Below are positions 1 through 64,000 of a stretch of 64,000 bases of DNA, in pieces. Below the pieces are notes generated by a model. The model did no database searches. It saw only the letters and a program-made list of their open reading frames with translations, and was not told where the DNA came from. This stretch comes from Mya arenaria (lineage: Eukaryota; Mollusca; Bivalvia; Myida; Myidae): NCBI RefSeq assembly GCF_026914265.1, contig NC_069132.1, positions 37,565,152-37,629,151 on the forward strand, given 5' to 3'. Position 1 is the first letter of the stretch, and each line of letters opens with the position of its first letter. A program made the translations under genes and the position numbers.

Positions 1-149
1 TTGTTGCTCAGATATCTTGAATCTGGAGAAGCATGATGCTACAGGTTATGTATGCTTAATATATTTTTAAAAAAGTTCATAACTCCAGTGATAAACCATT
101 CAACTGGCACATGCTGATGACACGCGGATCAGGCAGTGGTTTCTGCAGA

Positions 150-262
150 GACCGCTCGATAAGCTAGTGGTTTAGGGTTCGCCTCGGATGCAGAAGGTCG
201 TTGGTTCAAACCCCGGGCGCATCATACCGAAATACGTCAAAATATGGTACTAGAAATTTTCT
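150..262 (+). mobile_element. tRNA-derived SINE head
   Basis: A tRNA-like stretch with a box-A-like segment (TAAGCTAGTGG) and, about 40 bases on, a box-B-like segment (GGTTCAAACCCC) followed by GGGCGC. That spacing is what an internal RNA polymerase III promoter needs. The sequence after box B is not tRNA-like, so this is a SINE head rather than a tRNA gene. The 3' end and target duplications are not clear. Confidence 0.5.
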
Positions 263-837
263 AGGCTAACTGTTGTGTACAAATTACTGGTTTATACCTT
301 GTATCTCTGCTTTACACCGAGCACGATAATAAACCAATCGCTCAAAATCCGCTCCGTGTCTCCCAGTCCCAACGTCGAGTGTCGGGGTATATGTACAACA
401 TAAAACAAGCATGTCTCATCTGTTCTTGTTTCCAAAAACAGCCAGTTAGTAAGGAGTTCAGGTCGAGTCAAAGGTTGCTGAGATAAAGACTGCATAAGTA
501 GCGTTGGAACGAGAGAGGAACGGCGGACTAAGTTGAGATAAAAAAACCCATCTTTTTTTGATTAGGGTGGAAATTGGCACCATCATGGGGCTCATTTTTT
601 ACACACTGAACTGTTTTCAAATATCTTTTTCAGTATGATAAAATCGATAGATATCACAATTCATGTAATATTTTTACGAACAACTAAAAACGACGGAACT
701 AATAGCCAGCATCGTCAAATTGATTAAGTATTGCCTACTTTATATTAAACCAAACACTAATTCGTATTTCATTTCCAATCTTCATGCCCATATAAGCTAA
801 ACCTGATTATTAAATAATTAAGTTTTAAGTTTTGCCT

Positions 838-965
838 AATTTTACAATACAATACAATACAATACAATACAGTAGTAGTTTATTTCGCATAAAAACATTT
901 TTTTACAACTACCGTGTTTTGATAGCATTAATTAAAGAGACCAGGACAAGCTGGACCAACTATGC
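838..965 (-). mobile_element. 3' end of a retroposon (LINE or SINE) with pentanucleotide tail
   Basis: Read on the minus strand, a short AT-rich 3' UTR-like stretch runs into AAATAAACTACTACTGTATT and then five to six TTGTA units (844-870). A pentamer tail of this sort is typical of non-LTR retroposon 3' ends. No coding part is recognisable upstream, so the family is unknown. Confidence 0.4.
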
Positions 966-1014
966 GTTGAGGGCCGACAGAGCGCCTTTGTTGGCCTTTC
1001 CGGTAAGGATAAAT

Positions 1015-1355
1015 GTTGCAACAGATGTGTTTTGGATGTTGGAACTATGAGAGGAAGAGGTATGTTCGCTAACGAAACAGCCAAACAGATGTGTTTTAGA
1101 TGTTGAAAATATGAGAGGAAGAGGTATGTTCGCTAACGAAACAGCCAAACAGATGTGTTTTAGATGTTGAAACTATTACTATGAGAAGAAGAGGTATGTT
1201 CGCTTACCAAACAGCCAAACAAATGTGTTTTAGATGTTGAAACTATTACTATGAGAAGAAGAGGTATGTTCGCTTACCAAACAGCCAAACAAATGTGTTG
1301 TAGATGTTGAAACTATGAGAAGAAGATGTATGCTAGCTAACCAAACAGCCGTATA
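1015..1355. repeat. Tandem repeat, unit 66-73 bp, about 5 copies
   Basis: Five head-to-tail copies of a unit containing AGATGTGTTTTAGATGTTGA and GGTATGTTCGCT. The first two copies lack a small TATTAC insertion that lengthens copies 3 and 4 by about 6 bases. Copies differ by several percent. No gene is linked to it except the 3' end of the 1607-2914 gene about 250 bp away. Confidence 0.8.
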
Positions 1356-1559
1356 GATATGTTGAAGCTGTTTCAACTGCTAACCGTACATCCTGATAGA
1401 TGTACTGAAGCTTTTAAAACTATGACCGCAAGATAATCAATATAACAATCGCGTTCCTGATCTACCCGTTTAATTTACATGGAACAAATGCATGCAAATA
1501 TATACATACATATAACAAAGTAAACTTTTGTTACAAAATCTCTGAGATGTAATAAATAT

Positions 1560-1565
1560 TTTATT
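1560..1565 (-). terminator. Candidate polyadenylation signal of the 1607-2914 gene
   Basis: On the minus strand AATAAA lies about 40 bases past the stop codon of the long open frame, inside an AT-rich stretch. Position and spacing fit a short 3' UTR, and the signal supports the minus-strand frame as the transcribed one. Confidence 0.45.
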
Positions 1566-1606
1566 ATAATAGCAACTATGAATGCCTGCTTGAGTTTTTT
1601 GAAGAA

Positions 1607-2914
1607 CTAAACCGGCATAGCCATGCTATGTACCTTTGCAGCTTTGTTTTCTAGCATTGGAGCCCTATAGTGCTTTAAAAGTGTATTGCTATTTTTCCTA
1701 AATGGTGCAGGCAGCGTTCCTTTCTTCAGCACCTTTTTAGATACAGCACTTTGCATATCATTATTAAACTTCGACTTAGTATATTTTCCACTTTGATGTT
1801 TGGGGTCCACGTCAGAATCGTTGTTTATTCGGTTTATCTCGGGCATGACCGATGGATTTTGAGTGTATGACCGATCCAGCTTGTTCCTGGCCAGCATCCT
1901 TGGGCTTTTAGCTCGCCTCGCCAGAAATTCCTGAAGCTCCTTCGTCGCTTCCTCTCTAGTCCTTATGGGCAGCAAACTTTTGATCTTTACCGTTGGTGTC
2001 CGTAGTGACCCTCTGGATGCAATGCCCGCTGCTCTTTGGTGATGCAAAACTTCCGTGCTTTCTGAGCGACGCATGTTAATCATGAGAGCTTCAGGGGAGG
2101 ACGGGAGGGAATTTTGGTCTAGCTTTGGAAACTTATTCTTTAGATCTTCGCATTGGGAAGTTGACGATTCTACCATTCTTGCGCAATCTTGTTCGACGGC
2201 CATTGACGAAACCTCACGCGTTGGGGGAGGTACCCTCTTTATAAAACTATCCAGCATGTCATCATCTATGTTATACCTACAATCACTCACTGTTCTAATC
2301 AACCGTGGAACTGCCGTAGAGTTCGCAGGTTTTAAACTCCGAATCAAAGTGTCCGCTGTGTGTACCTCCCGCCGGAACTCGTTGTTGGAATTACTTGAAG
2401 AAGCATACGCCTGCTGACCCAGAAGTTTGGTCTCAGTCATCGAACGCTGTAAGCTAAATCTGTATCCGTAAAAGCCTGTCAACACTGCCTCCTTAGTGGA
2501 AGCGTCCTGTGACCAGAAATACATCTTTGGTGGCACATAATACGGCTCGTGAGTAATTTTCCGCCCGGAAACGCTCATGGCTTCATCACATTCGTCATCC
2601 TTACGGATAGAAACATCTGTCTTTGTCGTTCTTGGGCGGATACCTTCCGCCAATCCTCCAGTCTTTATATTCTGTAATTTCTTTATTAAAACTGTGTCAA
2701 TATCCGACTCGTGTTTATATTTCTTTTTCTGGTTTTTCAACTTCCCAGCAAACCGCTTCTCAGACATGATAGTATTGTTAATTTTCACTAATGCAACGCG
2801 GCATTGCCTATCAATCTGTTTCAGTCTTTTTTCTAATACGTTGTTTTCAACATTATTTTTCGCCTTTGCTTTTGTATAACTTATATCGAGACGCTCGTTG
2901 TCCTCTCGTTCCAT
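1607..2914 (-). CDS. Unknown single-exon protein, 435 aa, basic and disordered
   Basis: An uninterrupted 435-codon frame starting at ATG (2914-2912) and ending at TAG. The family is not recognised. The first 75 residues are charged and probably helical or coiled-coil (NNVLEKRLKQIDRQCR, AGKLKNQKKKYKHES). Near residue 130 is an aromatic-rich patch (EPYYVPPKMYFWSQ, then GFYGYRFSLQR) that is the likeliest folded or binding motif. The rest is rich in Ser, Arg, Lys and Pro, with stretches such as LARRAKSPRMLARN that look like disordered, microtubule- or nucleic-acid-binding tails. Codon composition is balanced, unlike the frames produced by tandem repeats in this window. No introns are seen, so it may be a retrocopy or a lineage-restricted gene. 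A shorter antisense frame at 2055-2417 is a shadow. Confidence 0.7.
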   Translation of the reverse strand: MEREDNERLDISYTKAKAKNNVENNVLEKRLKQIDRQCRVALVKINNTIMSEKRFAGKLKNQKKKYKHESDIDTVLIKKLQNIKTGGLAEGIRPRTTKTDVSIRKDDECDEAMSVSGRKITHEPYYVPPKMYFWSQDASTKEAVLTGFYGYRFSLQRSMTETKLLGQQAYASSSNSNNEFRREVHTADTLIRSLKPANSTAVPRLIRTVSDCRYNIDDDMLDSFIKRVPPPTREVSSMAVEQDCARMVESSTSQCEDLKNKFPKLDQNSLPSSPEALMINMRRSESTEVLHHQRAAGIASRGSLRTPTVKIKSLLPIRTREEATKELQEFLARRAKSPRMLARNKLDRSYTQNPSVMPEINRINNDSDVDPKHQSGKYTKSKFNNDMQSAVSKKVLKKGTLPAPFRKNSNTLLKHYRAPMLENKAAKVHSMAMPV

Positions 2915-4850
2915 TGTTCGTTTATTATGTCACTTAAAGTGATTATACCCTTGGATTAATCGTTTTTTTAATCCTGGCAAAAATAATTTTTCTTTTGTTG
3001 GACAGCCAAGATAAAATGGGTTGAATAATCACGCTTGACCATTGGATTAATTGGTTTATGATTACTTTAGTGGTAGATTAGTGGTGATTTCCCTGTATTC
3101 TATACAAAACGTGCGTTGGACTTGATCAGTGAAGCTTATTGTTAATATTTTTTCAAATCTACTTACACCAGACATACATACTAGTGGACCGAATGTTCAA
3201 AACGTTGTTCAAATTGTCAATCGTGTTTTCGTCCTTGTTGTTAACTTTAAAATATTTACTGCCTTGGAAGTTTAATGGATACACGTGTCAGGCGCGTAGC
3301 TGCCTATACCCGACTACGCGGCTGAATCCGCATGATTCTGACAAAACAAAAATATAAAAAGAAATCGGCGAAAGTTGCAGTATGCGTACTTGACTAAATG
3401 ATCCTAAAACTGTCCATTTTCCAGGTAACTAAATAAAGCCCTTTAGAACGCCCAGAATGGACCAGGGTCTTCATTTTTTTCCGAGAGGGCATTCCCCCAA
3501 ACCTCCGTAAAGTAATTATGAATCCACATGAATAGAGGGCTTGCTACGCCCCTGCAAGTGCTCTGCAGTATTTCAAACAATATATGTGACAACTGTTTCG
3601 GCTGTATTTATTTTATGCATATAAATCAGCACATCATAAAATATTTCACATTTAAAAGTTAACAACGACGCCTTTAAAAACGTTGCTAACTTTAACAAAG
3701 GTCTAAACAATGAGTAATTTAAAAAAAAATGAACTAATTTTGCACGTGGAAACGTGTTTTTTTTAATATAGCAACATTGCAAGTTGCAAAAATATGACCA
3801 AGACTACGAGATCTATATTGGACATTTAAACTATTGTAACTTGTATATACAGTTGCCATAATACATCAATATTTGTTTTTAAGCACTACATATAAAAATA
3901 TATATGTGTGCATATGTTGAGTGTTACAATTTTTTAAGCCCATGCTACGCATTTGTCTGTATTTGTTTTGTAATTTTTGCATCTAAAGACCAACCTTGAG
4001 TTTTAATTAATTAAAACACATTGTTAAATTTTTCATACAACTTTAAGGGAGTAAAGATTTAAAGAAATAATTTCAATATTAATTACACTCTTCATAAATA
4101 TACATCTATATGATATTTAAAACACGCAAACAATTCTTCATTAATTGAATCGTGAATACCATTACAGTGTATAAAAAGTAGAAATTCTACTATATAACAT
4201 GTACCATTGATGATCTATTTAATTAGGCTGAACCACATGGGTTAAAAAGACAGACAATTTATTGGCTTGCACATAGTCACATCGTCACAACACAAACATT
4301 TTGTAATACAATTTCTCGCCCAATGATAATAACAAACAATGAAAAAAGCACATTAAAACATAAAATTATGTAGAAAAAAATCAATAAACAATCAATGGGC
4401 AGGTGAACATGGCGTAGTTAAGTAGTGACATTTAGGTAAGCTTGATCTTGTTTTAAGAGATTCTTTAACAAAGATACATAATTTTATAAGTTTCGTTCTG
4501 TTAGTTGAATTAAATTATGGTTGTATATTTAAACATTGACGGCTTTACAAAATAGTATTTCTTTATATATAAACCAGTATTAAGCCGCTCATACCTCGTT
4601 ATTAGGTTTGTGCAACTAAGTAGGTATATTCATGACCATGAGCTTTTTTGGATTATAAGTGTCCCCCACCTGCATAAACTTATTTATTTCAATAAAATAT
4701 TTGATATAATACTTGTTTCATTTTTTTCTTGATGCACGGGGACATTTGGGAACGGTGTTGAATTTGATAAAAATGAATTCATTTATGAAATATATAGAAG
4801 ATTATAAAATTATTATATTTAAGATATAAAGTTCAAAGAAATTATTCCAA
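2915..4850. other. No gene seen
   Basis: AT-rich sequence upstream of the unknown gene. Short open frames here are accidental. No repeat, splice-linked exon or RNA gene could be supported. The first 200 bases would hold the promoter of the minus-strand gene, but no TATA or initiator can be picked out with confidence. Confidence 0.4.
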
Positions 4851-5153
4851 AATTGTTGAAACACTAAGTACATTGCTATCCGAGTGTGACCTTGACCTTT
4901 GAGATGAGAAAATGAATTATGTACGTTTAACACCTTTCACGTGTACTCTACAGTTATGTGAAGTTTGATTGAAATCCAAAGTACTATTGCCAAGATATGG
5001 CTGGGTCTCAAAGGGGCTGCTTTTAATTCCAATTTATGCAATTGTGATCTCAAATTATGACCTTGACTTTTGAGCTGACTGAATTTATATATTGCACCAC
5101 ATCTCTTACCAGAGTGCTCTCCAATTCTGGTAAATTTCGATGAAATCTAATGA
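4850..5153. repeat. Diverged repeat with GTGACCTTGACCTTT motif
   Basis: Two loose copies of a sequence carrying TGACCTTGACCTTTGAG, with AGTTTGATTGAAATCC or TAAATTTCGATGAAATCT further on. The same wording recurs at 6540-6850 and 7290-7330. These are old, diverged copies of a dispersed repeat; copy boundaries cannot be fixed by eye. Confidence 0.45.
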
Positions 5154-5158
5154 ATAGT

Positions 5159-5548
5159 CAGGGGCGTAGCCAAGCTTTACTGAATGTTACGCACAGAAGG
5201 GGGATGGTGTGGGAGGGGGGATATCCCTGTAGCCGTAGGGGGGTTCGGGGAATGACTCCCCAGGGAAAAAATGGAAAATGGAACTTACATGCTGAGCACT
5301 GATGTGTATTTGGAGGGATTTATAGGTTCGAGGCCGCCGACTTTGTAGTTACCAAGTGATTGATTTAGGCTCAGTAAGCTATCTAGCTCAGAGAAACAAT
5401 GCTTACTATAGCTGATCTTCCCTTTATTCTGATATCAATATTTAGCTAAGCCCTCGACTTTGATGCCATTTTTGGCCAGATTAATTTTTTAAATTTTCAA
5501 ATTGATGTTACGCACATGCGTAAGTGCGTAACGCTGGTTACGCCCCTG
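5159..5548. mobile_element. Non-autonomous DNA transposon, CAGGGGCGTA termini, hAT-like
   Basis: The element starts CAGGGGCGTAGCCA and ends TGGTTACGCCCCTG, which are inverted repeats. It is flanked on both sides by ATAGT (5154-5158 and 5549-5553), a likely 5-bp target duplication. There is no coding capacity. CAGGGGCG-type ends are common in hAT elements, and a 5-bp duplication would suit the hAT5 group. That group assignment is an inference. Confidence 0.7.
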
Positions 5549-5802
5549 ATAGTAACAAAATTATGGCAAAGACAAGAAATACGCTGACACGTAGTAGTTT
5601 TGTCTGGTGGCATCTTCGTCACATGCGTCGTCTTAAAATGTTCGTTTCCGACCAATAACTTTTGAAAGACTTGGTATAGAGTCTTAAAACTTTGAATGTA
5701 CATTGGTCATGGTCAGTGGATGGCCCACATTGAAAATTGGGTCGACAGTTAGAAGGTACAGGTGACCTTCACTAGTTAAAGGCCTAGTTTAATCCTATTA
5801 GT

Positions 5803-5815
5803 GACCCCCCCCCCC

Positions 5816-5847
<32 letters not shown>

Positions 5848-5900
5848 ACACACAAAAAAAAACACACACACAAAAACACAAACAAAAACAAACAAACGTG
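5803..5900. repeat. Low-complexity C/A run and A-rich microsatellite
   Basis: A C-tract runs into a long A-tract and then CACACA and CAAAAA units. This is simple sequence with no associated gene. Confidence 0.9.
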
Positions 5901-6134
5901 TATTATACACAACATCTGTGTATTGATCTTAATCTAATTGCCTAATTGTCTTATCAGATCTCTGATCTGAGTATCCTGCAGTACAATTTTGGAGGTTTTA
6001 TTATAGAAATGGACCCTGAGCCAATAAACAAAAAAAAAACAGGAAGTTGTCCCCTACTGTGACATCAGTACGATTAGCAGGCGATGCACAGCAGGGGATT
6101 GTCATGCCAAACATTCCTTAAACTAGGCCTTTAA

Positions 6135-6469
6135 AGTGACACTCGTATTCAAAATCAATACAAAACATGTTTTACAAACATCAACTACTTCCTAAGTTAT
6201 GCAATAATGGAAACTTTTTATAACTGATAAGATTATAACCGTGTATTTAGTAGCTGAATACGCAAAGATATTAAATGATTGTGAATGCCAAAAGATTTAC
6301 TGCGATCTACTATCGGCTTATAAGGTAGAAATGCAGTGTTTTCTGCACATTTCTTTTAAATTAAACTCGGTACCTTCATAAAAACATTGATTTCGACATT
6401 TATTTATCCTTTTTGGTATACTAATTGTTCCAATTGTGGTTAATTTTATTTGGGAGTAAGAGTGCATCT
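6135..6469 (-). mobile_element. TTAA-site palindromic element, family B
   Basis: Bounded by TTAA on both sides (6131-6134 and 6470-6473). Minus-strand ends are AGATGCACTCTTACTCCCAA and, at the far side, GAGTGTCACT. Other copies lie at 35642-36010, 61319-61683 and 63430-63560. Internal landmarks shared by copies are ACCGAGTTTAATTTGAAAG and a CCAAAAAGGATGAATAAAT run. No coding capacity is present. A TTAA duplication points to a piggyBac- or Kolobok-type transposase supplied in trans. Confidence 0.75.
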
Positions 6470-6529
6470 TTAATACAAGAGCGCTTCCGCCAAGCGATAC
6501 ATTCGATTTTCGGAATTCTATTTGCTACA

Positions 6530-7330
6530 AAGAAATCAAACAGAGGCAACATCGATCTCAAAGAGTGACCTTGACCTTGAAAACATGATTTTAGTGCGCG
6601 ACAGCACCTTCAAGCGATAGTCAACAATTCTGTTAAGCTTGATTGTAATTTAAATTATAGGTACAATGTTAGGGCTGAGACACGCAAAGTATTGCAATGC
6701 AATCGAAAAGGAAACATTGGCCTCCAAATGTGACCTTGACCTTTTAACTGTTTGCACAAATACTACAAATGTCACAATTGTCTTTGGTGCTCTGCAATTC
6801 TGCCAAGTTTGATAAGCATCTTATAAATAATGATTATGGCAATGCCACGACTATATGCTTTCCTTCTGGATACGGGATGAATGCAGGAAAGTACCAACAC
6901 CTCATATATATAAAGTCGCTTTGTACATGTAACTTCTGGCATTATACTACATATGCAATTTATAAACTGTGTTTTTCAAAAGGTTAAAAACAAAAATGCT
7001 CTTCAGTACACCCTCTTCGTGAAAGTAAGTATGTATGACAACATGGTTTCATTCGGAATATATTCTCCCACTATCCCTCTTCGGGTACCATTTAGGAAAA
7101 TAACATGGTCTTTTTTGTAAAAGAAAAAAAACCATATAATCAGTTTCGAACAAGAGATGTTCGTCAAACAGTATTCTCCCTGGGTGCAGCTTTGTCAAAA
7201 AATGTTGAATATTCCATAAATATTGATTTAAATGATGCTTTTGTCCTTCGATTAACTGACAATTTCTTGAGCGCAAATTTTTTATAAAACTGTTGACCAT
7301 GACCATGACCTCTGACCTACTGAACTAAAA
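6530..7330. repeat. Further diverged TGACCTTGACC repeats
   Basis: Several degenerate copies of the dispersed repeat also seen at 4850-5153, recognised by GTGACCTTGACCTT and by TTCTGCCAAGTTTGATAAG-like strings. No open frame in this stretch resembles a protein family I know. Confidence 0.4.
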
Positions 7331-7884
7331 AAGCAAGGTCATCTACATGTCAAGGCCAACTTACCACACAAGAAAAGGATGTTCTCAGTGTGTGGAAAAG
7401 ACTTGGTCTACATTTTAAGACATTTAAAAAGGGGGCGTAAAAAAAATACAAAGAATACAGAAACGGTATGTAAGATTTAGTACGGATTTTATTTAAACTC
7501 TAAATTGGTGCAATTAACAAGACACAGGTTAAGTACTATAATTCTATTTTGTTACATTATTTACACATGTATAAAGATATCACTACTAAATATAAGTTTA
7601 ATAGATGTGAGAGGCAGATACCTTTACCCAACACCCTCTTGTAACTCCGTCTTTACATGCAATCACCAGTGGTGTAGCTATGCTAATGCTGATGTTATGC
7701 ATCTGCTATAAGGTCAAGGGAATAACTTCCTTAAACCAGTTCATCAGTTTAGGCAAACATCTTTACATGTCTAACTGATGTAGCACATGTGAATTTCTGT
7801 AGCAAAGGTGACATCTATAATTTTCCATGAAAGATCCTCAGTAAGCCATTCATTGTCTATCTAAAAATCTAAGGACCCCAAATC
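7331..7884. other. No gene seen; possible POP5 3' UTR tail
   Basis: Unremarkable AT-rich sequence. On the minus strand the first AATAAA past the POP5 stop is at 7488-7493, so the POP5 3' UTR may reach here, about 1 kb from the stop codon. Nothing else is supported. Confidence 0.35.
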
Positions 7885-8575
7885 GCTGTTTCTCCAGTAT
7901 GAAAAGGACCTCATTTAACTGTCTCTCCAGAATTACAAGTAGTTATGTACCTCATTTTTGTATCTCGAGTATAAAAAGGAACCATTTCACTGTCTCTCCA
8001 GTAATCCAAGGACTTCATTCAACTATCTCTCCAGAAAAACCAAGGACCACATTTCACTGTCTCTCCATTAATCCAAGGTCCCCACTTTACTGTCTCTCCA
8101 GTAATCCAACGTCCCCTCTTTACTGTCTCTCCAGTAATCCAAGATCCCCACTTTACTGTCTCTCCAGTAATCCAAGGTCCTCACTTTACTGTCTCTCCAG
8201 TAATCCAATGTCCTCACTTTACTGCCTCTCCAGTAATCCAAGGGCACCTTTTTACTGTCTCTCCAGTAACCCAAGATCCCCACTTTACTGTCTCTCCAGT
8301 AATCCAAGGTCCTCATTTTACTGTTTCTCCAGTAATACAAGGTCCCCATTTTACTGTCTCTCCAGTAATCCAAGGACCCCATTTTACTGTCTCTCCAGTA
8401 ATCCAAGGTCTCCGATTTACTGTCTCTCCAGTAATCCAAGATCCCCGATTTACTGTCTCTCCAGTAATCCAAGATCCCCACTTTACTGTCTCACCAGTAA
8501 TCCAAGGTCCCCATTTTACTGTCTCTCCAGTAATCCAAGGTCTCCGATTTACTGTCTCTCCAGTAATCCAAGAGC
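7885..8575 (-). repeat. 33-bp minisatellite in the POP5 3' end, about 20 units
   Basis: Roughly 20 tandem units of 33 bp, each with CTGTCTCTCCAGTAATCCAA on the plus strand. Units near 7885-8050 are more diverged than those at 8080-8575. Because 33 is divisible by 3 the array creates long repetitive frames on both strands; these are not genes. The highest-coordinate unit contains the last six codons and stop of POP5. On the minus strand each unit therefore repeats GGATTACTGGAGAGACAGTA, and the array continues as the start of the POP5 3' UTR. Confidence 0.9.
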
Positions 8576-11500
8576 CTTCCCACTGTCACTGCAGCTAGCC
8601 ACTATTAACTGATGCACCTTAAGTCTCTCTTCTGAAACAAAATCAGGGCAGAATCATATATCAAGTTAGTATTAATTTGCTGTGTTCAATTGAATAAAAC
8701 GTCTAGAATAGAACATTCCACTAGTTTTACTTGTTTCAGATGAACAAAAAAGATATTTTCCATACCATCGGGCCATTCAAAACAATATTAGTGTTGGAAT
8801 TGTTTAGGAGTACCAGTTAAAAGTACAAGAACAAAATTATATTGCGTCTACTGTGACCTACCAATTACTAGCGACTGCAAATTAACAGATTCGAGTTATC
8901 TCGTAGCAGAACAAAGCAGCTGGTCGCTTTGGTCGGATGGTAATCATGATTATCTTGACACATTTATTGGGGTATTAAAGCTGCACTCTCACAGATTGAA
9001 CGTTTTGACAACTTTTATTTTTTTTGTCTTGGAAAGAGCAAATGTTTGCGTAAATATCTGCAAACCAATGATATAAGACTGCTGACAAAAAATCAGATCG
9101 TAGATTTTCATATTTCTGTTCGAAAATTAATGTTTTATGCCTAACGGTTTAAGAGAAATGCATAAAACATCATTTTTGTACTTAAATATAAAAATCTGCG
9201 ATCTGATTGTTTGGCAGCAGTCTTATATAGCAGGTTTCTATGGATTTTGGCAAAAATTGGCTTGTTCCAAGACAAAAAATAAAAAAGTTGTCAAAACGTT
9301 CAATCTGTGAGAGTGCAGCTTTAAAGGATGTGTGATGACAAACATCCTTATTCTTATAACACCATTTTCATTGAAACCCTAATTAAAAACATAAAAAATG
9401 TGGATGGACAGACAGACGGATGGGCAGACACGGTGATAACTATAGGGCACCGCCATATGTTTGCTGAGCCCTTAATAATTTTTCAATTTCAACATAAAAC
9501 CCTTAAGAAATTAAATAAATAAATATGTACCTTCTGTTTTACATTCATACAGCATCAACGGAAGTTCTGTCTTATGATAACGTACAATAAACTTCATGCA
9601 GGAGCGAATCGTTCCTGTTAATATAAAATAAGCTTTACAAATACCTTATTATTTCAACAACTGTAATAATCATTCTATCAATCACTCAAGTTGGAGAGTG
9701 TGGTCTTATGGGGGAAAACCAGAGTTCCCAGGGAAAAGCCACCTAAAGTGCCCAAAAGACTAAAATCATTTACGCCCAGGCTGAAGATGGAATCTGGGAG
9801 ACCTTGAAGAGAAGCAAGTGCACTTACTAGAACTTTACCATGTGATAAACAGTACCAATTACTTTATACAACATACACAAATCTAGTTAACAAAAAGAGC
9901 GCCAACTATTGAAAATTAACGGTCCTATTTTTTAAGATACTAAGAGTGATGATAACCAGTTGAACGGTATAGTGGACACTGTAAATACAGTTTGATCCAT
10001 TTCTCTGGAGTGTCGGAGATGACATGGCTGGTTATCCCACCTGACTAAAGTTATTGATCAAACAACATATTGGACACTGTCGCCACAGGTGAAACTTCAA
10101 TAACAAATTAACACTTTACAAATAATCATATTTATTTCATGGTGTCTTTAATAATTATATTTCAAACCTCCTGAGATTCACCTTAACAAAAAATGCAACA
10201 GATCTTGCAGGTTGCTTGGTGTATGGTCCCTTTTGAGGTTTTTTTCCAGGCCTTGGCATAAGTGAGTATGGTTGGTTGTCACCAAGCCAGACAAGGGGTT
10301 TTCTTCTGGTATTCCCATTTAACTCACATAACAAGACCACACTCTAGAGCAACATGAGACATGGTAATGTATCTTTCTTAACAGTCATGTTAAATGGATA
10401 AACTAAATATGACCCCATTCCCAATGTTAAAACGTAGATTTTTTCCTGCAAATGTGAAAAATAAATTGATCTTTGACCTGGGTCTTGTGCATGTCATGCC
10501 ACTTATCGTGGTGAACCTTCACGCCAAGTTTTAAAAAAATCCTATATGGCATAGTCAAAATACAGCCCAGAAAAATTCAGTCTGGACAGACGCACTTACA
10601 CACACAAACACATAACTGCAATTGTGCCAACTATGTCTCGCTCACCGCAAGAGGGCTTTACAATGATTTAAATAAGGAATGATGTAAAATGTTTTATGAA
10701 TACCGGCCCTGGTCCCTAGGCTTATTCATGTATCGTACCTGCAAGATGGATTGTGTTTAAGAAAACATCCGCTCCTCCTAATTTCTTTACAAACGGCAGC
10801 GATGACTGTACCTTCTTGCACATGTCTCTTGCACACCGGATCATTACCAGGTTTGTTTCCTTGTTTAAGTAATGCACTATGAAAAGATAATTATATCATG
10901 TTAATGACACTTGATCAAATATTGGTCAAATATTGCTCATGCCAGTCGCCACAATTTTAATATTCAAACCAGTAAATTGGCAGTAATGCCAAAAATACTC
11001 TTGGGACGGTATTAATAATGCTTCTTAGTGAAAGTTTTCAAATTTTTAACAGCATTTTTTTTTATTTACTCTCATTTTTTTAACAAATTTATTCATAAGC
11101 CTTTATTATTTTGATTGTTTTCTTGTTTACATTCATTGCATTTTGGCGTAAATAAATGTTAATTTACATTAAATAAATAAAAGAAGTTTTATGATAAGGG
11201 GTTCAAACTCCTATTCAATATACATATTTAAAAATATATAAATTCTGATATTGTTCTAAATCTGATTTTAGCAAAATGTCAATTATAAACAATGTATACT
11301 AAGGCAAATAACTAAGCACATATTGCCCTATAAACATTGCTTATGGTAAAATCATATATCCACACAGCCTTTATAACCAATATTCACACATTGTGCCAGG
11401 CCCTTCAGTGACTTATATGGACACCACAAGATTCAATACTACCAACATGTTTGAAACACGTAATGTTTCAAAAACATATATCTTAGTTTAGCTTAGCTTA

Positions 11501-14500
11501 GCTGCCTTTAGGTAAACTTGTCAAGTTATGGGCAGAGTCTTCGCCATGAATGGCCAGAAGATATATTTATTGAAATGCAATTTATGCCTAAAACAGTGGT
11601 TAGGCCTGAAATTTAAATCTTAAGCATTGCCATCTAAATCAAAAGGGTGCCCAGCCCCTTAGACTACATCTTACAAATTATGCTTCAAGTACCTGCCAAT
11701 GCGGGATATTTTCTTGCACATGCCATTGCATATTCTCCATGAAGAATTTGTAGTTCATCCCTGATGGCTCTGTAAACTTCATCTTGGTTCAGGGCTGGTA
11801 GACTCGCACGTTTACCAAACTCCAATTTACATAGTATATACCTGTTAGAAAGAAGAAAGCAAAATTAAATCAATAACATACTGTATTTAGTACAGTTATT
11901 TAACCACAATTTAGGGCATTCAGGGAAACTTGAGTGAAACCAAAAGCCTTTGCTGTAACTCCATTGCCAGAATATTTCAAGCTAAACAAGCTCGACTATT
12001 CCGCCGCTTTTCAATGTAAGGATTGAAATGTTTAGGCAAAACATGTAGGATCACTGTTAGATTAGATTTCAATGCAATACATGGTGTGCTGAGATATTAA
12101 CATAAATGTGGCTCTATGCAAAATTTTAACTAGAATTTCTAAGTCTAATAATAAAGGGCCATTATTTGCAAAATACAGTTATCTAACTTGGTTATTCAAT
12201 TAAGTTGGGTGGTTGAATACCATTGTATAAAGTCTCAATGCAATACATCAAATAGTTGCTGAGATATTATCCTATGTGTGCTAACATGCAAGACCTTAAC
12301 CAGAATTTCTAAGTCGCATAATAAAGGGGCAAAAATTATATAATATAAAAGATAGAGTTATCTTACTTGATTAAATAAGAAGGTTAAATAGATGGGAGCC
12401 TGTGTGTAAAGTTTCAATGCAATACATGATGTATTTGCTGAGGTATTGACTTAAAAGTGGTTACATGCAAAACCTTAACCAGAATTTCTATGTCAAATAA
12501 AAAAGGGGCCATTTTTTTAATTGAATGCAAACTGGAGTTATCTTACTTGGTTATTTAAGTAGATTGGATGGTTGAGTACCATTGTATAAAGTCTCAATGC
12601 AATCCATCAAGTAATTGCTGAGATATTAACCTATGTGTGCTTACATGCAGAACCTTACCAGAATGTCTAAGTCAAATAATAAAGGCCCATAATTTGCATT
12701 ATATTAAAAAAGTGTTATCTGGGAATACATATCTAATGTTTCAATGCAATACATGATATATTTGCTGAGATATTGACTTAAATGTGGTTACATACAAAAC
12801 CTTAACCAGAATTTCTAAGTCGAATAATAAAGGGCAATTATTTTGCAATAAATGCAAACTAGAGTTATCTAACTTGGTTAATTAAGTAGGTTGGATGGTT
12901 GAGTACCATTGTATCAAGTCTCAATGCAATACCTCAAGTAGTTGCTGAGATATTAACCTATGTGTGCTTACACACAAAACCTTAACCAGAATGTCTAAGT
13001 CAGATAATAAAGGGCAATTATTATCATTAAATGCAAACTAGAGTTATCTAACTTGGTTAATTTAGTAGGGTGCATGGTTGAGTACCATTGTATCAAGTAT
13101 CAATGCAATACCTCAAGTAGTTGCTGAGATATTAACCTATGTGTGCTTACACGCAAAACCTTAACCAGAATTTCTAAGTCAGATAATAAAGGGCAATTAT
13201 TATCACTAAATGCAAACTAGAGTTATGTAACTTGGTTTATTTAGTAGGTTGGATGGTTGAGTACCATTGTATCAAGTAACAGTGCAATACCTCAAGTAGT
13301 TGCTGAGATATTAACCTATGTGTGCTTACACGCAAAACCTTAACCAGAATTTCTAAGTCAAATAATACAGAATTTCTAAGTCAAATAATAAAGGGCAATT
13401 ATTATCATTAAATGCAAACTAGAGTTATCTAACTTGGTCAATTTAGTAGGTTGGATGGTTGAGTACCATTGTATCAAGTATCAATGCAATACCTCAAGTA
13501 GTTGCTGAGATATTAACCTATGTGTGCTTACACGCAAAACCTTAACCAGAATTTCTAAGTCGAATAATAAAGGCCTATTATTTGCATTATATTCAAATAA
13601 TTGTTATCCAACTTCATTAATTTAGTATGTAAGATAGTTGGGAATACATATCCAAAGTTTCAATGCAATAACTGATGTGTTTACTGAGATAATGACTTAA
13701 AGGTGCTTACATGCAAAACCTTAACCAAGGTGTGACGCCAACGCCGACACCGCCGCCGCCGCCAGGGTGAGTATGTATAGCTCTCCTTATTCTTCGAATA
13801 GTCCAGCTAAAAATCATACCTCAAATTGACATACCAGACTGAGTGTTTTAAACCACTTTTAAGGGAATGGTGGCAGGGTCCTCTGATTTTTATTTTTCAT
13901 TTTATTTGCAGGTCTTTTTAACTGAAAAGCACTGTACTGACCAAATTTCAGCCCCATATGCAATCCCATGAAATGCCTCCATTAACTCTTTCAGAAAGGA
14001 AACAACATTGTAGAGACAATGGAATATCAATGAACGTCAGTTGTACATACATGCCATATCCCCCGGCGGGGGGAAAAATCCCCCGGAATTTCGACCCATC
14101 CCCTGGTCCCCCGCCGGGTATGAGTGTGAAATTCCATGAAGGTCCATGATGACTAAGTCCAAAAATTATTGTACTTGAGAGTATTTCTGTATTTATTCTT
14201 ATAAATGTAGATATTGTGCAAATTGTCGTCGCATAAAAATCCCCTGGTGTAATATCAAAATCCCCTGGAATTCAGACCAAAATCCCCTGGAAAGCCTCTC
14301 AGAAATATGGCATGTATGGTTGTAAACATATTTCTTTCCTCTGTAAAGAGACTCACTGTTTTTGTAAAATGACCTTTTTTGTATGACAAAATAAAGTGTG
14401 GCAAATCATTAGGAGTGTTAAAACTAAGACACTGACGGCTGGATTCTTTAACAAAATATGTTGATATATGCTCAAATATTGTCTAATAATTGTTGTTAGT

Positions 14501-15021
14501 AACGCAATTCAACAAAAGGCTTAAAGGTTAAGTTATTCTTCTAATGGTGTTGGAGACCTTGCAGGCGTGAGGTTTTGTTGTCAGTTATCTAATTTTTTCT
14601 TGACTTTACAGGCATAGGTTTGCATTCTACTAATATCAAAATATATTTTTATGATTTTCAGTGCATTATTTTCATCAATAATGTTTTTAAAGTGTACAAT
14701 AGTTAAAAGATTAGTGTTTTCAGACACATTACCAGCAAAAAAGTGTCAAAACATGAGCTAGTCCCTTTTACCTGGGAGGAAAAGCGCACCTGGTGTGGCG
14801 CTCGAACCCACGACCGCTGGAACACTAGCACAACTGCGCTAATATATATATTATTATATCAATTGATCGAGTGCTCTCAAGCCTGAAACAATATCGCGAA
14901 ATTGTATGACTTTTTTATCTTTTACTCGTTCCTTTGATTTGTCAGCATGTCAATACAATTTTACAGAAAGTAAGAATTATTTTTCTTATAATTCTACCAA
15001 CCTGTTCTTAAATCTGACCAT
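8549..15021 (-). CDS. POP5: Ribonuclease P/MRP protein subunit POP5, 5 exons, 157 aa
   Basis: POP5 is a small protein subunit of RNase P (5' processing of pre-tRNA) and RNase MRP (pre-rRNA processing) in the nucleus. My exon model on the minus strand is 15002-15021, 11693-11841, 10739-10876, 9531-9614 and 8549-8631. All junctions are GT-AG and phases match (2, 1, 1, 1), giving 158 codons with the stop; the human protein has about 163 residues. Family hallmarks: start MVRFKNR then YILCKLEF; mid VHYLNKETNLVMIRC; then FLNTIHLAG joined to TIRSCMKFIVRYHK, the conserved NTLHxGGTIRxCQKFL block. The last exon ends KALGLLERQ and a TAA that lie inside the first unit of a 33-bp minisatellite. Intron 1 (about 3.2 kb) carries a 180-bp tandem array. 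The first exon faces the DMAC2-like gene with only 335 bp between start codons. Identification is firm; exon edges were set by eye. Confidence 0.9.
8979..9320. mobile_element. TTAA-site palindromic MITE, family A (full length)
   Basis: TTAA on both sides (8975-8978, 9321-9324). Ends are AGCTGCACTCTCACAG and its complement CTGTGAGAGTGCAGCT. The whole 342-bp body is one long imperfect palindrome, with AACGTTTTGACAACTTTT and GACAAAAAATCAGATCG-type blocks mirrored. It lies in POP5 intron 4 and is non-coding. Other copies in this window are at 17048, 36706, 47981, 53529, 54234, 60128 and 63643. Confidence 0.85.
9680..9835 (-). mobile_element. Degenerate SINE copy, central domain
   Basis: Read on the minus strand this resembles the body of the SINE at 58098-58357: GACCACACTCTCCAAC at the distal side and a GGTTTTCCCCCAT block. 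The tRNA head is not recognisable. It lies between POP5 exons 3 and 4. Confidence 0.45.
10238..10365 (+). mobile_element. SINE fragment sharing the conserved central domain
   Basis: Contains TTGTCACCAAGCCAGACAAG, then a TTTTCT..GGT..TCCC stretch and ACAAGACCACACTCT, matching the middle of the complete SINE at 58098-58357. The tRNA-like head and 3' tail are missing. It sits in POP5 intron 3. Confidence 0.6.
12050..13740. repeat. Tandem array of about 180-bp units in POP5 intron 1
   Basis: About nine units, each with TTGCTGAGATATTAACCTAT, CTTAACCAGAATTTCTAAGT, AATAATAAAGGGCAATTATT and GGTTGAGTACCATTGTAT. Measured period is 179-180 bp between two good copies (12981 and 13160). Units in 12900-13560 are nearly identical, while the first ones are more diverged and some are shorter. 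At 13735-13850 the last unit passes into a GC-rich cap (ACGCCAACGCCGACACCGCC) followed by TATAGCTCTCCTTATTCTTC. That cap is widespread next to such arrays in bivalves. The arrangement resembles the pearl/Helitron-associated elements of bivalves, which carry core satellite units; that assignment is an inference. Confidence 0.75.
14046..14323. mobile_element. Short inverted-repeat element with CCCCGGCGGGGG core
   Basis: Inverted ends ATACATGCCATAT (14047-14059) and ATATGGCATGTAT (about 14305-14318) enclose a C/G-rich start (CCCCCGGCGGGGGG) and repeated AAAATCCCCTGG strings. Matching pieces recur at 24870-25270, 25610-25700 and 26215-26262, so this is a short copy of a multi-copy family. The transposase type is unknown. 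Confidence 0.55.
14765..14850 (-). mobile_element. tRNA-like SINE head
   Basis: On the minus strand AGCGCAGTTGTGCTAGTG (box-A-like) is followed by GGTCGTGGGTTCGAGCGCCA (box-B). It is not flanked by a foldable acceptor stem, so a SINE remnant is likelier than a tRNA gene. Confidence 0.5.
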
Positions 15022-15356
15022 TTCTAACGAAAAATTTAACGTTTTTATGAAGTCAGTTTTGCACAACTATCAGCAAAGGATGGCCGCTGCTATCAACATC
15101 TAAACACGGTGGAAAATAATTAGTGAATTATGCATAATTATCATGCAAAGTAAATCTCTATTAAAATTGAAATTGGCCAGAAGACTCCTGTCATTTCATG
15201 GTTGTATCTCATTCCGTTTTTGTAAAAAAAATTGTGAACATAAGCGACTGGTACTGTACAGTAAATGTCAAGTTCATCATTGGACAGTCTCATGTGAAAA
15301 AGGTTTGACTTCAATAATCAACAAAGAACAACATCAATAACTTGACAAAGACAAAC
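15022..15356. promoter_or_regulatory. Probable shared promoter of POP5 and the DMAC2-like gene
   Basis: 335 bp separate the POP5 start codon (minus) from the DMAC2-like start codon (plus). The stretch must hold both 5' UTRs and core promoters. It is AT-rich, with no CpG-rich island and no obvious TATA box; TTATGCATAATTATCATGCA near 15126-15145 is a notable palindromic cluster. Short plus-strand frames here (for example 15143-15340) do not splice in phase with exon 2 through a good donor, so I treat them as non-coding. Confidence 0.5.
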
Positions 15357-18300
15357 ATGTTTACAGTTGCAAAAGTAAGTGGTTTCATATGATATTATTG
15401 TGTTCATGATAGAGTACTTACTATTCGCTCAGTCTCCGGACTAAATCTGGATGGTACGTTGCAGGGCCTTTCAGCATATGGCTTATGACTTTCATATGGC
15501 ATATGGCTTTCAGACTGGCTTATGCACCAGTCAATTGTAACCACGGCTCCCCCAGGTCCGGGGGGATAGCCGGGGAAAAGGGCCGTGTTTTTACTTTCCA
15601 GGTGGCCCCGCAGGCGGCGGATGTGCGTTCATAGACTCATAGTATAACATTCCGTTAAAGACGGAAGTATATATGTTTAATTGGTTGGTAATATGCAAAG
15701 CCTGGGCTGTGTGTAGATTGAGAATTTACTGTATATAAAGACCAGCGGACCCCTTGCAGGGTTGAGCATGCTTTTCTCCGAAGGGATCTGTTGACCTTGT
15801 TGGCCTCTCACGTTATAAATGGTGGCAGCGGTGGGATTATGACAACTTCCGGACTGTAGTTGCCTTACCCATGAGTTTCCCTGGCCAAGACTTGGGACAA
15901 ATCTTCTCAGAGGGGAAAGTAATGTAACGTTCTGAAGGAGGCGCATGCGCGTTCATAGTATAACATTCCTTTATAGACAGAAGTATGTTCATAGTATATA
16001 TGTTTGCTTGGTTGGTAATATGCAAATTAGCAAAGCCCGGGTTCAGTGTGGATATGGCATGTATGTTATTGTATGGTTAATACCCCTACACCTAATGATC
16101 TTTATAAAACTACAACTTTCTTGCTAAAAGCTGTAACAAGACAATCTTTTACCAAGATATGGCCTAATGTTCTATTCTTACAAAAACGGTATATTTTCGA
16201 ATCTGTTCATAATACTTCATTTTATTTTTATTTTGGTGCAACGTCAGGTTGCAAAACACCTTATCCAAGGCAAATGCAATTATATACTTTGATAAACGGT
16301 ATATTTAATTAAGAACATTGATCAATGATTTTAGTACCTTAAGATTATAAAGAACTTTCACCAGTTGCTCTAAATCCCTGCAACAAAGGGTGTCAGCCCT
16401 TTTCCACCAATGTAGAGTGATATCAGTGCCCTGACAGCACTATTTTGAATTTCAGTCATTGCCCAGAAGCTGCAGAAATCTTCAGAAAACACAGAACTTG
16501 CTTGTTTTGTGTTCACCACAGTGCAACCACGTCCAACAGCGAAATGTTTTTTGGAGAAAAAAATTTGTTTGGAATGAGGACATGAAGTTCAATCTTTATA
16601 AAGACTATGACTTCTCTTACGAAGGTTTGTACCTGAGTATTCCTAGAAATAGAGAATTTTGTTCACTGCTTTCTTGCTGTATTGTGATGTTCTTCATCAA
16701 TGTCTTTGATGTCTTGCAAAAACCTAAATCTGGGCCATCACAAAAAAAAACTGTTCAAGATAATCTAGTGAAACTTGGTCTTGTTATTACTCATATCTAT
16801 AGTAAGACCCTTAACTTCTGCTTTACTATTTTTTGAGGTATGCCTCTTATTGATGAGCGTTGGTGTTCCCTCTACAGCACTCTTGTCACTACATATTCAT
16901 AATACAAGTATTCCTTTGATTTTTAGGTTTACTATTCAGAAAATAAGGAGAGCTACATACATGTATACTACTCACCCTAGCCCCTATCAGGGCCACACCT
17001 TAAGGTTAAGGTTAAGGTTTTGCATCATGTATTGCATTGAAACTTAAAGCTGCACTATCACAGATTGAACGTTTTGACAACTTTTTTATTTTTTGTCTAG
17101 GAACGACCAAATTTTAAATACATATATTAATTTAAGTAATTTTGACATTATAGTAAAGATAGCGGCATACATGTAGGTATTCATAACAAACTATAAGTAT
17201 AAAGAATGTTGCAAGTGCCCCATTAAGGTTCATTCAATGTATGTCAAAAGGGAATTTAATATATAAATAACCTTGCACCCTGGCCTTTTCAAATCCTGGC
17301 TGGAGCACTGAACTTTACCTTGAGCATTTCTCTAAAACTGGTCAAGATATTCGAATTTAACTATGTACACATTTTGCCAGACACAGTACACACATGTACA
17401 GCAAGGCCCACAACTCTGGCTTTAATGATTATAAAGTTATGCCCCTTTTTTGATAAAGTTATGCCCCTTTTTTGACTGTAGAATAAGTAATAGTGTGAAA
17501 ATTTTGTCCTGCAGCGCTCTAATTTAGAATTTAGAGGCTTGGAGCAATATTTATGAATTTTCTTTTTGTTTTCAGGAATAAAGGGCATGTTATTAAACAA
17601 AACAAGAAAAGCATATGAGAAGGAACAAGGGTAATTTTTCTTTGATTTTGATGCTGAGGCCACAATTAATAAGTTGTTTTTTTAGCCTTACTTTGCCAAC
17701 TGAAAAAATCCTTGTAACATGAAAGTTTTTAGATACCAGGTATATCTCCGATGTTTTTTCTTGTTTTGGTGTTTCATTTCATGATTAACGGGGTAGGAAT
17801 ATAAAATATTTTATCTACTCACCCAAATCTGAACATATGGGTCAGTATATGCCAAACAAAGATTTTTTATTGTGGCCTGAATGTTGTTTATTAGGTGCTG
17901 TCAAATTACAACTGTTAGCAAATAGATTTGCCATTTGAATTAGGTCTTTCAAACATTTCCTTATAATGGTTTCAACTCTGCCGAAATACACCCAGTGGTT
18001 GTTGGTATTAAGTATGATGTGGAATTTAAATTTTAAATGGTAGGCTTAGTGATGTTCCGATGATCGATTATAATAGAAAATCGATTGGTTGGGCCTGAAA
18101 TTGGCAACAATCGATAATATTTAGTTATAATCGATTATCGAAAAAAATAAAAAAATTAGTAAGTGTTCACATGTTATCTTTAAGAAAATGGCTGATGAAA
18201 GCCAGAATGAGCAAGAAAATGAACTATTTTTTATACAACAACACTTAATAACTTCAATCATAGACATAAGGTATATGCATATAATGATTAAGAGTTTGAT

Positions 18301-21300
18301 ACTGTACATGAATAAAACTATAACTCAGGTACTATCTAGTATTTTAAAAACCGATTGTACTATCGATTACTTGAGTGGAACCGATCATCGATAGTAAAAT
18401 TTTAACCAATTCCCAATACTAGGTAGGCTGCATTGGTGTAAATTCAACCAACAAGTGCGCTTATTGGTATGATGAAAGGTGGGACACTTTCAATTATGAA
18501 GCCCCTTAAAACTAACATTTCAGCGCACTGGGTAAAAACTTCACCTTTTTTCTTTGATTTGTATTTCAATATCAATTTGTTCAACTGATAAAGTCAAGCT
18601 TATTTGTATACAGAAGTATAATAATGTTTGTTGCAGTAATTACCTGTCCCAACATCTAATGATTATGGGTGTTACTGACATAAATGTTAGTGTTTCTATA
18701 TACTTGTATATAAAGCTCGTAGCTTTTTTAAAGAAGAAAAGCTTTATAACCATAAATGTAAGTGGCTTGTAAAACAAAAAACATAAAAATAATTTTTGTG
18801 AAAATTTCTAAAAATATCAAATGAATTTATATGCAGTCAGATATAAAATCTATGAAAAAAGAGATGTTAATTAATCTATGCAATATGTAAAGATGTTCAT
18901 TATTGTGTATTTAGATACTTGGAAGCGCGAGTGAACATGCTTGGTCCAGATATTGCCGCTGCCGAGATGATCCTGTTATGGAAGGGGAAGGTGAAGTTCG
19001 TAGACGATGAGATTTGGTACGAGGCTTACGAGAGCGGACAGTTGCCTTTACCAAAGCAGTATGATCCTGGATACCGGCTTGAGGCAGTCGATCTCTCTAA
19101 TACCAACTGGACATTATTGGCTATGGAACACTTCAGTAAGACCATTTAGGATATACTGAATAATGTTTATATTTTCTCTCTTGGTTTTTCACATTTAGGT
19201 TAAAACAAAATATTGAAGATATGTTGTCAGGGTTCTCAATAAGTTTCAGTTGAACCGTCTCAAATAGTAAAGTAACCGACCAGCTTCTACTTATTCTACT
19301 GAAAATTCATTTAGTTGTCCAAATTTGAACCGGCCCTATTGCCATTTGAACCGTCCATTTTGGCCGGCAGCCGGTTCTTATTGAGAACACTGTGTTGTAC
19401 TGACTGGATTGGGCTATTGTACAAGGCCTTTGAGGGTATATTATGTAGAAGGTAATTTTTGTTTTAGTTTATAACCAAGATATTTTTACTGAGTGAGTGC
19501 CAAAAGCTATATTTCGTGTGTGGCAAAGCCAAAATGAAGTAAATTAGTTTCTGTTGGTACTGACGAGTCGAAATTTATTACCATCTTACACTAAAATTAA
19601 CAATTTTGTAAACAGCACATTATTTCGGAAGTTATTATTAAAATGTTATCGTAGGAAAGCATATATATATATGCTCGTTGGATTGGTTCATTAGATTTAG
19701 GTAAAAAATTTAGTTGACTTATTGTGCTATGGAACAAGGTGTTTAAGGATATTCTATATAATGTTTATACTTTTTGATTTGGGTGTTTAGATTAAGGTTA
19801 ACAAAACATTATTGATAATTCTCTCTGATACCAGGTTGACTTCTTTGGCCATGAAACCTTTCCATAAATGCTTTCAAAGATAATGAAACATGATCTCCAT
19901 GATATTGACAATAGTTTTAACCACAGGTGACAGTAACAGTCATGGGTGGATAATTTTTTCTTATTGTTGCTGTTGTTGCATATATATATATATATATATA
20001 TATACATTATGTTATGAAGTTAAAAAACACTGTATCTGACTCTTTCTGCTTGTGTTAGATACTGTTGACGATAGCAATGGGTATTATACATGTCTCATTA
20101 CTCACCTTAAAATTTATGATACTAGTACACTCAAATATTAGAATAAAATAAGCACAGATTAAACTTGTTGAATTGCTGCAGATCAGCAGTGTGTAGGGCT
20201 TCCATTCAGAATTTAAAACTGGAAGTATGAACTTCCTTGGCCATCAATATTGGAAGTTTTTCACTGAAATCTGGAAGTTAAAGTTTCCCAGAATACAATT
20301 TTTTTCCCAGTATTTTTTAAAAAGTACATTAAAAATCAAACAATTACCTTGCCAAATTCACAGATACATGTTATAATAATTCATTTTACTTCAAGACTTA
20401 TTGAAATTATGGGCATAAAAGTAATATTGACACCAGGTTTTGATATTTTGAACTTCCAAGCTTTTGACTATGGGAGTTTTCTTCAAAATTATGGAAGTTT
20501 TTGTACTTCTAAGGAATTATGTTTGGAAGTTTTAACCCATTTCTAGGGAGTAATATACTTGCTTTAGCGGAAGCCCTGAGTGTGTACATGAATTAGAGTA
20601 GTAAAGATTTGAAAGATAACAACAATGATGTTTATGTTAACAATATTTTTCAATAGATAAAAGTTGACACTATTCTTATTTATTTAGTAAATTCCTCTAA
20701 CAATTGGCCGACTGTAATATCATATATTAACTAAACATGTCTATTTTCTTGATCAGGATACCTCGACCACCTCGTTTATGTTAACCTATCAGGAGCCCAG
20801 TTTGTGACAGACTGGTATGTGGAAAGACTGGTATCTCTGTGTCCTACAATCGAGTGTCTCGATCTTGAAGGGTGCCAGGGAATCACAGATATGACACTGG
20901 AGCTTGTATCAAAAATCAGGTTGCTTGAATGTATTCTTTGCTTAATTACTGTGAAATCATTAAATGATTTATATTCCTGAAATGAAAACAGACAATTTCA
21001 TGGTAACTTAAATTCGCGGATTTTCGCTTTTTTACAACAAATAACTGATACTGCAAAATCACCACGCGCCAAACTGGTGCTATGTTTTATCTACTTCACG
21101 CAGTTTATGACACTTCTATGGGACAATACACCAGTTAGCGCAGATAGCCATGTCAATTTATCGCTTGATCGGTAAATTCTTCCAGATCAAGGATATAAAA
21201 TAGTGAAGCCATTGAATGTCAATTAAGTGATTTTTTAAACTGTGAAAACACAGAGGGTTTGATTTTGAATGAACAATCCTAGAAGATACCAGTAGCCAAC

Positions 21301-22315
21301 TCACGAAATCCACGGACGTTAATGTCCCACGAATATTTATGATTTCACAGTATGCTGTTTTTTAGGGAAATCTTGTCAGTTCAATAACAAGATATATGGA
21401 CAAACTTTAGAAGGGTTTATTACAAATTCATTTAAAGGGTGATAATTGTCTAGTGGTATAGGTGTTCGCCTCTCACCCTAGAGAATGCTAGGCGATCCCC
21501 ACCAGAGGTTATTTTCTCACAGCCTCTCAAAATGAACATGAGTACCAGTTTCTACCCAGGAAACAGACTCAAGAGTGATTCTTTAAGCAATTGGCTTTTT
21601 CACAATCAAACTAAAAGAAATAAGTATAAACTCACAAATTAATTTGTCATTTTAATTGATTTAACATGTACAATAGGAGTCTCAAGTAATTGATTACTAC
21701 CGCCTGCAATACATAACCTACTTTATAACAAAAAAAAAACATATAATCTCATTCCATGTTTATGTTTCCATAAGGGTATCATGTGACTTGTTAGTATCTC
21801 TCCTTTGGTTTGGCATAATGAATGTTTATGTCAGGGTGGTTTGGCGTCACTTCAATTGATATCATTGAATTTTCATGTAAAGTTCTTAAACTGTGGTTTG
21901 GCGTCATTTCAAATAATATCATTGAATTTTTATGTAACTTAAACTGTGGATTGGCATATTTCAATAAATATAATTGAATTTGCATGTAACTTAAAACTGG
22001 TTTGGTGTCATTTTAATAAATATCAATTAATTTTCAGGTATCTTTAACTTTACCATTCAATTTTCTCTTTTCTGTTTTTTTTTCAGACACATGAAAGTCC
22101 TAAACATCAAAGACTGTACAAATATTAAGCAAGCGGATGTGTTCAGTGTATTCCTAGAAGACTTTTGCCCTGATATACAGATTCTTGGGCTGGACAGTTT
22201 GCCAAAACTCAAAACATCGCTCCATGAATATGAACACAGTAACAGTCGATTTTTGAATCTGGGTGAAAGTGCTAGACATCACAATGAAGAAAAAAAGTGT
22301 GAAATGATAGGTTGA
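15357..22315 (+). CDS. DMAC2: DMAC2/ATP5SL-like distal membrane-arm assembly protein, 6 exons, 284 aa
   Basis: DMAC2 (ATP5SL) helps assemble the distal membrane arm of mitochondrial respiratory complex I; relatives include ATP synthase subunit s (DMAC2L). My exons are 15357-15374, 16456-16624, 17576-17630, 18915-19135, 20757-20919 and 22087-22315, all GT-AG with matching phases (0, 1, 2, 1, 2), 285 codons with stop; human DMAC2 has about 257 residues. The first exon is tiny, MFTVAK before GTAAGT. It is followed by SLPRSCRNLQKTQN, an arginine-rich stretch suited to mitochondrial import. Family landmarks: YLEARVNMLGP, KGKVKFVDDEIW, LEAVDLSN, VTDWYVERL, LDLEGCQGITD and EDFCPDIQILGLD, i.e. the degenerate C-terminal leucine-rich repeats. 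Exon 3 (GIKGMLLNKTRKAYEKEQ) is short but both phases fit. The tail after residue about 250 is hydrophilic and not conserved. Introns host several transposons. DMAC2L is the main alternative, but the C-terminal LRR block fits DMAC2 better. Confidence 0.85.
15523..15622 (+). mobile_element. Truncated family C inverted-repeat element
   Basis: Starts TTA then TGCACCAGTCAATTGTAACC and the GC-rich CAGGTCCGGGG block that open the complete copies at 57495 and 62839. It breaks off after about 100 bp in a GCAGGCGGCGG stretch. It lies in DMAC2-like intron 1. Confidence 0.6.
15610..16045 (-). mobile_element. Fossil LTR retrotransposon remnant (possible)
   Basis: Two related stretches of about 100 bp (15625-15715 and 15945-16045) lie about 320 bp apart in direct order. 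Both contain GCGTTCATAG, a TATAACATTCC block and TTGGTTGGTAATATGCAAA. Between them is TGGTGGCAGCGGTGGGAT (about 15820-15838), a string resembling the primer-binding region next to LTRs of Gypsy-like elements. The piece is short, broken and has no gag or pol. It may be a partial LTR pair or simply a tandem repeat. Old fossil; strand uncertain. Confidence 0.35.
17048..17120 (+). mobile_element. Family A MITE, left end only
   Basis: TTAA then AGCTGCACTATCACAG and AACGTTTTGACAACTTTTTT, then loss of similarity after about 75 bp. This is a truncated copy in DMAC2-like intron 2. Confidence 0.65.
18045..18425. mobile_element. AT-rich repeat with multiple ATCGATTATAATCGAT motifs
   Basis: CCGATGATCGATTATAATAG near the left side and ACCGATCATCGATAG near the right side are partly inverted. 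Between them lie further copies of TCGATTAT/ATAATCGA. A short frame beginning MADESQNEQEN sits inside but resembles nothing I know. It is probably a non-autonomous transposon in DMAC2-like intron 3; ends not fixed. Confidence 0.4.
19228..19392. mobile_element. Short hAT-like MITE, CAGGGTTCTCAATAAG ends
   Basis: Inverted termini CAGGGTTCTCAATAAG and CTTATTGAGAACACTG, flanked by TGTTGT on both sides (19222-19227 and 19393-19398). At 165 bp it is non-coding. It lies in DMAC2-like intron 4. The duplication length seen (6 bp) is slightly short for classic hAT (8 bp). Confidence 0.7.
19979..20004. repeat. (TA)n microsatellite
   Basis: About 13 TA units in DMAC2-like intron 4. Confidence 0.95.
20194..20578. 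mobile_element. hAT-like non-autonomous element, AGGGCTTCC ends
   Basis: Starts TAGGGCTTCC and ends GGAAGCCCTG, flanked by AGTGTG on both sides (20188-20193, 20579-20584). Inside are several subrepeats of TGGAAGTTTT or AACTTCC. No coding capacity. Lies in DMAC2-like intron 4, 172 bp before exon 5. Confidence 0.65.
20949..21350. mobile_element. TA-site MITE, CTGTGAAATCATTAAAT ends
   Basis: TA duplicated at 20947-20948 and 21351-21352. Ends CTGTGAAATCATTAAAT and ATTTATGATTTCACAG are inverted. Second-tier inverted blocks (AATTCGCGG and CCACGGACGTTAAT) lie inside. A TA target suggests mobilisation by a Tc1/mariner-type transposase. In DMAC2-like intron 5. Confidence 0.7.
21432..21600 (+). mobile_element. 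tRNA-derived SINE
   Basis: Box A in ATTGTCTAGTGGTATAGGTG and a degenerate box B in GGCGATCCCCACC, followed by a non-tRNA body with CAGTTTCTACCCAGGAAACA. Copy is old. DMAC2-like intron 5. Confidence 0.5.
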
Positions 22316-23960
22316 TTTGGTAGTTTCATGTTTGAGCTCATCTGGTGTTAGAATTTATTGCAGTGGAAATGGAAGTGAGAACAATTCATTTTACATCACA
22401 TTACTGCATCTGACCTACAGATAAGCTAGTTCCCCATTAGCATAAACAATAATTTTGATGCCTGGTGACTCCATGTTATTTTGCTATCTGCTATCAGCAG
22501 AAAGGTGATTGGTAATAACTTACTGATTACTAATACATAAAATAATTTACCAAAATAACAGTTAATAGTAAAAAGTTCAAGTTATTGCAGTTTGAATTTT
22601 GTTCTTTATTTTTTTGTTCTTTTTTTTTAAATAAAATGTGGCATGACTGATTTTTCAATCGTACAAGGTAAAATGCTAAATACATGATGTGGTTGAGGAT
22701 GCCCTCTCGATGCCATCTCCATATTAAAGATTAGGAATGCTACTTCAGATTGATATTTTGTTTAAGCCTGAGTGATGCACATAATTTATAGATATTATAC
22801 TTTGAATTCAGTCCAATATCTGCACTGCAGAGAACATTTTCATAAATATCCCTAGAGATGAAATGTTTTTTGCTGGACCAGAACTTCGATGTCTTCCGGC
22901 TGGATGAAATATTGATTCCTTGAAATATTAACGGTGCTAAACTTCAAAGTGAGTGAATATTCTTTTCATAGGACAAAACGTGACAGACCTTTGTATTTTT
23001 AGTTATATTGATTGGGTTTAAACTGAATTTTAAGGAAATGTATGGTTTTCATATATACATGCAACACTAGGAATGGCAATTTTTTCCAATCTAAAGTTTT
23101 GTCTGTTTGTATTGAAATGTATAAGGAAATTAATTAGTAGTGCATAACCTTCAAGGCACAAAAGTGTATCATTTTCACATATTATTGCTGTTCACAGAAG
23201 ACCCTTTGAAATGAATCATGTACCAGAATAGTATTTATTTTACCAGGCATCATAAATCCACATAGCTGATACATTAATGTAGCTTTTATCAACAGTAAAG
23301 CACAAAGTAATGTTCTCACTTTGGTTTTCACCGCAATAATTTGGATGTATTCATTTTTTAACTCTTGGATGAATATTAAAGTGGAAGGGGAATATGTGAC
23401 CAGTGATTTTAACAATAGTATAAGGCTTCTGTTAAACCAAGACACACATGAAGAAATTATGACATAATGCATTTTTATACATGTGTAAGTAAGACATGGT
23501 TGTAATTTTTGTTACTGGCTTGCCCAGGTATTTTTTCTTGAAATTTTGAAAATCTGGGTCTATGTACATGGACCATGTTAAAGTAATGGTGTTTTATGCA
23601 TAAATAATTGGCTCCATGTCATATTTTCATCCGCACATTAGAAATACATTGATTGTTTTTACTTTTTTTTATACAAGAGTCTATTATATGTATTATGAAA
23701 GGGACTGTTCCAAGATTTTGGTCAGTCATGACTTTGTTAAAATTTAGTTACATGTATTTTCTTACTTTATGAGCATACGCCTAACAGTAACAATGATACT
23801 CTCTTTTAACAGAATGTTTTTTAACCAAAGCCTTTAATCATTGAATTTTCATGTACATGAAGTAAGAAAACTAGCAATGAAACGTTAGCAGCCTGGTGGC
23901 CTAGTAGCGTGAAGTTGGTTAGGCCGCCTAAATATCTTAATGAGTTTTCTTCTGGAATAA
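22316..23960 (+). other. DMAC2-like 3' region; no further gene
   Basis: A polyadenylation signal AATAAA at 22630-22635 lies about 315 bp past the stop and could end the transcript. Beyond it the sequence is AT-rich with no protein-like frame and no clear repeat until about 23880. There a GCAGCCTGGTGGCCTAGTAG string similar to the GC-rich pieces at 29772-30000 appears. Confidence 0.4.
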
Positions 23961-23999
23961 CAGGATTTAATGGGTTTTTTACGCACACATCAACATCCT

Positions 24000-25580
24000 G
24001 TAGCGATCTATCAATGTTTACTTACTCCTGTGTCTAGGTCACCCGTTTTAGAATCAATGTTTCCTGTGCCGTCTTCAAAACATCGTGCACATCTTTGCCG
24101 AAGGCATCTGTTGACGTTAGTTTCAAAACCCACATCCACAGTATTTGTTTTCAGCGGCTGCATCCTGGGGGTACTTGGCGTTGGCGTAGGAGGAATGTCA
24201 TTGAACGTATATACCTCCCTCACTGAAGGCTCCCTTCTTGCTTCAAGTGCAAACAATCTTTCCACAATTTGCCGGTCATGCTCTGACAGCTTAGTCTCCA
24301 ACTGATCAATTCGTACGAGGAGCAATGCAAACATAGCAGTGGTTTTATCAGGTGATTCCGAGTCCCGTTACTAACCAGGCAAGGCTCTGGTGTCTGCTAA
24401 TCTGCTTCAGGCAGTCCTTGCTGGGCCAGTCTGATGGTTGATATCACCTCTTCATCTAGGTGATATGCAGGCGGCTGAAGAACCTGTGACTATGTCCTTG
24501 GATCCTCCTGTCGGGGCCTCTGGACAGATGCATAGTCTCTTTTTGGCTGTCTGGAGGGCATCTCGGGCCTGAGAACCTGGATCATGGGCAGATGGGGCAG
24601 GTCTGCTACCTCATCCACGCTCAGTAAAACACGGGCTGCATCCTTTTCTTTAATAACCAAACAGTTATATAATACCCTTTTGTTGTGCAATTTCTTGATC
24701 ATAGATCCAGAAGCATCAATGTTAAATACCCACTTTCCTTTATCACACAGTTTTTTGCCACTGTAATCGACTGCTTGTTGAAGGATAACACCATTAATTG
24801 GTCATAACATATTTCTTGTCATTCCATCATCTTTAAACATTTCTTGACTTACCATCAACTCTGTTAAAGGCCCGCCCCCCGCCCCAATGTCCGAAGGTGG
24901 GACGAATGTCTTCCAGCGGGGGACGAATATTCCCCCGGAATTCAAGGATATATTAAGACTGAAGGCAATAATGACAAATTGAAACCACTGTCTGTGAGTG
25001 AAGTTGAATGTAAACAAGCAACTGGGAGAAAATTACAATGAATATATCATTTTTTAATAAAATGCCAAAAAGAAAAATTATTATCAATTTTTACAAGAAG
25101 ATCAAAGGCAAACAAATAATTACTATTTGGGAAATGGTAGACACAAAACAATATTTATAAAGAAGCATAAATACAATAGTTCTGTATGTACAGAAAGGTA
25201 AAAAGATGCTCACCTGGTAGCGATATGTTGATTGATCAAAAGCCCCTGGTCTAGTGTCAAAATCCCCTTAAATTCAAAACAAAGTTTTTTGTGCTTTCTA
25301 CATGAGATAGTTTCCTTTTCCTAACTTCACCAGGCGGATGTTTTATCACTGGTTTGTTATTGGCAACACTGATTGTGACATTTCTCCCTCCTTGGGCTCG
25401 TTATGAATACGAAATGAGAATGTTCCGCATTGTTGCACGTTGTTCTTTGTCCACATATCCCACTTTCATATTTCACACAGTTCTTCGCACCTGTAATTGA
25501 CTGCTCAGTAAAGGCCACCGCCATGAATTGGTCAGGACATATTTCTTTTATGTAATGTTCATCGTCCTTGAACATTTCTT
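24000..25580 (-). pseudogene. Degenerate multi-copy coding element, family unknown
   Basis: On the minus strand three stretches read like protein but do not form one open gene. One is 25575-25357, with QFMAVAFTEQSITGAKNC. A second begins near 24835 and runs to 24490, sharing MFKDD with the first and carrying KLCDKGKWVFNIDASGS and KRVLYNCLVIKEKDAARVLL. A third is 24334-24011, starting with a helical IDQLETKLSEHDRQIVERLF and later Pro-rich (PPTPTPSTPRMQ). The first two are diverged copies of each other and each is followed by the same CGGGGGACGAATAT GC-rich block, so they belong to a repeat family also present at 26060-26530 and 14046-14323. I do not recognise the family. It could be a transposon open frame or an amplified host gene piece. 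Confidence 0.45.
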
Positions 25581-26059
25581 AACTTAACACCAACTCCGTT
25601 TAAGGTATATTAAACACAGTGGGGGACCCTGTAATTTTTATCCTTCTCCCAGTCTCCCGGCGGGGGACGAATATCCACCGGAATTAAAAAAAACAATTTG
25701 ACAAAGTGAAGGCAATAATGACAAAGTGAAATCACAGTCTGTGAGTGAAATTGAATGTGATCAAACAACTCAACATGGAAGAAAATGACTTCATGAATTA
25801 CAATAAATTCAATTTAATGCCAAAAGGAAACATTATTATCAACTTATACAAGAACGGCAAGATGCGATAAATTTATTTGTAATAATGATCAAAGGCAAAC
25901 AGATATGACTACTTGGGAATTGGAAGGAACAAGCAATATTTATAATATTTATGCCATTCTCTATTAGTCTGTAAGTCATCGTTTCTGATAGTTTGCAGAA
26001 CCTTTTAATTGACTTTTGAGGGTGGAAGGCAATTAAATTGTCTTATAAAAAAAAAAAAT

Positions 26060-26575
26060 GACATATTTTGTTCTTAAGTGCGTTACAGTAAACAGTATAC
26101 AATATTTGCATATGACATCAGTGTTTAATAAGAATATTATGATTTATATAAACGCATACATACAACACTTCTTTATTTACGAAAAGGTAAAACAAGGAAT
26201 TCAGTACAAAAATGTCAAAATCCCTTGGTATGATCTCCAGAAATATGGCATGTTTGGTTAAAGGGTCCATATGTAGAGCACCGTGGACATTCCACTCAGA
26301 TTTTGCTTTTCTTAGTATCTTTTCACTTTGAAAGTTGGTTAAGGTACCTTCCTGTTGTTCTTCGTTCTTCAATTTACCAAATTGTAGACTACTATTGCAG
26401 CTGTTCAGTCTTGAGTTTTTGTGCTTTATGCGTGTGATAGTTACTTTTTAATTTCGTTAAGCAGTTGTTTTCCCACAATTTGTCAGCGGCAACACTTATT
26501 GTGACGTTTTTCCCTCCTTGGGTTTGTTATAAATCCGAAAGGTGAATGTTCTGCATTGCTCCACGTTACATAGAC
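26060..26575 (-). mobile_element. Third copy of the unknown element
   Basis: 26480-26570 repeats the stretch at 25345-25440 (GCAACACTTATTGTGACGTT, CCCTCCTTGGG, GAATGTTCTGCATTG). 26215-26262 ends AAATATGGCATGTTTGGTT, like the right end of the 14046-14323 element. The copy is old and non-coding. Confidence 0.5.
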
Positions 26576-26984
26576 CTTTGGCCAAAAAGGACCGGATATC
26601 CTTTCCTTCCTGGAAGTTGAATTTTGTGGTGTAAAAAATTAAAAAAATCATCACACATCGAGGAACAATTTCATTCAATTTCAAGGCTTTGCAATTTGTC
26701 GAATTCCGTTTCAATTTCTTTTGTCCTTTAATGGACAGGAAAGAACTAAATTCGTTGATTGTTAGTACACTATTAAACAACGTTGGGAGTTTATCCCTCT
26801 CTTTTTGGGCCTTTCTGTCCATCTATATAGTCTGTAGAGCCAATCCCTCCCTGTTTTGAATAATCACTTATGATATTCATTGTCTTATTTCATTTCCCCA
26901 GTAAATAGTTATATCCTTTCTTTTATTACACTGTCGAGTCATAAGCTTCTTCTTCCATTTGTGCAAATAGCTCTCTTTTTTCCC

Positions 26985-27625
26985 ACTCCAATCTACTGAC
27001 TGTCGATTCATATTTTTCTTGCATTTGTTGTGCATGTCATTTTAACGTCAATCTGTTGACTTAGTCGATTCTTTTTTTTCTTTTTGTTGTGCGTAGCGCT
27101 CTATTTTCACTTCGATCTGTTGACTGTTCATAATCATTTTTTAGTGCGTATCTCTCTTTATTTCCACTCCGATCCGTTGACTGTGTCGTTTCGTAGGTCT
27201 TTCATTTTTTGTACATCTCTTTATTTCTTCTCCAATCCGTTGACTGTGTCGTTTCGTAGGTTTTTCATTTTTTGTACATCTCTTTATTTCTTCTCCAATC
27301 CGTTGACTGGGTCGTTTCGTAGTTCTTTCATTTTTTTGTGCGTATCTCTTTATTTCCACTCCATTCATTTGACTCTGTCGTTTCGTAGTTCTTTCATTTT
27401 TTGTGCGTAACTCTCTTTATTTCCACTCCAATCTGTTGACTCTGTCGTTTCGTAGTTCTTTCATTTTTGTGTGCAAAGCTCTCTTATTTCTAGCCCTATC
27501 TGTTGACTCTGTTAATTCATTATCTTCTTTTTTCACTCCAATATATTGATGCATCTTCTTACTTCTTATGTTTTCCATACCGCTCGTCTTTATTTTCACT
27601 CAAATCTGTTGATTCAGTATCCCCT
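26985..27625. repeat. Imperfect tandem repeat, period about 60-66 bp
   Basis: About nine units with TCTGTTGACTCTGTCGTTTC, GTAGTTCTTTCATTTTTTGT and CTCTTTATTTCCACTCCA. The best copies are at 27160-27480 and decay outward. Repetitive frames on both strands (for example 27084-27410) come from this array and are not genes. Confidence 0.75.
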
Positions 27626-27939
27626 TCTTTCATCTTTGGTGCAAACAACTTCACTTGATCTGGATATATGCAGTGTAGTACGAACAGTGGGAGAGAGATG
27701 GGAATATGCAAGTCACAACGAGGTAGGGTTGTTCTGAAGCCCGCAACTGTCTCGACGCACATACTATTTTTTGTTAGATTGTTTACGACTCATTGATAGG
27801 TTTTGGACGGAAAGAGTTATTAAATACGGCAGTTTTACATTGGATGGTTTTAACACATTAAAGACATTGATTTCTCAACTGTATTAATTTTCACAATTTG
27901 CAAATGTTTTTTTTGTTTTATAATTTTCTTGGCACAATC

Positions 27940-28060
27940 ACCGGTGAAAAATCTTGGAGAGCGGTGTGGCACTCTCTCGATTTGGTTGATGTATTTTGTA
28001 AATTATTGTCCCAAACCACTGAGCTGTATTTTTAAACCTGCATTCGTACAGATTGGTCAG
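27940..28060 (-). pseudogene. LINE ORF2 fragment (C-terminal part)
   Basis: On the minus strand a short stretch reads KYSSVVWDN followed by an NLQ-rich segment. It matches the YSSVVWDPYLQ region downstream of the reverse transcriptase in Jockey/CR1-like LINEs, also found at 28620-28720. Too short to classify. Confidence 0.45.
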
Positions 28061-28539
28061 TTGATAATAAATATATTTTCTTAATTTTTCAGGGGATATG
28101 TCTTTACCCCAATGGCATAAGATAACCTTTTCTAGCAGATGTTTAAATATTCTTATTTTTTTTAAAGAAATTTAGATAAAACCAGTCTAGTAAAATAGAT
28201 ATGATACGTATTCTAAAATAATCTTCCATTTATAATATACCGTTTCGGTTTCCTCAAAATTAAATGCCTGTCAAGATTTTGTTTAAAGATGTACGTTCAG
28301 CAAGAATTTGGGTTATAAAACACAAAAATAACACAACTGTCTTGAAAAGGCATCCTTATTTTAGCGTTATGCGAAATTTCGTCTCTAGATTCCACTCCGA
28401 TAGTATGATATTAACGCGAATTTCAGACCATATTTATTTTTTGTTGGTTACCAACAAATCCACTATGGCCTACTGGGAGTTATTCCGAGCAGTTCCGAAA
28501 GCCTTCAAAAGTAAACGGAGCACAAGCACGTGACAGTTA

Positions 28540-29300
28540 TGAATAATCAATGAGGTCAGCATAACATAACAAAGATGGACATATGAAGGTGACAACCTTG
28601 TCGAGCAGTGTTGTACTCTCTCGGGTTGATTGATGTCTTTTTGTAGATTAGGGCTCTTAACAACTGAGCTGCATTCAAGAGATGATCTTCTAAGGTGAGG
28701 AATGCGGTTTTCCTGGTTGATTCTGGGCACTATTTAAATTTGTGTTTCAAAAATGAGAGTTGGATTGGCTTTCTTGGTGTCAGATATTGGTGATGTGACT
28801 ATTAAATTTGAGGTTTTGCGAAAGTGAAATGACTGGATTTTTTCTACCTGTGTCAGGATTAGTCTGGCAAGTTGGTAAAAATGATAAGACTTGATTGATG
28901 CTCATCACGTAGCACTTGAACTGCATACACAACTTCGTGCCCCATCTCTCGGGTTCTTTCAAGTCATCTTGCTGTTGGATATGATCGCGTACTGATTTTA
29001 TGCAGAGGTGCAGGAGACAGTCGTTCGTAAATAGGCGAACAGTTGACGTAGTATGGTCCGGAAGGTCATTATTGTGGCATATGAATATAAGCGGAGATAG
29101 TTCCCTTCCTTGTCGGATGCCAGAGTCAACGTTGACTGGTTCTGTTGTATCACCGTCCACTTCAAGCTGCATTATTCTGTAGGTTAAGAAGTCACGGAGC
29201 CAATCTTTGCGATTGCAGACTTTATTTTAAGATTTTATTTGTCAAGTAGATTAGTATGTGGCACGGTCAAACGCCTTTGAAAAGTCTGAACTATACATTT
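28540..29300 (-). pseudogene. 5'-truncated LINE, reverse transcriptase and C-terminal fragment
   Basis: Minus strand. SDFSKAFDR near 29285 corresponds to reverse transcriptase motif A. At 29172 onwards VDSGIRQGRELSPLIFICHN is the QG..LSP motif B. VRLFTNDCLLH is the YADD-box region with the catalytic pair changed to ND. Further on DDLKEPERWGTKLCMQF is the conserved dL..W...W.M.FN block, and at 28720-28630 ECSSVVKSPNLQKDINQPE is the region downstream of the polymerase. The order fits one Jockey/CR1-type LINE ORF2 that is inactivated by stops and lacks the endonuclease. Confidence 0.75.
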
Positions 29301-30660
29301 ATTTTTGGGCTCCATTTCGAAATGCTTTGATATGTCGTGTGTAGTGGTTATTACTTGTGTATGAAAAGTTAGATCGAAAGCTGTGGTAAAGTGAAGTTAG
29401 ATTTTTTTCATTACTTTTTCAAAATCGTTTTTATGTGGGGGGTTTCCACTCCCGATTTAATGACTCCCTTTCTCTCTTTTTTCACTTTAAGTGAATACCC
29501 CTCTATGTCACACAAGACACTTGATCTGTTATCTTCCTCCCTTTTTGTTGTATATGCTCATTTATTTTATTTTATTTCATTTCAGAAGTATATCTGGCAT
29601 TTGTTTTGCAAAGTCATCTGATTCTACCTTATCTTTCATTTGCTGATAGTTGCTCTTTTTTCTCAACGCTAGAACGATTTTTGGGGGTAGAATGCGCATA
29701 CAGGATGTTAATTTATTGATAAAAACGTTAATTTATTAATGTTTTGAAATACTTAAAAATAGAAAATAATATTAGACCGCCGGGTCGCCTACTTCACGCT
29801 GCTGGGCTGCTGGATCAGCCTTTTTTTAAATCCTTATAATCGCTACGAGGTGTTAATTTGTGCATGACAGCGTGAAAATTGTTATTTATTACGAAGAGAA
29901 TGCTGTGAAATAGAAAATAATTTAGGCTGCAAAGCCGCCACCTTTATGGCGCTAGGCTACCAGGCCGCTAATTTCACGCCGCTTGGACGCTAACTTCACG
30001 TACATTCAATTTCAATTGCATTACTTACGCCTTTGACAAAATATAGCATTTTCTGTTATATTTAAGAACTAAATGAAGCTCTATTTTGATGAAGTTTTTA
30101 AAAAATTGTTTGCTTCTCACATTTCACACAAAATATGTTTTTTCGATGTCTGACCTTAAACAATGCGATGAGTCTTTTTTACTCTTATTATAGACTTATA
30201 GACGCTCTGCACCATTATTGCAGACTGGACTGCCTTAATATTTTGTTTAAATGGATTTTTTTAATTATTTGTTTTTCCATGTTGTTTTCACGTTGAATAA
30301 AGTTACAGTATAAATGCCAAACTGATTGAAATAATTGTTTATGTTATGACCTATAACTAGACGTCCTCTCATTGGTCCACAGTTCCTGAGTTTTGGTGTT
30401 TCCCTGATCGAGTTTATACCTATTTCATCAGCTACAGAAAGACTAACGTTCCGAATGGATAGTCACCGGTGATAAGGACGAAACTGTGAAAGATCCAATA
30501 ACGTCTTTTCCGAAATAACTGCCTTGCCATGTATGAAAAAAAACAGGGAGCAATCGAGTATTGGCAGAACGACTTTGATCTCGCCTATGCCTCTTGTCAT
30601 TACCAGATCATATTCATTGGCTCCCTAGTCAATTATTGAATAACATTTGACTTAATCATA
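29301..30660. other. Intergenic AT-rich stretch with GC-rich subrepeats
   Basis: No gene is supported. Between 29772 and 30000 short GC-rich strings such as TCGCCTACTTCACGCTGCTG, GCCGCTAATTTCACGCCGCT and GACGCTAACTTCACG form a loose repeat, echoing 23885-23930. Confidence 0.4.
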
Positions 30661-30664
30661 ATGA

Positions 30665-31150
30665 CCCCACGGTTTCCGATCTATAACTGAAGAACGCTTA
30701 GGCCCAGATACCTCAAACTTGGTAGGCAGGTTGGTAATGACAAGCGTATGAACTCTATTGATAATGAGGTCAGTGGTTTAAATGTCAAGGTCGTTGTGAC
30801 CTCGAGCTGAAAATCCGTTGAGGACCAATAAATAAAGGCTGTCCCAGTATGTCGTAGGTACCTCAAACTTGGTAGGCAGATTGGTACTGACTAGCAGATG
30901 AACCTTGTTGCTTTTGAGGTTAGTGAGTCGATGGTCAGGTTGTGGTGACCTCGTGCTAAAATTCGGTTTTGATCAATAACTGATAAACGCTCAGGCCCAT
31001 TGACTTCAAACTTGGTAGGCAGGTTGGTAATGACCAGAAGATGACTCTTATTGATTTTGAGTTCATCAAATTAAAGGTCAATGTCACTGTGACCTCGAGC
31101 AAAAAATCCGTTGCCAATCAATAATGAGGAAGGCTTAGGCCCGGAGACGA
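30665..31150. repeat. Tandem repeat of about 145-150 bp, three to four units
   Basis: Each unit carries CTCAAACTTGGTAGGCAGGT, TGGTAATGACCAG, a TTGATTTTGAG block, GGTCAA..TCA and GTGACCTCG, then an AATAATGA..GGCTTAGGCCC joint. A family with this wording is widespread in bivalves, from memory. It lies downstream of the LRRC74-like gene. Confidence 0.7.
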
Positions 31151-32005
31151 GTTGGCATACACTCCATCTTGCAGTGACTTATCATTTACATACATACGTT
31201 TATACTTCGCTCTTAAAAACTGTTACAAATCAATAGTTACATGTTTCACGGGAAGATAGGTGGGCCGTTATGGAATATGTTACATACTCAAGGTGACGGC
31301 TTGTGTTGTATAAACTTGAACCAAATATCTTTGGATTTGTTTATTTTTTACTATGATATTACGTATAGCATGAATACGATACAAACAAGTTTGGCACAGG
31401 TATAAACTTGTTTATACAATTTAAAAACATACACGTATTACATACACAAACATCACAATATCAGCGATAATAAAACTTGTCATTAAAGTACAGTGAACGT
31501 TTTATATTCAATAACTTCTGTAAGAGTGAAAGCCATTGTGATTGACTGGTTACAGCATCATTCAGGAGTACTTGAACGTCATGGTCACAAGAGTATGAGA
31601 TAATATCGAAACATGTATGTTAGAAACTTGTGGACTTCTCTGATAAAGCTTGCCACCAGCTTCTGCCAGTTTTCTGCGACTTTGATATATTTTATTTCCA
31701 ATTAAAAAAGGATTACGATATTGTGCCACGAAAAGAAACAAGTTTTTTTTCAAGATAATTATATCATTTTGAAAACAAAATAGAATACGAACGTTCTTAC
31801 ATGATTTGCACGTGCATCATATGCTGCACAATTACTTTATTTATGAATGTTGGCTTTCCTTTGTAAAGGACCATGAGGATATCCCTGACCACATCATCCC
31901 CACCATGTGTCAAATTAAAGGAGTCCTCGTGGCCTCGAAAATATAAAGAAAAAAAGTTAAACTTCGAAGCCTCAAAAATATAGAAAAAAAATAACAATCT
32001 AGATA
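31151..32005. other. No gene seen; LRRC74-like 3' flank
   Basis: AT-rich. A minus-strand frame ending at 31797 (VRDILMVLYKGKPTFINKV) looks protein-like over about 30 residues but has no splice link to the LRRC74-like last exon, which stops at 32006. It may be debris of an unrelated gene or repeat. Confidence 0.35.
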
Positions 32006-34045
32006 TCAGATATCCGGAGTGACGGTTCCCGCGCCATCCCGTTCGTCCACCAGCGCCATCTGGGTTTGGGGTTCCCCGGTAACAGCCAACACTTCTGCAT
32101 CCAGCTCGTGTTCATTGTGTTCAATCAGTTCATTTTTCTCTTTGTTACTACCTGGTTTTCGAGTTTGTTTTTCGTGATCGTCATTGTCATTTTCGTCTGT
32201 TGTGTTTTCAACGACGTAGGTTTTACCTTTTTCGGCCTTGTCAACATCAGACAAGGCGTCGTCGGGCGTTCTTCCTGAGAACTCGGACAATATCTGGTCG
32301 GGGTTCTCTTCAGGGGGTTTCATGTCAAGGTCGATATATACGTTCTGTATTCTACCATGGATCACTTCAATATTTGGCTTCAGAGTCTTAAGCTCTTCTA
32401 ATACTTGGAGAAATCCTTGATCGACACAAGTAGTCTGTAAAAGATAAGAGTATATAATGAAAGACTATAAGTATCATCCTTGGTCGAAAGTGTAAGATCG
32501 TAGGGTTTTATGCGGAAACTAGGTTTACCGAGTTTCCGCAAAACACCCTGCGCGAGGGTCGGGATGAACCTATCTCACACGAGCGGCTATGCTAGATGCT
32601 TTTTCTCCCACCTCAGTTAAACAAGATTAAGTGAAAATGTATTTTTTACCGGAACTCTTTTGTGCTTAGTGAAAATAATTGCGCATGGACATGTGATAAT
32701 TCGTGGTTGTCATGGATATGCGCGCAGTGATTCAGATTATGCTAATAGTCAACTCGGTCTTTAAAGAGTTCTAAGGAGAGTGAAGCATTATTTCTTGAAA
32801 AGTGCGTGAAAACTGTTTTATGGTGACATTTGAAGCGAGAAATAATTAATAAGCGTTCTAAAAATTGCCACAAGACAAGGTTTCCATGATGCTACAGACG
32901 ACAGTCTTCAACAAGGGAGGTAATTACAATGTGGTGACCATTAAAAAGGAGTTCCATACGGGCATTTTATCTTCGCCCGTGGGCAAGATAAGAATTTCTA
33001 GCATGGTTAAATTATTGGATCTACTTATCTGAGGTGGGAGAAATAATGATCAACAAGTCCCAGTTATTGATCTTTTTCTACCCTCCTCTCCCACCTTAGA
33101 TATGGTGTCGGCCCACAACGAAATGCTTCCGGGTCGTTGTATCCCTTCAAGTAGTACATAAAAATGTTTCTCCCCACTTATATAGCATTTGATGATATTT
33201 TTAATGACATTGCAATCTTGTATGTATTTTCAAGTTTAAACATGTTTTATATCAAATTTGAAGACCTAAATGTGGTTTTGAATGATATTTTGCAGGACGT
33301 TGATATGGTTTTCTGCTGTTAAATCAACAAAGTGTTCATACTATGTGAGTAAAAAAATGTTAAGCTTTTTTACCCTGCAAATTCATAATAAAGTAGTGAA
33401 CTGGGGTAATTTTACATATAACAAAGAAGATAATCTCGCTGTGGACCGAAAACATAATTCGTCATCATAGCGCAAAATCTGAATAACTGCATATAGAAAT
33501 AGAATCGGATATTTGAGTTCTTGCACTAAGGTGACGATGTGTGAGGGCAAGGTAGGAGTTGCGTTTGTCCCATCGATTCAAGGAAAAATCTTGTGTTGCA
33601 TTAAACTCCAAAAATATTGCACCTACACTCATGGAACTTCATAGGAATGTTTGTTAGTATGCCGAGTAACGACTTGTTTGACCTTTAACTAAGTTTAATA
33701 ATCACGGCATTTGACCAAGAAAATAATGGTGTGAAAAAATCGAGAGAATGGGATAAACGTCTCCGAAACCGAAACAATTTAAAACTAAAGAACAGCACAT
33801 TGATTTATGTATATACAGTACTGCTGTTATATCCAGACAATACGCAACGATTTCCACGATCTATGATCTCTTGTTTAAATACTTACTCCGAAGTCGATCT
33901 TTTCCATCGAGGAGGTTTCTAAGGCTAACACCGTCTGCAGAACATCAATGGCCCCCAACGCGTTTATCAAATTGTCACCGAGCTGCAAGTAGAATTTATT
34001 TCAAAATGAACTGCAACCAAATTCCGTCTTTTAATTAACATGGAA

Positions 34046-34097
<52 letters not shown>

Positions 34098-34152
34098 ATT
34101 TAGAATTCTTATTGCCATGATTGCTCAAATCATGGCAATTAGAACTCTAAAT

Positions 34153-34208
<56 letters not shown>

Positions 34209-37200
34209 TTAATTTATTTAGTAAATATTGAACTTTCTTTATTTACTGAGTTATCTGCGAAGGAGCAAATAACTTGTCATCATTTGTAAAAGATAATTTG
34301 TCTTCAAATTACTATCTATTTAAGTGGTCTACGTCTACAAATTACTTTTGATTCTAAATCTATGACATATTGTATACAGTCGAACCTCGTTGGCTCGACC
34401 TCGCTTGGCTCGACCTCGCTTGGCTGTAATTCCTTCAAGGTTTGAACTAGATGTAAAGGATCGATTTCTTTGAAATGAATGTAAAAACTCCCGCCTGGCT
34501 CGAATTTTTCGAGGCTCGCGGTATTTTCGCTGTTCCCAGAGAGTTTTACCAAAGAGGGTTCAACTGTAACTTTTTAACATTATGGATGGTCCACAAAAGA
34601 TACAATTTTACAGGCCCCCGTATTTTCTCGAACACACAAGTTCCTTATAACAGGACCAAGCTCATCATGTTATTTTCTCCTTTAACAGAGTATTAAGGAT
34701 TTAATAAGAACATTCTTTGAGGATAATCACGCAATCGTAAAAATCGGCCATCTCCGGCAAGCTTCGTCAATTATGTTGGATACTAGACAAGGTGTTCAGA
34801 TTGGATGATCGCGATAAACATTTTGTGTCATATCAAACTTAATTAGTAATTTGGTTAAGTAAGATCCTTATTATTCTAAAGATTTTTCGAGAAAATGGGG
34901 CAATGCATACAAACCCGAAGCACTTGTAAAGTGTCGTTTTGGGCGAGCTGCTTGACCATTACTTTGAGGTCAAAATTGGTGATTCTGTTTTTGGACATGT
35001 CCAGTTCGAGGAGAGTTCTGTTGGTTGCGAGCGCCTGGCCCATGAAGGCAGTCCCTTCTGTCCCGAACCCATTGAAACTGACGTCTAATTTCTTCAGTCC
35101 CACATTCTCCTGGGTAAATAAGTATTTTGAATAAAAATTAAATATATGGAAAACAGTAACTGCACGCGCTGCGCAAGAAGTTGAAATTGTACACGAACGC
35201 AAAGCGCTAGTTATGTGCCATATTCTCTACCTGTTACGTACCATGTCAGTGATATATCTTGGTGCAGTTTACTGCCTTCTAAAAAACGTTGCCCCTAATG
35301 AAAATATGCTCATTTTCCTTAAAAAGTCCTATTATTCCCTATTTGATAACAAAAGATTCCGTTAATGAAAAAAGCTATGTATGACTTTATAAATTAACAA
35401 AATATCGAAAAAGACTATCTCATTTACTTTATACTGGTGTATGCATAAAAACGTGAATGGATGTATAATTGCTAAAGTAATTCCATAAAAGAAATCATTG
35501 CATGTTGTTAAACTTTCCATTCAATAAGCAGCGACTACGAACATTAGAATAGTGTTGTGTTTTATCCGCATGGTACAGGTTCAACGAATTCATTAGTTGC
35601 CGTTTTGATATGAAAGTTGTTTGACTAGCAATATTGCTTAAAGATGCACTATCACTCAAAAATAATATTCAACACATGTAATTCAGTTGTTTATATATAT
35701 ATCAAAAAGGATGAACAAATGTCGAAAACAATTGATCTTATGGAGAATACCGAGTTTACTTTGAAAGAAATGTGCAGAAAACACGGTATTGCTACCTTAT
35801 GAGACCATAGAAGATCGCAGTAAATCTTTTAGCATTCACCATTCGTTTAATATTTTTGCGTTTTTAGCCATCAAATACACGGCTGTAATATTGTTAGTAG
35901 TAATTAATAGTTCTGTAAGTGCACTATTTAGTAAGTATTTGAGAGTGTATCGCTTAAAATTTGTGTTCGTTTAACATGTGTATGTATTGATTTTGAATAA
36001 GAGTGTCACTTTAATTATCATCGACTTCGTGATAGACCAATTCGACGAGAAAGGTATCCGGTTTTGCACAAGACCATGCCATCTCGCAAATGATACTTGA
36101 GAAATAGAAGACCAAAAACAAGTCTATGTTCAGGGGCCTACCTTTATCCCAATAGCAAACTCCAAAGCGCCCCTTTTACGTATGTGGTTCCAACTGACGT
36201 CAAGCCGTTCCAATGTTTCGTTAGATGCTGCAATCGAGATAAATGTAAATGTCACAAGCGAATCCAAGGGGGGGGGGGGGAACTTATTTTAATAAAGGAG
36301 AAAAAAGTAATAGCATACGCACAAAATGCGCTACTTAGGACTATAAATTGTTAAGATTTTCTTGGGGGAATACCCCGAACCTCCACTGCCAACACTTGAA
36401 ACTAAATGAATAACGGTTCTGAGGTAGAGGCGGAAGTCAAAAGGTTACGCCCTGAAGTTACGCCCCCACAAACGTCAAATATTGTAACCGCCCCTGAGTG
36501 TTATAACATATTAAGTGCATAGAGTCTTATTTAGTTAACCATTTTATAAATGTAAAAAAGCTATACATATTATATACTGTTGACCATCTATGTGAATTAC
36601 TAGGAAAGTGAGAGCAATTCGCTTATAAGACATCTTCATAAATGTCACTGCAGGGAGAACCAAGATCATTTGATAAAATATATTACATAATATTATACTA
36701 CTTAAATCTGCACTCTCACAGATTGACAGATGACATTTTTTTGTCAAGTTTTTGTTTCTGAATCAGCTGATTTTGGTATCAATGCCTTTAATACAGTCAT
36801 CTAAGATAACTCACAATAAAACAGACCTAAATTGTTTGGGGAAACTGCCTTTCTCTTAAAGCGTTTGGAACGCTTTAAGCCATAAAACATCATTTTTGAA
36901 CGTATTAAAATATGAAAAACTGCGATCTGATCTTTGGACAGCTGTCTAGAATCACTGGTTTCAATACATTTACACAAAAAATGGCTCATTTGAAGACAAG
37001 AATAGTAAGAGTGCAGCTATAATTTTGATAGGATCACGTGAATACAACAAGAACCATGTTAGCATTAGGTGATGCTTAGGTCATGGTTCAACCTGTATAG
37101 CAAACCGAAAGTTAAACTAGGTCGAAAGTGAAAGTTCATCATTTGTGTTAATAAAAATCAATATTTTGTTTTGTCTATCACTTTTTTTAGATCAGTTTTT

Positions 37201-40200
37201 TTTACAGGATCCAAACATGTTCGACAACTTCGTGTCATTTACAAAATGATTGATTTAGAATGTACAAAAATGTTACCATTGTTAAGAAGATATACAGAAA
37301 AGATATTTTAAGATCGATTCTTTTTGAGATCAAATAGCTCCAGTGGTACTATATATAGCTAACATTTCAAAATACGTCTCAGTGTTATCTATGTACGACT
37401 GGGAAATCCAGTTAAATATATTTTAAGACATTATGGGACATTCAACGAAGTAAAGCCAAAATGCAGCCAGCCAATGGGCGTGGACAGACCTTGGTAAACT
37501 CTAAAACACCAACAGACCGAGATGAAAAGCTCTTACATAGCGCCGCCCCGAAAGCACACCCAGCCGCCTCTTCAAACTCATTTCCAGAGACCACTAGTTC
37601 CTTTAGTGTACGGTTCTCCTAAAAAGGGAATTGTGCATAGTAAATATCAACTTTGCAGTTTATTTCAGTCAACATTTTAAAGAAATGGATGATACGGATG
37701 ATACTGTTCTAAAAAAATGGCTAAATTTCTTGTAGTTGATATTTACCGAACTCACATGAATGAAATCGGCATTTATTGAACCTATATGTTTAAAGTTGAT
37801 ATTTACCGATCTAATGTGTGAACAGCTGATATTTACTGAACTTATATGTTTAAGTTGATATTTACTGAACGTATATGTTTAAGTTAATATTTACTGAACT
37901 TTTATGTTTAAGTTGATATGCACTCAACTTATATGTGTACAGTTGCTATTTACTGATGTCTTAAGTTGATAATTACTGAACATGTGTTAAGTTGATATTG
38001 ATCGTATTTATATGCATAAAGTTTAAATTTACCGTACTGATATGTGTTAAGTTGATAGCTACTGTATTTATATGTTTACATTTTATTTACCGAACTTATA
38101 CATGTCAAGTTGATGTTTACTACATTTTTATGTGTAAAGATGGAATTTACTATAAGTATATGTTTAAGTTGATATTTATCCCAATTATATGTGTAAAGGT
38201 CATATTTTCCTTAATTATATGTGTAAAGTTGATATTTACCTTTATCATATGCGCAAAGTACTCGGCATCTGCATCTTTGAAGCCATTTCCTGTAAAAAAA
38301 GACTTAACATTAATATTAATATGTGTCTTAATCAGGGACCTTAGTCAGAAATATTTGTTCGGTTTCCAAACTTTTATATTTTAGCTAGTGAAATTCAAAA
38401 CCACATATGTGATAGCATTTTGTATGAGAGTGAATATAACAAGTCTAAGGATATGTGAATCGGTGAAAATAACAAAAAAGTAGATCAATCCTATTCAGTC
38501 GTTTTTTTAAATTAAATCACAAATCATTCAGCTTCAAAACCTATAAATATGGAAAGCAGCCAATGGTCTGAGATGGTATAACCATATTAGATTTACTGTC
38601 ATGCGTAAATTAAAAAAAATAAGACTGAGTAGGCACTTCCGATTTGGTGTACTTTGCCTTACAACGAGTATTATAAAAATGAAAGAGCAAATCTTATTTT
38701 TAAACATTAAGACAATTAAGAAGAAAAAATATGACGTACTATTTGGGTCAAAGTCCAACTTTCCTAGTTGACAACGAAACATACAGGTGGAATTCTTTTT
38801 TTTTTTTTTTGGTTGACTACTAGTACAATATTGGACTTTGTGTCCAAATTGTATGCCGTAGAAAGTACGTACGAGATGCATGGAGCGTGTCAATGCGATG
38901 GTTGGCCAACATGAGTTGTTCTAGAAGGACAGCGCCCCGACTCCCCAATTTGTTGTCACTGATGTTCTAAAATTTAACAGTATTTATTTGAATTCATTTT
39001 TAACCAAGACCTATACAAATATAATACCAACTCGTAGCGTTTACATGTATATACACCATGCATGCATTATATCACTACACGCTGTATATACATACGTCCA
39101 TGTTTTTTATGAAAAAACAAAACAAAAATTGCTTTGAATAAAACAATTTAGTTGCTTTCTAACAGGACATTTACTTCTAAACGAGATATATGCTGCATTA
39201 CAAGGTAGTTGCTTCCTATGGAGATATTTGCCTCCTTAGGATATATTTGTTCACTAACGATATTATTAAATTTTTGTGTTTAGTGAGAGCGAAATATTTG
39301 CGTTCTGACTATGTATTTGCTTCACTACCATTCATAAAGTTGCATCCTAAACAGACCATTTGCTACCTTTCTAACAATATATTTGCTTCCTCACGATATA
39401 TTTGCTACGAGTTAATTACTTCCTTACGAGATATTCGCTTACGTAAGAGATAATATTAATAGCTTCCTTACGAGATATTTGCTTTCGAACGAGATAATAG
39501 CATCCTTACGAGATATTTGCTTACGTACGAGATAATAGCTTCCTTACGAGATATTTGCTTACGAACGAGATAATAGCTTCCTTATGAGATATTCGCTTAC
39601 ATACGAAATTATAGCTTCCTTACGAGATATTTGCTTACGAACGAGATAATAACTTCCTTACGAGATATTTGCTTACGTACGAAATAGCTTCTTCTTTACG
39701 AGATACATGTATTTGCATCCTTACGAGGTACTTGATTCCTTTTGAGACACTCGCCTTTCTAGGGAAAAGATACTTCCTTGCGAGATATTTGTTTACCAAC
39801 TAATCATTCGCATCCTTGCGAAACATATAATTACATTATTACTGTATACTATATTCCTATAATTTATTAGAGATGGAGATAAATGCTTCAAAGAATATTT
39901 GGAGTCTTGAATGTGTTCTTATACGGACACATTGGTACAAATGATGTCATTTTCGAGAGGCCAAGCGAACGTACCCATAATGTGACTCGAACCCATAATC
40001 CCTAAAGTGAGGCGCGGTCACAGCCATGTAAATGGTTGCTTCCTTACGAGGTAGTTGCTTCCTAAAAAGAGATGTGTTTCCTTAAGCGACAGTTGCCTCC
40101 TTACTAAGCAAGTTCTTACGAGATATTTGCTTCCTGACGAAATATTTGTTTCCGTATGAGATAATTGCTTCAATAAGAGATATAATTGCTTTCATATGAG

Positions 40201-43200
40201 ATAGTTGCTTCCTAACGATAAATTATTTGCCTCCATATGAGATAGTTGCTTCAATATCATATAGTTGTTTCAATATAAGATGGTTGCTTCCATAACGAGA
40301 TATTTGCCTCCATATGAGATAGTTGCATCCTAACGAGATATTTGCTTCCTAACGAGATATTTGCCTCCATATGAGATAGTTGCCTCCATATGAGATAGTT
40401 GCATCCTAACGAGATATTTGCTTCCTAACGAGATATTTGCTTCCATAACGAGATATTTGCTTCCATATGAGATATTTGCCTCCATATGAGATAGTTGCCT
40501 CCATATGAGATAGTTGCATCCTAACGAGATATTTGCATCCTAACGAGATATTTGCTTCCATAACGAGATATTTGCCTCCATATGAGATAGTTGCATCCTA
40601 ACGAGATAGTCGCATCCTAACGAGATATTTGCTTCCTAACGAGATATTTGCTTCCTAACGAAATATTTGCTTCCTAACGAGATAGTTGCCTCCATATGAG
40701 ATAGTTACGTCCTAACGAGATATTTGCTTCCTAACGAGATAGTTGCTTCCGTATGAGATAGTTGCGTCCTAACGAGATATTTGCGTCCTAACGAGGTATT
40801 TGCCTCCATATGTGATAGATGCATCCTAACGCGATATTTGCATCCTAACGAGATATTTGCATCCTAACGAGATATTTGCCTCCATATGAGATAGTTGCTT
40901 CCATATGAGATAGTTGCGTCCTAACGAGATATTTGCATCCATATGAGATAGTTGCTTCCATATGAGATAGTTGCTTCCATATGAGATAGTTGCGTCCTAA
41001 CGAGATATTTGCTTTCTAGCGAGACATTTGCCTCCTAACGAGATAGTTGCGTCCTAACGAGACATTTGCCTCCTAACGAGATAGTTGCTTCCATATGAGA
41101 TAGTTGCGTCCTAACGAGATATTTGCTTCCTAACGAGATAGTTGCTTCCATATGAGATAGTTGCTTCCATATGAGATAGTTGCGTCCTAACGAGATATTT
41201 GCTTTCTAGCGAGACATTTGCCTCCTAACGAGATATTTGCCTCCATATGAAATATTTGCTTCCTAACGAGATAGTTGCCTCCATATGAGATAGTTACGTC
41301 CTAACGAGATATTTGCTTCCTAACGAGATAGTTGCTTCCGTATGAGATAGTTGCGTCCTAACGAGGTATTTGCCTCCATATGTGATAGATGCATCCTAAC
41401 GCGATATTTGCATCCTAACGAGATATTTGCATCCTAACGAGATATTTACCTCCATATGAGATAGTTGCTTCCATATGAGATAGTTGCATCCTAACGAGAT
41501 ATTTGCATCCATATGAGATAGTTGCTTCCATATGAGATAGTTGCTTCCATATGAGATAGTTGCGTCCTAACGAGATATTTGCTTTCTAGCGAGACATTTG
41601 CCTCCTAACGAGATAGTTGCGTCCTAACGAGACATTTGCCTCCTAACGAGATAGTTGCTTCCATATGAGATAGTTGCGTCCTAACGAGATAGTTGCCTCC
41701 ATATGAGATAGTTACGTCCTAACGCGATATTTGCTTCCTAAAGAGATATTTGCCAACATATGCGATAGTTACGTCCTAAAGAGATAGTTGCCTCCATGTG
41801 AGATAGATGCGTTCTTACGCGACATTTGCTTCCTAAAGAGATATTTGCCAACCTATGCGATAGTTACGTCCTAACGAGATATTTGCTTCCTAACGAGATA
41901 TTTGCCCCGTATGAGATAAAAGCGTCCTAACGATATATTTGCTTCCTAACGAGATATTTGCCTCCATATGAGATAGTTGCGTCCTAACGAGATATATGCT
42001 TTCTAACGAGATAGTTGCCTCCATATGAGATAGATGCGTCCTCACGCGATATTTGCTTTCTAACGAGAAATATGCCTCCATATGAGATAGTTGAGTCCTA
42101 ACGAGACATTTGCCTCCTAACGAGATAGTTGCGTCCTAATGAGATATTTGCCTCCTAACGAGACATTTGCCCCCATATGAGATAGTTGCTTCCATATGAG
42201 ATAGTTGCCTCCATATGAGATAGTTGCGTCCTAACGAGATAGTTGCCTCCATATGAGATAGTTGCGTCCTAACGAGATAGTTGCTTCCATATGAGATAGT
42301 TGCGTCCTAACGAGATAGTTGCCTCCATATGAGATAGTTGCGTCCTAACGCGATATTTGCTTCCTAAAGAGATATTTGCCAACATATGAGATAGTTACGT
42401 CCTAAAGAGATATTTGCCAACATATGCGATAGTTACGTCCTAAAGAGATAGTTGCCTCCATATGAGATAGATGCGTTCTTACGCGACATTTGCTTGCTAA
42501 AGAGATATTTGCCAACATATGCGATAGTTACGTCCTAACGAGAAATTTGCCCCATATGAGATAAAAGCGTCCTAACGATATATTTGCTTCCTAACGAGAT
42601 ATTTGCCTCCATATGAGATAGTTGCGTCCTAACGAGATATATGCTTTCTAACGAGATAGTTGCCTCCATATGAGATAGATGCGTCCTAACGCGATATTTG
42701 CTTTCTAACGAGAAATATGCCTCCATATGAGATAGTTGCTTCCATATGAGATAGTTGCGTCCTAACGAGATATATGCTTTCTAACGAGATAGTTGCCTCC
42801 ATATGAGATAGTTGCGTCCTAACGAGATGTTTGCCTCCATAAGACATAGTTGCGTCCTTACGAGATATTTGCTTCCATAACGAGATATTTGTCCCCATAT
42901 GAGATAGTTGCGTCCTTACGAGATCTTTGCTTTCCATAAGAAATAGTTGCTTCCTAACGAGATATTTGCGTCCTTACGAGAACTTTGCTTCCTTGCGAGA
43001 TAGTTGCTTCTTCACGCAATATTTGCTTCCTTACGCAATAGATGCTTCCTAACGAGATAGATGTTTCCTTACTAAATAGCTGCTTCCTTACGAGATGTGT
43101 GATAAAGTTGTGGTCGACCAGTGCCTCTTTGATGCTGGACAAGCCAATGGACGTGATGGAATTCCCTTCTATGTCAAGGAACGATATAGTCGTGTCCAGC

Positions 43201-45898
43201 TGTAAATGTCACAATGAAATGTGTTCATTTAAAACATTAAAGAAAATGGAAAACATGGACAAATTATTGGTAGTTCACATATATAAATATGTTACTACAT
43301 ATCATCGTAATATCATTTTAAAGTACCCAATTAAGATCGAAAATAACCTTTTTTCTGATTAACTTTGATATTAGCAAAAATAACAGTTTTAAGTAAGTTA
43401 GATCGGTACGGTGCTGAAAAAACCGCTCCGCAATTAGGCCCGACACCATTTTTCAAACGCACGGAATGTACCATTCGTTGGAATATTCCTGTCATGCGAT
43501 ATAGTTTTCAGTATGCGAAACATGTTCACACGGAAACTGATTGCTCTTGACAGAGCGAATTTCCCATAAACATGCACATGCCATCTCATACAATTACTTT
43601 TTTATTATTCAATAAAGCTTGAACTTAAAAGAACACATCAAAGCGTCGCTACGAAGAAAAAAAGCAAGTCGTGCATTTAAAAAGAAACATTAAAAACAAC
43701 TTGAGAAAAACTTACAAGCAGGGCGGCCGAGAGGGCTCTAGCGCCGTTAGGTCCCATGTTATAGTGCTGTAGACACAGGGCGGTGCTCGTGGGCTTCCGG
43801 ACGTACGCCGACACGGGGATCACTTGCAGGCGCTCGCATTCCTTCAGATAGAGCTTCATTTTGACCTCATGGGGTTCCATGTACTTTCGGGGCGGGTCTA
43901 TCGTTGGAAAAATTAGTAGAATGATGATTAAAATCATTAAATCTTTCCGAGACAAAGCAAGTTTGTTTCTATTCTGTTCATGTGATAACTCTTACTATAA
44001 GCATTGCCAATCATTCAACGTATACATGTTAAGAAATCACACTGCTCAATAAATGCCACAACGAGGGTAGATTACGTAGGAAGTTTCTAATATTGGGGAC
44101 AGAGAACACCAATATCAATATCCATTTATTATATATGCAATGTAACATCCAGAGTCGGTACTCATTAAACGCCTTAAGTAATTTCCTAACTTAAGTCATT
44201 TTCTTAAGTTAAGCATCTCACCTATAAAATGATTTAATCGCTTCATAATATTTTAAATTATTTGTGTCCATTGATTTTATTCAAAATACATTGTAGAAAA
44301 CACTTCATTCAAATACAATACTCAGTGTACAGTATAATTGACGCAATGCATCTTACAATACAGTACACTCAATATACCTTACAGCACAGTAAAAAAAGAA
44401 GATGTATATTTCAGAACAGTCGACTTAGTGAACCATACAGTACAGTTGACCGTCAACGCATCTCACAATAAAGTAGATACAATAGCCCTTACAGTACAGT
44501 GAGCAATCGATGTACAATCCAGTACAGTAAACTCAATGTGCAATTTGCCTTACAATTAAGTATACTCAATAATATACTTCACACTAAAGTAGTCTCAATG
44601 TACCTCACAATACAGTAGTCTCAATGTACCTCACAAAACAGTAGTCTCAATGTACCTCACAAAACAGTAGTCTCAATGTACCTCACAATACAGTAGACTA
44701 AATGTACCTCACAAAACAGTAGTCTCAATGTTCCTCACAATACAGTAGACTCACAATGTACCTCACAAAACAGTAGTCTCAATGTACCTCACAATACAGT
44801 AGACTAAATGTACCTCACAAAACAGTAGACTCAGTGTACCTCACAATACAGTAGACTCAGTGTACCTCACAATACAGTAGTCTCAGTGTACCTCACAATA
44901 CAGTAGTCTCAAGGTACCTCACAAAACAGTAGACTCAGCGTACCTCACAATGCAGTAGACTCAGCGTACCTCACAATGCAGTAGACTCACAATATTGTAG
45001 TCTCAATGTACCTTACAATACAGAAGACTCAATGTACCTCACAATGCAGTAGACTCAATGTACCTCACAATACAGTAGTCTCAGTGTACCTCACAATACA
45101 GAAGTCTCAATGTACCTCACAATACAGTAGTCTCAAGGTACCTCACAAAACAGTAGACTCAGCGTACCTCACAATGCAGTAGACTCAGCGTACCTCACAA
45201 TGCAGTAGACTCACAATATTGTAGTCTCAATGTACCTTACAATACAGAAGACTCAATGTACCTCACAATACAGTAGTCTCAGTGTACCTCACAATACAGT
45301 AGTCTCAGTGTACCTCACAATACAGTAGTCTCAAGGTACCTCACAAAACAGTAGACTCAGCGTACCTCACAATGCAGTAGACTCAGTGTACCTCACAATA
45401 CAGTAGACTCAGTGTACCTCACAATACAGTAGTCTCAGTGTACCTCACAATACAGTAGTCTCAAGGTACCTCACAAAACAGTAGACTCAGCGTACCTCAC
45501 AAAACAGTAGACTCAGCGTACCTCACAATGCAGTAGACTCACAATATTGTAGTCTCAATGTACCTTACAATACAGAAGTCTCAATGTACCTCACAATACA
45601 GTAGACTCGATGTACCTTTCAATACAGTAGAGTAGACTCAATGTACCTAACAATCATGGCAATAGAAACAGTGTACCTCACACTACAATAGACTCAATGT
45701 ACCATACAGTAAGTAAACACTCGATGTTCAGTCCAGTACAGTAAACTTAGTGTTCTGTAATGCATGATTGTATGCATCAGTTAGTAAAACAACTCAGATA
45801 CATTCAAGTACAGTAACATATATCAATGTACCTTCCAGCAAAGTCTCCTCCCTCAACATCCGAGGCCGCAGGCTTATTGTCTCTGCCTTTATCGACAT
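32006..45898 (-). CDS. LRRC74A/B-like leucine-rich-repeat protein, 10 coding exons, 462 aa
   Basis: Exons on the minus strand: 45832-45898, 43716-43897, 43092-43199, 38873-38966, 38240-38289, 37537-37618, 36142-36227, 34915-35109, 33887-33982 and 32006-32434. All are GT-AG and phases match throughout, giving 463 codons with stop; human LRRC74A has about 490 residues. Starts MSIKAETISLRPRM. LRRC74 hallmark near the N terminus: KMKLYLKECERLQVIPVS, then LQHYNMGPNGARALSAAL. About nine ribonuclease-inhibitor-type repeats follow, e.g. ITHLNISDNKLGSRGAVLL, LERLDVSWNHIRKRGALEF, LKKLDVSFNGFGTEGTAFM and LLELDMSKNRITNFDLKVM. FLQVLEELKTLKPNIEVIHG matches the family's end of the LRR domain. The last exon adds an acidic, disordered tail (TTDENDNDDHEKQ) absent from the family as I know it. 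Function of LRRC74 proteins is poorly known. Three introns consist mostly of minisatellites that begin at the donor site. An alternative first exon lies at 52961-53219. Confidence 0.85.
32510..33105. repeat. Diverged repeat with GAGGTGGGAGAAA inverted motifs
   Basis: TTTCTCCCACCTCAG at about 32609 and CTGAGGTGGGAGAAA at 33031 are inverted. Nearby GAACCTATCTCACACGAGCGG and GGGTCGGGATGAACC recur at 49880-50310. The CCGAGTTTCCGCAAAACACC block also recurs there. This is probably one non-autonomous transposon family; ends are not fixed. Lies in the last intron of the LRRC74-like gene. Confidence 0.5.
34039..34221. repeat. Large palindrome with (AAAT)n arms
   Basis: About 14 AAAT units, then ATATTTAGAATTCTTATTGC, then a four-base centre (GCTC) and the near-perfect complement ending in about 17 ATTT units. 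The inner arms differ only by small changes, so single strands could form a hairpin with an arm of about 85 bp. Intronic in the LRRC74-like gene. Confidence 0.85.
34377..34566. mobile_element. TA-site MITE, CAGTCGAACCTCGTTGGCTC ends
   Basis: TA on both sides (34375-34376, 34567-34568), CAGTCGAACCTCGTTGGCTC at the left and GAGGGTTCAACTG at the right. Same family as 46362-46536. Ends of the type CAGTYGAACC with a TA target fit pogo/Tigger-like elements. Intronic in the LRRC74-like gene. Confidence 0.7.
35642..36010 (+). mobile_element. TTAA-site family B element, full length
   Basis: TTAA at 35638-35641 and 36011-36014. Left end AGATGCACTATCACTC, right end GAATAAGAGTGTCACT. Contains CCAAAAAGGATGAA-type and ACCGAGTTTACTTTGAAAG landmarks. 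It lies in an LRRC74-like intron, 131 bp from the exon at 36142. Confidence 0.75.
36706..37018. mobile_element. Family A MITE, diverged copy
   Basis: TTAA then ATCTGCACTCTCACAG on the left and AAGAGTGCAGCT on the right. The central palindrome (CTTAAAGCGTTTGGAACGCTTTAAG) is well kept. The right TTAA has decayed to TATAA. In an LRRC74-like intron. Confidence 0.75.
37728..38239 (-). repeat. 29-30 bp minisatellite starting at a splice donor
   Basis: About 17 diverged units with TTCAGTAAATATCAACTTAA and ACATATAA on the minus strand. The first unit is the LRRC74-like donor itself: exon end CATATGATAAAG, then GTAAATATCAACTT. The array fills about 510 of the 621 bp of this intron and stops about 110 bp before the next exon. 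Confidence 0.85.
39172..43091 (-). repeat. 19-bp minisatellite array, 3.9 kb, starting at a splice donor
   Basis: About 190 units of 19 bp (minus-strand core ATATCTCGTTAGGAAGC). The first unit is the donor of the LRRC74-like exon ending at 43092: CACATCTC, then GTAAGGAAGC. Units with CTCGTAAGG cluster near both ends (39380-39800, 42850-43091), while the middle is dominated by CTCGTTAGG and CTCATATGG variants arranged in longer blocks. One block of about 200 bp at 41890-42081 is repeated at 42535-42726. A non-repeat piece at about 39840-40030 interrupts it and contains a tRNA-like box B (GGGTTCGAGTCAC, minus). The array fills almost the whole 4.1-kb intron, leaving about 200 bp before the next exon. 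Confidence 0.9.
44240..45831 (-). repeat. 26-bp minisatellite array starting at a splice donor
   Basis: About 55-60 units of 26 bp (plus strand TACCTCACAATACAGTAG then ACTCAGTG or TCTCAATG). On the minus strand units read GAGGTACATTGAG, and the array begins at the donor of the first LRRC74-like exon (GGAAG, then GTACATTGA at 45831). Blocks of about 200-220 bp are themselves repeated (44908, 45132, 45330). Units fade toward 44240, leaving about 340 bp before the next exon. Confidence 0.88.
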
Positions 45899-46361
45899 AT
45901 TTAAATTGTTCTTAAGCTACAATAGCCTTTTTGTTTCAATTTTCATATTAAAACACGCTTTTTATTCCCGCATTTTCCAAACGTATTTTATCACATTTAA
46001 CACTCATTTCAGTTTCGTTTAATCGTTAATGTGTCTTCTGTATTGTTCATGTGTCAGTAATAATTAATGTTACTCCAAAGATGTATATATTTCCAATAAG
46101 CGTAATTCGAATTGAAAAATACACGTTGATTATAATGGGTATATGGCATTTACATGCAAAATCTAAGTTTAAGAAAATTATGACATGACAAGCGGCCTAT
46201 TGATATGTGAATAAAGGCATCGTAGATATTTAGGATCTTAATGTACGATATCCACATTGTTCGTTCATTTGCTTAGAGATCAGGTGACAAGAAGGATTCC
46301 TTATGGCCGGCATTGTTTTAATCATCAAGACCACGCCGCACCATAGGAGTCTATTCGTATA

Positions 46362-46536
46362 CAGTTAAACCCCGTTGGCTCGAAGTCACAGGGACCGGCG
46401 AAATTACTTCGAGCCTCGGAAAATTCGACCTAAGCTGAAATGCTAACATTCAGTATAAAGAAATCGGTCCTTTACATCCAGTTCGAGCCAACGAGGAATT
46501 CGAGCCAAGCGAGCTCGAACGATCGGGGTTCGACTG
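46362..46536. mobile_element. TA-site MITE, same family as 34377-34566
   Basis: TA at 46360-46361 and 46537-46538. Ends CAGTTAAACCCCGTTGGCTC and CGGGGTTCGACTG are inverted; inner GTTCGAGCCAACGAGG and TTCGAGCC strings repeat the motif. Confidence 0.75.
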
Positions 46537-46539
46537 TAT

Positions 46540-47520
46540 TAGTGGTCAACATTATATTTTATCCAACTGAAAGGCAACATTTCTCAAGTTTTCAAATATA
46601 TACATATATATATCAGGGAATCAACCCTCAGCCGCTATTAATTTTAAGCAGGTGAACAGTGACTACCCCAGTTAGTTGGATGTTTACATTATATAATGTA
46701 GACCACTAAAATAAAGAAAGAAAGTATGTTCTTCCACAAAATACATGTCGTAGTCGTATACCTATATTTCGTGTAAATACAAACTTACATTTAACCTTTC
46801 CTATATATAATCGAGTACCAAATCTTTGTCATTCCTCATTATAACATCACGATCATAAATTACTGCCAATTTTCACGTACATCTTTTTTATCGATACTTT
46901 CATAATTAATAACAAAATACTAATGAGATATAAATGATAAAAATGTGAAATTACATAGAGGCTGTTTTTACGTGTATATTTTAATGTTTTTTTCTCCTCA
47001 ACTAAATAGTATATTGGTGAATGTTAATACTAAAGTTAGCAAATAATGTAAGTACAAACATATAAAGCTATACATGTATTATAGTACATCCAATGACTTA
47101 AACCCCCTAGCAAAATTCAGTACATCAACTGCCAAACAATATCTTTGGCTCGGCAAAGCTCAAGATTAGGGCCAGGATTTTAATACCGCCGCTTTTGCAG
47201 TGATATCCTTGATTTCGCAGGGTGATCGATAAAGAATGATTTTGACGATCATGACAGTTTGACAGTTACGAGTGAGATTCCGATTTTGTAAAAACTGTCT
47301 GATTAAAGGTTTGTTCATCCGTCAAATTAAAGACGTGGGGATGAATAATTGACATAAAATTTATAGCGGGGCATTATTGGCTTTGTCGAGTTCTTGTATT
47401 TATTTGAAGCTTTAATTTAAAGGGATTCGTTCATGTTTCGGACAAAAAATAAAACAGTTATTTTATAATTATTGTACTCTTTTATACACCGAAATCGCAG
47501 GGAAAATACAATTTAAGTAT
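46540..47520. other. No gene seen
   Basis: AT-rich stretch upstream of the LRRC74-like first exon at 45898 (minus). A proximal promoter for that exon would lie just above 45898, not here. No coding or repeat structure supported. Confidence 0.35.
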
Positions 47521-47529
47521 AAAAATAAA

Positions 47530-47640
47530 ACTTGGTTTTAGATGAGATCGAACCCATGCACGCCGATTCAGTGAAAAATAATAGAAAAACGATATAATTA
47601 CCACTCGGCCACAGGGACATGTCATACTGGATATTTTAAC
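47530..47640 (-). mobile_element. tRNA-like sequence (SINE head or tRNA pseudogene)
   Basis: On the minus strand CCCTGTGGCCGAGTGGTAA resembles a class II (Leu/Ser) tRNA 5' half with box A, and GCATGGGTTCGATCTCATC resembles box B. The two are about 40 bases apart, with an AT-rich insert. Stem pairing is poor, so a working tRNA is unlikely. Confidence 0.45.
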
Positions 47641-47664
47641 TTTTGTTATATACATTGAACTCAT

Positions 47665-47880
47665 CACGTAAAAAGATAAGATAAGATTTATTTAAAGTCG
47701 GCAAGCCAGATATACAGACAACATAAGCTCTGATGAGCTTCTATAACCGACTAACGTGATAATGTCGATCATACAATCACGCTTCAGCCTTTTGTTGAGT
47801 TCCGTTAGCAACTGTTTTGGATATCGTGGACTTTGAGAGCATATATCAACATTTGTTGAAGGGTTGCAGCCGTCAAGCTC
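47665..47880 (-). mobile_element. 3' end of a LINE with (ATCTT)n tail
   Basis: Minus strand: ACCCTTCAACAAATGTTGAT, then CGGTTATAGAAGCTCATCAG, then AAATAAATCTTATCTTATCT as a pentamer tail. The layout matches the 3' ends of LINEs in molluscs. No intact coding part. Confidence 0.5.
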
Positions 47881-47980
47881 TTAGTTTTAACACTCCAGAA
47901 AGGTGGGACACACTTTATTTCGTATATAAAAAATCATTCGTAAAAATATAATTTTATAAACCATGAGGGAGCCCCTTTAA

Positions 47981-48331
47981 AGCTGCACTCTCACCGAGTG
48001 ACCATTTTAACAACTTTTTTATTTTTTTTGTCTTGGAAAGCGCAAGTTTTTTGAGTAAATATCTGCAAATCAATTATATAAAATTGCTGACAAAATATCA
48101 GATCGTAGATTTTCAAATTTCCGTTCGAAAATGAATGTTTTATGGCATAAGCCGTTACTAATGGTTTAAGAAAAATGCACAAAACATCCATTTTTGAACT
48201 TAAATATAAAATTTGCGATTTGAATTTTTGTGGGCAGTCTAACTTAACTAGTTTCCATGAATTTTCGCAAAAATTGGGTAGTTCCAAGACAAAAAAAATT
48301 GTCAAAACGTTTTATCTGTGAGAGTGCAGCT
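47981..48331. mobile_element. Family A MITE, full length
   Basis: TTAA at 47977-47980 and 48332-48335. Ends AGCTGCACTCTCACCG and CTGTGAGAGTGCAGCT. The palindromic body is about 351 bp. Confidence 0.85.
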
Positions 48332-48529
48332 TTAAGCCTCGATGTATAAAGTGAAACTGAATAACAGGGTCGAATAACGTCTCTTGAACAATTCTTATTA
48401 CCAAACTAGCTGATAACGAAAACTGTCAGCAAATCTGAAGTTTGTTTAATTCGCCTTAAACAAAAAATACTGACAAATTTCGCCGCAACTAAGGAAAAAT
48501 TGCAATATATAAAATCCAATTTAGTATAT

Positions 48530-48770
48530 GCCGCGAGTGGCGCAGTTGATGTGGTCGCTGATTACATCAGCAAATTGCATAAAAGTGGTTCATTTTGGGT
48601 TTATTATTTTTGATTGGTCAATATTTATTCAATGCTGACTATTCACCAATCAAATCATTTAAATGTTCACACTAACCAAAAGAGAACATGTGGACAACTA
48701 AACCAAGTATTATTCAATTGACTGAGCACTAGTCTCTGTCAAGATGTACCTAGTTCGATTCCTTCTTTCC
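48530..48770 (+). mobile_element. SINE head split by an insertion
   Basis: Box A in GAGTGGCGCAGTTGATGTGG (about 48535) is followed by CGCTGA. The matching ACTAGTCTCTGTCAAGATGT and box B (AGTTCGATTCC) come only at about 48725-48765. The 180 bp between contain inverted GATTGGT and ACCAATC strings. An inserted short transposon would explain the spacing. Confidence 0.45.
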
Positions 48771-48989
48771 ACTTTAAATTCCTAGCATATTTAACAGTTT
48801 AAAACCATAATATAAATAAATACATTTGTTTTACACAAAACATGTAGCTAATGGTGCTTAAAAAAATAAATAACTGTACAGTATGGCAAACAAAAGATCG
48901 AAATACATGTACACATATAAAAATATAGTACCTGGTTAAGAGTTAGATTACTTATCAAAATTCGGAAATATACTGTATCAGCTTAAAGG

Positions 48990-49745
48990 TTCGATCCTCG
49001 ACCCACCGATCCTTGACCTATCTATCCTCGACCCACCCATCCTCAACCTACCTTTCCTCGACCAACCCGTCTCGGCCTACCAATCCTCTACCCACCAATC
49101 CACGACCTACCGTTCTTCAGCCTACCGATCTCGACCTTCCGATCACCGAAACACCTATTCTCGACCTACCGATCCTCGACCTACCGTTCCTCGACCCACC
49201 GTTACTCGACCCACCGATCCTCGACCATACGATCCTCGATCAACCGTTCCTCGACCCATCGATCCTCGACCCTACGATCCTCGACCCACCGTTCCTCGAC
49301 CCACCGATCCTCGACCCACCGATCCTCGACCCACCGATCTTCGACCCAACGATCCTCGACCCTACGATCCTCGACCCACCGATCCTCGACCCTACGATCC
49401 TCGACCCACCGATCCTCGACCCACCATTCCTCGACCCTTCGATCATCTACCCACCGTTCCTCGACCCACCGATCCTCGACCATACGATCATTTACCCACC
49501 GTCTCTCGACCCACCGATCTCTACCTTCCGTTCTTCAACCTACCGGTCCTCGACCTTCCGATCTTCGAAACACCTATCCTCGACCCAACGATCCTCGACC
49601 TACCGTTCCTCGATCCACCGTTCCTCGACCCACCGATCCTCGACCATACTATCCTGGACCCACCGTTCCTCGACCCACCGATCCTCGACCTACCGTTATT
49701 CGACCCACCGATCCTCGACCCACCGAACCTCGGCCTACCGACGAC
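48990..49745. repeat. 15-bp minisatellite, about 50 units
   Basis: Units of the type GATCCTCGACCCACC, with variants at positions 2-4 and 11-14. Because 15 is divisible by 3, stop-free repetitive frames arise on both strands: Ile-Leu-Asp-Pro-Pro on plus, Val-Glu-Asp-Arg-Trp on minus. No start context, intron link or family match supports translation. Confidence 0.9.
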
Positions 49746-49877
49746 CTAACTAATAGGTATAGGTCGGGTCACTGTGAGCAAAAGCTTGAACTCCTTATTT
49801 TGCCCAAAAGCAAATATCAAAAGTACCAGTATGTACAAAACAAATAAAAGTGCATTTTTTTTTACTATACTTTAATA

Positions 49878-50310
49878 AACTGAGGTGGGAGAAATGCATC
49901 TTCCATTGCAGCCCATGTAAGATATGTTCACCCCAATCCTCTTGCACCAGGGGCGGACTTCAATATTCAACTTAAGGAAATCTATTGTCATATAACATTG
50001 ACTTCATTCATTATATTGGTCGGTTATTATTAACCTGTTATCCGATCAGCTACATATTTCTTATTTAGACTTATATTTACGGTAATGCCAGCCCATGGTG
50101 CTTTGCGGAAACACGGTAAACTTTGCTTCTGCAAAACATCCTACGCTTGGTTTCGGATGAACCTATTTTATACGAGCGGTCATGGAAGATGATTTCTTTC
50201 TTTAAGAATTGCCGCTCATGTAAGATAGGTTCACCCCAACCCTCGTGTACCAGGGTAGGTATTCAGTATTCAACTTGAGTAAATCTTATGGAAGATGATT
50301 ATTTTCTTTA
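49878..50310. repeat. Second copy of the GAGGTGGGAGAAA repeat family
   Basis: Shares ACTGAGGTGGGAGAAATGC, GTAAGATATGTTCACCCCAA, CGAGCGGTCATGGAAGATGA and GCGGAAACACGGTAAAC with 32510-33105. Two half-copies appear in the same order. Confidence 0.45.
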
Positions 50311-50698
50311 AGATGATAAAAAAACAAACATCTTATTAATGACCGCACTAAGTGGTAATATTAATATTTTTATTTGAATACTTGGTACGTATCACATATT
50401 GAATCGAAAGTTGCACTTATGAAATCAAAGAATAATAATTGTCTTACGTAGAATATAATTTTATTATAAATATTGTAATTAGTCTCGATATAAAAAACCC
50501 TCACGGTGATGAAAACCTTCAAAGAAGCCATCGTTGGTATTTTAAACTTGACAACAGACTTATTTGCACCTCGAGTGCAGTATGAACAGTTTATCAAAGG
50601 AATTGATGACTCTTCACAACTCCATGAAACTTAGGCAAAACTATGGTGGATGAGTTCTGCCATATCGCGTTTTCTCGGCGAAAATCGGACAGAGCGAC

Positions 50699-50830
50699 AA
50701 TGCCCCAAGTAGCGGGAGAAAAATGTGCCAAGTGGCGGAGTGAAAATGTGTCAAGTGGCGGGGCAAAAATGTGCCAAGTGGCGGGAAAAAATGTGCCAAG
50801 TGGCGGGACAAAAATATGCAAAGCTGTTGG
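50699..50830. repeat. 24-25 bp tandem repeat, 5-6 units
   Basis: Units AAAAATGTGCCAAGTGGCGG with small changes. A related string occurs at 51325-51345 (GGCGAAAATGTGACAATGAG). Confidence 0.85.
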
Positions 50831-50869
50831 GTTAAAATTCGTTTAGTGGCGGGGAAATGATAATTATGC

Positions 50870-51700
50870 AGCTTAATTCCATACCGACAGTTGGCGCAGT
50901 TTTTATTACCACATGTTCACTGTTTCGCCGCGAAATCAGGAAGTGGTCGAAACCAGCCAACATATGTAACACCTGGAATGCAAATAATCCACCTTCTGGT
51001 AGTGACAAAAGATACCGAATATAAACGCTCAAAGGCGTACGCAAATGAAAGCATGTTTGAATTCTAACAGCAACAGGAAACAGACATTGATCAAGCGGCA
51101 GGGCGCGAAAATAATGACTTCTGGCAACTTATGAAGAGACGACATAAACATTGTGCAGGAAATCATTGTTTTTGAATAACTTTTGACGTAGAGGCCTTTT
51201 CCGACCCCTGTGGTGCAAAGCGATTGTGAAAATTGTGATCGAGCTTATAGGAACATGTAATATCCAAGTATCGTTATGTTATGGTGGCCGGATTCCTGCC
51301 ATGTGGCATTTTCGCATTTTCGCGGAAAAGGGCGAAAATGTGACAATGAGTCAATACATATAACATTACATAAAACATGGAGCTAAGAATTAAATAAAAG
51401 AATGGCGGCTTATTTGTTTCTCCGGTAGACAATGTGAAAACTGCGTTAAACTCGTGAAAGAGGAGAAAAGCTTGTTTATGTTAAATTTGTAAAGGTCTGT
51501 CGTCACCCATGGACTGTATTATCGCATGACCCGGTCGTATGTCCCCTTACGACTTTAAAGCGTATGTTAATGCCAAAAGAAACATGAGCTATAAGTGAAT
51601 GTAATTCCTACTCACACACTGAGACTGCTTAATTGTGGATATTACAAACTATTTTAAGAAAAGTGTATGCAACCGGACAGAGAGTTACAACATTATCTAA
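50870..51700. other. No gene seen
   Basis: No protein-like frame or clear element. It lies in the optional long first intron of the LRRC74-like gene. Confidence 0.35.
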
Positions 51701-51717
51701 TGGTATGCTGCGTTTTT

Positions 51718-51880
51718 CATACACACGCACACACACATACACACGCACGCACGCACACACGCAGACGCACGCACGCACACACACACGCACACTGTCACGC
51801 ACGCACGCAAGCACACCCAGACATACACACGCACGCACGCAAGCACACCAAGATACACACACGCACCCACACATACACAG
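51718..51880. repeat. (CACACG)n-type microsatellite
   Basis: Mixed ACAC and ACGC units. Open frames on both strands here are simple-sequence artefacts. Confidence 0.95.
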
Positions 51881-52337
51881 TTTTCATACCCAATACAAGG
51901 ACTGTCTATTTCAAATTTAACACTTTTTAAGTGTGTATATGGTATCACCATGGCCTGTCCTCGTTAACAATTCATATTGCAGTATTTTGCCACTGCCAAG
52001 AAGAGGCACTTGTGGTCATATTCATCAATAACGATTAGTAAAGAAGATGTGTCATCATAATGCTGACGATCTATAACGGTCTCATAATGTTTGACATTTA
52101 CGATGTAATACGAACCAATTACAACAAATGTATGTGTTGCAGATATTGATGAAAATGCACATTTAAGACGTAATATAACATTATCCAAACTGATTACTGA
52201 TTATTCTGACTACTCTGTTAGCTGGTGTGATGCATTAATATAGAGTTTTCAATAATACATTTACATGTCCGTATCAGGGGCGGATCCAGGATTTGACATC
52301 AGAGGGGACGTAACTTAGGGTCGCAACCTTTTGACAT

Positions 52338-52498
52338 GCGCCCCCCACACGCACACACGGGCGCGCGCACGCACGCACGCGCGCGCACGCACGCACGCAC
52401 ACACACACACACACGCACGCACGCACGCACGCACGCACACATTCACACACGCACGCACGCGCGCACGCACGCACGCACACACACACACACACACACAA
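52338..52498. repeat. (ACGC/AC)n microsatellite
   Basis: Alternating CGCACGCA and ACACACAC blocks, similar to 51718-51880 and potentially Z-DNA forming. Confidence 0.95.
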
Positions 52499-52960
52499 CC
52501 AAAATGAATATGGCATGAAGTGTTGAACTCGACCGATTTCGTGTGTGTGATGGGGGGCTGTTGTCGGCGCGCGCCGGATGCTCTCCCTTTAGCTAAATCC
52601 CCTTAAAAGTATTGTATGTGGTTTAAACCGGTAATGTATATAATAAAATGGTTTAAGTACTGCGATTTAACTCTCATGGTTGATGCAGATTTGGGTGTGG
52701 TCCGAATCGGCCTCGAATACACCCTACCTGATCAAAACGATTCAGTACAAATTTCATATCTCTTTTGACTGCCTAACTTAACATCTAGAACCATTAATCT
52801 TACTCCCAGTTTTCATTAACATTACACTTTGTATGCTCTCCTATCAGGAGGAAAAAAACGAATAAAAAAGAAGAGTTTCACACAGTGTGAATAGTGTTCA
52901 CAAACAGTTCAAGTTATTACTCACGCGTGAGTTTCTGCTAAATTTAATCGCTCTTCTTAC

Positions 52961-53219
52961 CTGCATCTTCATCCAACCAGCTTCTTGTCACATCGGTTAC
53001 AATTCTTCCCTTGTCAAACTGATTCAACACAGTAGAGGTTTCAAGTATATGCCTTTGTTCATCATTTCTTGGTGTTTCATCAGCCATTCTAGGCATTTGT
53101 TCATCGTTTTTAGGTGTTTGTTCATCTGTTCCAGGCGTGTGTCCATCATTTCTAAGTATTTTATCAATGTTTAAACCAAACGACGGACTCGCAGATGCAG
53201 ACTTTTCCTGACTCCTCAT
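52961..53219 (-). CDS. Possible alternative first coding exon of the LRRC74-like gene
   Basis: An 86-codon frame from ATG (53219-53217) to a strong donor (GCAG, then GTAAGA at 52960). It ends with one leftover base, the same phase as the 45832-45898 first exon, so it can join either that exon or directly the exon at 43897. The joined text reads SWLDEDA then DPPRKYME when it skips exon 45832. The peptide is acidic and disordered, with imperfect repeats of the form NDEQ/TPRNDEQ. No promoter evidence. The nearest alternative is an unrelated exon of an unseen gene. Confidence 0.45.
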
Positions 53220-53528
53220 AGTACCGGTCTGTCTGGGATTCACATTGTTTAAGCAATGAGATTATTATTCCGTTATTTCCACATAACACTGCCTTCTCAG
53301 TTCACTTATGGCTATTATCAACACGACTGATGATATTTTATATATCGTATCAGTGTCATTTTAATAGCGTTATCAATTGTATTTTTGACATCGACTTTTC
53401 AAAAGGGATAATATATACTTTGCACATTAAAGACATTTATATATCTAAACGTAAAATTTACATGTAGGTATTTCATTAAATACATTTAACAAGTTTAACG
53501 CTATGACTTCACCCATTACTAGACTTAA

Positions 53529-53873
53529 AGCTGCACTCTCACAGATATGCCGTTTTTACACCTGTTTTTTTTTGTCTTGGAAAGATTTATGCGTAAATAT
53601 CAGCAATCCAATGGTCAAAGACTGCAGAGAAAAGATCAGATCGCAGATTTTCATATTTCCGTTCCAAAATTAATGTTTTACGGCCAAAACCGTTACTAAC
53701 GGTATAAGAAAATTGCGTAAAACATCAATTTTTGAACTTAAAAATAAGTTTGCGATCTTATTTTTGTCAGCAGTCTTATATGACTAGTTTATATGCATTT
53801 CCGCATAAATTGGCTCGTTCCAAGACAAAATTTAAGAAAGTTGTGAAAACGTTCAATCTGTGAGAGTGCAGCT
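53529..53873. mobile_element. Family A MITE inside a tandem duplication with empty site
   Basis: Ends AGCTGCACTCTCACAG and GAGAGTGCAGCT, TTAA on both sides (53525-53528, 53874-53877). The left flank (CATTTAACAAGTTTAACGCT and following, 53484-53524) is repeated at 53933-53973, where the TTAA is intact and unoccupied. The insertion therefore happened in one copy of a duplicated sequence. Confidence 0.88.
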
Positions 53874-54233
53874 TTAAATACGTATTTATAAACTTAAACA
53901 TAAAATTTACTTGTAGATCATTCATTAAATACATTTAACAAGTTTAACGCTATGACTTCACCCATTACTAGATTTAAATACATATTTGTAACTCTTTTAC
54001 ATGTAGCTTAATTATGCAAACCTTTCTTCTTTTTAGTTTCTATCATATTCTAATTAGTTTTTTTCTTCAAATAAAAAGTTCTTAAAAGTAAATATTAGCA
54101 AGTGCGTTTCAAATTGCCTTTATGTTCATTAATGCCATCCATTATAAAGGAGTTTCGATTTGAACATTTGTCATGAATAAACGAATAATACTTCGATTAT
54201 TTAACCGAACATCAAAGCACTCCCGATGTTTAA

Positions 54234-54850
54234 AGCTGCAAACTCACATATTCACCTTCTGACAACTTGGAATGAGCCTTTTTTGCGGAAATGTATGACA
54301 ACAAGCGATACAAGACTTCTGTCAAAAGATCAGATCGTCTGTTTTATGTTTGAAAAAATGATATTTTATTGCTAAATGTGTTATAGTTACGTTCGTCAGT
54401 TTTCCCGAACAATTAAGATCTGTTATATTGTGAGTTATGCGCCAGTCAATTGTACCCCCCCTCCCCCCATGTCCGGGGAATAGCTTGGACTTTGACTTTC
54501 CCTCCAGCCAACCCCGGGTAAAATCAACGCCCTGCGGGGACGAACTGTTGGTCGAATCCCCGCCAAATGCCCCCATACCCCAGGGAACTTAAGTAAGGCA
54601 AATGTCCCGCTATATTTTGCGCAAAGACAAAACCACCGCATTCGCCCGGCACTGCGAGGCCACCTAAAAGGTAAAAACACGGCCCGTTTCCCCTGCTATC
54701 CCCGGTATACCCCGACCTGGTGTGTGTGTTGGGGGGGATACAATTGAATGGAGCATTATCTTATATGACTGAATTAAAGGCATTGATACCAAAATCAGCT
54801 TATTCTGAGACAAAATTTTAACAAAACTGTCAATCTGTGAGAGTGTAGCT
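54234..54850. mobile_element. Family A MITE split by a family C element
   Basis: Left part from TTAA and AGCTGCAAACTCACA (54234) to about 54434; right part from about 54759 to GAGAGTGTAGCT and TTAA (54851-54854). The middle is the family C element at 54438-54755. Family A copy is diverged, so it is one of the older copies. Confidence 0.75.
54438..54755. mobile_element. Family C inverted-repeat element (nested)
   Basis: TTA target repeated on both sides (54435-54437, 54756-54758). Left end TGCGCCAGTCAATTGTACCC, right end degenerate (ATACAATTGAATGGAGCA). GC-rich body with CGCCCTGCGGGGACGAACTG and AGGTAAAAACACGGCC. Three-base T-A/T-A targets suit PIF/Harbinger-type mobilisation. Confidence 0.75.
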
Positions 54851-54924
54851 TTAATTAAATAAATATAATGAGGGTAAAATGAAAGAATTCGCTTCTGTTC
54901 AGCAACGGACCCGGGGGGGGTCAC

Positions 54925-55002
54925 TTATAGAAGACTTAAACTAGACCGTCAAATCACTAGCACGGCGCTCTAACTCACTTAGCTGAGCTAATCGACTGTT
55001 TT
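54925..55002 (-). mobile_element. tRNA-like sequence
   Basis: On the minus strand GATTAGCTCAGCTAAGTGAG then TTAGAGCGCC matches a tRNA D-arm region, and GACGGTCTAGTTTAAG takes the place of box B. It is too degenerate for a functional tRNA; a SINE head or tRNA pseudogene. Confidence 0.45.
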
Positions 55003-55367
55003 AACACACACACATTACATATATTACACTTTTTTCATGAGATAAATAATAATTTTTATGTCATGTGCAACAGGTGAAGAAATTTGTAAATGAACTGGAA
55101 AATAAATCAAGAATAAGTCAGTTAGTTTGGAAGGAAATAGTAATAAACATTCCGGCAGTTCATATATCTCGGGCAAAAGTGACATTTGAGGACATGTAAG
55201 AAAGTAATACAATATTAGGGGCAGGTAACACTTGTCTACATTGTCACTTCCCACAAAATCAGTTTGAAGTAACCGTAAAAATAATGCTACTTTCACAGAG
55301 ATAATTTTAATCGCTTAGGTAAACAAATAAATCAAACGAAAGAAGAAAAGATCACTGATCTAAAATA

Positions 55368-58300
55368 ATGTTGTCGTATATAATTTTCGGCCTATGCACA
55401 TGTGTTGCATATACTCAAGGTATGGATTTTTTTTATCAACGTGTCACGATGAACTCCGCGTTAAGGAAGTCTATTTTTCTTCCTGAAGGTTACAGACAAC
55501 CCTAAACAACGAGCTATATAATATCAGGGATAGTCGGGGAAATGGGCCGTGTTTTTACCTTCCAGGTGGCTGCACAGTGCTGGGTAAATGCGGCGGTTTT
55601 GTCTTTGTCTCAAATATAGCGGGAATGGGCCTTACCTTAGCCTGCGTGCGGGGGCATTTGACTGGAATTTTAGCCAGCCTTTTAAGTCATTTGTCTTTTT
55701 CTTACAATGAACAGACAAAATGAATGAGTGAAGTGGATTTTGCTTGATACAGTGCTCAAAATAAACACAAGCAGGCAAGCACTGCACTGCTAAATGTCTT
55801 CCAAGCTTGATCAAATTCTGAATTTCATATAGCAGGGCCTGTTAAAAAAATTGATGCCTAGCCAAAGTTTAAGAATTCGGTCTTGTTTATCTAAAAGTCT
55901 AATTTAGATGACTGTTGATTACTTGATTTGTATTGTACTTAATTTGTCGCCTGTTTAGCATGGCAGACATATACGGTTTCCGAGGGATCAAGTTATTGGT
56001 CATTTTGGTCATGATAATGATAACATCAAATGTTTGGGTTGATGTCTCATTCATTCAGTGTCTAAATCATCTTTTGCGCTTGTTCACTTACTTGTTTGCC
56101 TTATTAACATGAACAACTTAAGCAGTTCATAAGTACGATCACCTGTACTGTTAAATCACGGGTTTGTTTATCTCAGTTAATTCGATGATCTAGAAAGATA
56201 CAGACGCTTACCTAAGTAACACCTACTAATTGTTAAATTAAGATGTGTATTATCCTTTAAAATCCCTGTTAATGTCCCAATTGATTGAGTTGATTCCCAT
56301 TCACAGCAAAAAATAATTTTAAAAGCGATCAGCATTTACAAGGACATACTCCATACCACCAAGTTAAGGTTGTTTTACTTTGTATTAAATGAAGGTTTTT
56401 CGACCATGAATACAAATTATTTGTGAATTATATATGTACTTTGACAGAAGGTGAGGTTTGAACAAAATATGGTTCATGCCAAAGTTTAAGTTACAACCAA
56501 AACCAGGGCTTTTTCTATAGTACCCACGGATTCGATAGTCACGGGTCCGACTATTGGTCCCAAAGCAAAATATAAGATATTTTTCCCAATCTTCTGAAAA
56601 AAATCCCAATCCTTTTTTAGGAATGACTTTTTATTCAACATCATAATAAATTATGTGATGTAAAGTTTTGGGGGGTTGAATTCAGAAATCGTTGATTTTC
56701 ATCACATTCAGAAATCAGTATGAAATGTCATCTGTCATGATTTATTGCAATTGATATTTCAGCCTTTACAAGTCTTTTGAAAGAGAAAAGAAACTAATAA
56801 TTAATAATTTTCTCATTCACAGGAACCTGGAAAGCTTGTTCTTTTAAATGTAAAATTCCCAATTTTAGCATATTTCCCAAAATGTCTAGGGTCTTTTTCC
56901 CAAAATGGGCAGAAATGACCTGAAAACTTGCAAAGATATTATTAAAAACACTGTCAAAACTGTGCTGATTTACCAACTTAACCACAACAGTAGTGTTAAT
57001 TTGGGGCTGACCAACCTGTTCGCCAAAGAGAAGCCAGGCATCATTTTATGTCATGTTGTAATTTTGTTTATCTAAAGTACGTGAACAAGTTCAATTGATT
57101 ACCTTAAAACAAACAAATTGGGCATACATAAGACAAGGTTTCAAGGTTCAAAACTTATCTTTAAATATTCACCTTTCGAGCCGTGTCTGCATTGCAGCAT
57201 GGAAAAGTAGTCACAGGTTTATTAGAAATGGTCATGCAGGCAATTACTCACATGATATATTTTTTCAGACATTTCCTGGACATGGCTTTCTGGCAAGGCT
57301 GTTGCAAATGAACCTGTGTCTAAAGACCAGCCTGGGGGTCGAAGTGGAGCAGCTTTCTGGCAGCAGAAGGACAAACAGGTATTTACCCTAGCATTGTTGA
57401 ATTAATGGCCAAGTTTATGTTGGGACATTGTAAAGATTATCTTATTACCATTGTAACTGAAATAAAATGAATTACAGCAGTGGTCAAACTATAATGCATC
57501 AGTCAATTGTAACCACGGCCCCCAGGTCTGGGGAATAGCAGGGACTTAAACTTTTGGTCCAGCCATGCCCAGGTAAAATTTTTGCCCTGCGGGGATGAAC
57601 TGCTAGTAAAATCCCCGTCAAATGCCCCCCGCACCCAAGCTAAGGTAGGGCCCATTCTCGCTATATTTGAGACAAAGACAAAGCCGCCGCATTTACCCAG
57701 CACTGCGCGGCCACCTGGAAGGTAAAAACACGGCCCATTTCCCCGACTATCCCTGGTATACCCACAGACCCTGGAGGGACCTGGTTACAAATGACTCGTG
57801 CATAACTAGCCAAGCATCTTAAAATCTCATTCCATAACAATGCTCACATTGAATCTAAAAAACAATCCAATGAAACTCTGACAGCCATGTGACTGTGTGT
57901 TTTTTGTTTTGTTTTAAACATTTCACTAGTAATTTAATATTTTTTGAGCGAGACCAAAACCTTTCCTTCTTAAATGGTTAAAATATATTTGTTAAAAAGC
58001 AGTCTTGACCTACAAGTTTCAAAACATTTCAACTAAATATCAAAATCCACCATTTTGTTTTCATGGGTCATCATGTAGTTTTCAAAGGGTAAATCTTAAA
58101 TTGGTTGTCCGGTTAGCGCAGCGGTTAGCGCACTCGCTTTTCACCTAGGCGACCCGGGTTCGATTCCCAGCTTGGGCGCATGTGAGTTTGGTTTGTGGTC
58201 ACCAAGCCAGACAAGTGGGTTTTCTCCGGGTTCTCCGGTTTCCCCCACAACACAAGACCAAACTCTCGCGTAAAATCGTGCCAATGAGAGTGATTAAAAT

Positions 58301-59846
58301 AGTGTTGTAATAACTTGTTTCTCAATCGTTGTAAAATAAATATGTTTAAACTAAACTAAAGGGTAAATCTTGATTTATATATCCTGCCAAAATTCAAAAG
58401 GCTATTACAAAGTCATAGAATCAATGGCAATACCATAACTAGAATGTACTTTCCTGAATACAAACATAAGTAACTCACAGACACTGTCATTTTTTGCAGG
58501 CTTTATGGCTGTTTGGTGGTGAAACACCTGTGGGCCATGATCAACCTTCTGTCAAGAATGACCTATGGAGGTTCAGTCATGGTCAGTGGAGCCTTGTGAA
58601 TGATGGTCAGTCACCTGATGCTCCTCCTGGCCGTCAACTTGCCGCAGCCTGTGGACTGGACGATAGCTTTTTTGTCTTGTTCGGGGGTCTTGGTAATAAC
58701 CCACAAGCACAGGGAGAAAAGGTTGAAGATCAGGATCTTCTTGGTGATACGTGGATATTTGGTTTGGAAAATAATAAATGGTATACTTTGGAGGAATTTC
58801 AAAAAACAGAAGGGGCAGCATTTGTGAATGGAAGCGTACCTGAAGCTAGAGGGGACATGGCATTTTGGTGTCAACCTGGTGACACTATGTCAATATTTGG
58901 TGGTTTCGGAAAGAACAAGACTTTGTATCATGATCTTTGGACTTTTGATTTAAAGACTCTGAAGTGGGAAGAGTCAACACTGTCTGTTTCTATACCAGAC
59001 AATTCCAAATTCGCCTCCCATTTAGAATACCCTACAGCTAGATCAGGTTCCACAACTTGGATTGTTGGCAAAAGGCTTTTCCTCTGGGGAGGGAACATTT
59101 TGCCTACCAACTTCAGAAAGAAGCACCTCATGATTGGCAACACAGGGGATCTGTGGGAATATAACCAGACAAGCGACACATGGGCTTACAGACTAGGCCC
59201 TAGGATAGCATGCACAACCCCAGGTAAATATGGTGAACAGGGAACGGCTGATGCCGAAAATATGCCCGGATGCAGGCGGAGGGCAGCAGCCTGGGTAGAC
59301 ATTCATGGAAATCTGTGGATGTTCGGAGGTGATGGCGTGGATGATTCTCAGGAATCTGTTTCAGTATTTAAACATTCTAAGCTTCTGTCTGATGTCTGGC
59401 ACTTTGATACGGTAACTTTTCTATGGACCTGGAAAGGAGGGTCGCAGCAGGGTGAACAAAAAGGCGTTTTTGGCGATATTGGTCAACATTCCTCAGATGC
59501 TCATCCAGGGTCCCGATGTGAACCGGTTGTGTGGGATTCTTCTGTGTATAATGATGAAGAAAGAAGGGAAAGAAAATACTTTTATATATTCGGAGGTGTA
59601 GGACATGATTTGAATGGCCACGATGGATATTTAAATGATGTTTGGATGTTTGATACAAACATGGACACATCTGTGCTTAGAAATGCTCCTTATGCTGGCC
59701 CTGTGTTTGTTGTGATAGTTTTAGCCTGTAGTTTGATAGTTTTTGTAGTTATTATATATGCTTGTAATAGGAATTTCTATTTAAAAAGTGCTTCTTCAAA
59801 ACTGAATGTGAAGTATAGTCGAGTACCGGATGAACTTGAACTCTAA
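55368..59846 (+). CDS. Kelch-repeat single-pass membrane protein, 3 exons, 502 aa
   Basis: Exons 55368-55419, 57269-57378 and 58500-59846, GT-AG, phases 1 and 0, 503 codons with stop. Exon 1 encodes a signal peptide (MLSYIIFGLCTCVAYTQ). The joined second exon reads DISWTWLSGK and SGAAFWQQ. The third holds most of a kelch beta-propeller, with repeated strand motifs: ALWLFGGE, FVLFGGLG, SIFGGFG, LFLWGGN, LWMFGGDG and FYIFGGVG, each with downstream LWxF/VWMFD tryptophans. PGKYGEQGTAD plus NMPGCRRRAAAWVD is a loop typical of this kelch subfamily. A hydrophobic segment (GPVFVVIVLACSLIVFVVII) spans about residues 454-476, leaving a 26-residue cytoplasmic tail. Predicted topology is therefore type I with an extracellular propeller, probably for adhesion or ligand binding. 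I do not know an orthologue by name; it is not attractin, which is far larger. Confidence 0.9.
55527..55680 (-). mobile_element. Family C fragment
   Basis: GATAGTCGGGGAAATGGGCC, GTGTTTTTACCTTCCAGGTG and GCGGGGGCATTTGACTGG are the reverse of the family C body seen at 57495-57802. Both ends are missing. Lies in intron 1 of the kelch gene. Confidence 0.6.
57495..57802. mobile_element. Family C inverted-repeat element, complete
   Basis: TAA on both sides (57492-57494, 57803-57805). Ends TGCATCAGTCAATTGTAACC and GGTTACAAATGACTCGTGCA. GC-rich body, 308 bp, no coding frame. Intron 2 of the kelch gene. Confidence 0.8.
58098..58357 (+). mobile_element. Complete tRNA-derived SINE with 14-bp target duplication
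   Basis: tRNA-like head with box A (GGTTAGCGCAGCGGTTAGCG) and box B (GGGTTCGATTCCC). A conserved-looking centre (GTGGTCACCAAGCCAGACAA and a GGGTTTTCTCCGGGTTCTCC block) and an AT-rich 3' end with AATAAATATGTTTAAAC follow. The target AAAGGGTAAATCTT occurs at 58084-58097 and again at 58358-58371, unchanged. The centre resembles a deeply conserved SINE domain of invertebrates; which named domain (Nin-DC or another) I cannot settle. Intron 2 of the kelch gene. Confidence 0.88.
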
Positions 59847-60127
59847 AATGCTTATCTTTCCAAAGCATTTTGTATGATCTCGTGATTGATAAAGAACTGA
59901 GACCTTTAATAATATCTCATAAGCTCAATCGATTGTTAAGCATTGTTTACTGTACATATATCTATCATCTATAATACAGTATTGTGTTATTAGGGAATAT
60001 GTTGAAGAGTTAAATGGAAGGCTGCTACACCTTGTACATATTTGGTAGCACCCCTCTCAGGCCCTATAGATGCCCCCACGGAGACCAGTATGGTCACCTT
60101 CCTGCTTTTATAGAATGCATTGCTTAA

Positions 60128-60483
60128 AGCTGCACTCTCAAAGATATACCATTTTTACATCTTTGTTATTTTTTGTCTTGGAAAAAAACAAATTTTTGAG
60201 TAAATATCTGTAAACTAATGACATACAAATGTAAGGTTGCTGACAAAAAAAATCTGTAGATTTTCATATTTCCGTTCGAAAATTAATGTTTTATGGCTTA
60301 ACAAACGGTTTAAGAAAATTGCATTAAACATCAATTCTTGAACTTAAATATAAAAATCGGCGATCTAATTTTTTGTCAGCAGTCTTATATAACTGGTTTC
60401 CATGGATTTTCGCAAAAATTGTCTCGTTCCAAGACAAAAAATAAAAAAAGTTGTCAAAACGTTCAATCTGTGAGAGTGCAGCT
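60128..60483. mobile_element. Family A MITE, full length
   Basis: TTAA at 60124-60127 and 60484-60487. Ends AGCTGCACTCTCAAAG and CTGTGAGAGTGCAGCT. It lies about 280 bp past the kelch gene stop and may fall within its 3' UTR, since the first AATAAA after it is near 60527. Confidence 0.85.
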
Positions 60484-60562
60484 TTAAGACAGTCAAATAT
60501 TTTTTTATCTTAACTTATAATTGATAATAAATACATACAAACCTTACATTTGTTGTCAGTTC

Positions 60563-60642
60563 GAGGGGTGAATGCGAAAAGGTTCTAAGTGACATTAAAT
60601 AAAGAAGCAGATAGAACCTTTTCGCTTTCACCCCTCGAGTTG
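60563..60642. repeat. Hairpin of about 26-bp arms
   Basis: TCGAGGGGTGAATGCGAAAA followed by GGTTCTA, then a 26-base loop and TAGAACCTTTTCGCTTTCAC followed by CCCTCGA. One mismatch in the arms. Confidence 0.75.
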
Positions 60643-60654
60643 TAACCTACTTTT

Positions 60655-61012
60655 GCTTTATTTCATTCGGAGCTCCTCGGCCATTATTTTCAAAAACAAC
60701 CTCGGATGTATGCCGGTACATCAGTTGAAGTAGTCCGTAAATTTTTGAATAATATCATTAATTAAATGTAGTGTTTAAGAGTTGTATTCATTGCTCTCAG
60801 TTTAAATTGATTGCCAGTGAAGTGTATTATTGCAAACATGATTAAGATCCCAAGAGTTAAGTCATAAAGTTTAACAACTAATTCAGATTACTACGCGATC
60901 TATTTGCAGCGGACTTAAACGTACCACTTTTTGAGTATGTAAACCGTCCAAATACATCCGAGGTTGTTTTCGATAAAATGGCCGAGGAGTTCCGAATGGC
61001 TTTATTTATGTG
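60655..61012. mobile_element. Inverted-repeat element with long termini
   Basis: Arms of about 55 bp: GCTCCTCGGCCATTATTTTC and ACAACCTCGGATGTAT on the left mirrored by ATACATCCGAGGTTGTTTTC and AAATGGCCGAGGAG on the right. Non-coding body of about 250 bp. Probably a MITE; target duplication not clear. Confidence 0.7.
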
Positions 61013-61318
61013 TCAAATTCATATTGTTCTAGTGCTTCACAGCCCAATATAATGTGCAGTTTTCTCCCTTAGCATCCTGTCCCTCTAACTGCTCCCTGTC
61101 CCTCTCCCTGTCCCTCTAACTGCTCCCTGTCTTTTTTTCAAAAGCTGGCTTAAACCCTATTGAAAGCTCGCTGATACTCGTTTGTATCAATTTACCTACA
61201 TGTGGTACCGTACATGTCATTCAACATGTGCACTTAACACATACTCTTCTATGGTGGCATATTACTGCCGTAAGGTCATTTGATAGAGTTTGCGAACTTT
61301 TTCGTGTTAACCTCTTAA

Positions 61319-61683
61319 AGATGCACTCTTACTCCCAAATAAGATTTACCAAAATTAATAATATTGTTTAAATATTCCAAAAAGGATGAATAAATGTAAA
61401 AAACAATGGTTCTTATGAAAAATACCGAGTTTAATTTGAAAGAAATGAGCATAAAACACGCAATCTCTACCTGATGAGACTATAGTAGACTACAGTAAAT
61501 CTTTTAGCATTCACCAATCATTTAATATTTATGCGCTTTTTGCTATTAAATTCACGCTTACAATTTTTCAATAGTTAATATTTTCCATGAATGCATTATT
61601 TAGAAAGTAGTTAATGGTTAATCAGTCATTTTTTTTTGTTTGTAATTCATGTGTATGTATTGATTTTGAATAAGAGTGTCACT
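61319..61683 (+). mobile_element. TTAA-site family B element, full length
   Basis: TTAA at 61315-61318. Left end AGATGCACTCTTACTCCCAA and right end GAATAAGAGTGTCACT. The right target has changed to TGAA. Confidence 0.75.
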
Positions 61684-62152
61684 TGAATGGCGCGATAATT
61701 ATCTAGCTATCTTATATCTAGTTAATATTCACGATACTTTTTTTGCAAGATAAATATCATGAGAATAAAAACAGGCTTGTATGTGTCCAGAACTGCCACC
61801 TATTACCCTTTTAGCTGTACAACACTAACAGGTTAACTAGTTATGGTTTGCGAATTCCACTTATAAATAAGTAACACCATAACTGGTTAACAAGATAAGA
61901 TTTGTGTTACCACTTATGTATAATGCACTTCTGGCTTCTATCGGTAACTGGTTATCTTGTTATTGTGTGCGAATTCCACTTAAAAATAAATAACACAATA
62001 ACTGGTTAACAAGATAAGATTTGTGTTACCACTTATGTATAATGCACTTCTGGCTTCTATCGGTAACTGGTTATCTTGTTATTGTGTGCGAATTCCACTT
62101 TATAATAAGTAACATGATAACTGGTTAACAAGATAAGATTTGTGTTACCATT

Positions 62153-62259
62153 TATCAGAACAGAACAGAACATTTATTGTTAACTTGAACATACAGAGTT
62201 CATCGTTGTTACAATAACATAACACATGACATGGCAATGGTTGATAAATGCGAGAGTGC

Positions 62260-62337
<78 letters not shown>

Positions 62338-62568
62338 CAATGATTTCAACATGTTCAATCAATAAAGTTAAGAATTATTATTCAAAGCATTATATCGTAG
62401 CTTAAAAGCATGTTTGCAATACAAAGCTAGTTTTCGTAGACATGCAGCATTTTCCGAGTTTAATAATTGTATGAATTTAAACATGCTTGGTCTTGCATAT
62501 TAAAATTTAGTTATGTATTTTTTCCTAATGTCATTATATTTCGGACAAATCAAAACAATATCTATAAA
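62153..62568 (-). mobile_element. 5'-truncated LINE, ORF2 C terminus and 3' UTR
   Basis: Minus strand: CPKYNDIRKKYI, then RPSMFKFIQLLNSENAACLR and KLALYCKHAFKLRYNAL, the usual C-terminal tail of mollusc LINE ORF2 proteins; one stop interrupts it. A 3' UTR follows containing an (AT)n stretch and ends in GTTCTGTTCTGTTCTG. ATTTAT flanks both sides (62147-62152 and about 62569-62574), a possible target duplication. Confidence 0.7.
62259..62331. repeat. (AT)n microsatellite
   Basis: About 36 AT units inside the 3' UTR of the LINE at 62153-62568. Confidence 0.95.
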
Positions 62569-62838
62569 TAGATTTATACAACTGGTTATCTACTTATGGT
62601 TTGCTAATTTACTTAGTAAGTGGTAACATGAATCTTATCTAGTTAACCTGTTAGTATGTTACTAAGTGGAATTCACAAACAATAACTAGATCACCTGTTA
62701 GCGCCTGAATCTGAAATGCATTTATAGGTAATTGGTAACACGAATCTTATCTAGTTAACATGAAGCAATTCGCGAACGTTAACAGATTATCTTACGGCAG
62801 TTATATGCCACCATACTCTACAGTGTAATGTATAGTAA

Positions 62839-63139
62839 TGCACCAGTCATTTGTAACCATGTCCCCCTCCCAGGTCCGGGGAATAGCGGGGACTTTGTCT
62901 TTCGGTCCAGCCAAGCCGGATAAATTCACCGTCATGCGGGGACGAACTGCTGGTAAAATCCCCGCACTCCATGGACCCTAGATAAGGCCCACTCCCCGCT
63001 ATTTTTGGCGCGAAGACAAAACCACCAGCACTGCGAGGCCATCTGGAAGGTAAAAACACGGCCCATTTTCCCGGCTATATTCGATATTCCCCCGGACCTG
63101 AGAGGAGGGGTGGGGGCGTTGTTACAATTGACTGGTGCA
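62839..63139. mobile_element. Family C inverted-repeat element, complete
   Basis: Ends TGCACCAGTCATTTGTAACC and GTTACAATTGACTGGTGCA; TAA on the left (62836-62838), TAG on the right. Body with GCGGGGACGAACTGCTGG and GGTAAAAACACGGCCCA. Confidence 0.8.
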
Positions 63140-63429
63140 TAGATTCATTAATATTGGCATTGTGCCTACATGTTGCAAGTCTTATCGTTCTGACTGAAGT
63201 ACGAACTCAATTATGAAGTGGTGACAACAACTTTAGTTTGTTTATGGGTAATGTTCTATGCTACATTAATCAAAGCGCCATATAACGCTTCACTTAAAGT
63301 GCATTGTACGCCCTTGTAGAGTGTAGTGTACACCCTGGATTCATTCAATAAAGTATGATGGTCGCTGTCAACATCTACTGGCGCATTGTAGTAAAACGTA
63401 CATGTATTTTACATACACCAAAAACTTAA

Positions 63430-63560
63430 AGATGCATTCTTACTCCCAAAACAGATTTACCACAATTAATACAATTGTTTTAATATACCAAAAAGGATGA
63501 ATAAATGTCGAAAACAATGGCTCTTATGAAGGACACCGAGTTTAATTTGAAAGAAAGGTG
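63430..63560 (+). mobile_element. Family B element, left part only
   Basis: TTAA then AGATGCATTCTTACTCCC and AAAAAGGATGAATAAATGTC; similarity stops after GAAAGAAAGGTGCATAA. Confidence 0.65.
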
Positions 63561-63642
63561 CATAATCTAAGTAGAATATGTCTGTTTTGACCGTGAAAAA
63601 AACTGGCCAATTGACTGAATGGAATCAATGGAGTATATTTAA

Positions 63643-63985
63643 AGATGCACTATTATTAACTTTTTTTATTTATTTTTTTGTCTTAAAGAGCATTTTTTTT
63701 TCGTAAATATCTGCAAACCAATGATGAAAGATTGCTGACAAAATATCAGATCGCAGATTGTCATATTTCCGTTAAAAAATATTGTTTTATGGCTTAAAGC
63801 GTTACTAACGGTTTAATAAAAATGCATAAAACAGCAATTTTGGAATGTAAATATAAAAATCTGCGATCTAATCTTTTGCCAGCAGTCTTATACAACTGGT
63901 TTCCATGCATTTACGCAAAAATTGTCTCGTTCCTAGCCATTTTTTTTTTAAATTGTCAAAACGTTCAACCTGTGAGAGTGCAGCT
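63643..63985. mobile_element. Family A MITE, full length with altered left end
   Basis: TTAA at 63639-63642 and 63986-63989. Right end CTGTGAGAGTGCAGCT is canonical; left end AGATGCACTATTATTA is a mix of family A and family B starts. Palindromic body as in the other copies. Confidence 0.75.
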
Positions 63986-64000
63986 TTAAGGATTATGATA

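Follow-up and report, generated by a model that had tools for sequence, protein, structure and literature searches.

The stretch of Mya arenaria DNA analysed here (the soft-shell clam, a bivalve; 64,000 nucleotides, called the window below, whose numbering is used throughout) carries two minus-strand genes with minisatellites at the 3' ends of their exons. The first encodes a leucine-rich repeat-containing protein 74B-like product (LRRC74B-like) and has 10 exons, from 45898 to 32006, and 9 introns. Its spliced model is identical over all 462 residues to a Mya arenaria protein record, LRRC74B-like isoform X2, and a second Mya record of 376 amino acids lacks exons 6 and 7 and has exons 1-5 in common with it. 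The second gene is POP5, with 5 coding exons from 15021 to 8549 and 4 introns, and its spliced model agrees with Mya ribonuclease P/MRP subunit POP5-like at 157 of 157 residues; the short POP5 exon, used by itself as a query, gave no match in Pfam or PDB. On the plus strand lie a kelch gene with 2 introns, whose last exon corresponds to a third Mya protein (100% identity over 90% of the query), and, at about 18914-22315, an LRR gene which we take to be DMAC2/ATP5S-like, with 2 complete introns placed by eye. Together these genes supply the 17 introns with both ends placed (9 in LRRC74B-like, 4 in POP5, 2 in kelch and 2 in DMAC2-like) that the junction tests cover.

TRF reports 56 overlapping rows of arrays in the window, and all four of the arrays named in the original prediction are among them (Table 1). 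The number of units ranges from about 18 (POP5 and LRRC74B-like intron 5) to about 180 (LRRC74B-like intron 3), the 19-bp array making up about 90% of the 4125-bp intron 3. Array-like sequence forms most of LRRC74B-like introns 1, 3 and 5, and so the proposal that such arrays are a route of intron growth is a fair description of that gene. The four units are unrelated, as had been claimed, the longest word common to any two arrays being 7 bases. That the other arrays of the window keep off exons also holds, for coding exons as called here, but a 52-bp array in DMAC2-like intron 2 (21836-22049) comes within 37 bp of an acceptor.

An origin from dispersed satellite or transposon pieces inserted at donors could draw on a weak RVT_1 match in the window (18.2 bits, against a curated cut-off of 29.6), and is barely conceivable given that the four units are unrelated and that no convincing unit copies lie elsewhere among the window matches listed, on which ground it was rejected. 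The best match of any unit outside its own array is an inverted copy within intron 5 (E 0.004), and the next best, among the best eight matches per unit in the window, extends over 13 bases (E 0.053).

Table 1. Exons, introns and arrays discussed in the text, in positions of the window
Feature	Position	Strand	Remark
LRRC74B-like exon 1, start codon to donor AAG/GTACAT	45832..45898	-	spliced model identical to Mya protein
LRRC74B-like exon 3, end ...ACACATCTC/GTAAGG	43092..43199	-	spliced model vs Mya protein
LRRC74B-like exon 5, end ...CATATGATAAAG/GTAAAT	38240..38289	-	spliced model vs Mya protein
POP5 last coding exon; final 24 nt (LGLLERQ + TAA) within first 33-bp unit	8549..8631	-	
26-bp array, TRF limits	44571-45703	-	LRRC74B-like intron 1
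19-bp array, TRF limits	40035-43096, plus related block 39379-39705	-	LRRC74B-like intron 3
29/30-bp array, TRF limits	37734-38240	-	LRRC74B-like intron 5
33-bp array, TRF limits	7982-8572	-	POP5
LRRC74B-like intron 1 with 26-bp array	44360..45831	-	worn units reach about +1460 from donor
LRRC74B-like intron 3 19-bp array, two blocks (40035-43096, about 39130-39790)	39130..43096	-	
LRRC74B-like intron 5 29/30-bp array, aligned into exon 5	37734..38259	-	
POP5 33-bp array, 18 units (TRF limits) and worn ones	7885..8572	-	C-terminal codons through post-stop sequence
Inverted array unit, one, 22-36 nt before end of intron 5	37640..37654	+	

Repeat units across exon ends

Each junction was represented by a 30-mer (-15 to +15), the best local match of which to the rest of its own intron was compared with those of 200 dinucleotide shuffles. 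LRRC74B-like donors 1, 3 and 5 beat all 200 shuffles (p 0.005), with scores of 29, 30 and 32 against null means of 17.0, 16.0 and 16.4, and the remaining 14 of the 17 donors fail to do so (best p 0.114). None of the 17 acceptors beats all shuffles, the best being that of POP5 intron 4 (p 0.015). One might suppose coincidence helped by selective attention, arrays being common in the genome and some overlapping exon ends: the window holds many arrays, long arrays readily reach an intron end, and the set comprises 17 introns only. Such an account is fairly improbable, in that three donors exceed every shuffle against no acceptor, and in that exon bases lie inside the repeating unit and do not just adjoin it.

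The 26-, 19- and 30-bp units contain the splice donor together with 13, 5 and up to 20 exon bases, respectively. By strict local match the exon bases in the matched stretch are 13, 5 and 1 for donors 1, 3 and 5, the 5 at intron 3 belonging to the first unit of its array; the larger figure for exon 5 comes from a looser alignment to the 30-bp unit. At intron 1 the alignment to the 26-bp unit stops short of the exon 1 donor, and the donor 30-mer matches a copy at +1441 through 13 exon and 9 intron bases (19 of 22 identical). Exact junction-crossing matches to the arrays themselves measure 12, 15 and 16 bp, lengths equalled by 4, 0 and 0 of 2538 control GT sites, which were not limited to real donors with their common consensus. 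Other donors reach exact matches of at most 9 and 8 bp to the arrays of introns 1 and 5, and the intron 3 array is also matched by the exon 4 donor (12 bp) and the exon 5 donor (11 bp). An earlier exact-match test against consensus units gave 11 bp for the 26-bp donor (4 of 2545 controls), 15 bp for the 30-bp donor (0 of 2545) and just 7 bp for the 19-bp donor (5 of 2545). As far as the protein records tell, Mya uses the exon-side copy of each LRRC74B-like donor.

At POP5 the arrangement differs. The last coding exon ends in CTTGGATTACTGGAGAGACAG-TAA, that is LGLLERQ and the stop, and these 24 bases lie within the 33-bp unit; the array begins in that exon and continues downstream. The Mya POP5 protein record ends in the first unit, at the first stop, and the 33-bp array was therefore rejected as a donor-anchored one. 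The POP5 of Dreissena (zebra mussel) is 68% identical and ends in ADSGRTLGLLERSTTSQ, with LGLLER also at its end, which suggests that what the 33-bp unit copied was old coding sequence, and hence that the array would derive from the exon and not the reverse. Conservation is also seen in LRRC74B-like exon 1, where REETLLEDPP is common to Mya and Dreissena. The first AATAAA/ATTAAA signals past the POP5 stop stand at 7602 and 7493, beyond the array, and so on sequence grounds the array probably lies in the 3' UTR of the POP5 mRNA.

The original prediction has all four arrays start at 3' edges of exons, which holds, and links them to donors. Three of them do lie at donors, those of LRRC74B-like exons 1, 3 and 5, and the POP5 array lies instead at a stop codon; the theme common to the four is exon 3' ends, not donors. 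The wider idea, of arrays seeded at exon ends and taking in exon bases, has the support of all four arrays, whose units are unrelated. Tandem duplications across exon-intron boundaries are known as mirages from the amphioxus Adh3, globin and troponin C genes, as parts of two papers describe them (PMC3087553, PMC3902484), and a unit with exon and intron bases of one junction, which marks a mirage, is found at LRRC74B-like introns 1, 3 and 5. The POP5 unit spans coding sequence and stop with no splice junction, and looks like the product of the same process at a stop codon. At a probability of roughly two in three, we read all four as exon-edge-seeded minisatellites of the mirage kind, in which a boundary-spanning duplication was tolerated and then expanded with no donor-aimed process required. 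Exon bases are present within the units at all four sites.

Internal shape of the arrays

Each array was profiled by how closely successive 60-bp windows resemble its unit. Sequence is array-like from before the donor to about +500 of 621 in intron 5, from within the exon to about 690 bp beyond the stop in POP5, from +1 to +3060 and then from about +3300 to +3960 of 4125 in intron 3 (with a dip), and from about +91 to +1500 in intron 1 (with dips). It is not so at +1 to +90 of intron 1, where the clean array begins about 90-120 bp past the donor and the 60-bp window over the donor has a z of 1.4; this poor preservation of the first 90 bp counts against seeding at the exon edge.

It had also been claimed that the arrays are most diverged near the next acceptor, and of this a weak form is left. 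Taken by fifths from the exon to the far side, over wide regions that contain some non-array sequence, identity to the consensus goes from 0.94 to 0.78 in POP5, 0.81 to 0.73 in intron 3, 0.82 to 0.77 in intron 5 and 0.77 to 0.81 in intron 1. Within TRF limits identity falls from 0.95 to 0.89 in POP5 and from 0.86 to 0.77 in intron 5 (both with 18 units), whereas intron 3 is flat (0.83 to 0.84) and intron 1 is reversed, rising from 0.84 to 0.94. Similarly, in the wide regions the edges are worse than the middle in three of four arrays (permutation p 0.0024, 0.0002 and 0.015; intron 5 p 0.61), but this wear is lost in all four once the arrays are restricted to TRF limits (p 0.27-0.74) and was set aside; its loss is a further point against the mirage-type reading.

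In all three introns the closest copies of the junction are distant from it, at +1441 in intron 1 (3 mismatches in 22), at +424 in intron 5 (4 in 24) and at +3463, +3539 and +3615 in intron 3 (0 in 15). Within intron 3 the exon-matching GTAAGG occurs 15 times, with 6 in the first 250 bp (donor included) and 9 beyond 2750 bp, all of them within 231 bp of the donor or beyond 2980 bp; it is absent from the ten 250-bp bins between, where GTTAGG predominates. The pattern is suggestive of old seed-like copies at the ends of intron 3 and a turned-over interior.

Chance, direction and splicing

If seeding were even over array-free introns, at least three of five intronic arrays spanning a donor would have a P of 0.0046, a post hoc value that uses hand-set ancestral intron lengths (present intron lengths give 0.0002). 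The five are the three of LRRC74B-like and one each in POP5 intron 1 (179-bp array) and DMAC2-like intron 2 (52-bp array), with arrays under 3 copies and microsatellites excluded. This improbability counts against the reading of tolerated duplications, as does the fact that exon 3' ends account for all four arrays and 5' ends for none, which tolerance alone does not obviously predict. Both facts speak for a transcription- or splicing-linked process, such as R-loop slippage or donor repair, that starts arrays at exon 3' ends and runs them in the direction of transcription. Against such a process, the POP5 stop codon is no splice site, an acceptor-side array is known in amphioxus from what part of one paper describes (PMC3087553), and the bias of donors over acceptors is not significant (3:0, two-sided sign test 0.25, all three in LRRC74B-like), the comparison of exon 3' with 5' ends giving 4:0, likewise short of significance (two-sided 0.125, three of the four in one gene). 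Both genes with arrays at exon ends are on the minus strand, and so transcription direction is inseparable from genome strand. G-skew of the transcript strand is strong in just two of the four units (+0.40 and +0.47), being 0.00 to +0.14 in two versions of the 19-bp unit and -0.43 to -0.33 in the 30/29-bp unit, and R-loop-prone G-skew was rejected as the common cause. Overall these data do not call for a transcription-linked process, and we regard it as possible but unlikely.

Selection could instead have retained the arrays, with tandem donors acting as decoys or sponges to adjust splicing, donor-acceptor pairing in intron 5 being one example. The inverted unit there, near the acceptor, matches the reverse complement of donor bases +1 to +15 exactly over its 15 nt, and the predicted fold pairs it with the donor at a mean probability of 0.37. 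By a generic donor matrix, introns 1 and 3 hold 19 and 14 GT sites that score at least as high as the true donor. These amount to 9.8 and 3.4 per kb, and comparable densities are found in introns without donor arrays (12.0 in DMAC2-like intron 2 and 8.0 in kelch intron 2); in addition, the units deep in intron 3 have drifted into a weaker form of the donor, and only one of the three donor-array introns has an inverted unit. Functional retention of this kind would seem very unlikely. A broader scheme, in which a directional process in bivalves makes minisatellites preferentially at exon 3' edges (donors and stop codons) and thereby supplies one of the main ways in which introns and 3' UTRs grow, inverted units then pairing donor with acceptor in some introns, is also unlikely.

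Probable tolerated duplication at coding edges

For the mirage-type reading the events may be ordered as follows. Slippage or end joining would first produce a short tandem duplication across the boundary between coding and dispensable sequence, taking in exon tail, donor and intron head at LRRC74B-like introns 1, 3 and 5, and C-terminal codons, stop and downstream sequence at POP5. The upstream copy would keep the exon end and its donor or stop, and the extra copy would be spliced out or left untranslated, so that the duplication would be tolerated. Slippage and unequal exchange would then enlarge the arrays to about 18-180 units. Finally, and here the data are no more than suggestive, the interior may be partly turned over while the seed-likest copies persist at the far ends.

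In the parts of the amphioxus accounts drawn on here, mirages have units of 10-160 bp, occur on either side of exons and leave splicing apparently undisturbed; the globin genes concerned are BflGb6 and BflGb9, and similar repeats are found in PGBD5 (PMC3087553, PMC3902484). Cluster boundaries of the globin mirages are reportedly excluded from homogenisation (PMC3087553). LRRC74B-like introns 1, 3 and 5 share with these mirages, as so described, a minisatellite-like tandem duplication that spans an exon-intron boundary. They differ in host (bivalve rather than cephalochordate), and the POP5 array differs in spanning a stop codon, not a splice site. Set against what is described of BflGb6, LRRC74B-like intron 3 has up to about 180 units in place of 3-6, and the acceptor-side position of the BflGb6 repeats has no counterpart among the 17 introns here. 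A potato RdRp case, from the portion of the paper used, likewise has a tandem duplication crossing an exon-intron boundary (PMC4974935); in contrast to that case there is no sign of a new intron here, the extra copies lying in existing introns or past the stop.

Tandem arrays within introns are also described, in the relevant parts of two reports, from invertebrates: a minisatellite of 27-bp units that varies between individuals in intron 3 of an abalone TSSK1-like gene (PMC6905558), and first-intron arrays in earthworm metallothionein genes (PMC12783039). Those parts make no mention of a unit spanning an exon edge. No boundary-spanning array in a mollusc was found in the literature searched, from which subscription papers were mostly excluded, and passages of PMC3862624 yielded nothing relevant. 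The set described here is of a known kind, the mirages, and as far as that literature goes new for a bivalve.

If boundary-seeded minisatellites arise in a clam as they do in amphioxus then they are no lancelet oddity, and how introns lengthen could be counted wherever a good genome assembly exists. The case at the stop codon points to a limit set by what selection tolerates, at a coding edge beside dispensable sequence, and not by splicing itself, a view which predicts arrays across all types of coding edge in proportion to that tolerance.

The donors of LRRC74B introns 5 and 4

A single inverted unit of the 29/30-bp array in intron 5 of the minus-strand LRRC74B-like gene (LRRC74B) lies at 37640-37654, 22-36 nt upstream of the intron end, and its 15 nt are exactly complementary to donor bases +1 to +15 (38225-38239). 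The two segments are paired in the predicted fold, with a mean probability of 0.37.

The exon 4 donor (38873) is without an array of its own. It and the 19-bp array in intron 3 have 12 bp in common, a match equalled by 4 of the 2538 GT sites used as controls; the common word, ATCTCGTACGTA, is seen by eye in the far block of that array, at about 39380-39700.

In the region 32006-37618, exons 6 and 7 are missing from a second LRRC74B protein record from Mya, which also places the start of exon 10 later.

Other arrays and an open frame

The 52-bp array at 21836-22049 stops 37 bp short of an acceptor of the plus-strand, probably DMAC2-like LRR gene; the acceptor is not part of the array. The 15-bp array is open in more than one reading frame, several in all, and has a strong strand skew.

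Position and setting of two of these features
Feature	Position	Strand	Setting
15-bp array	48992-49741		intergenic
Open frame, 440 residues	1607-2929	minus	

Searches with the 440-residue frame gave no match in Pfam at E up to 0.01 and none in the PDB at E up to 0.1; the frame is probably a single-exon gene.
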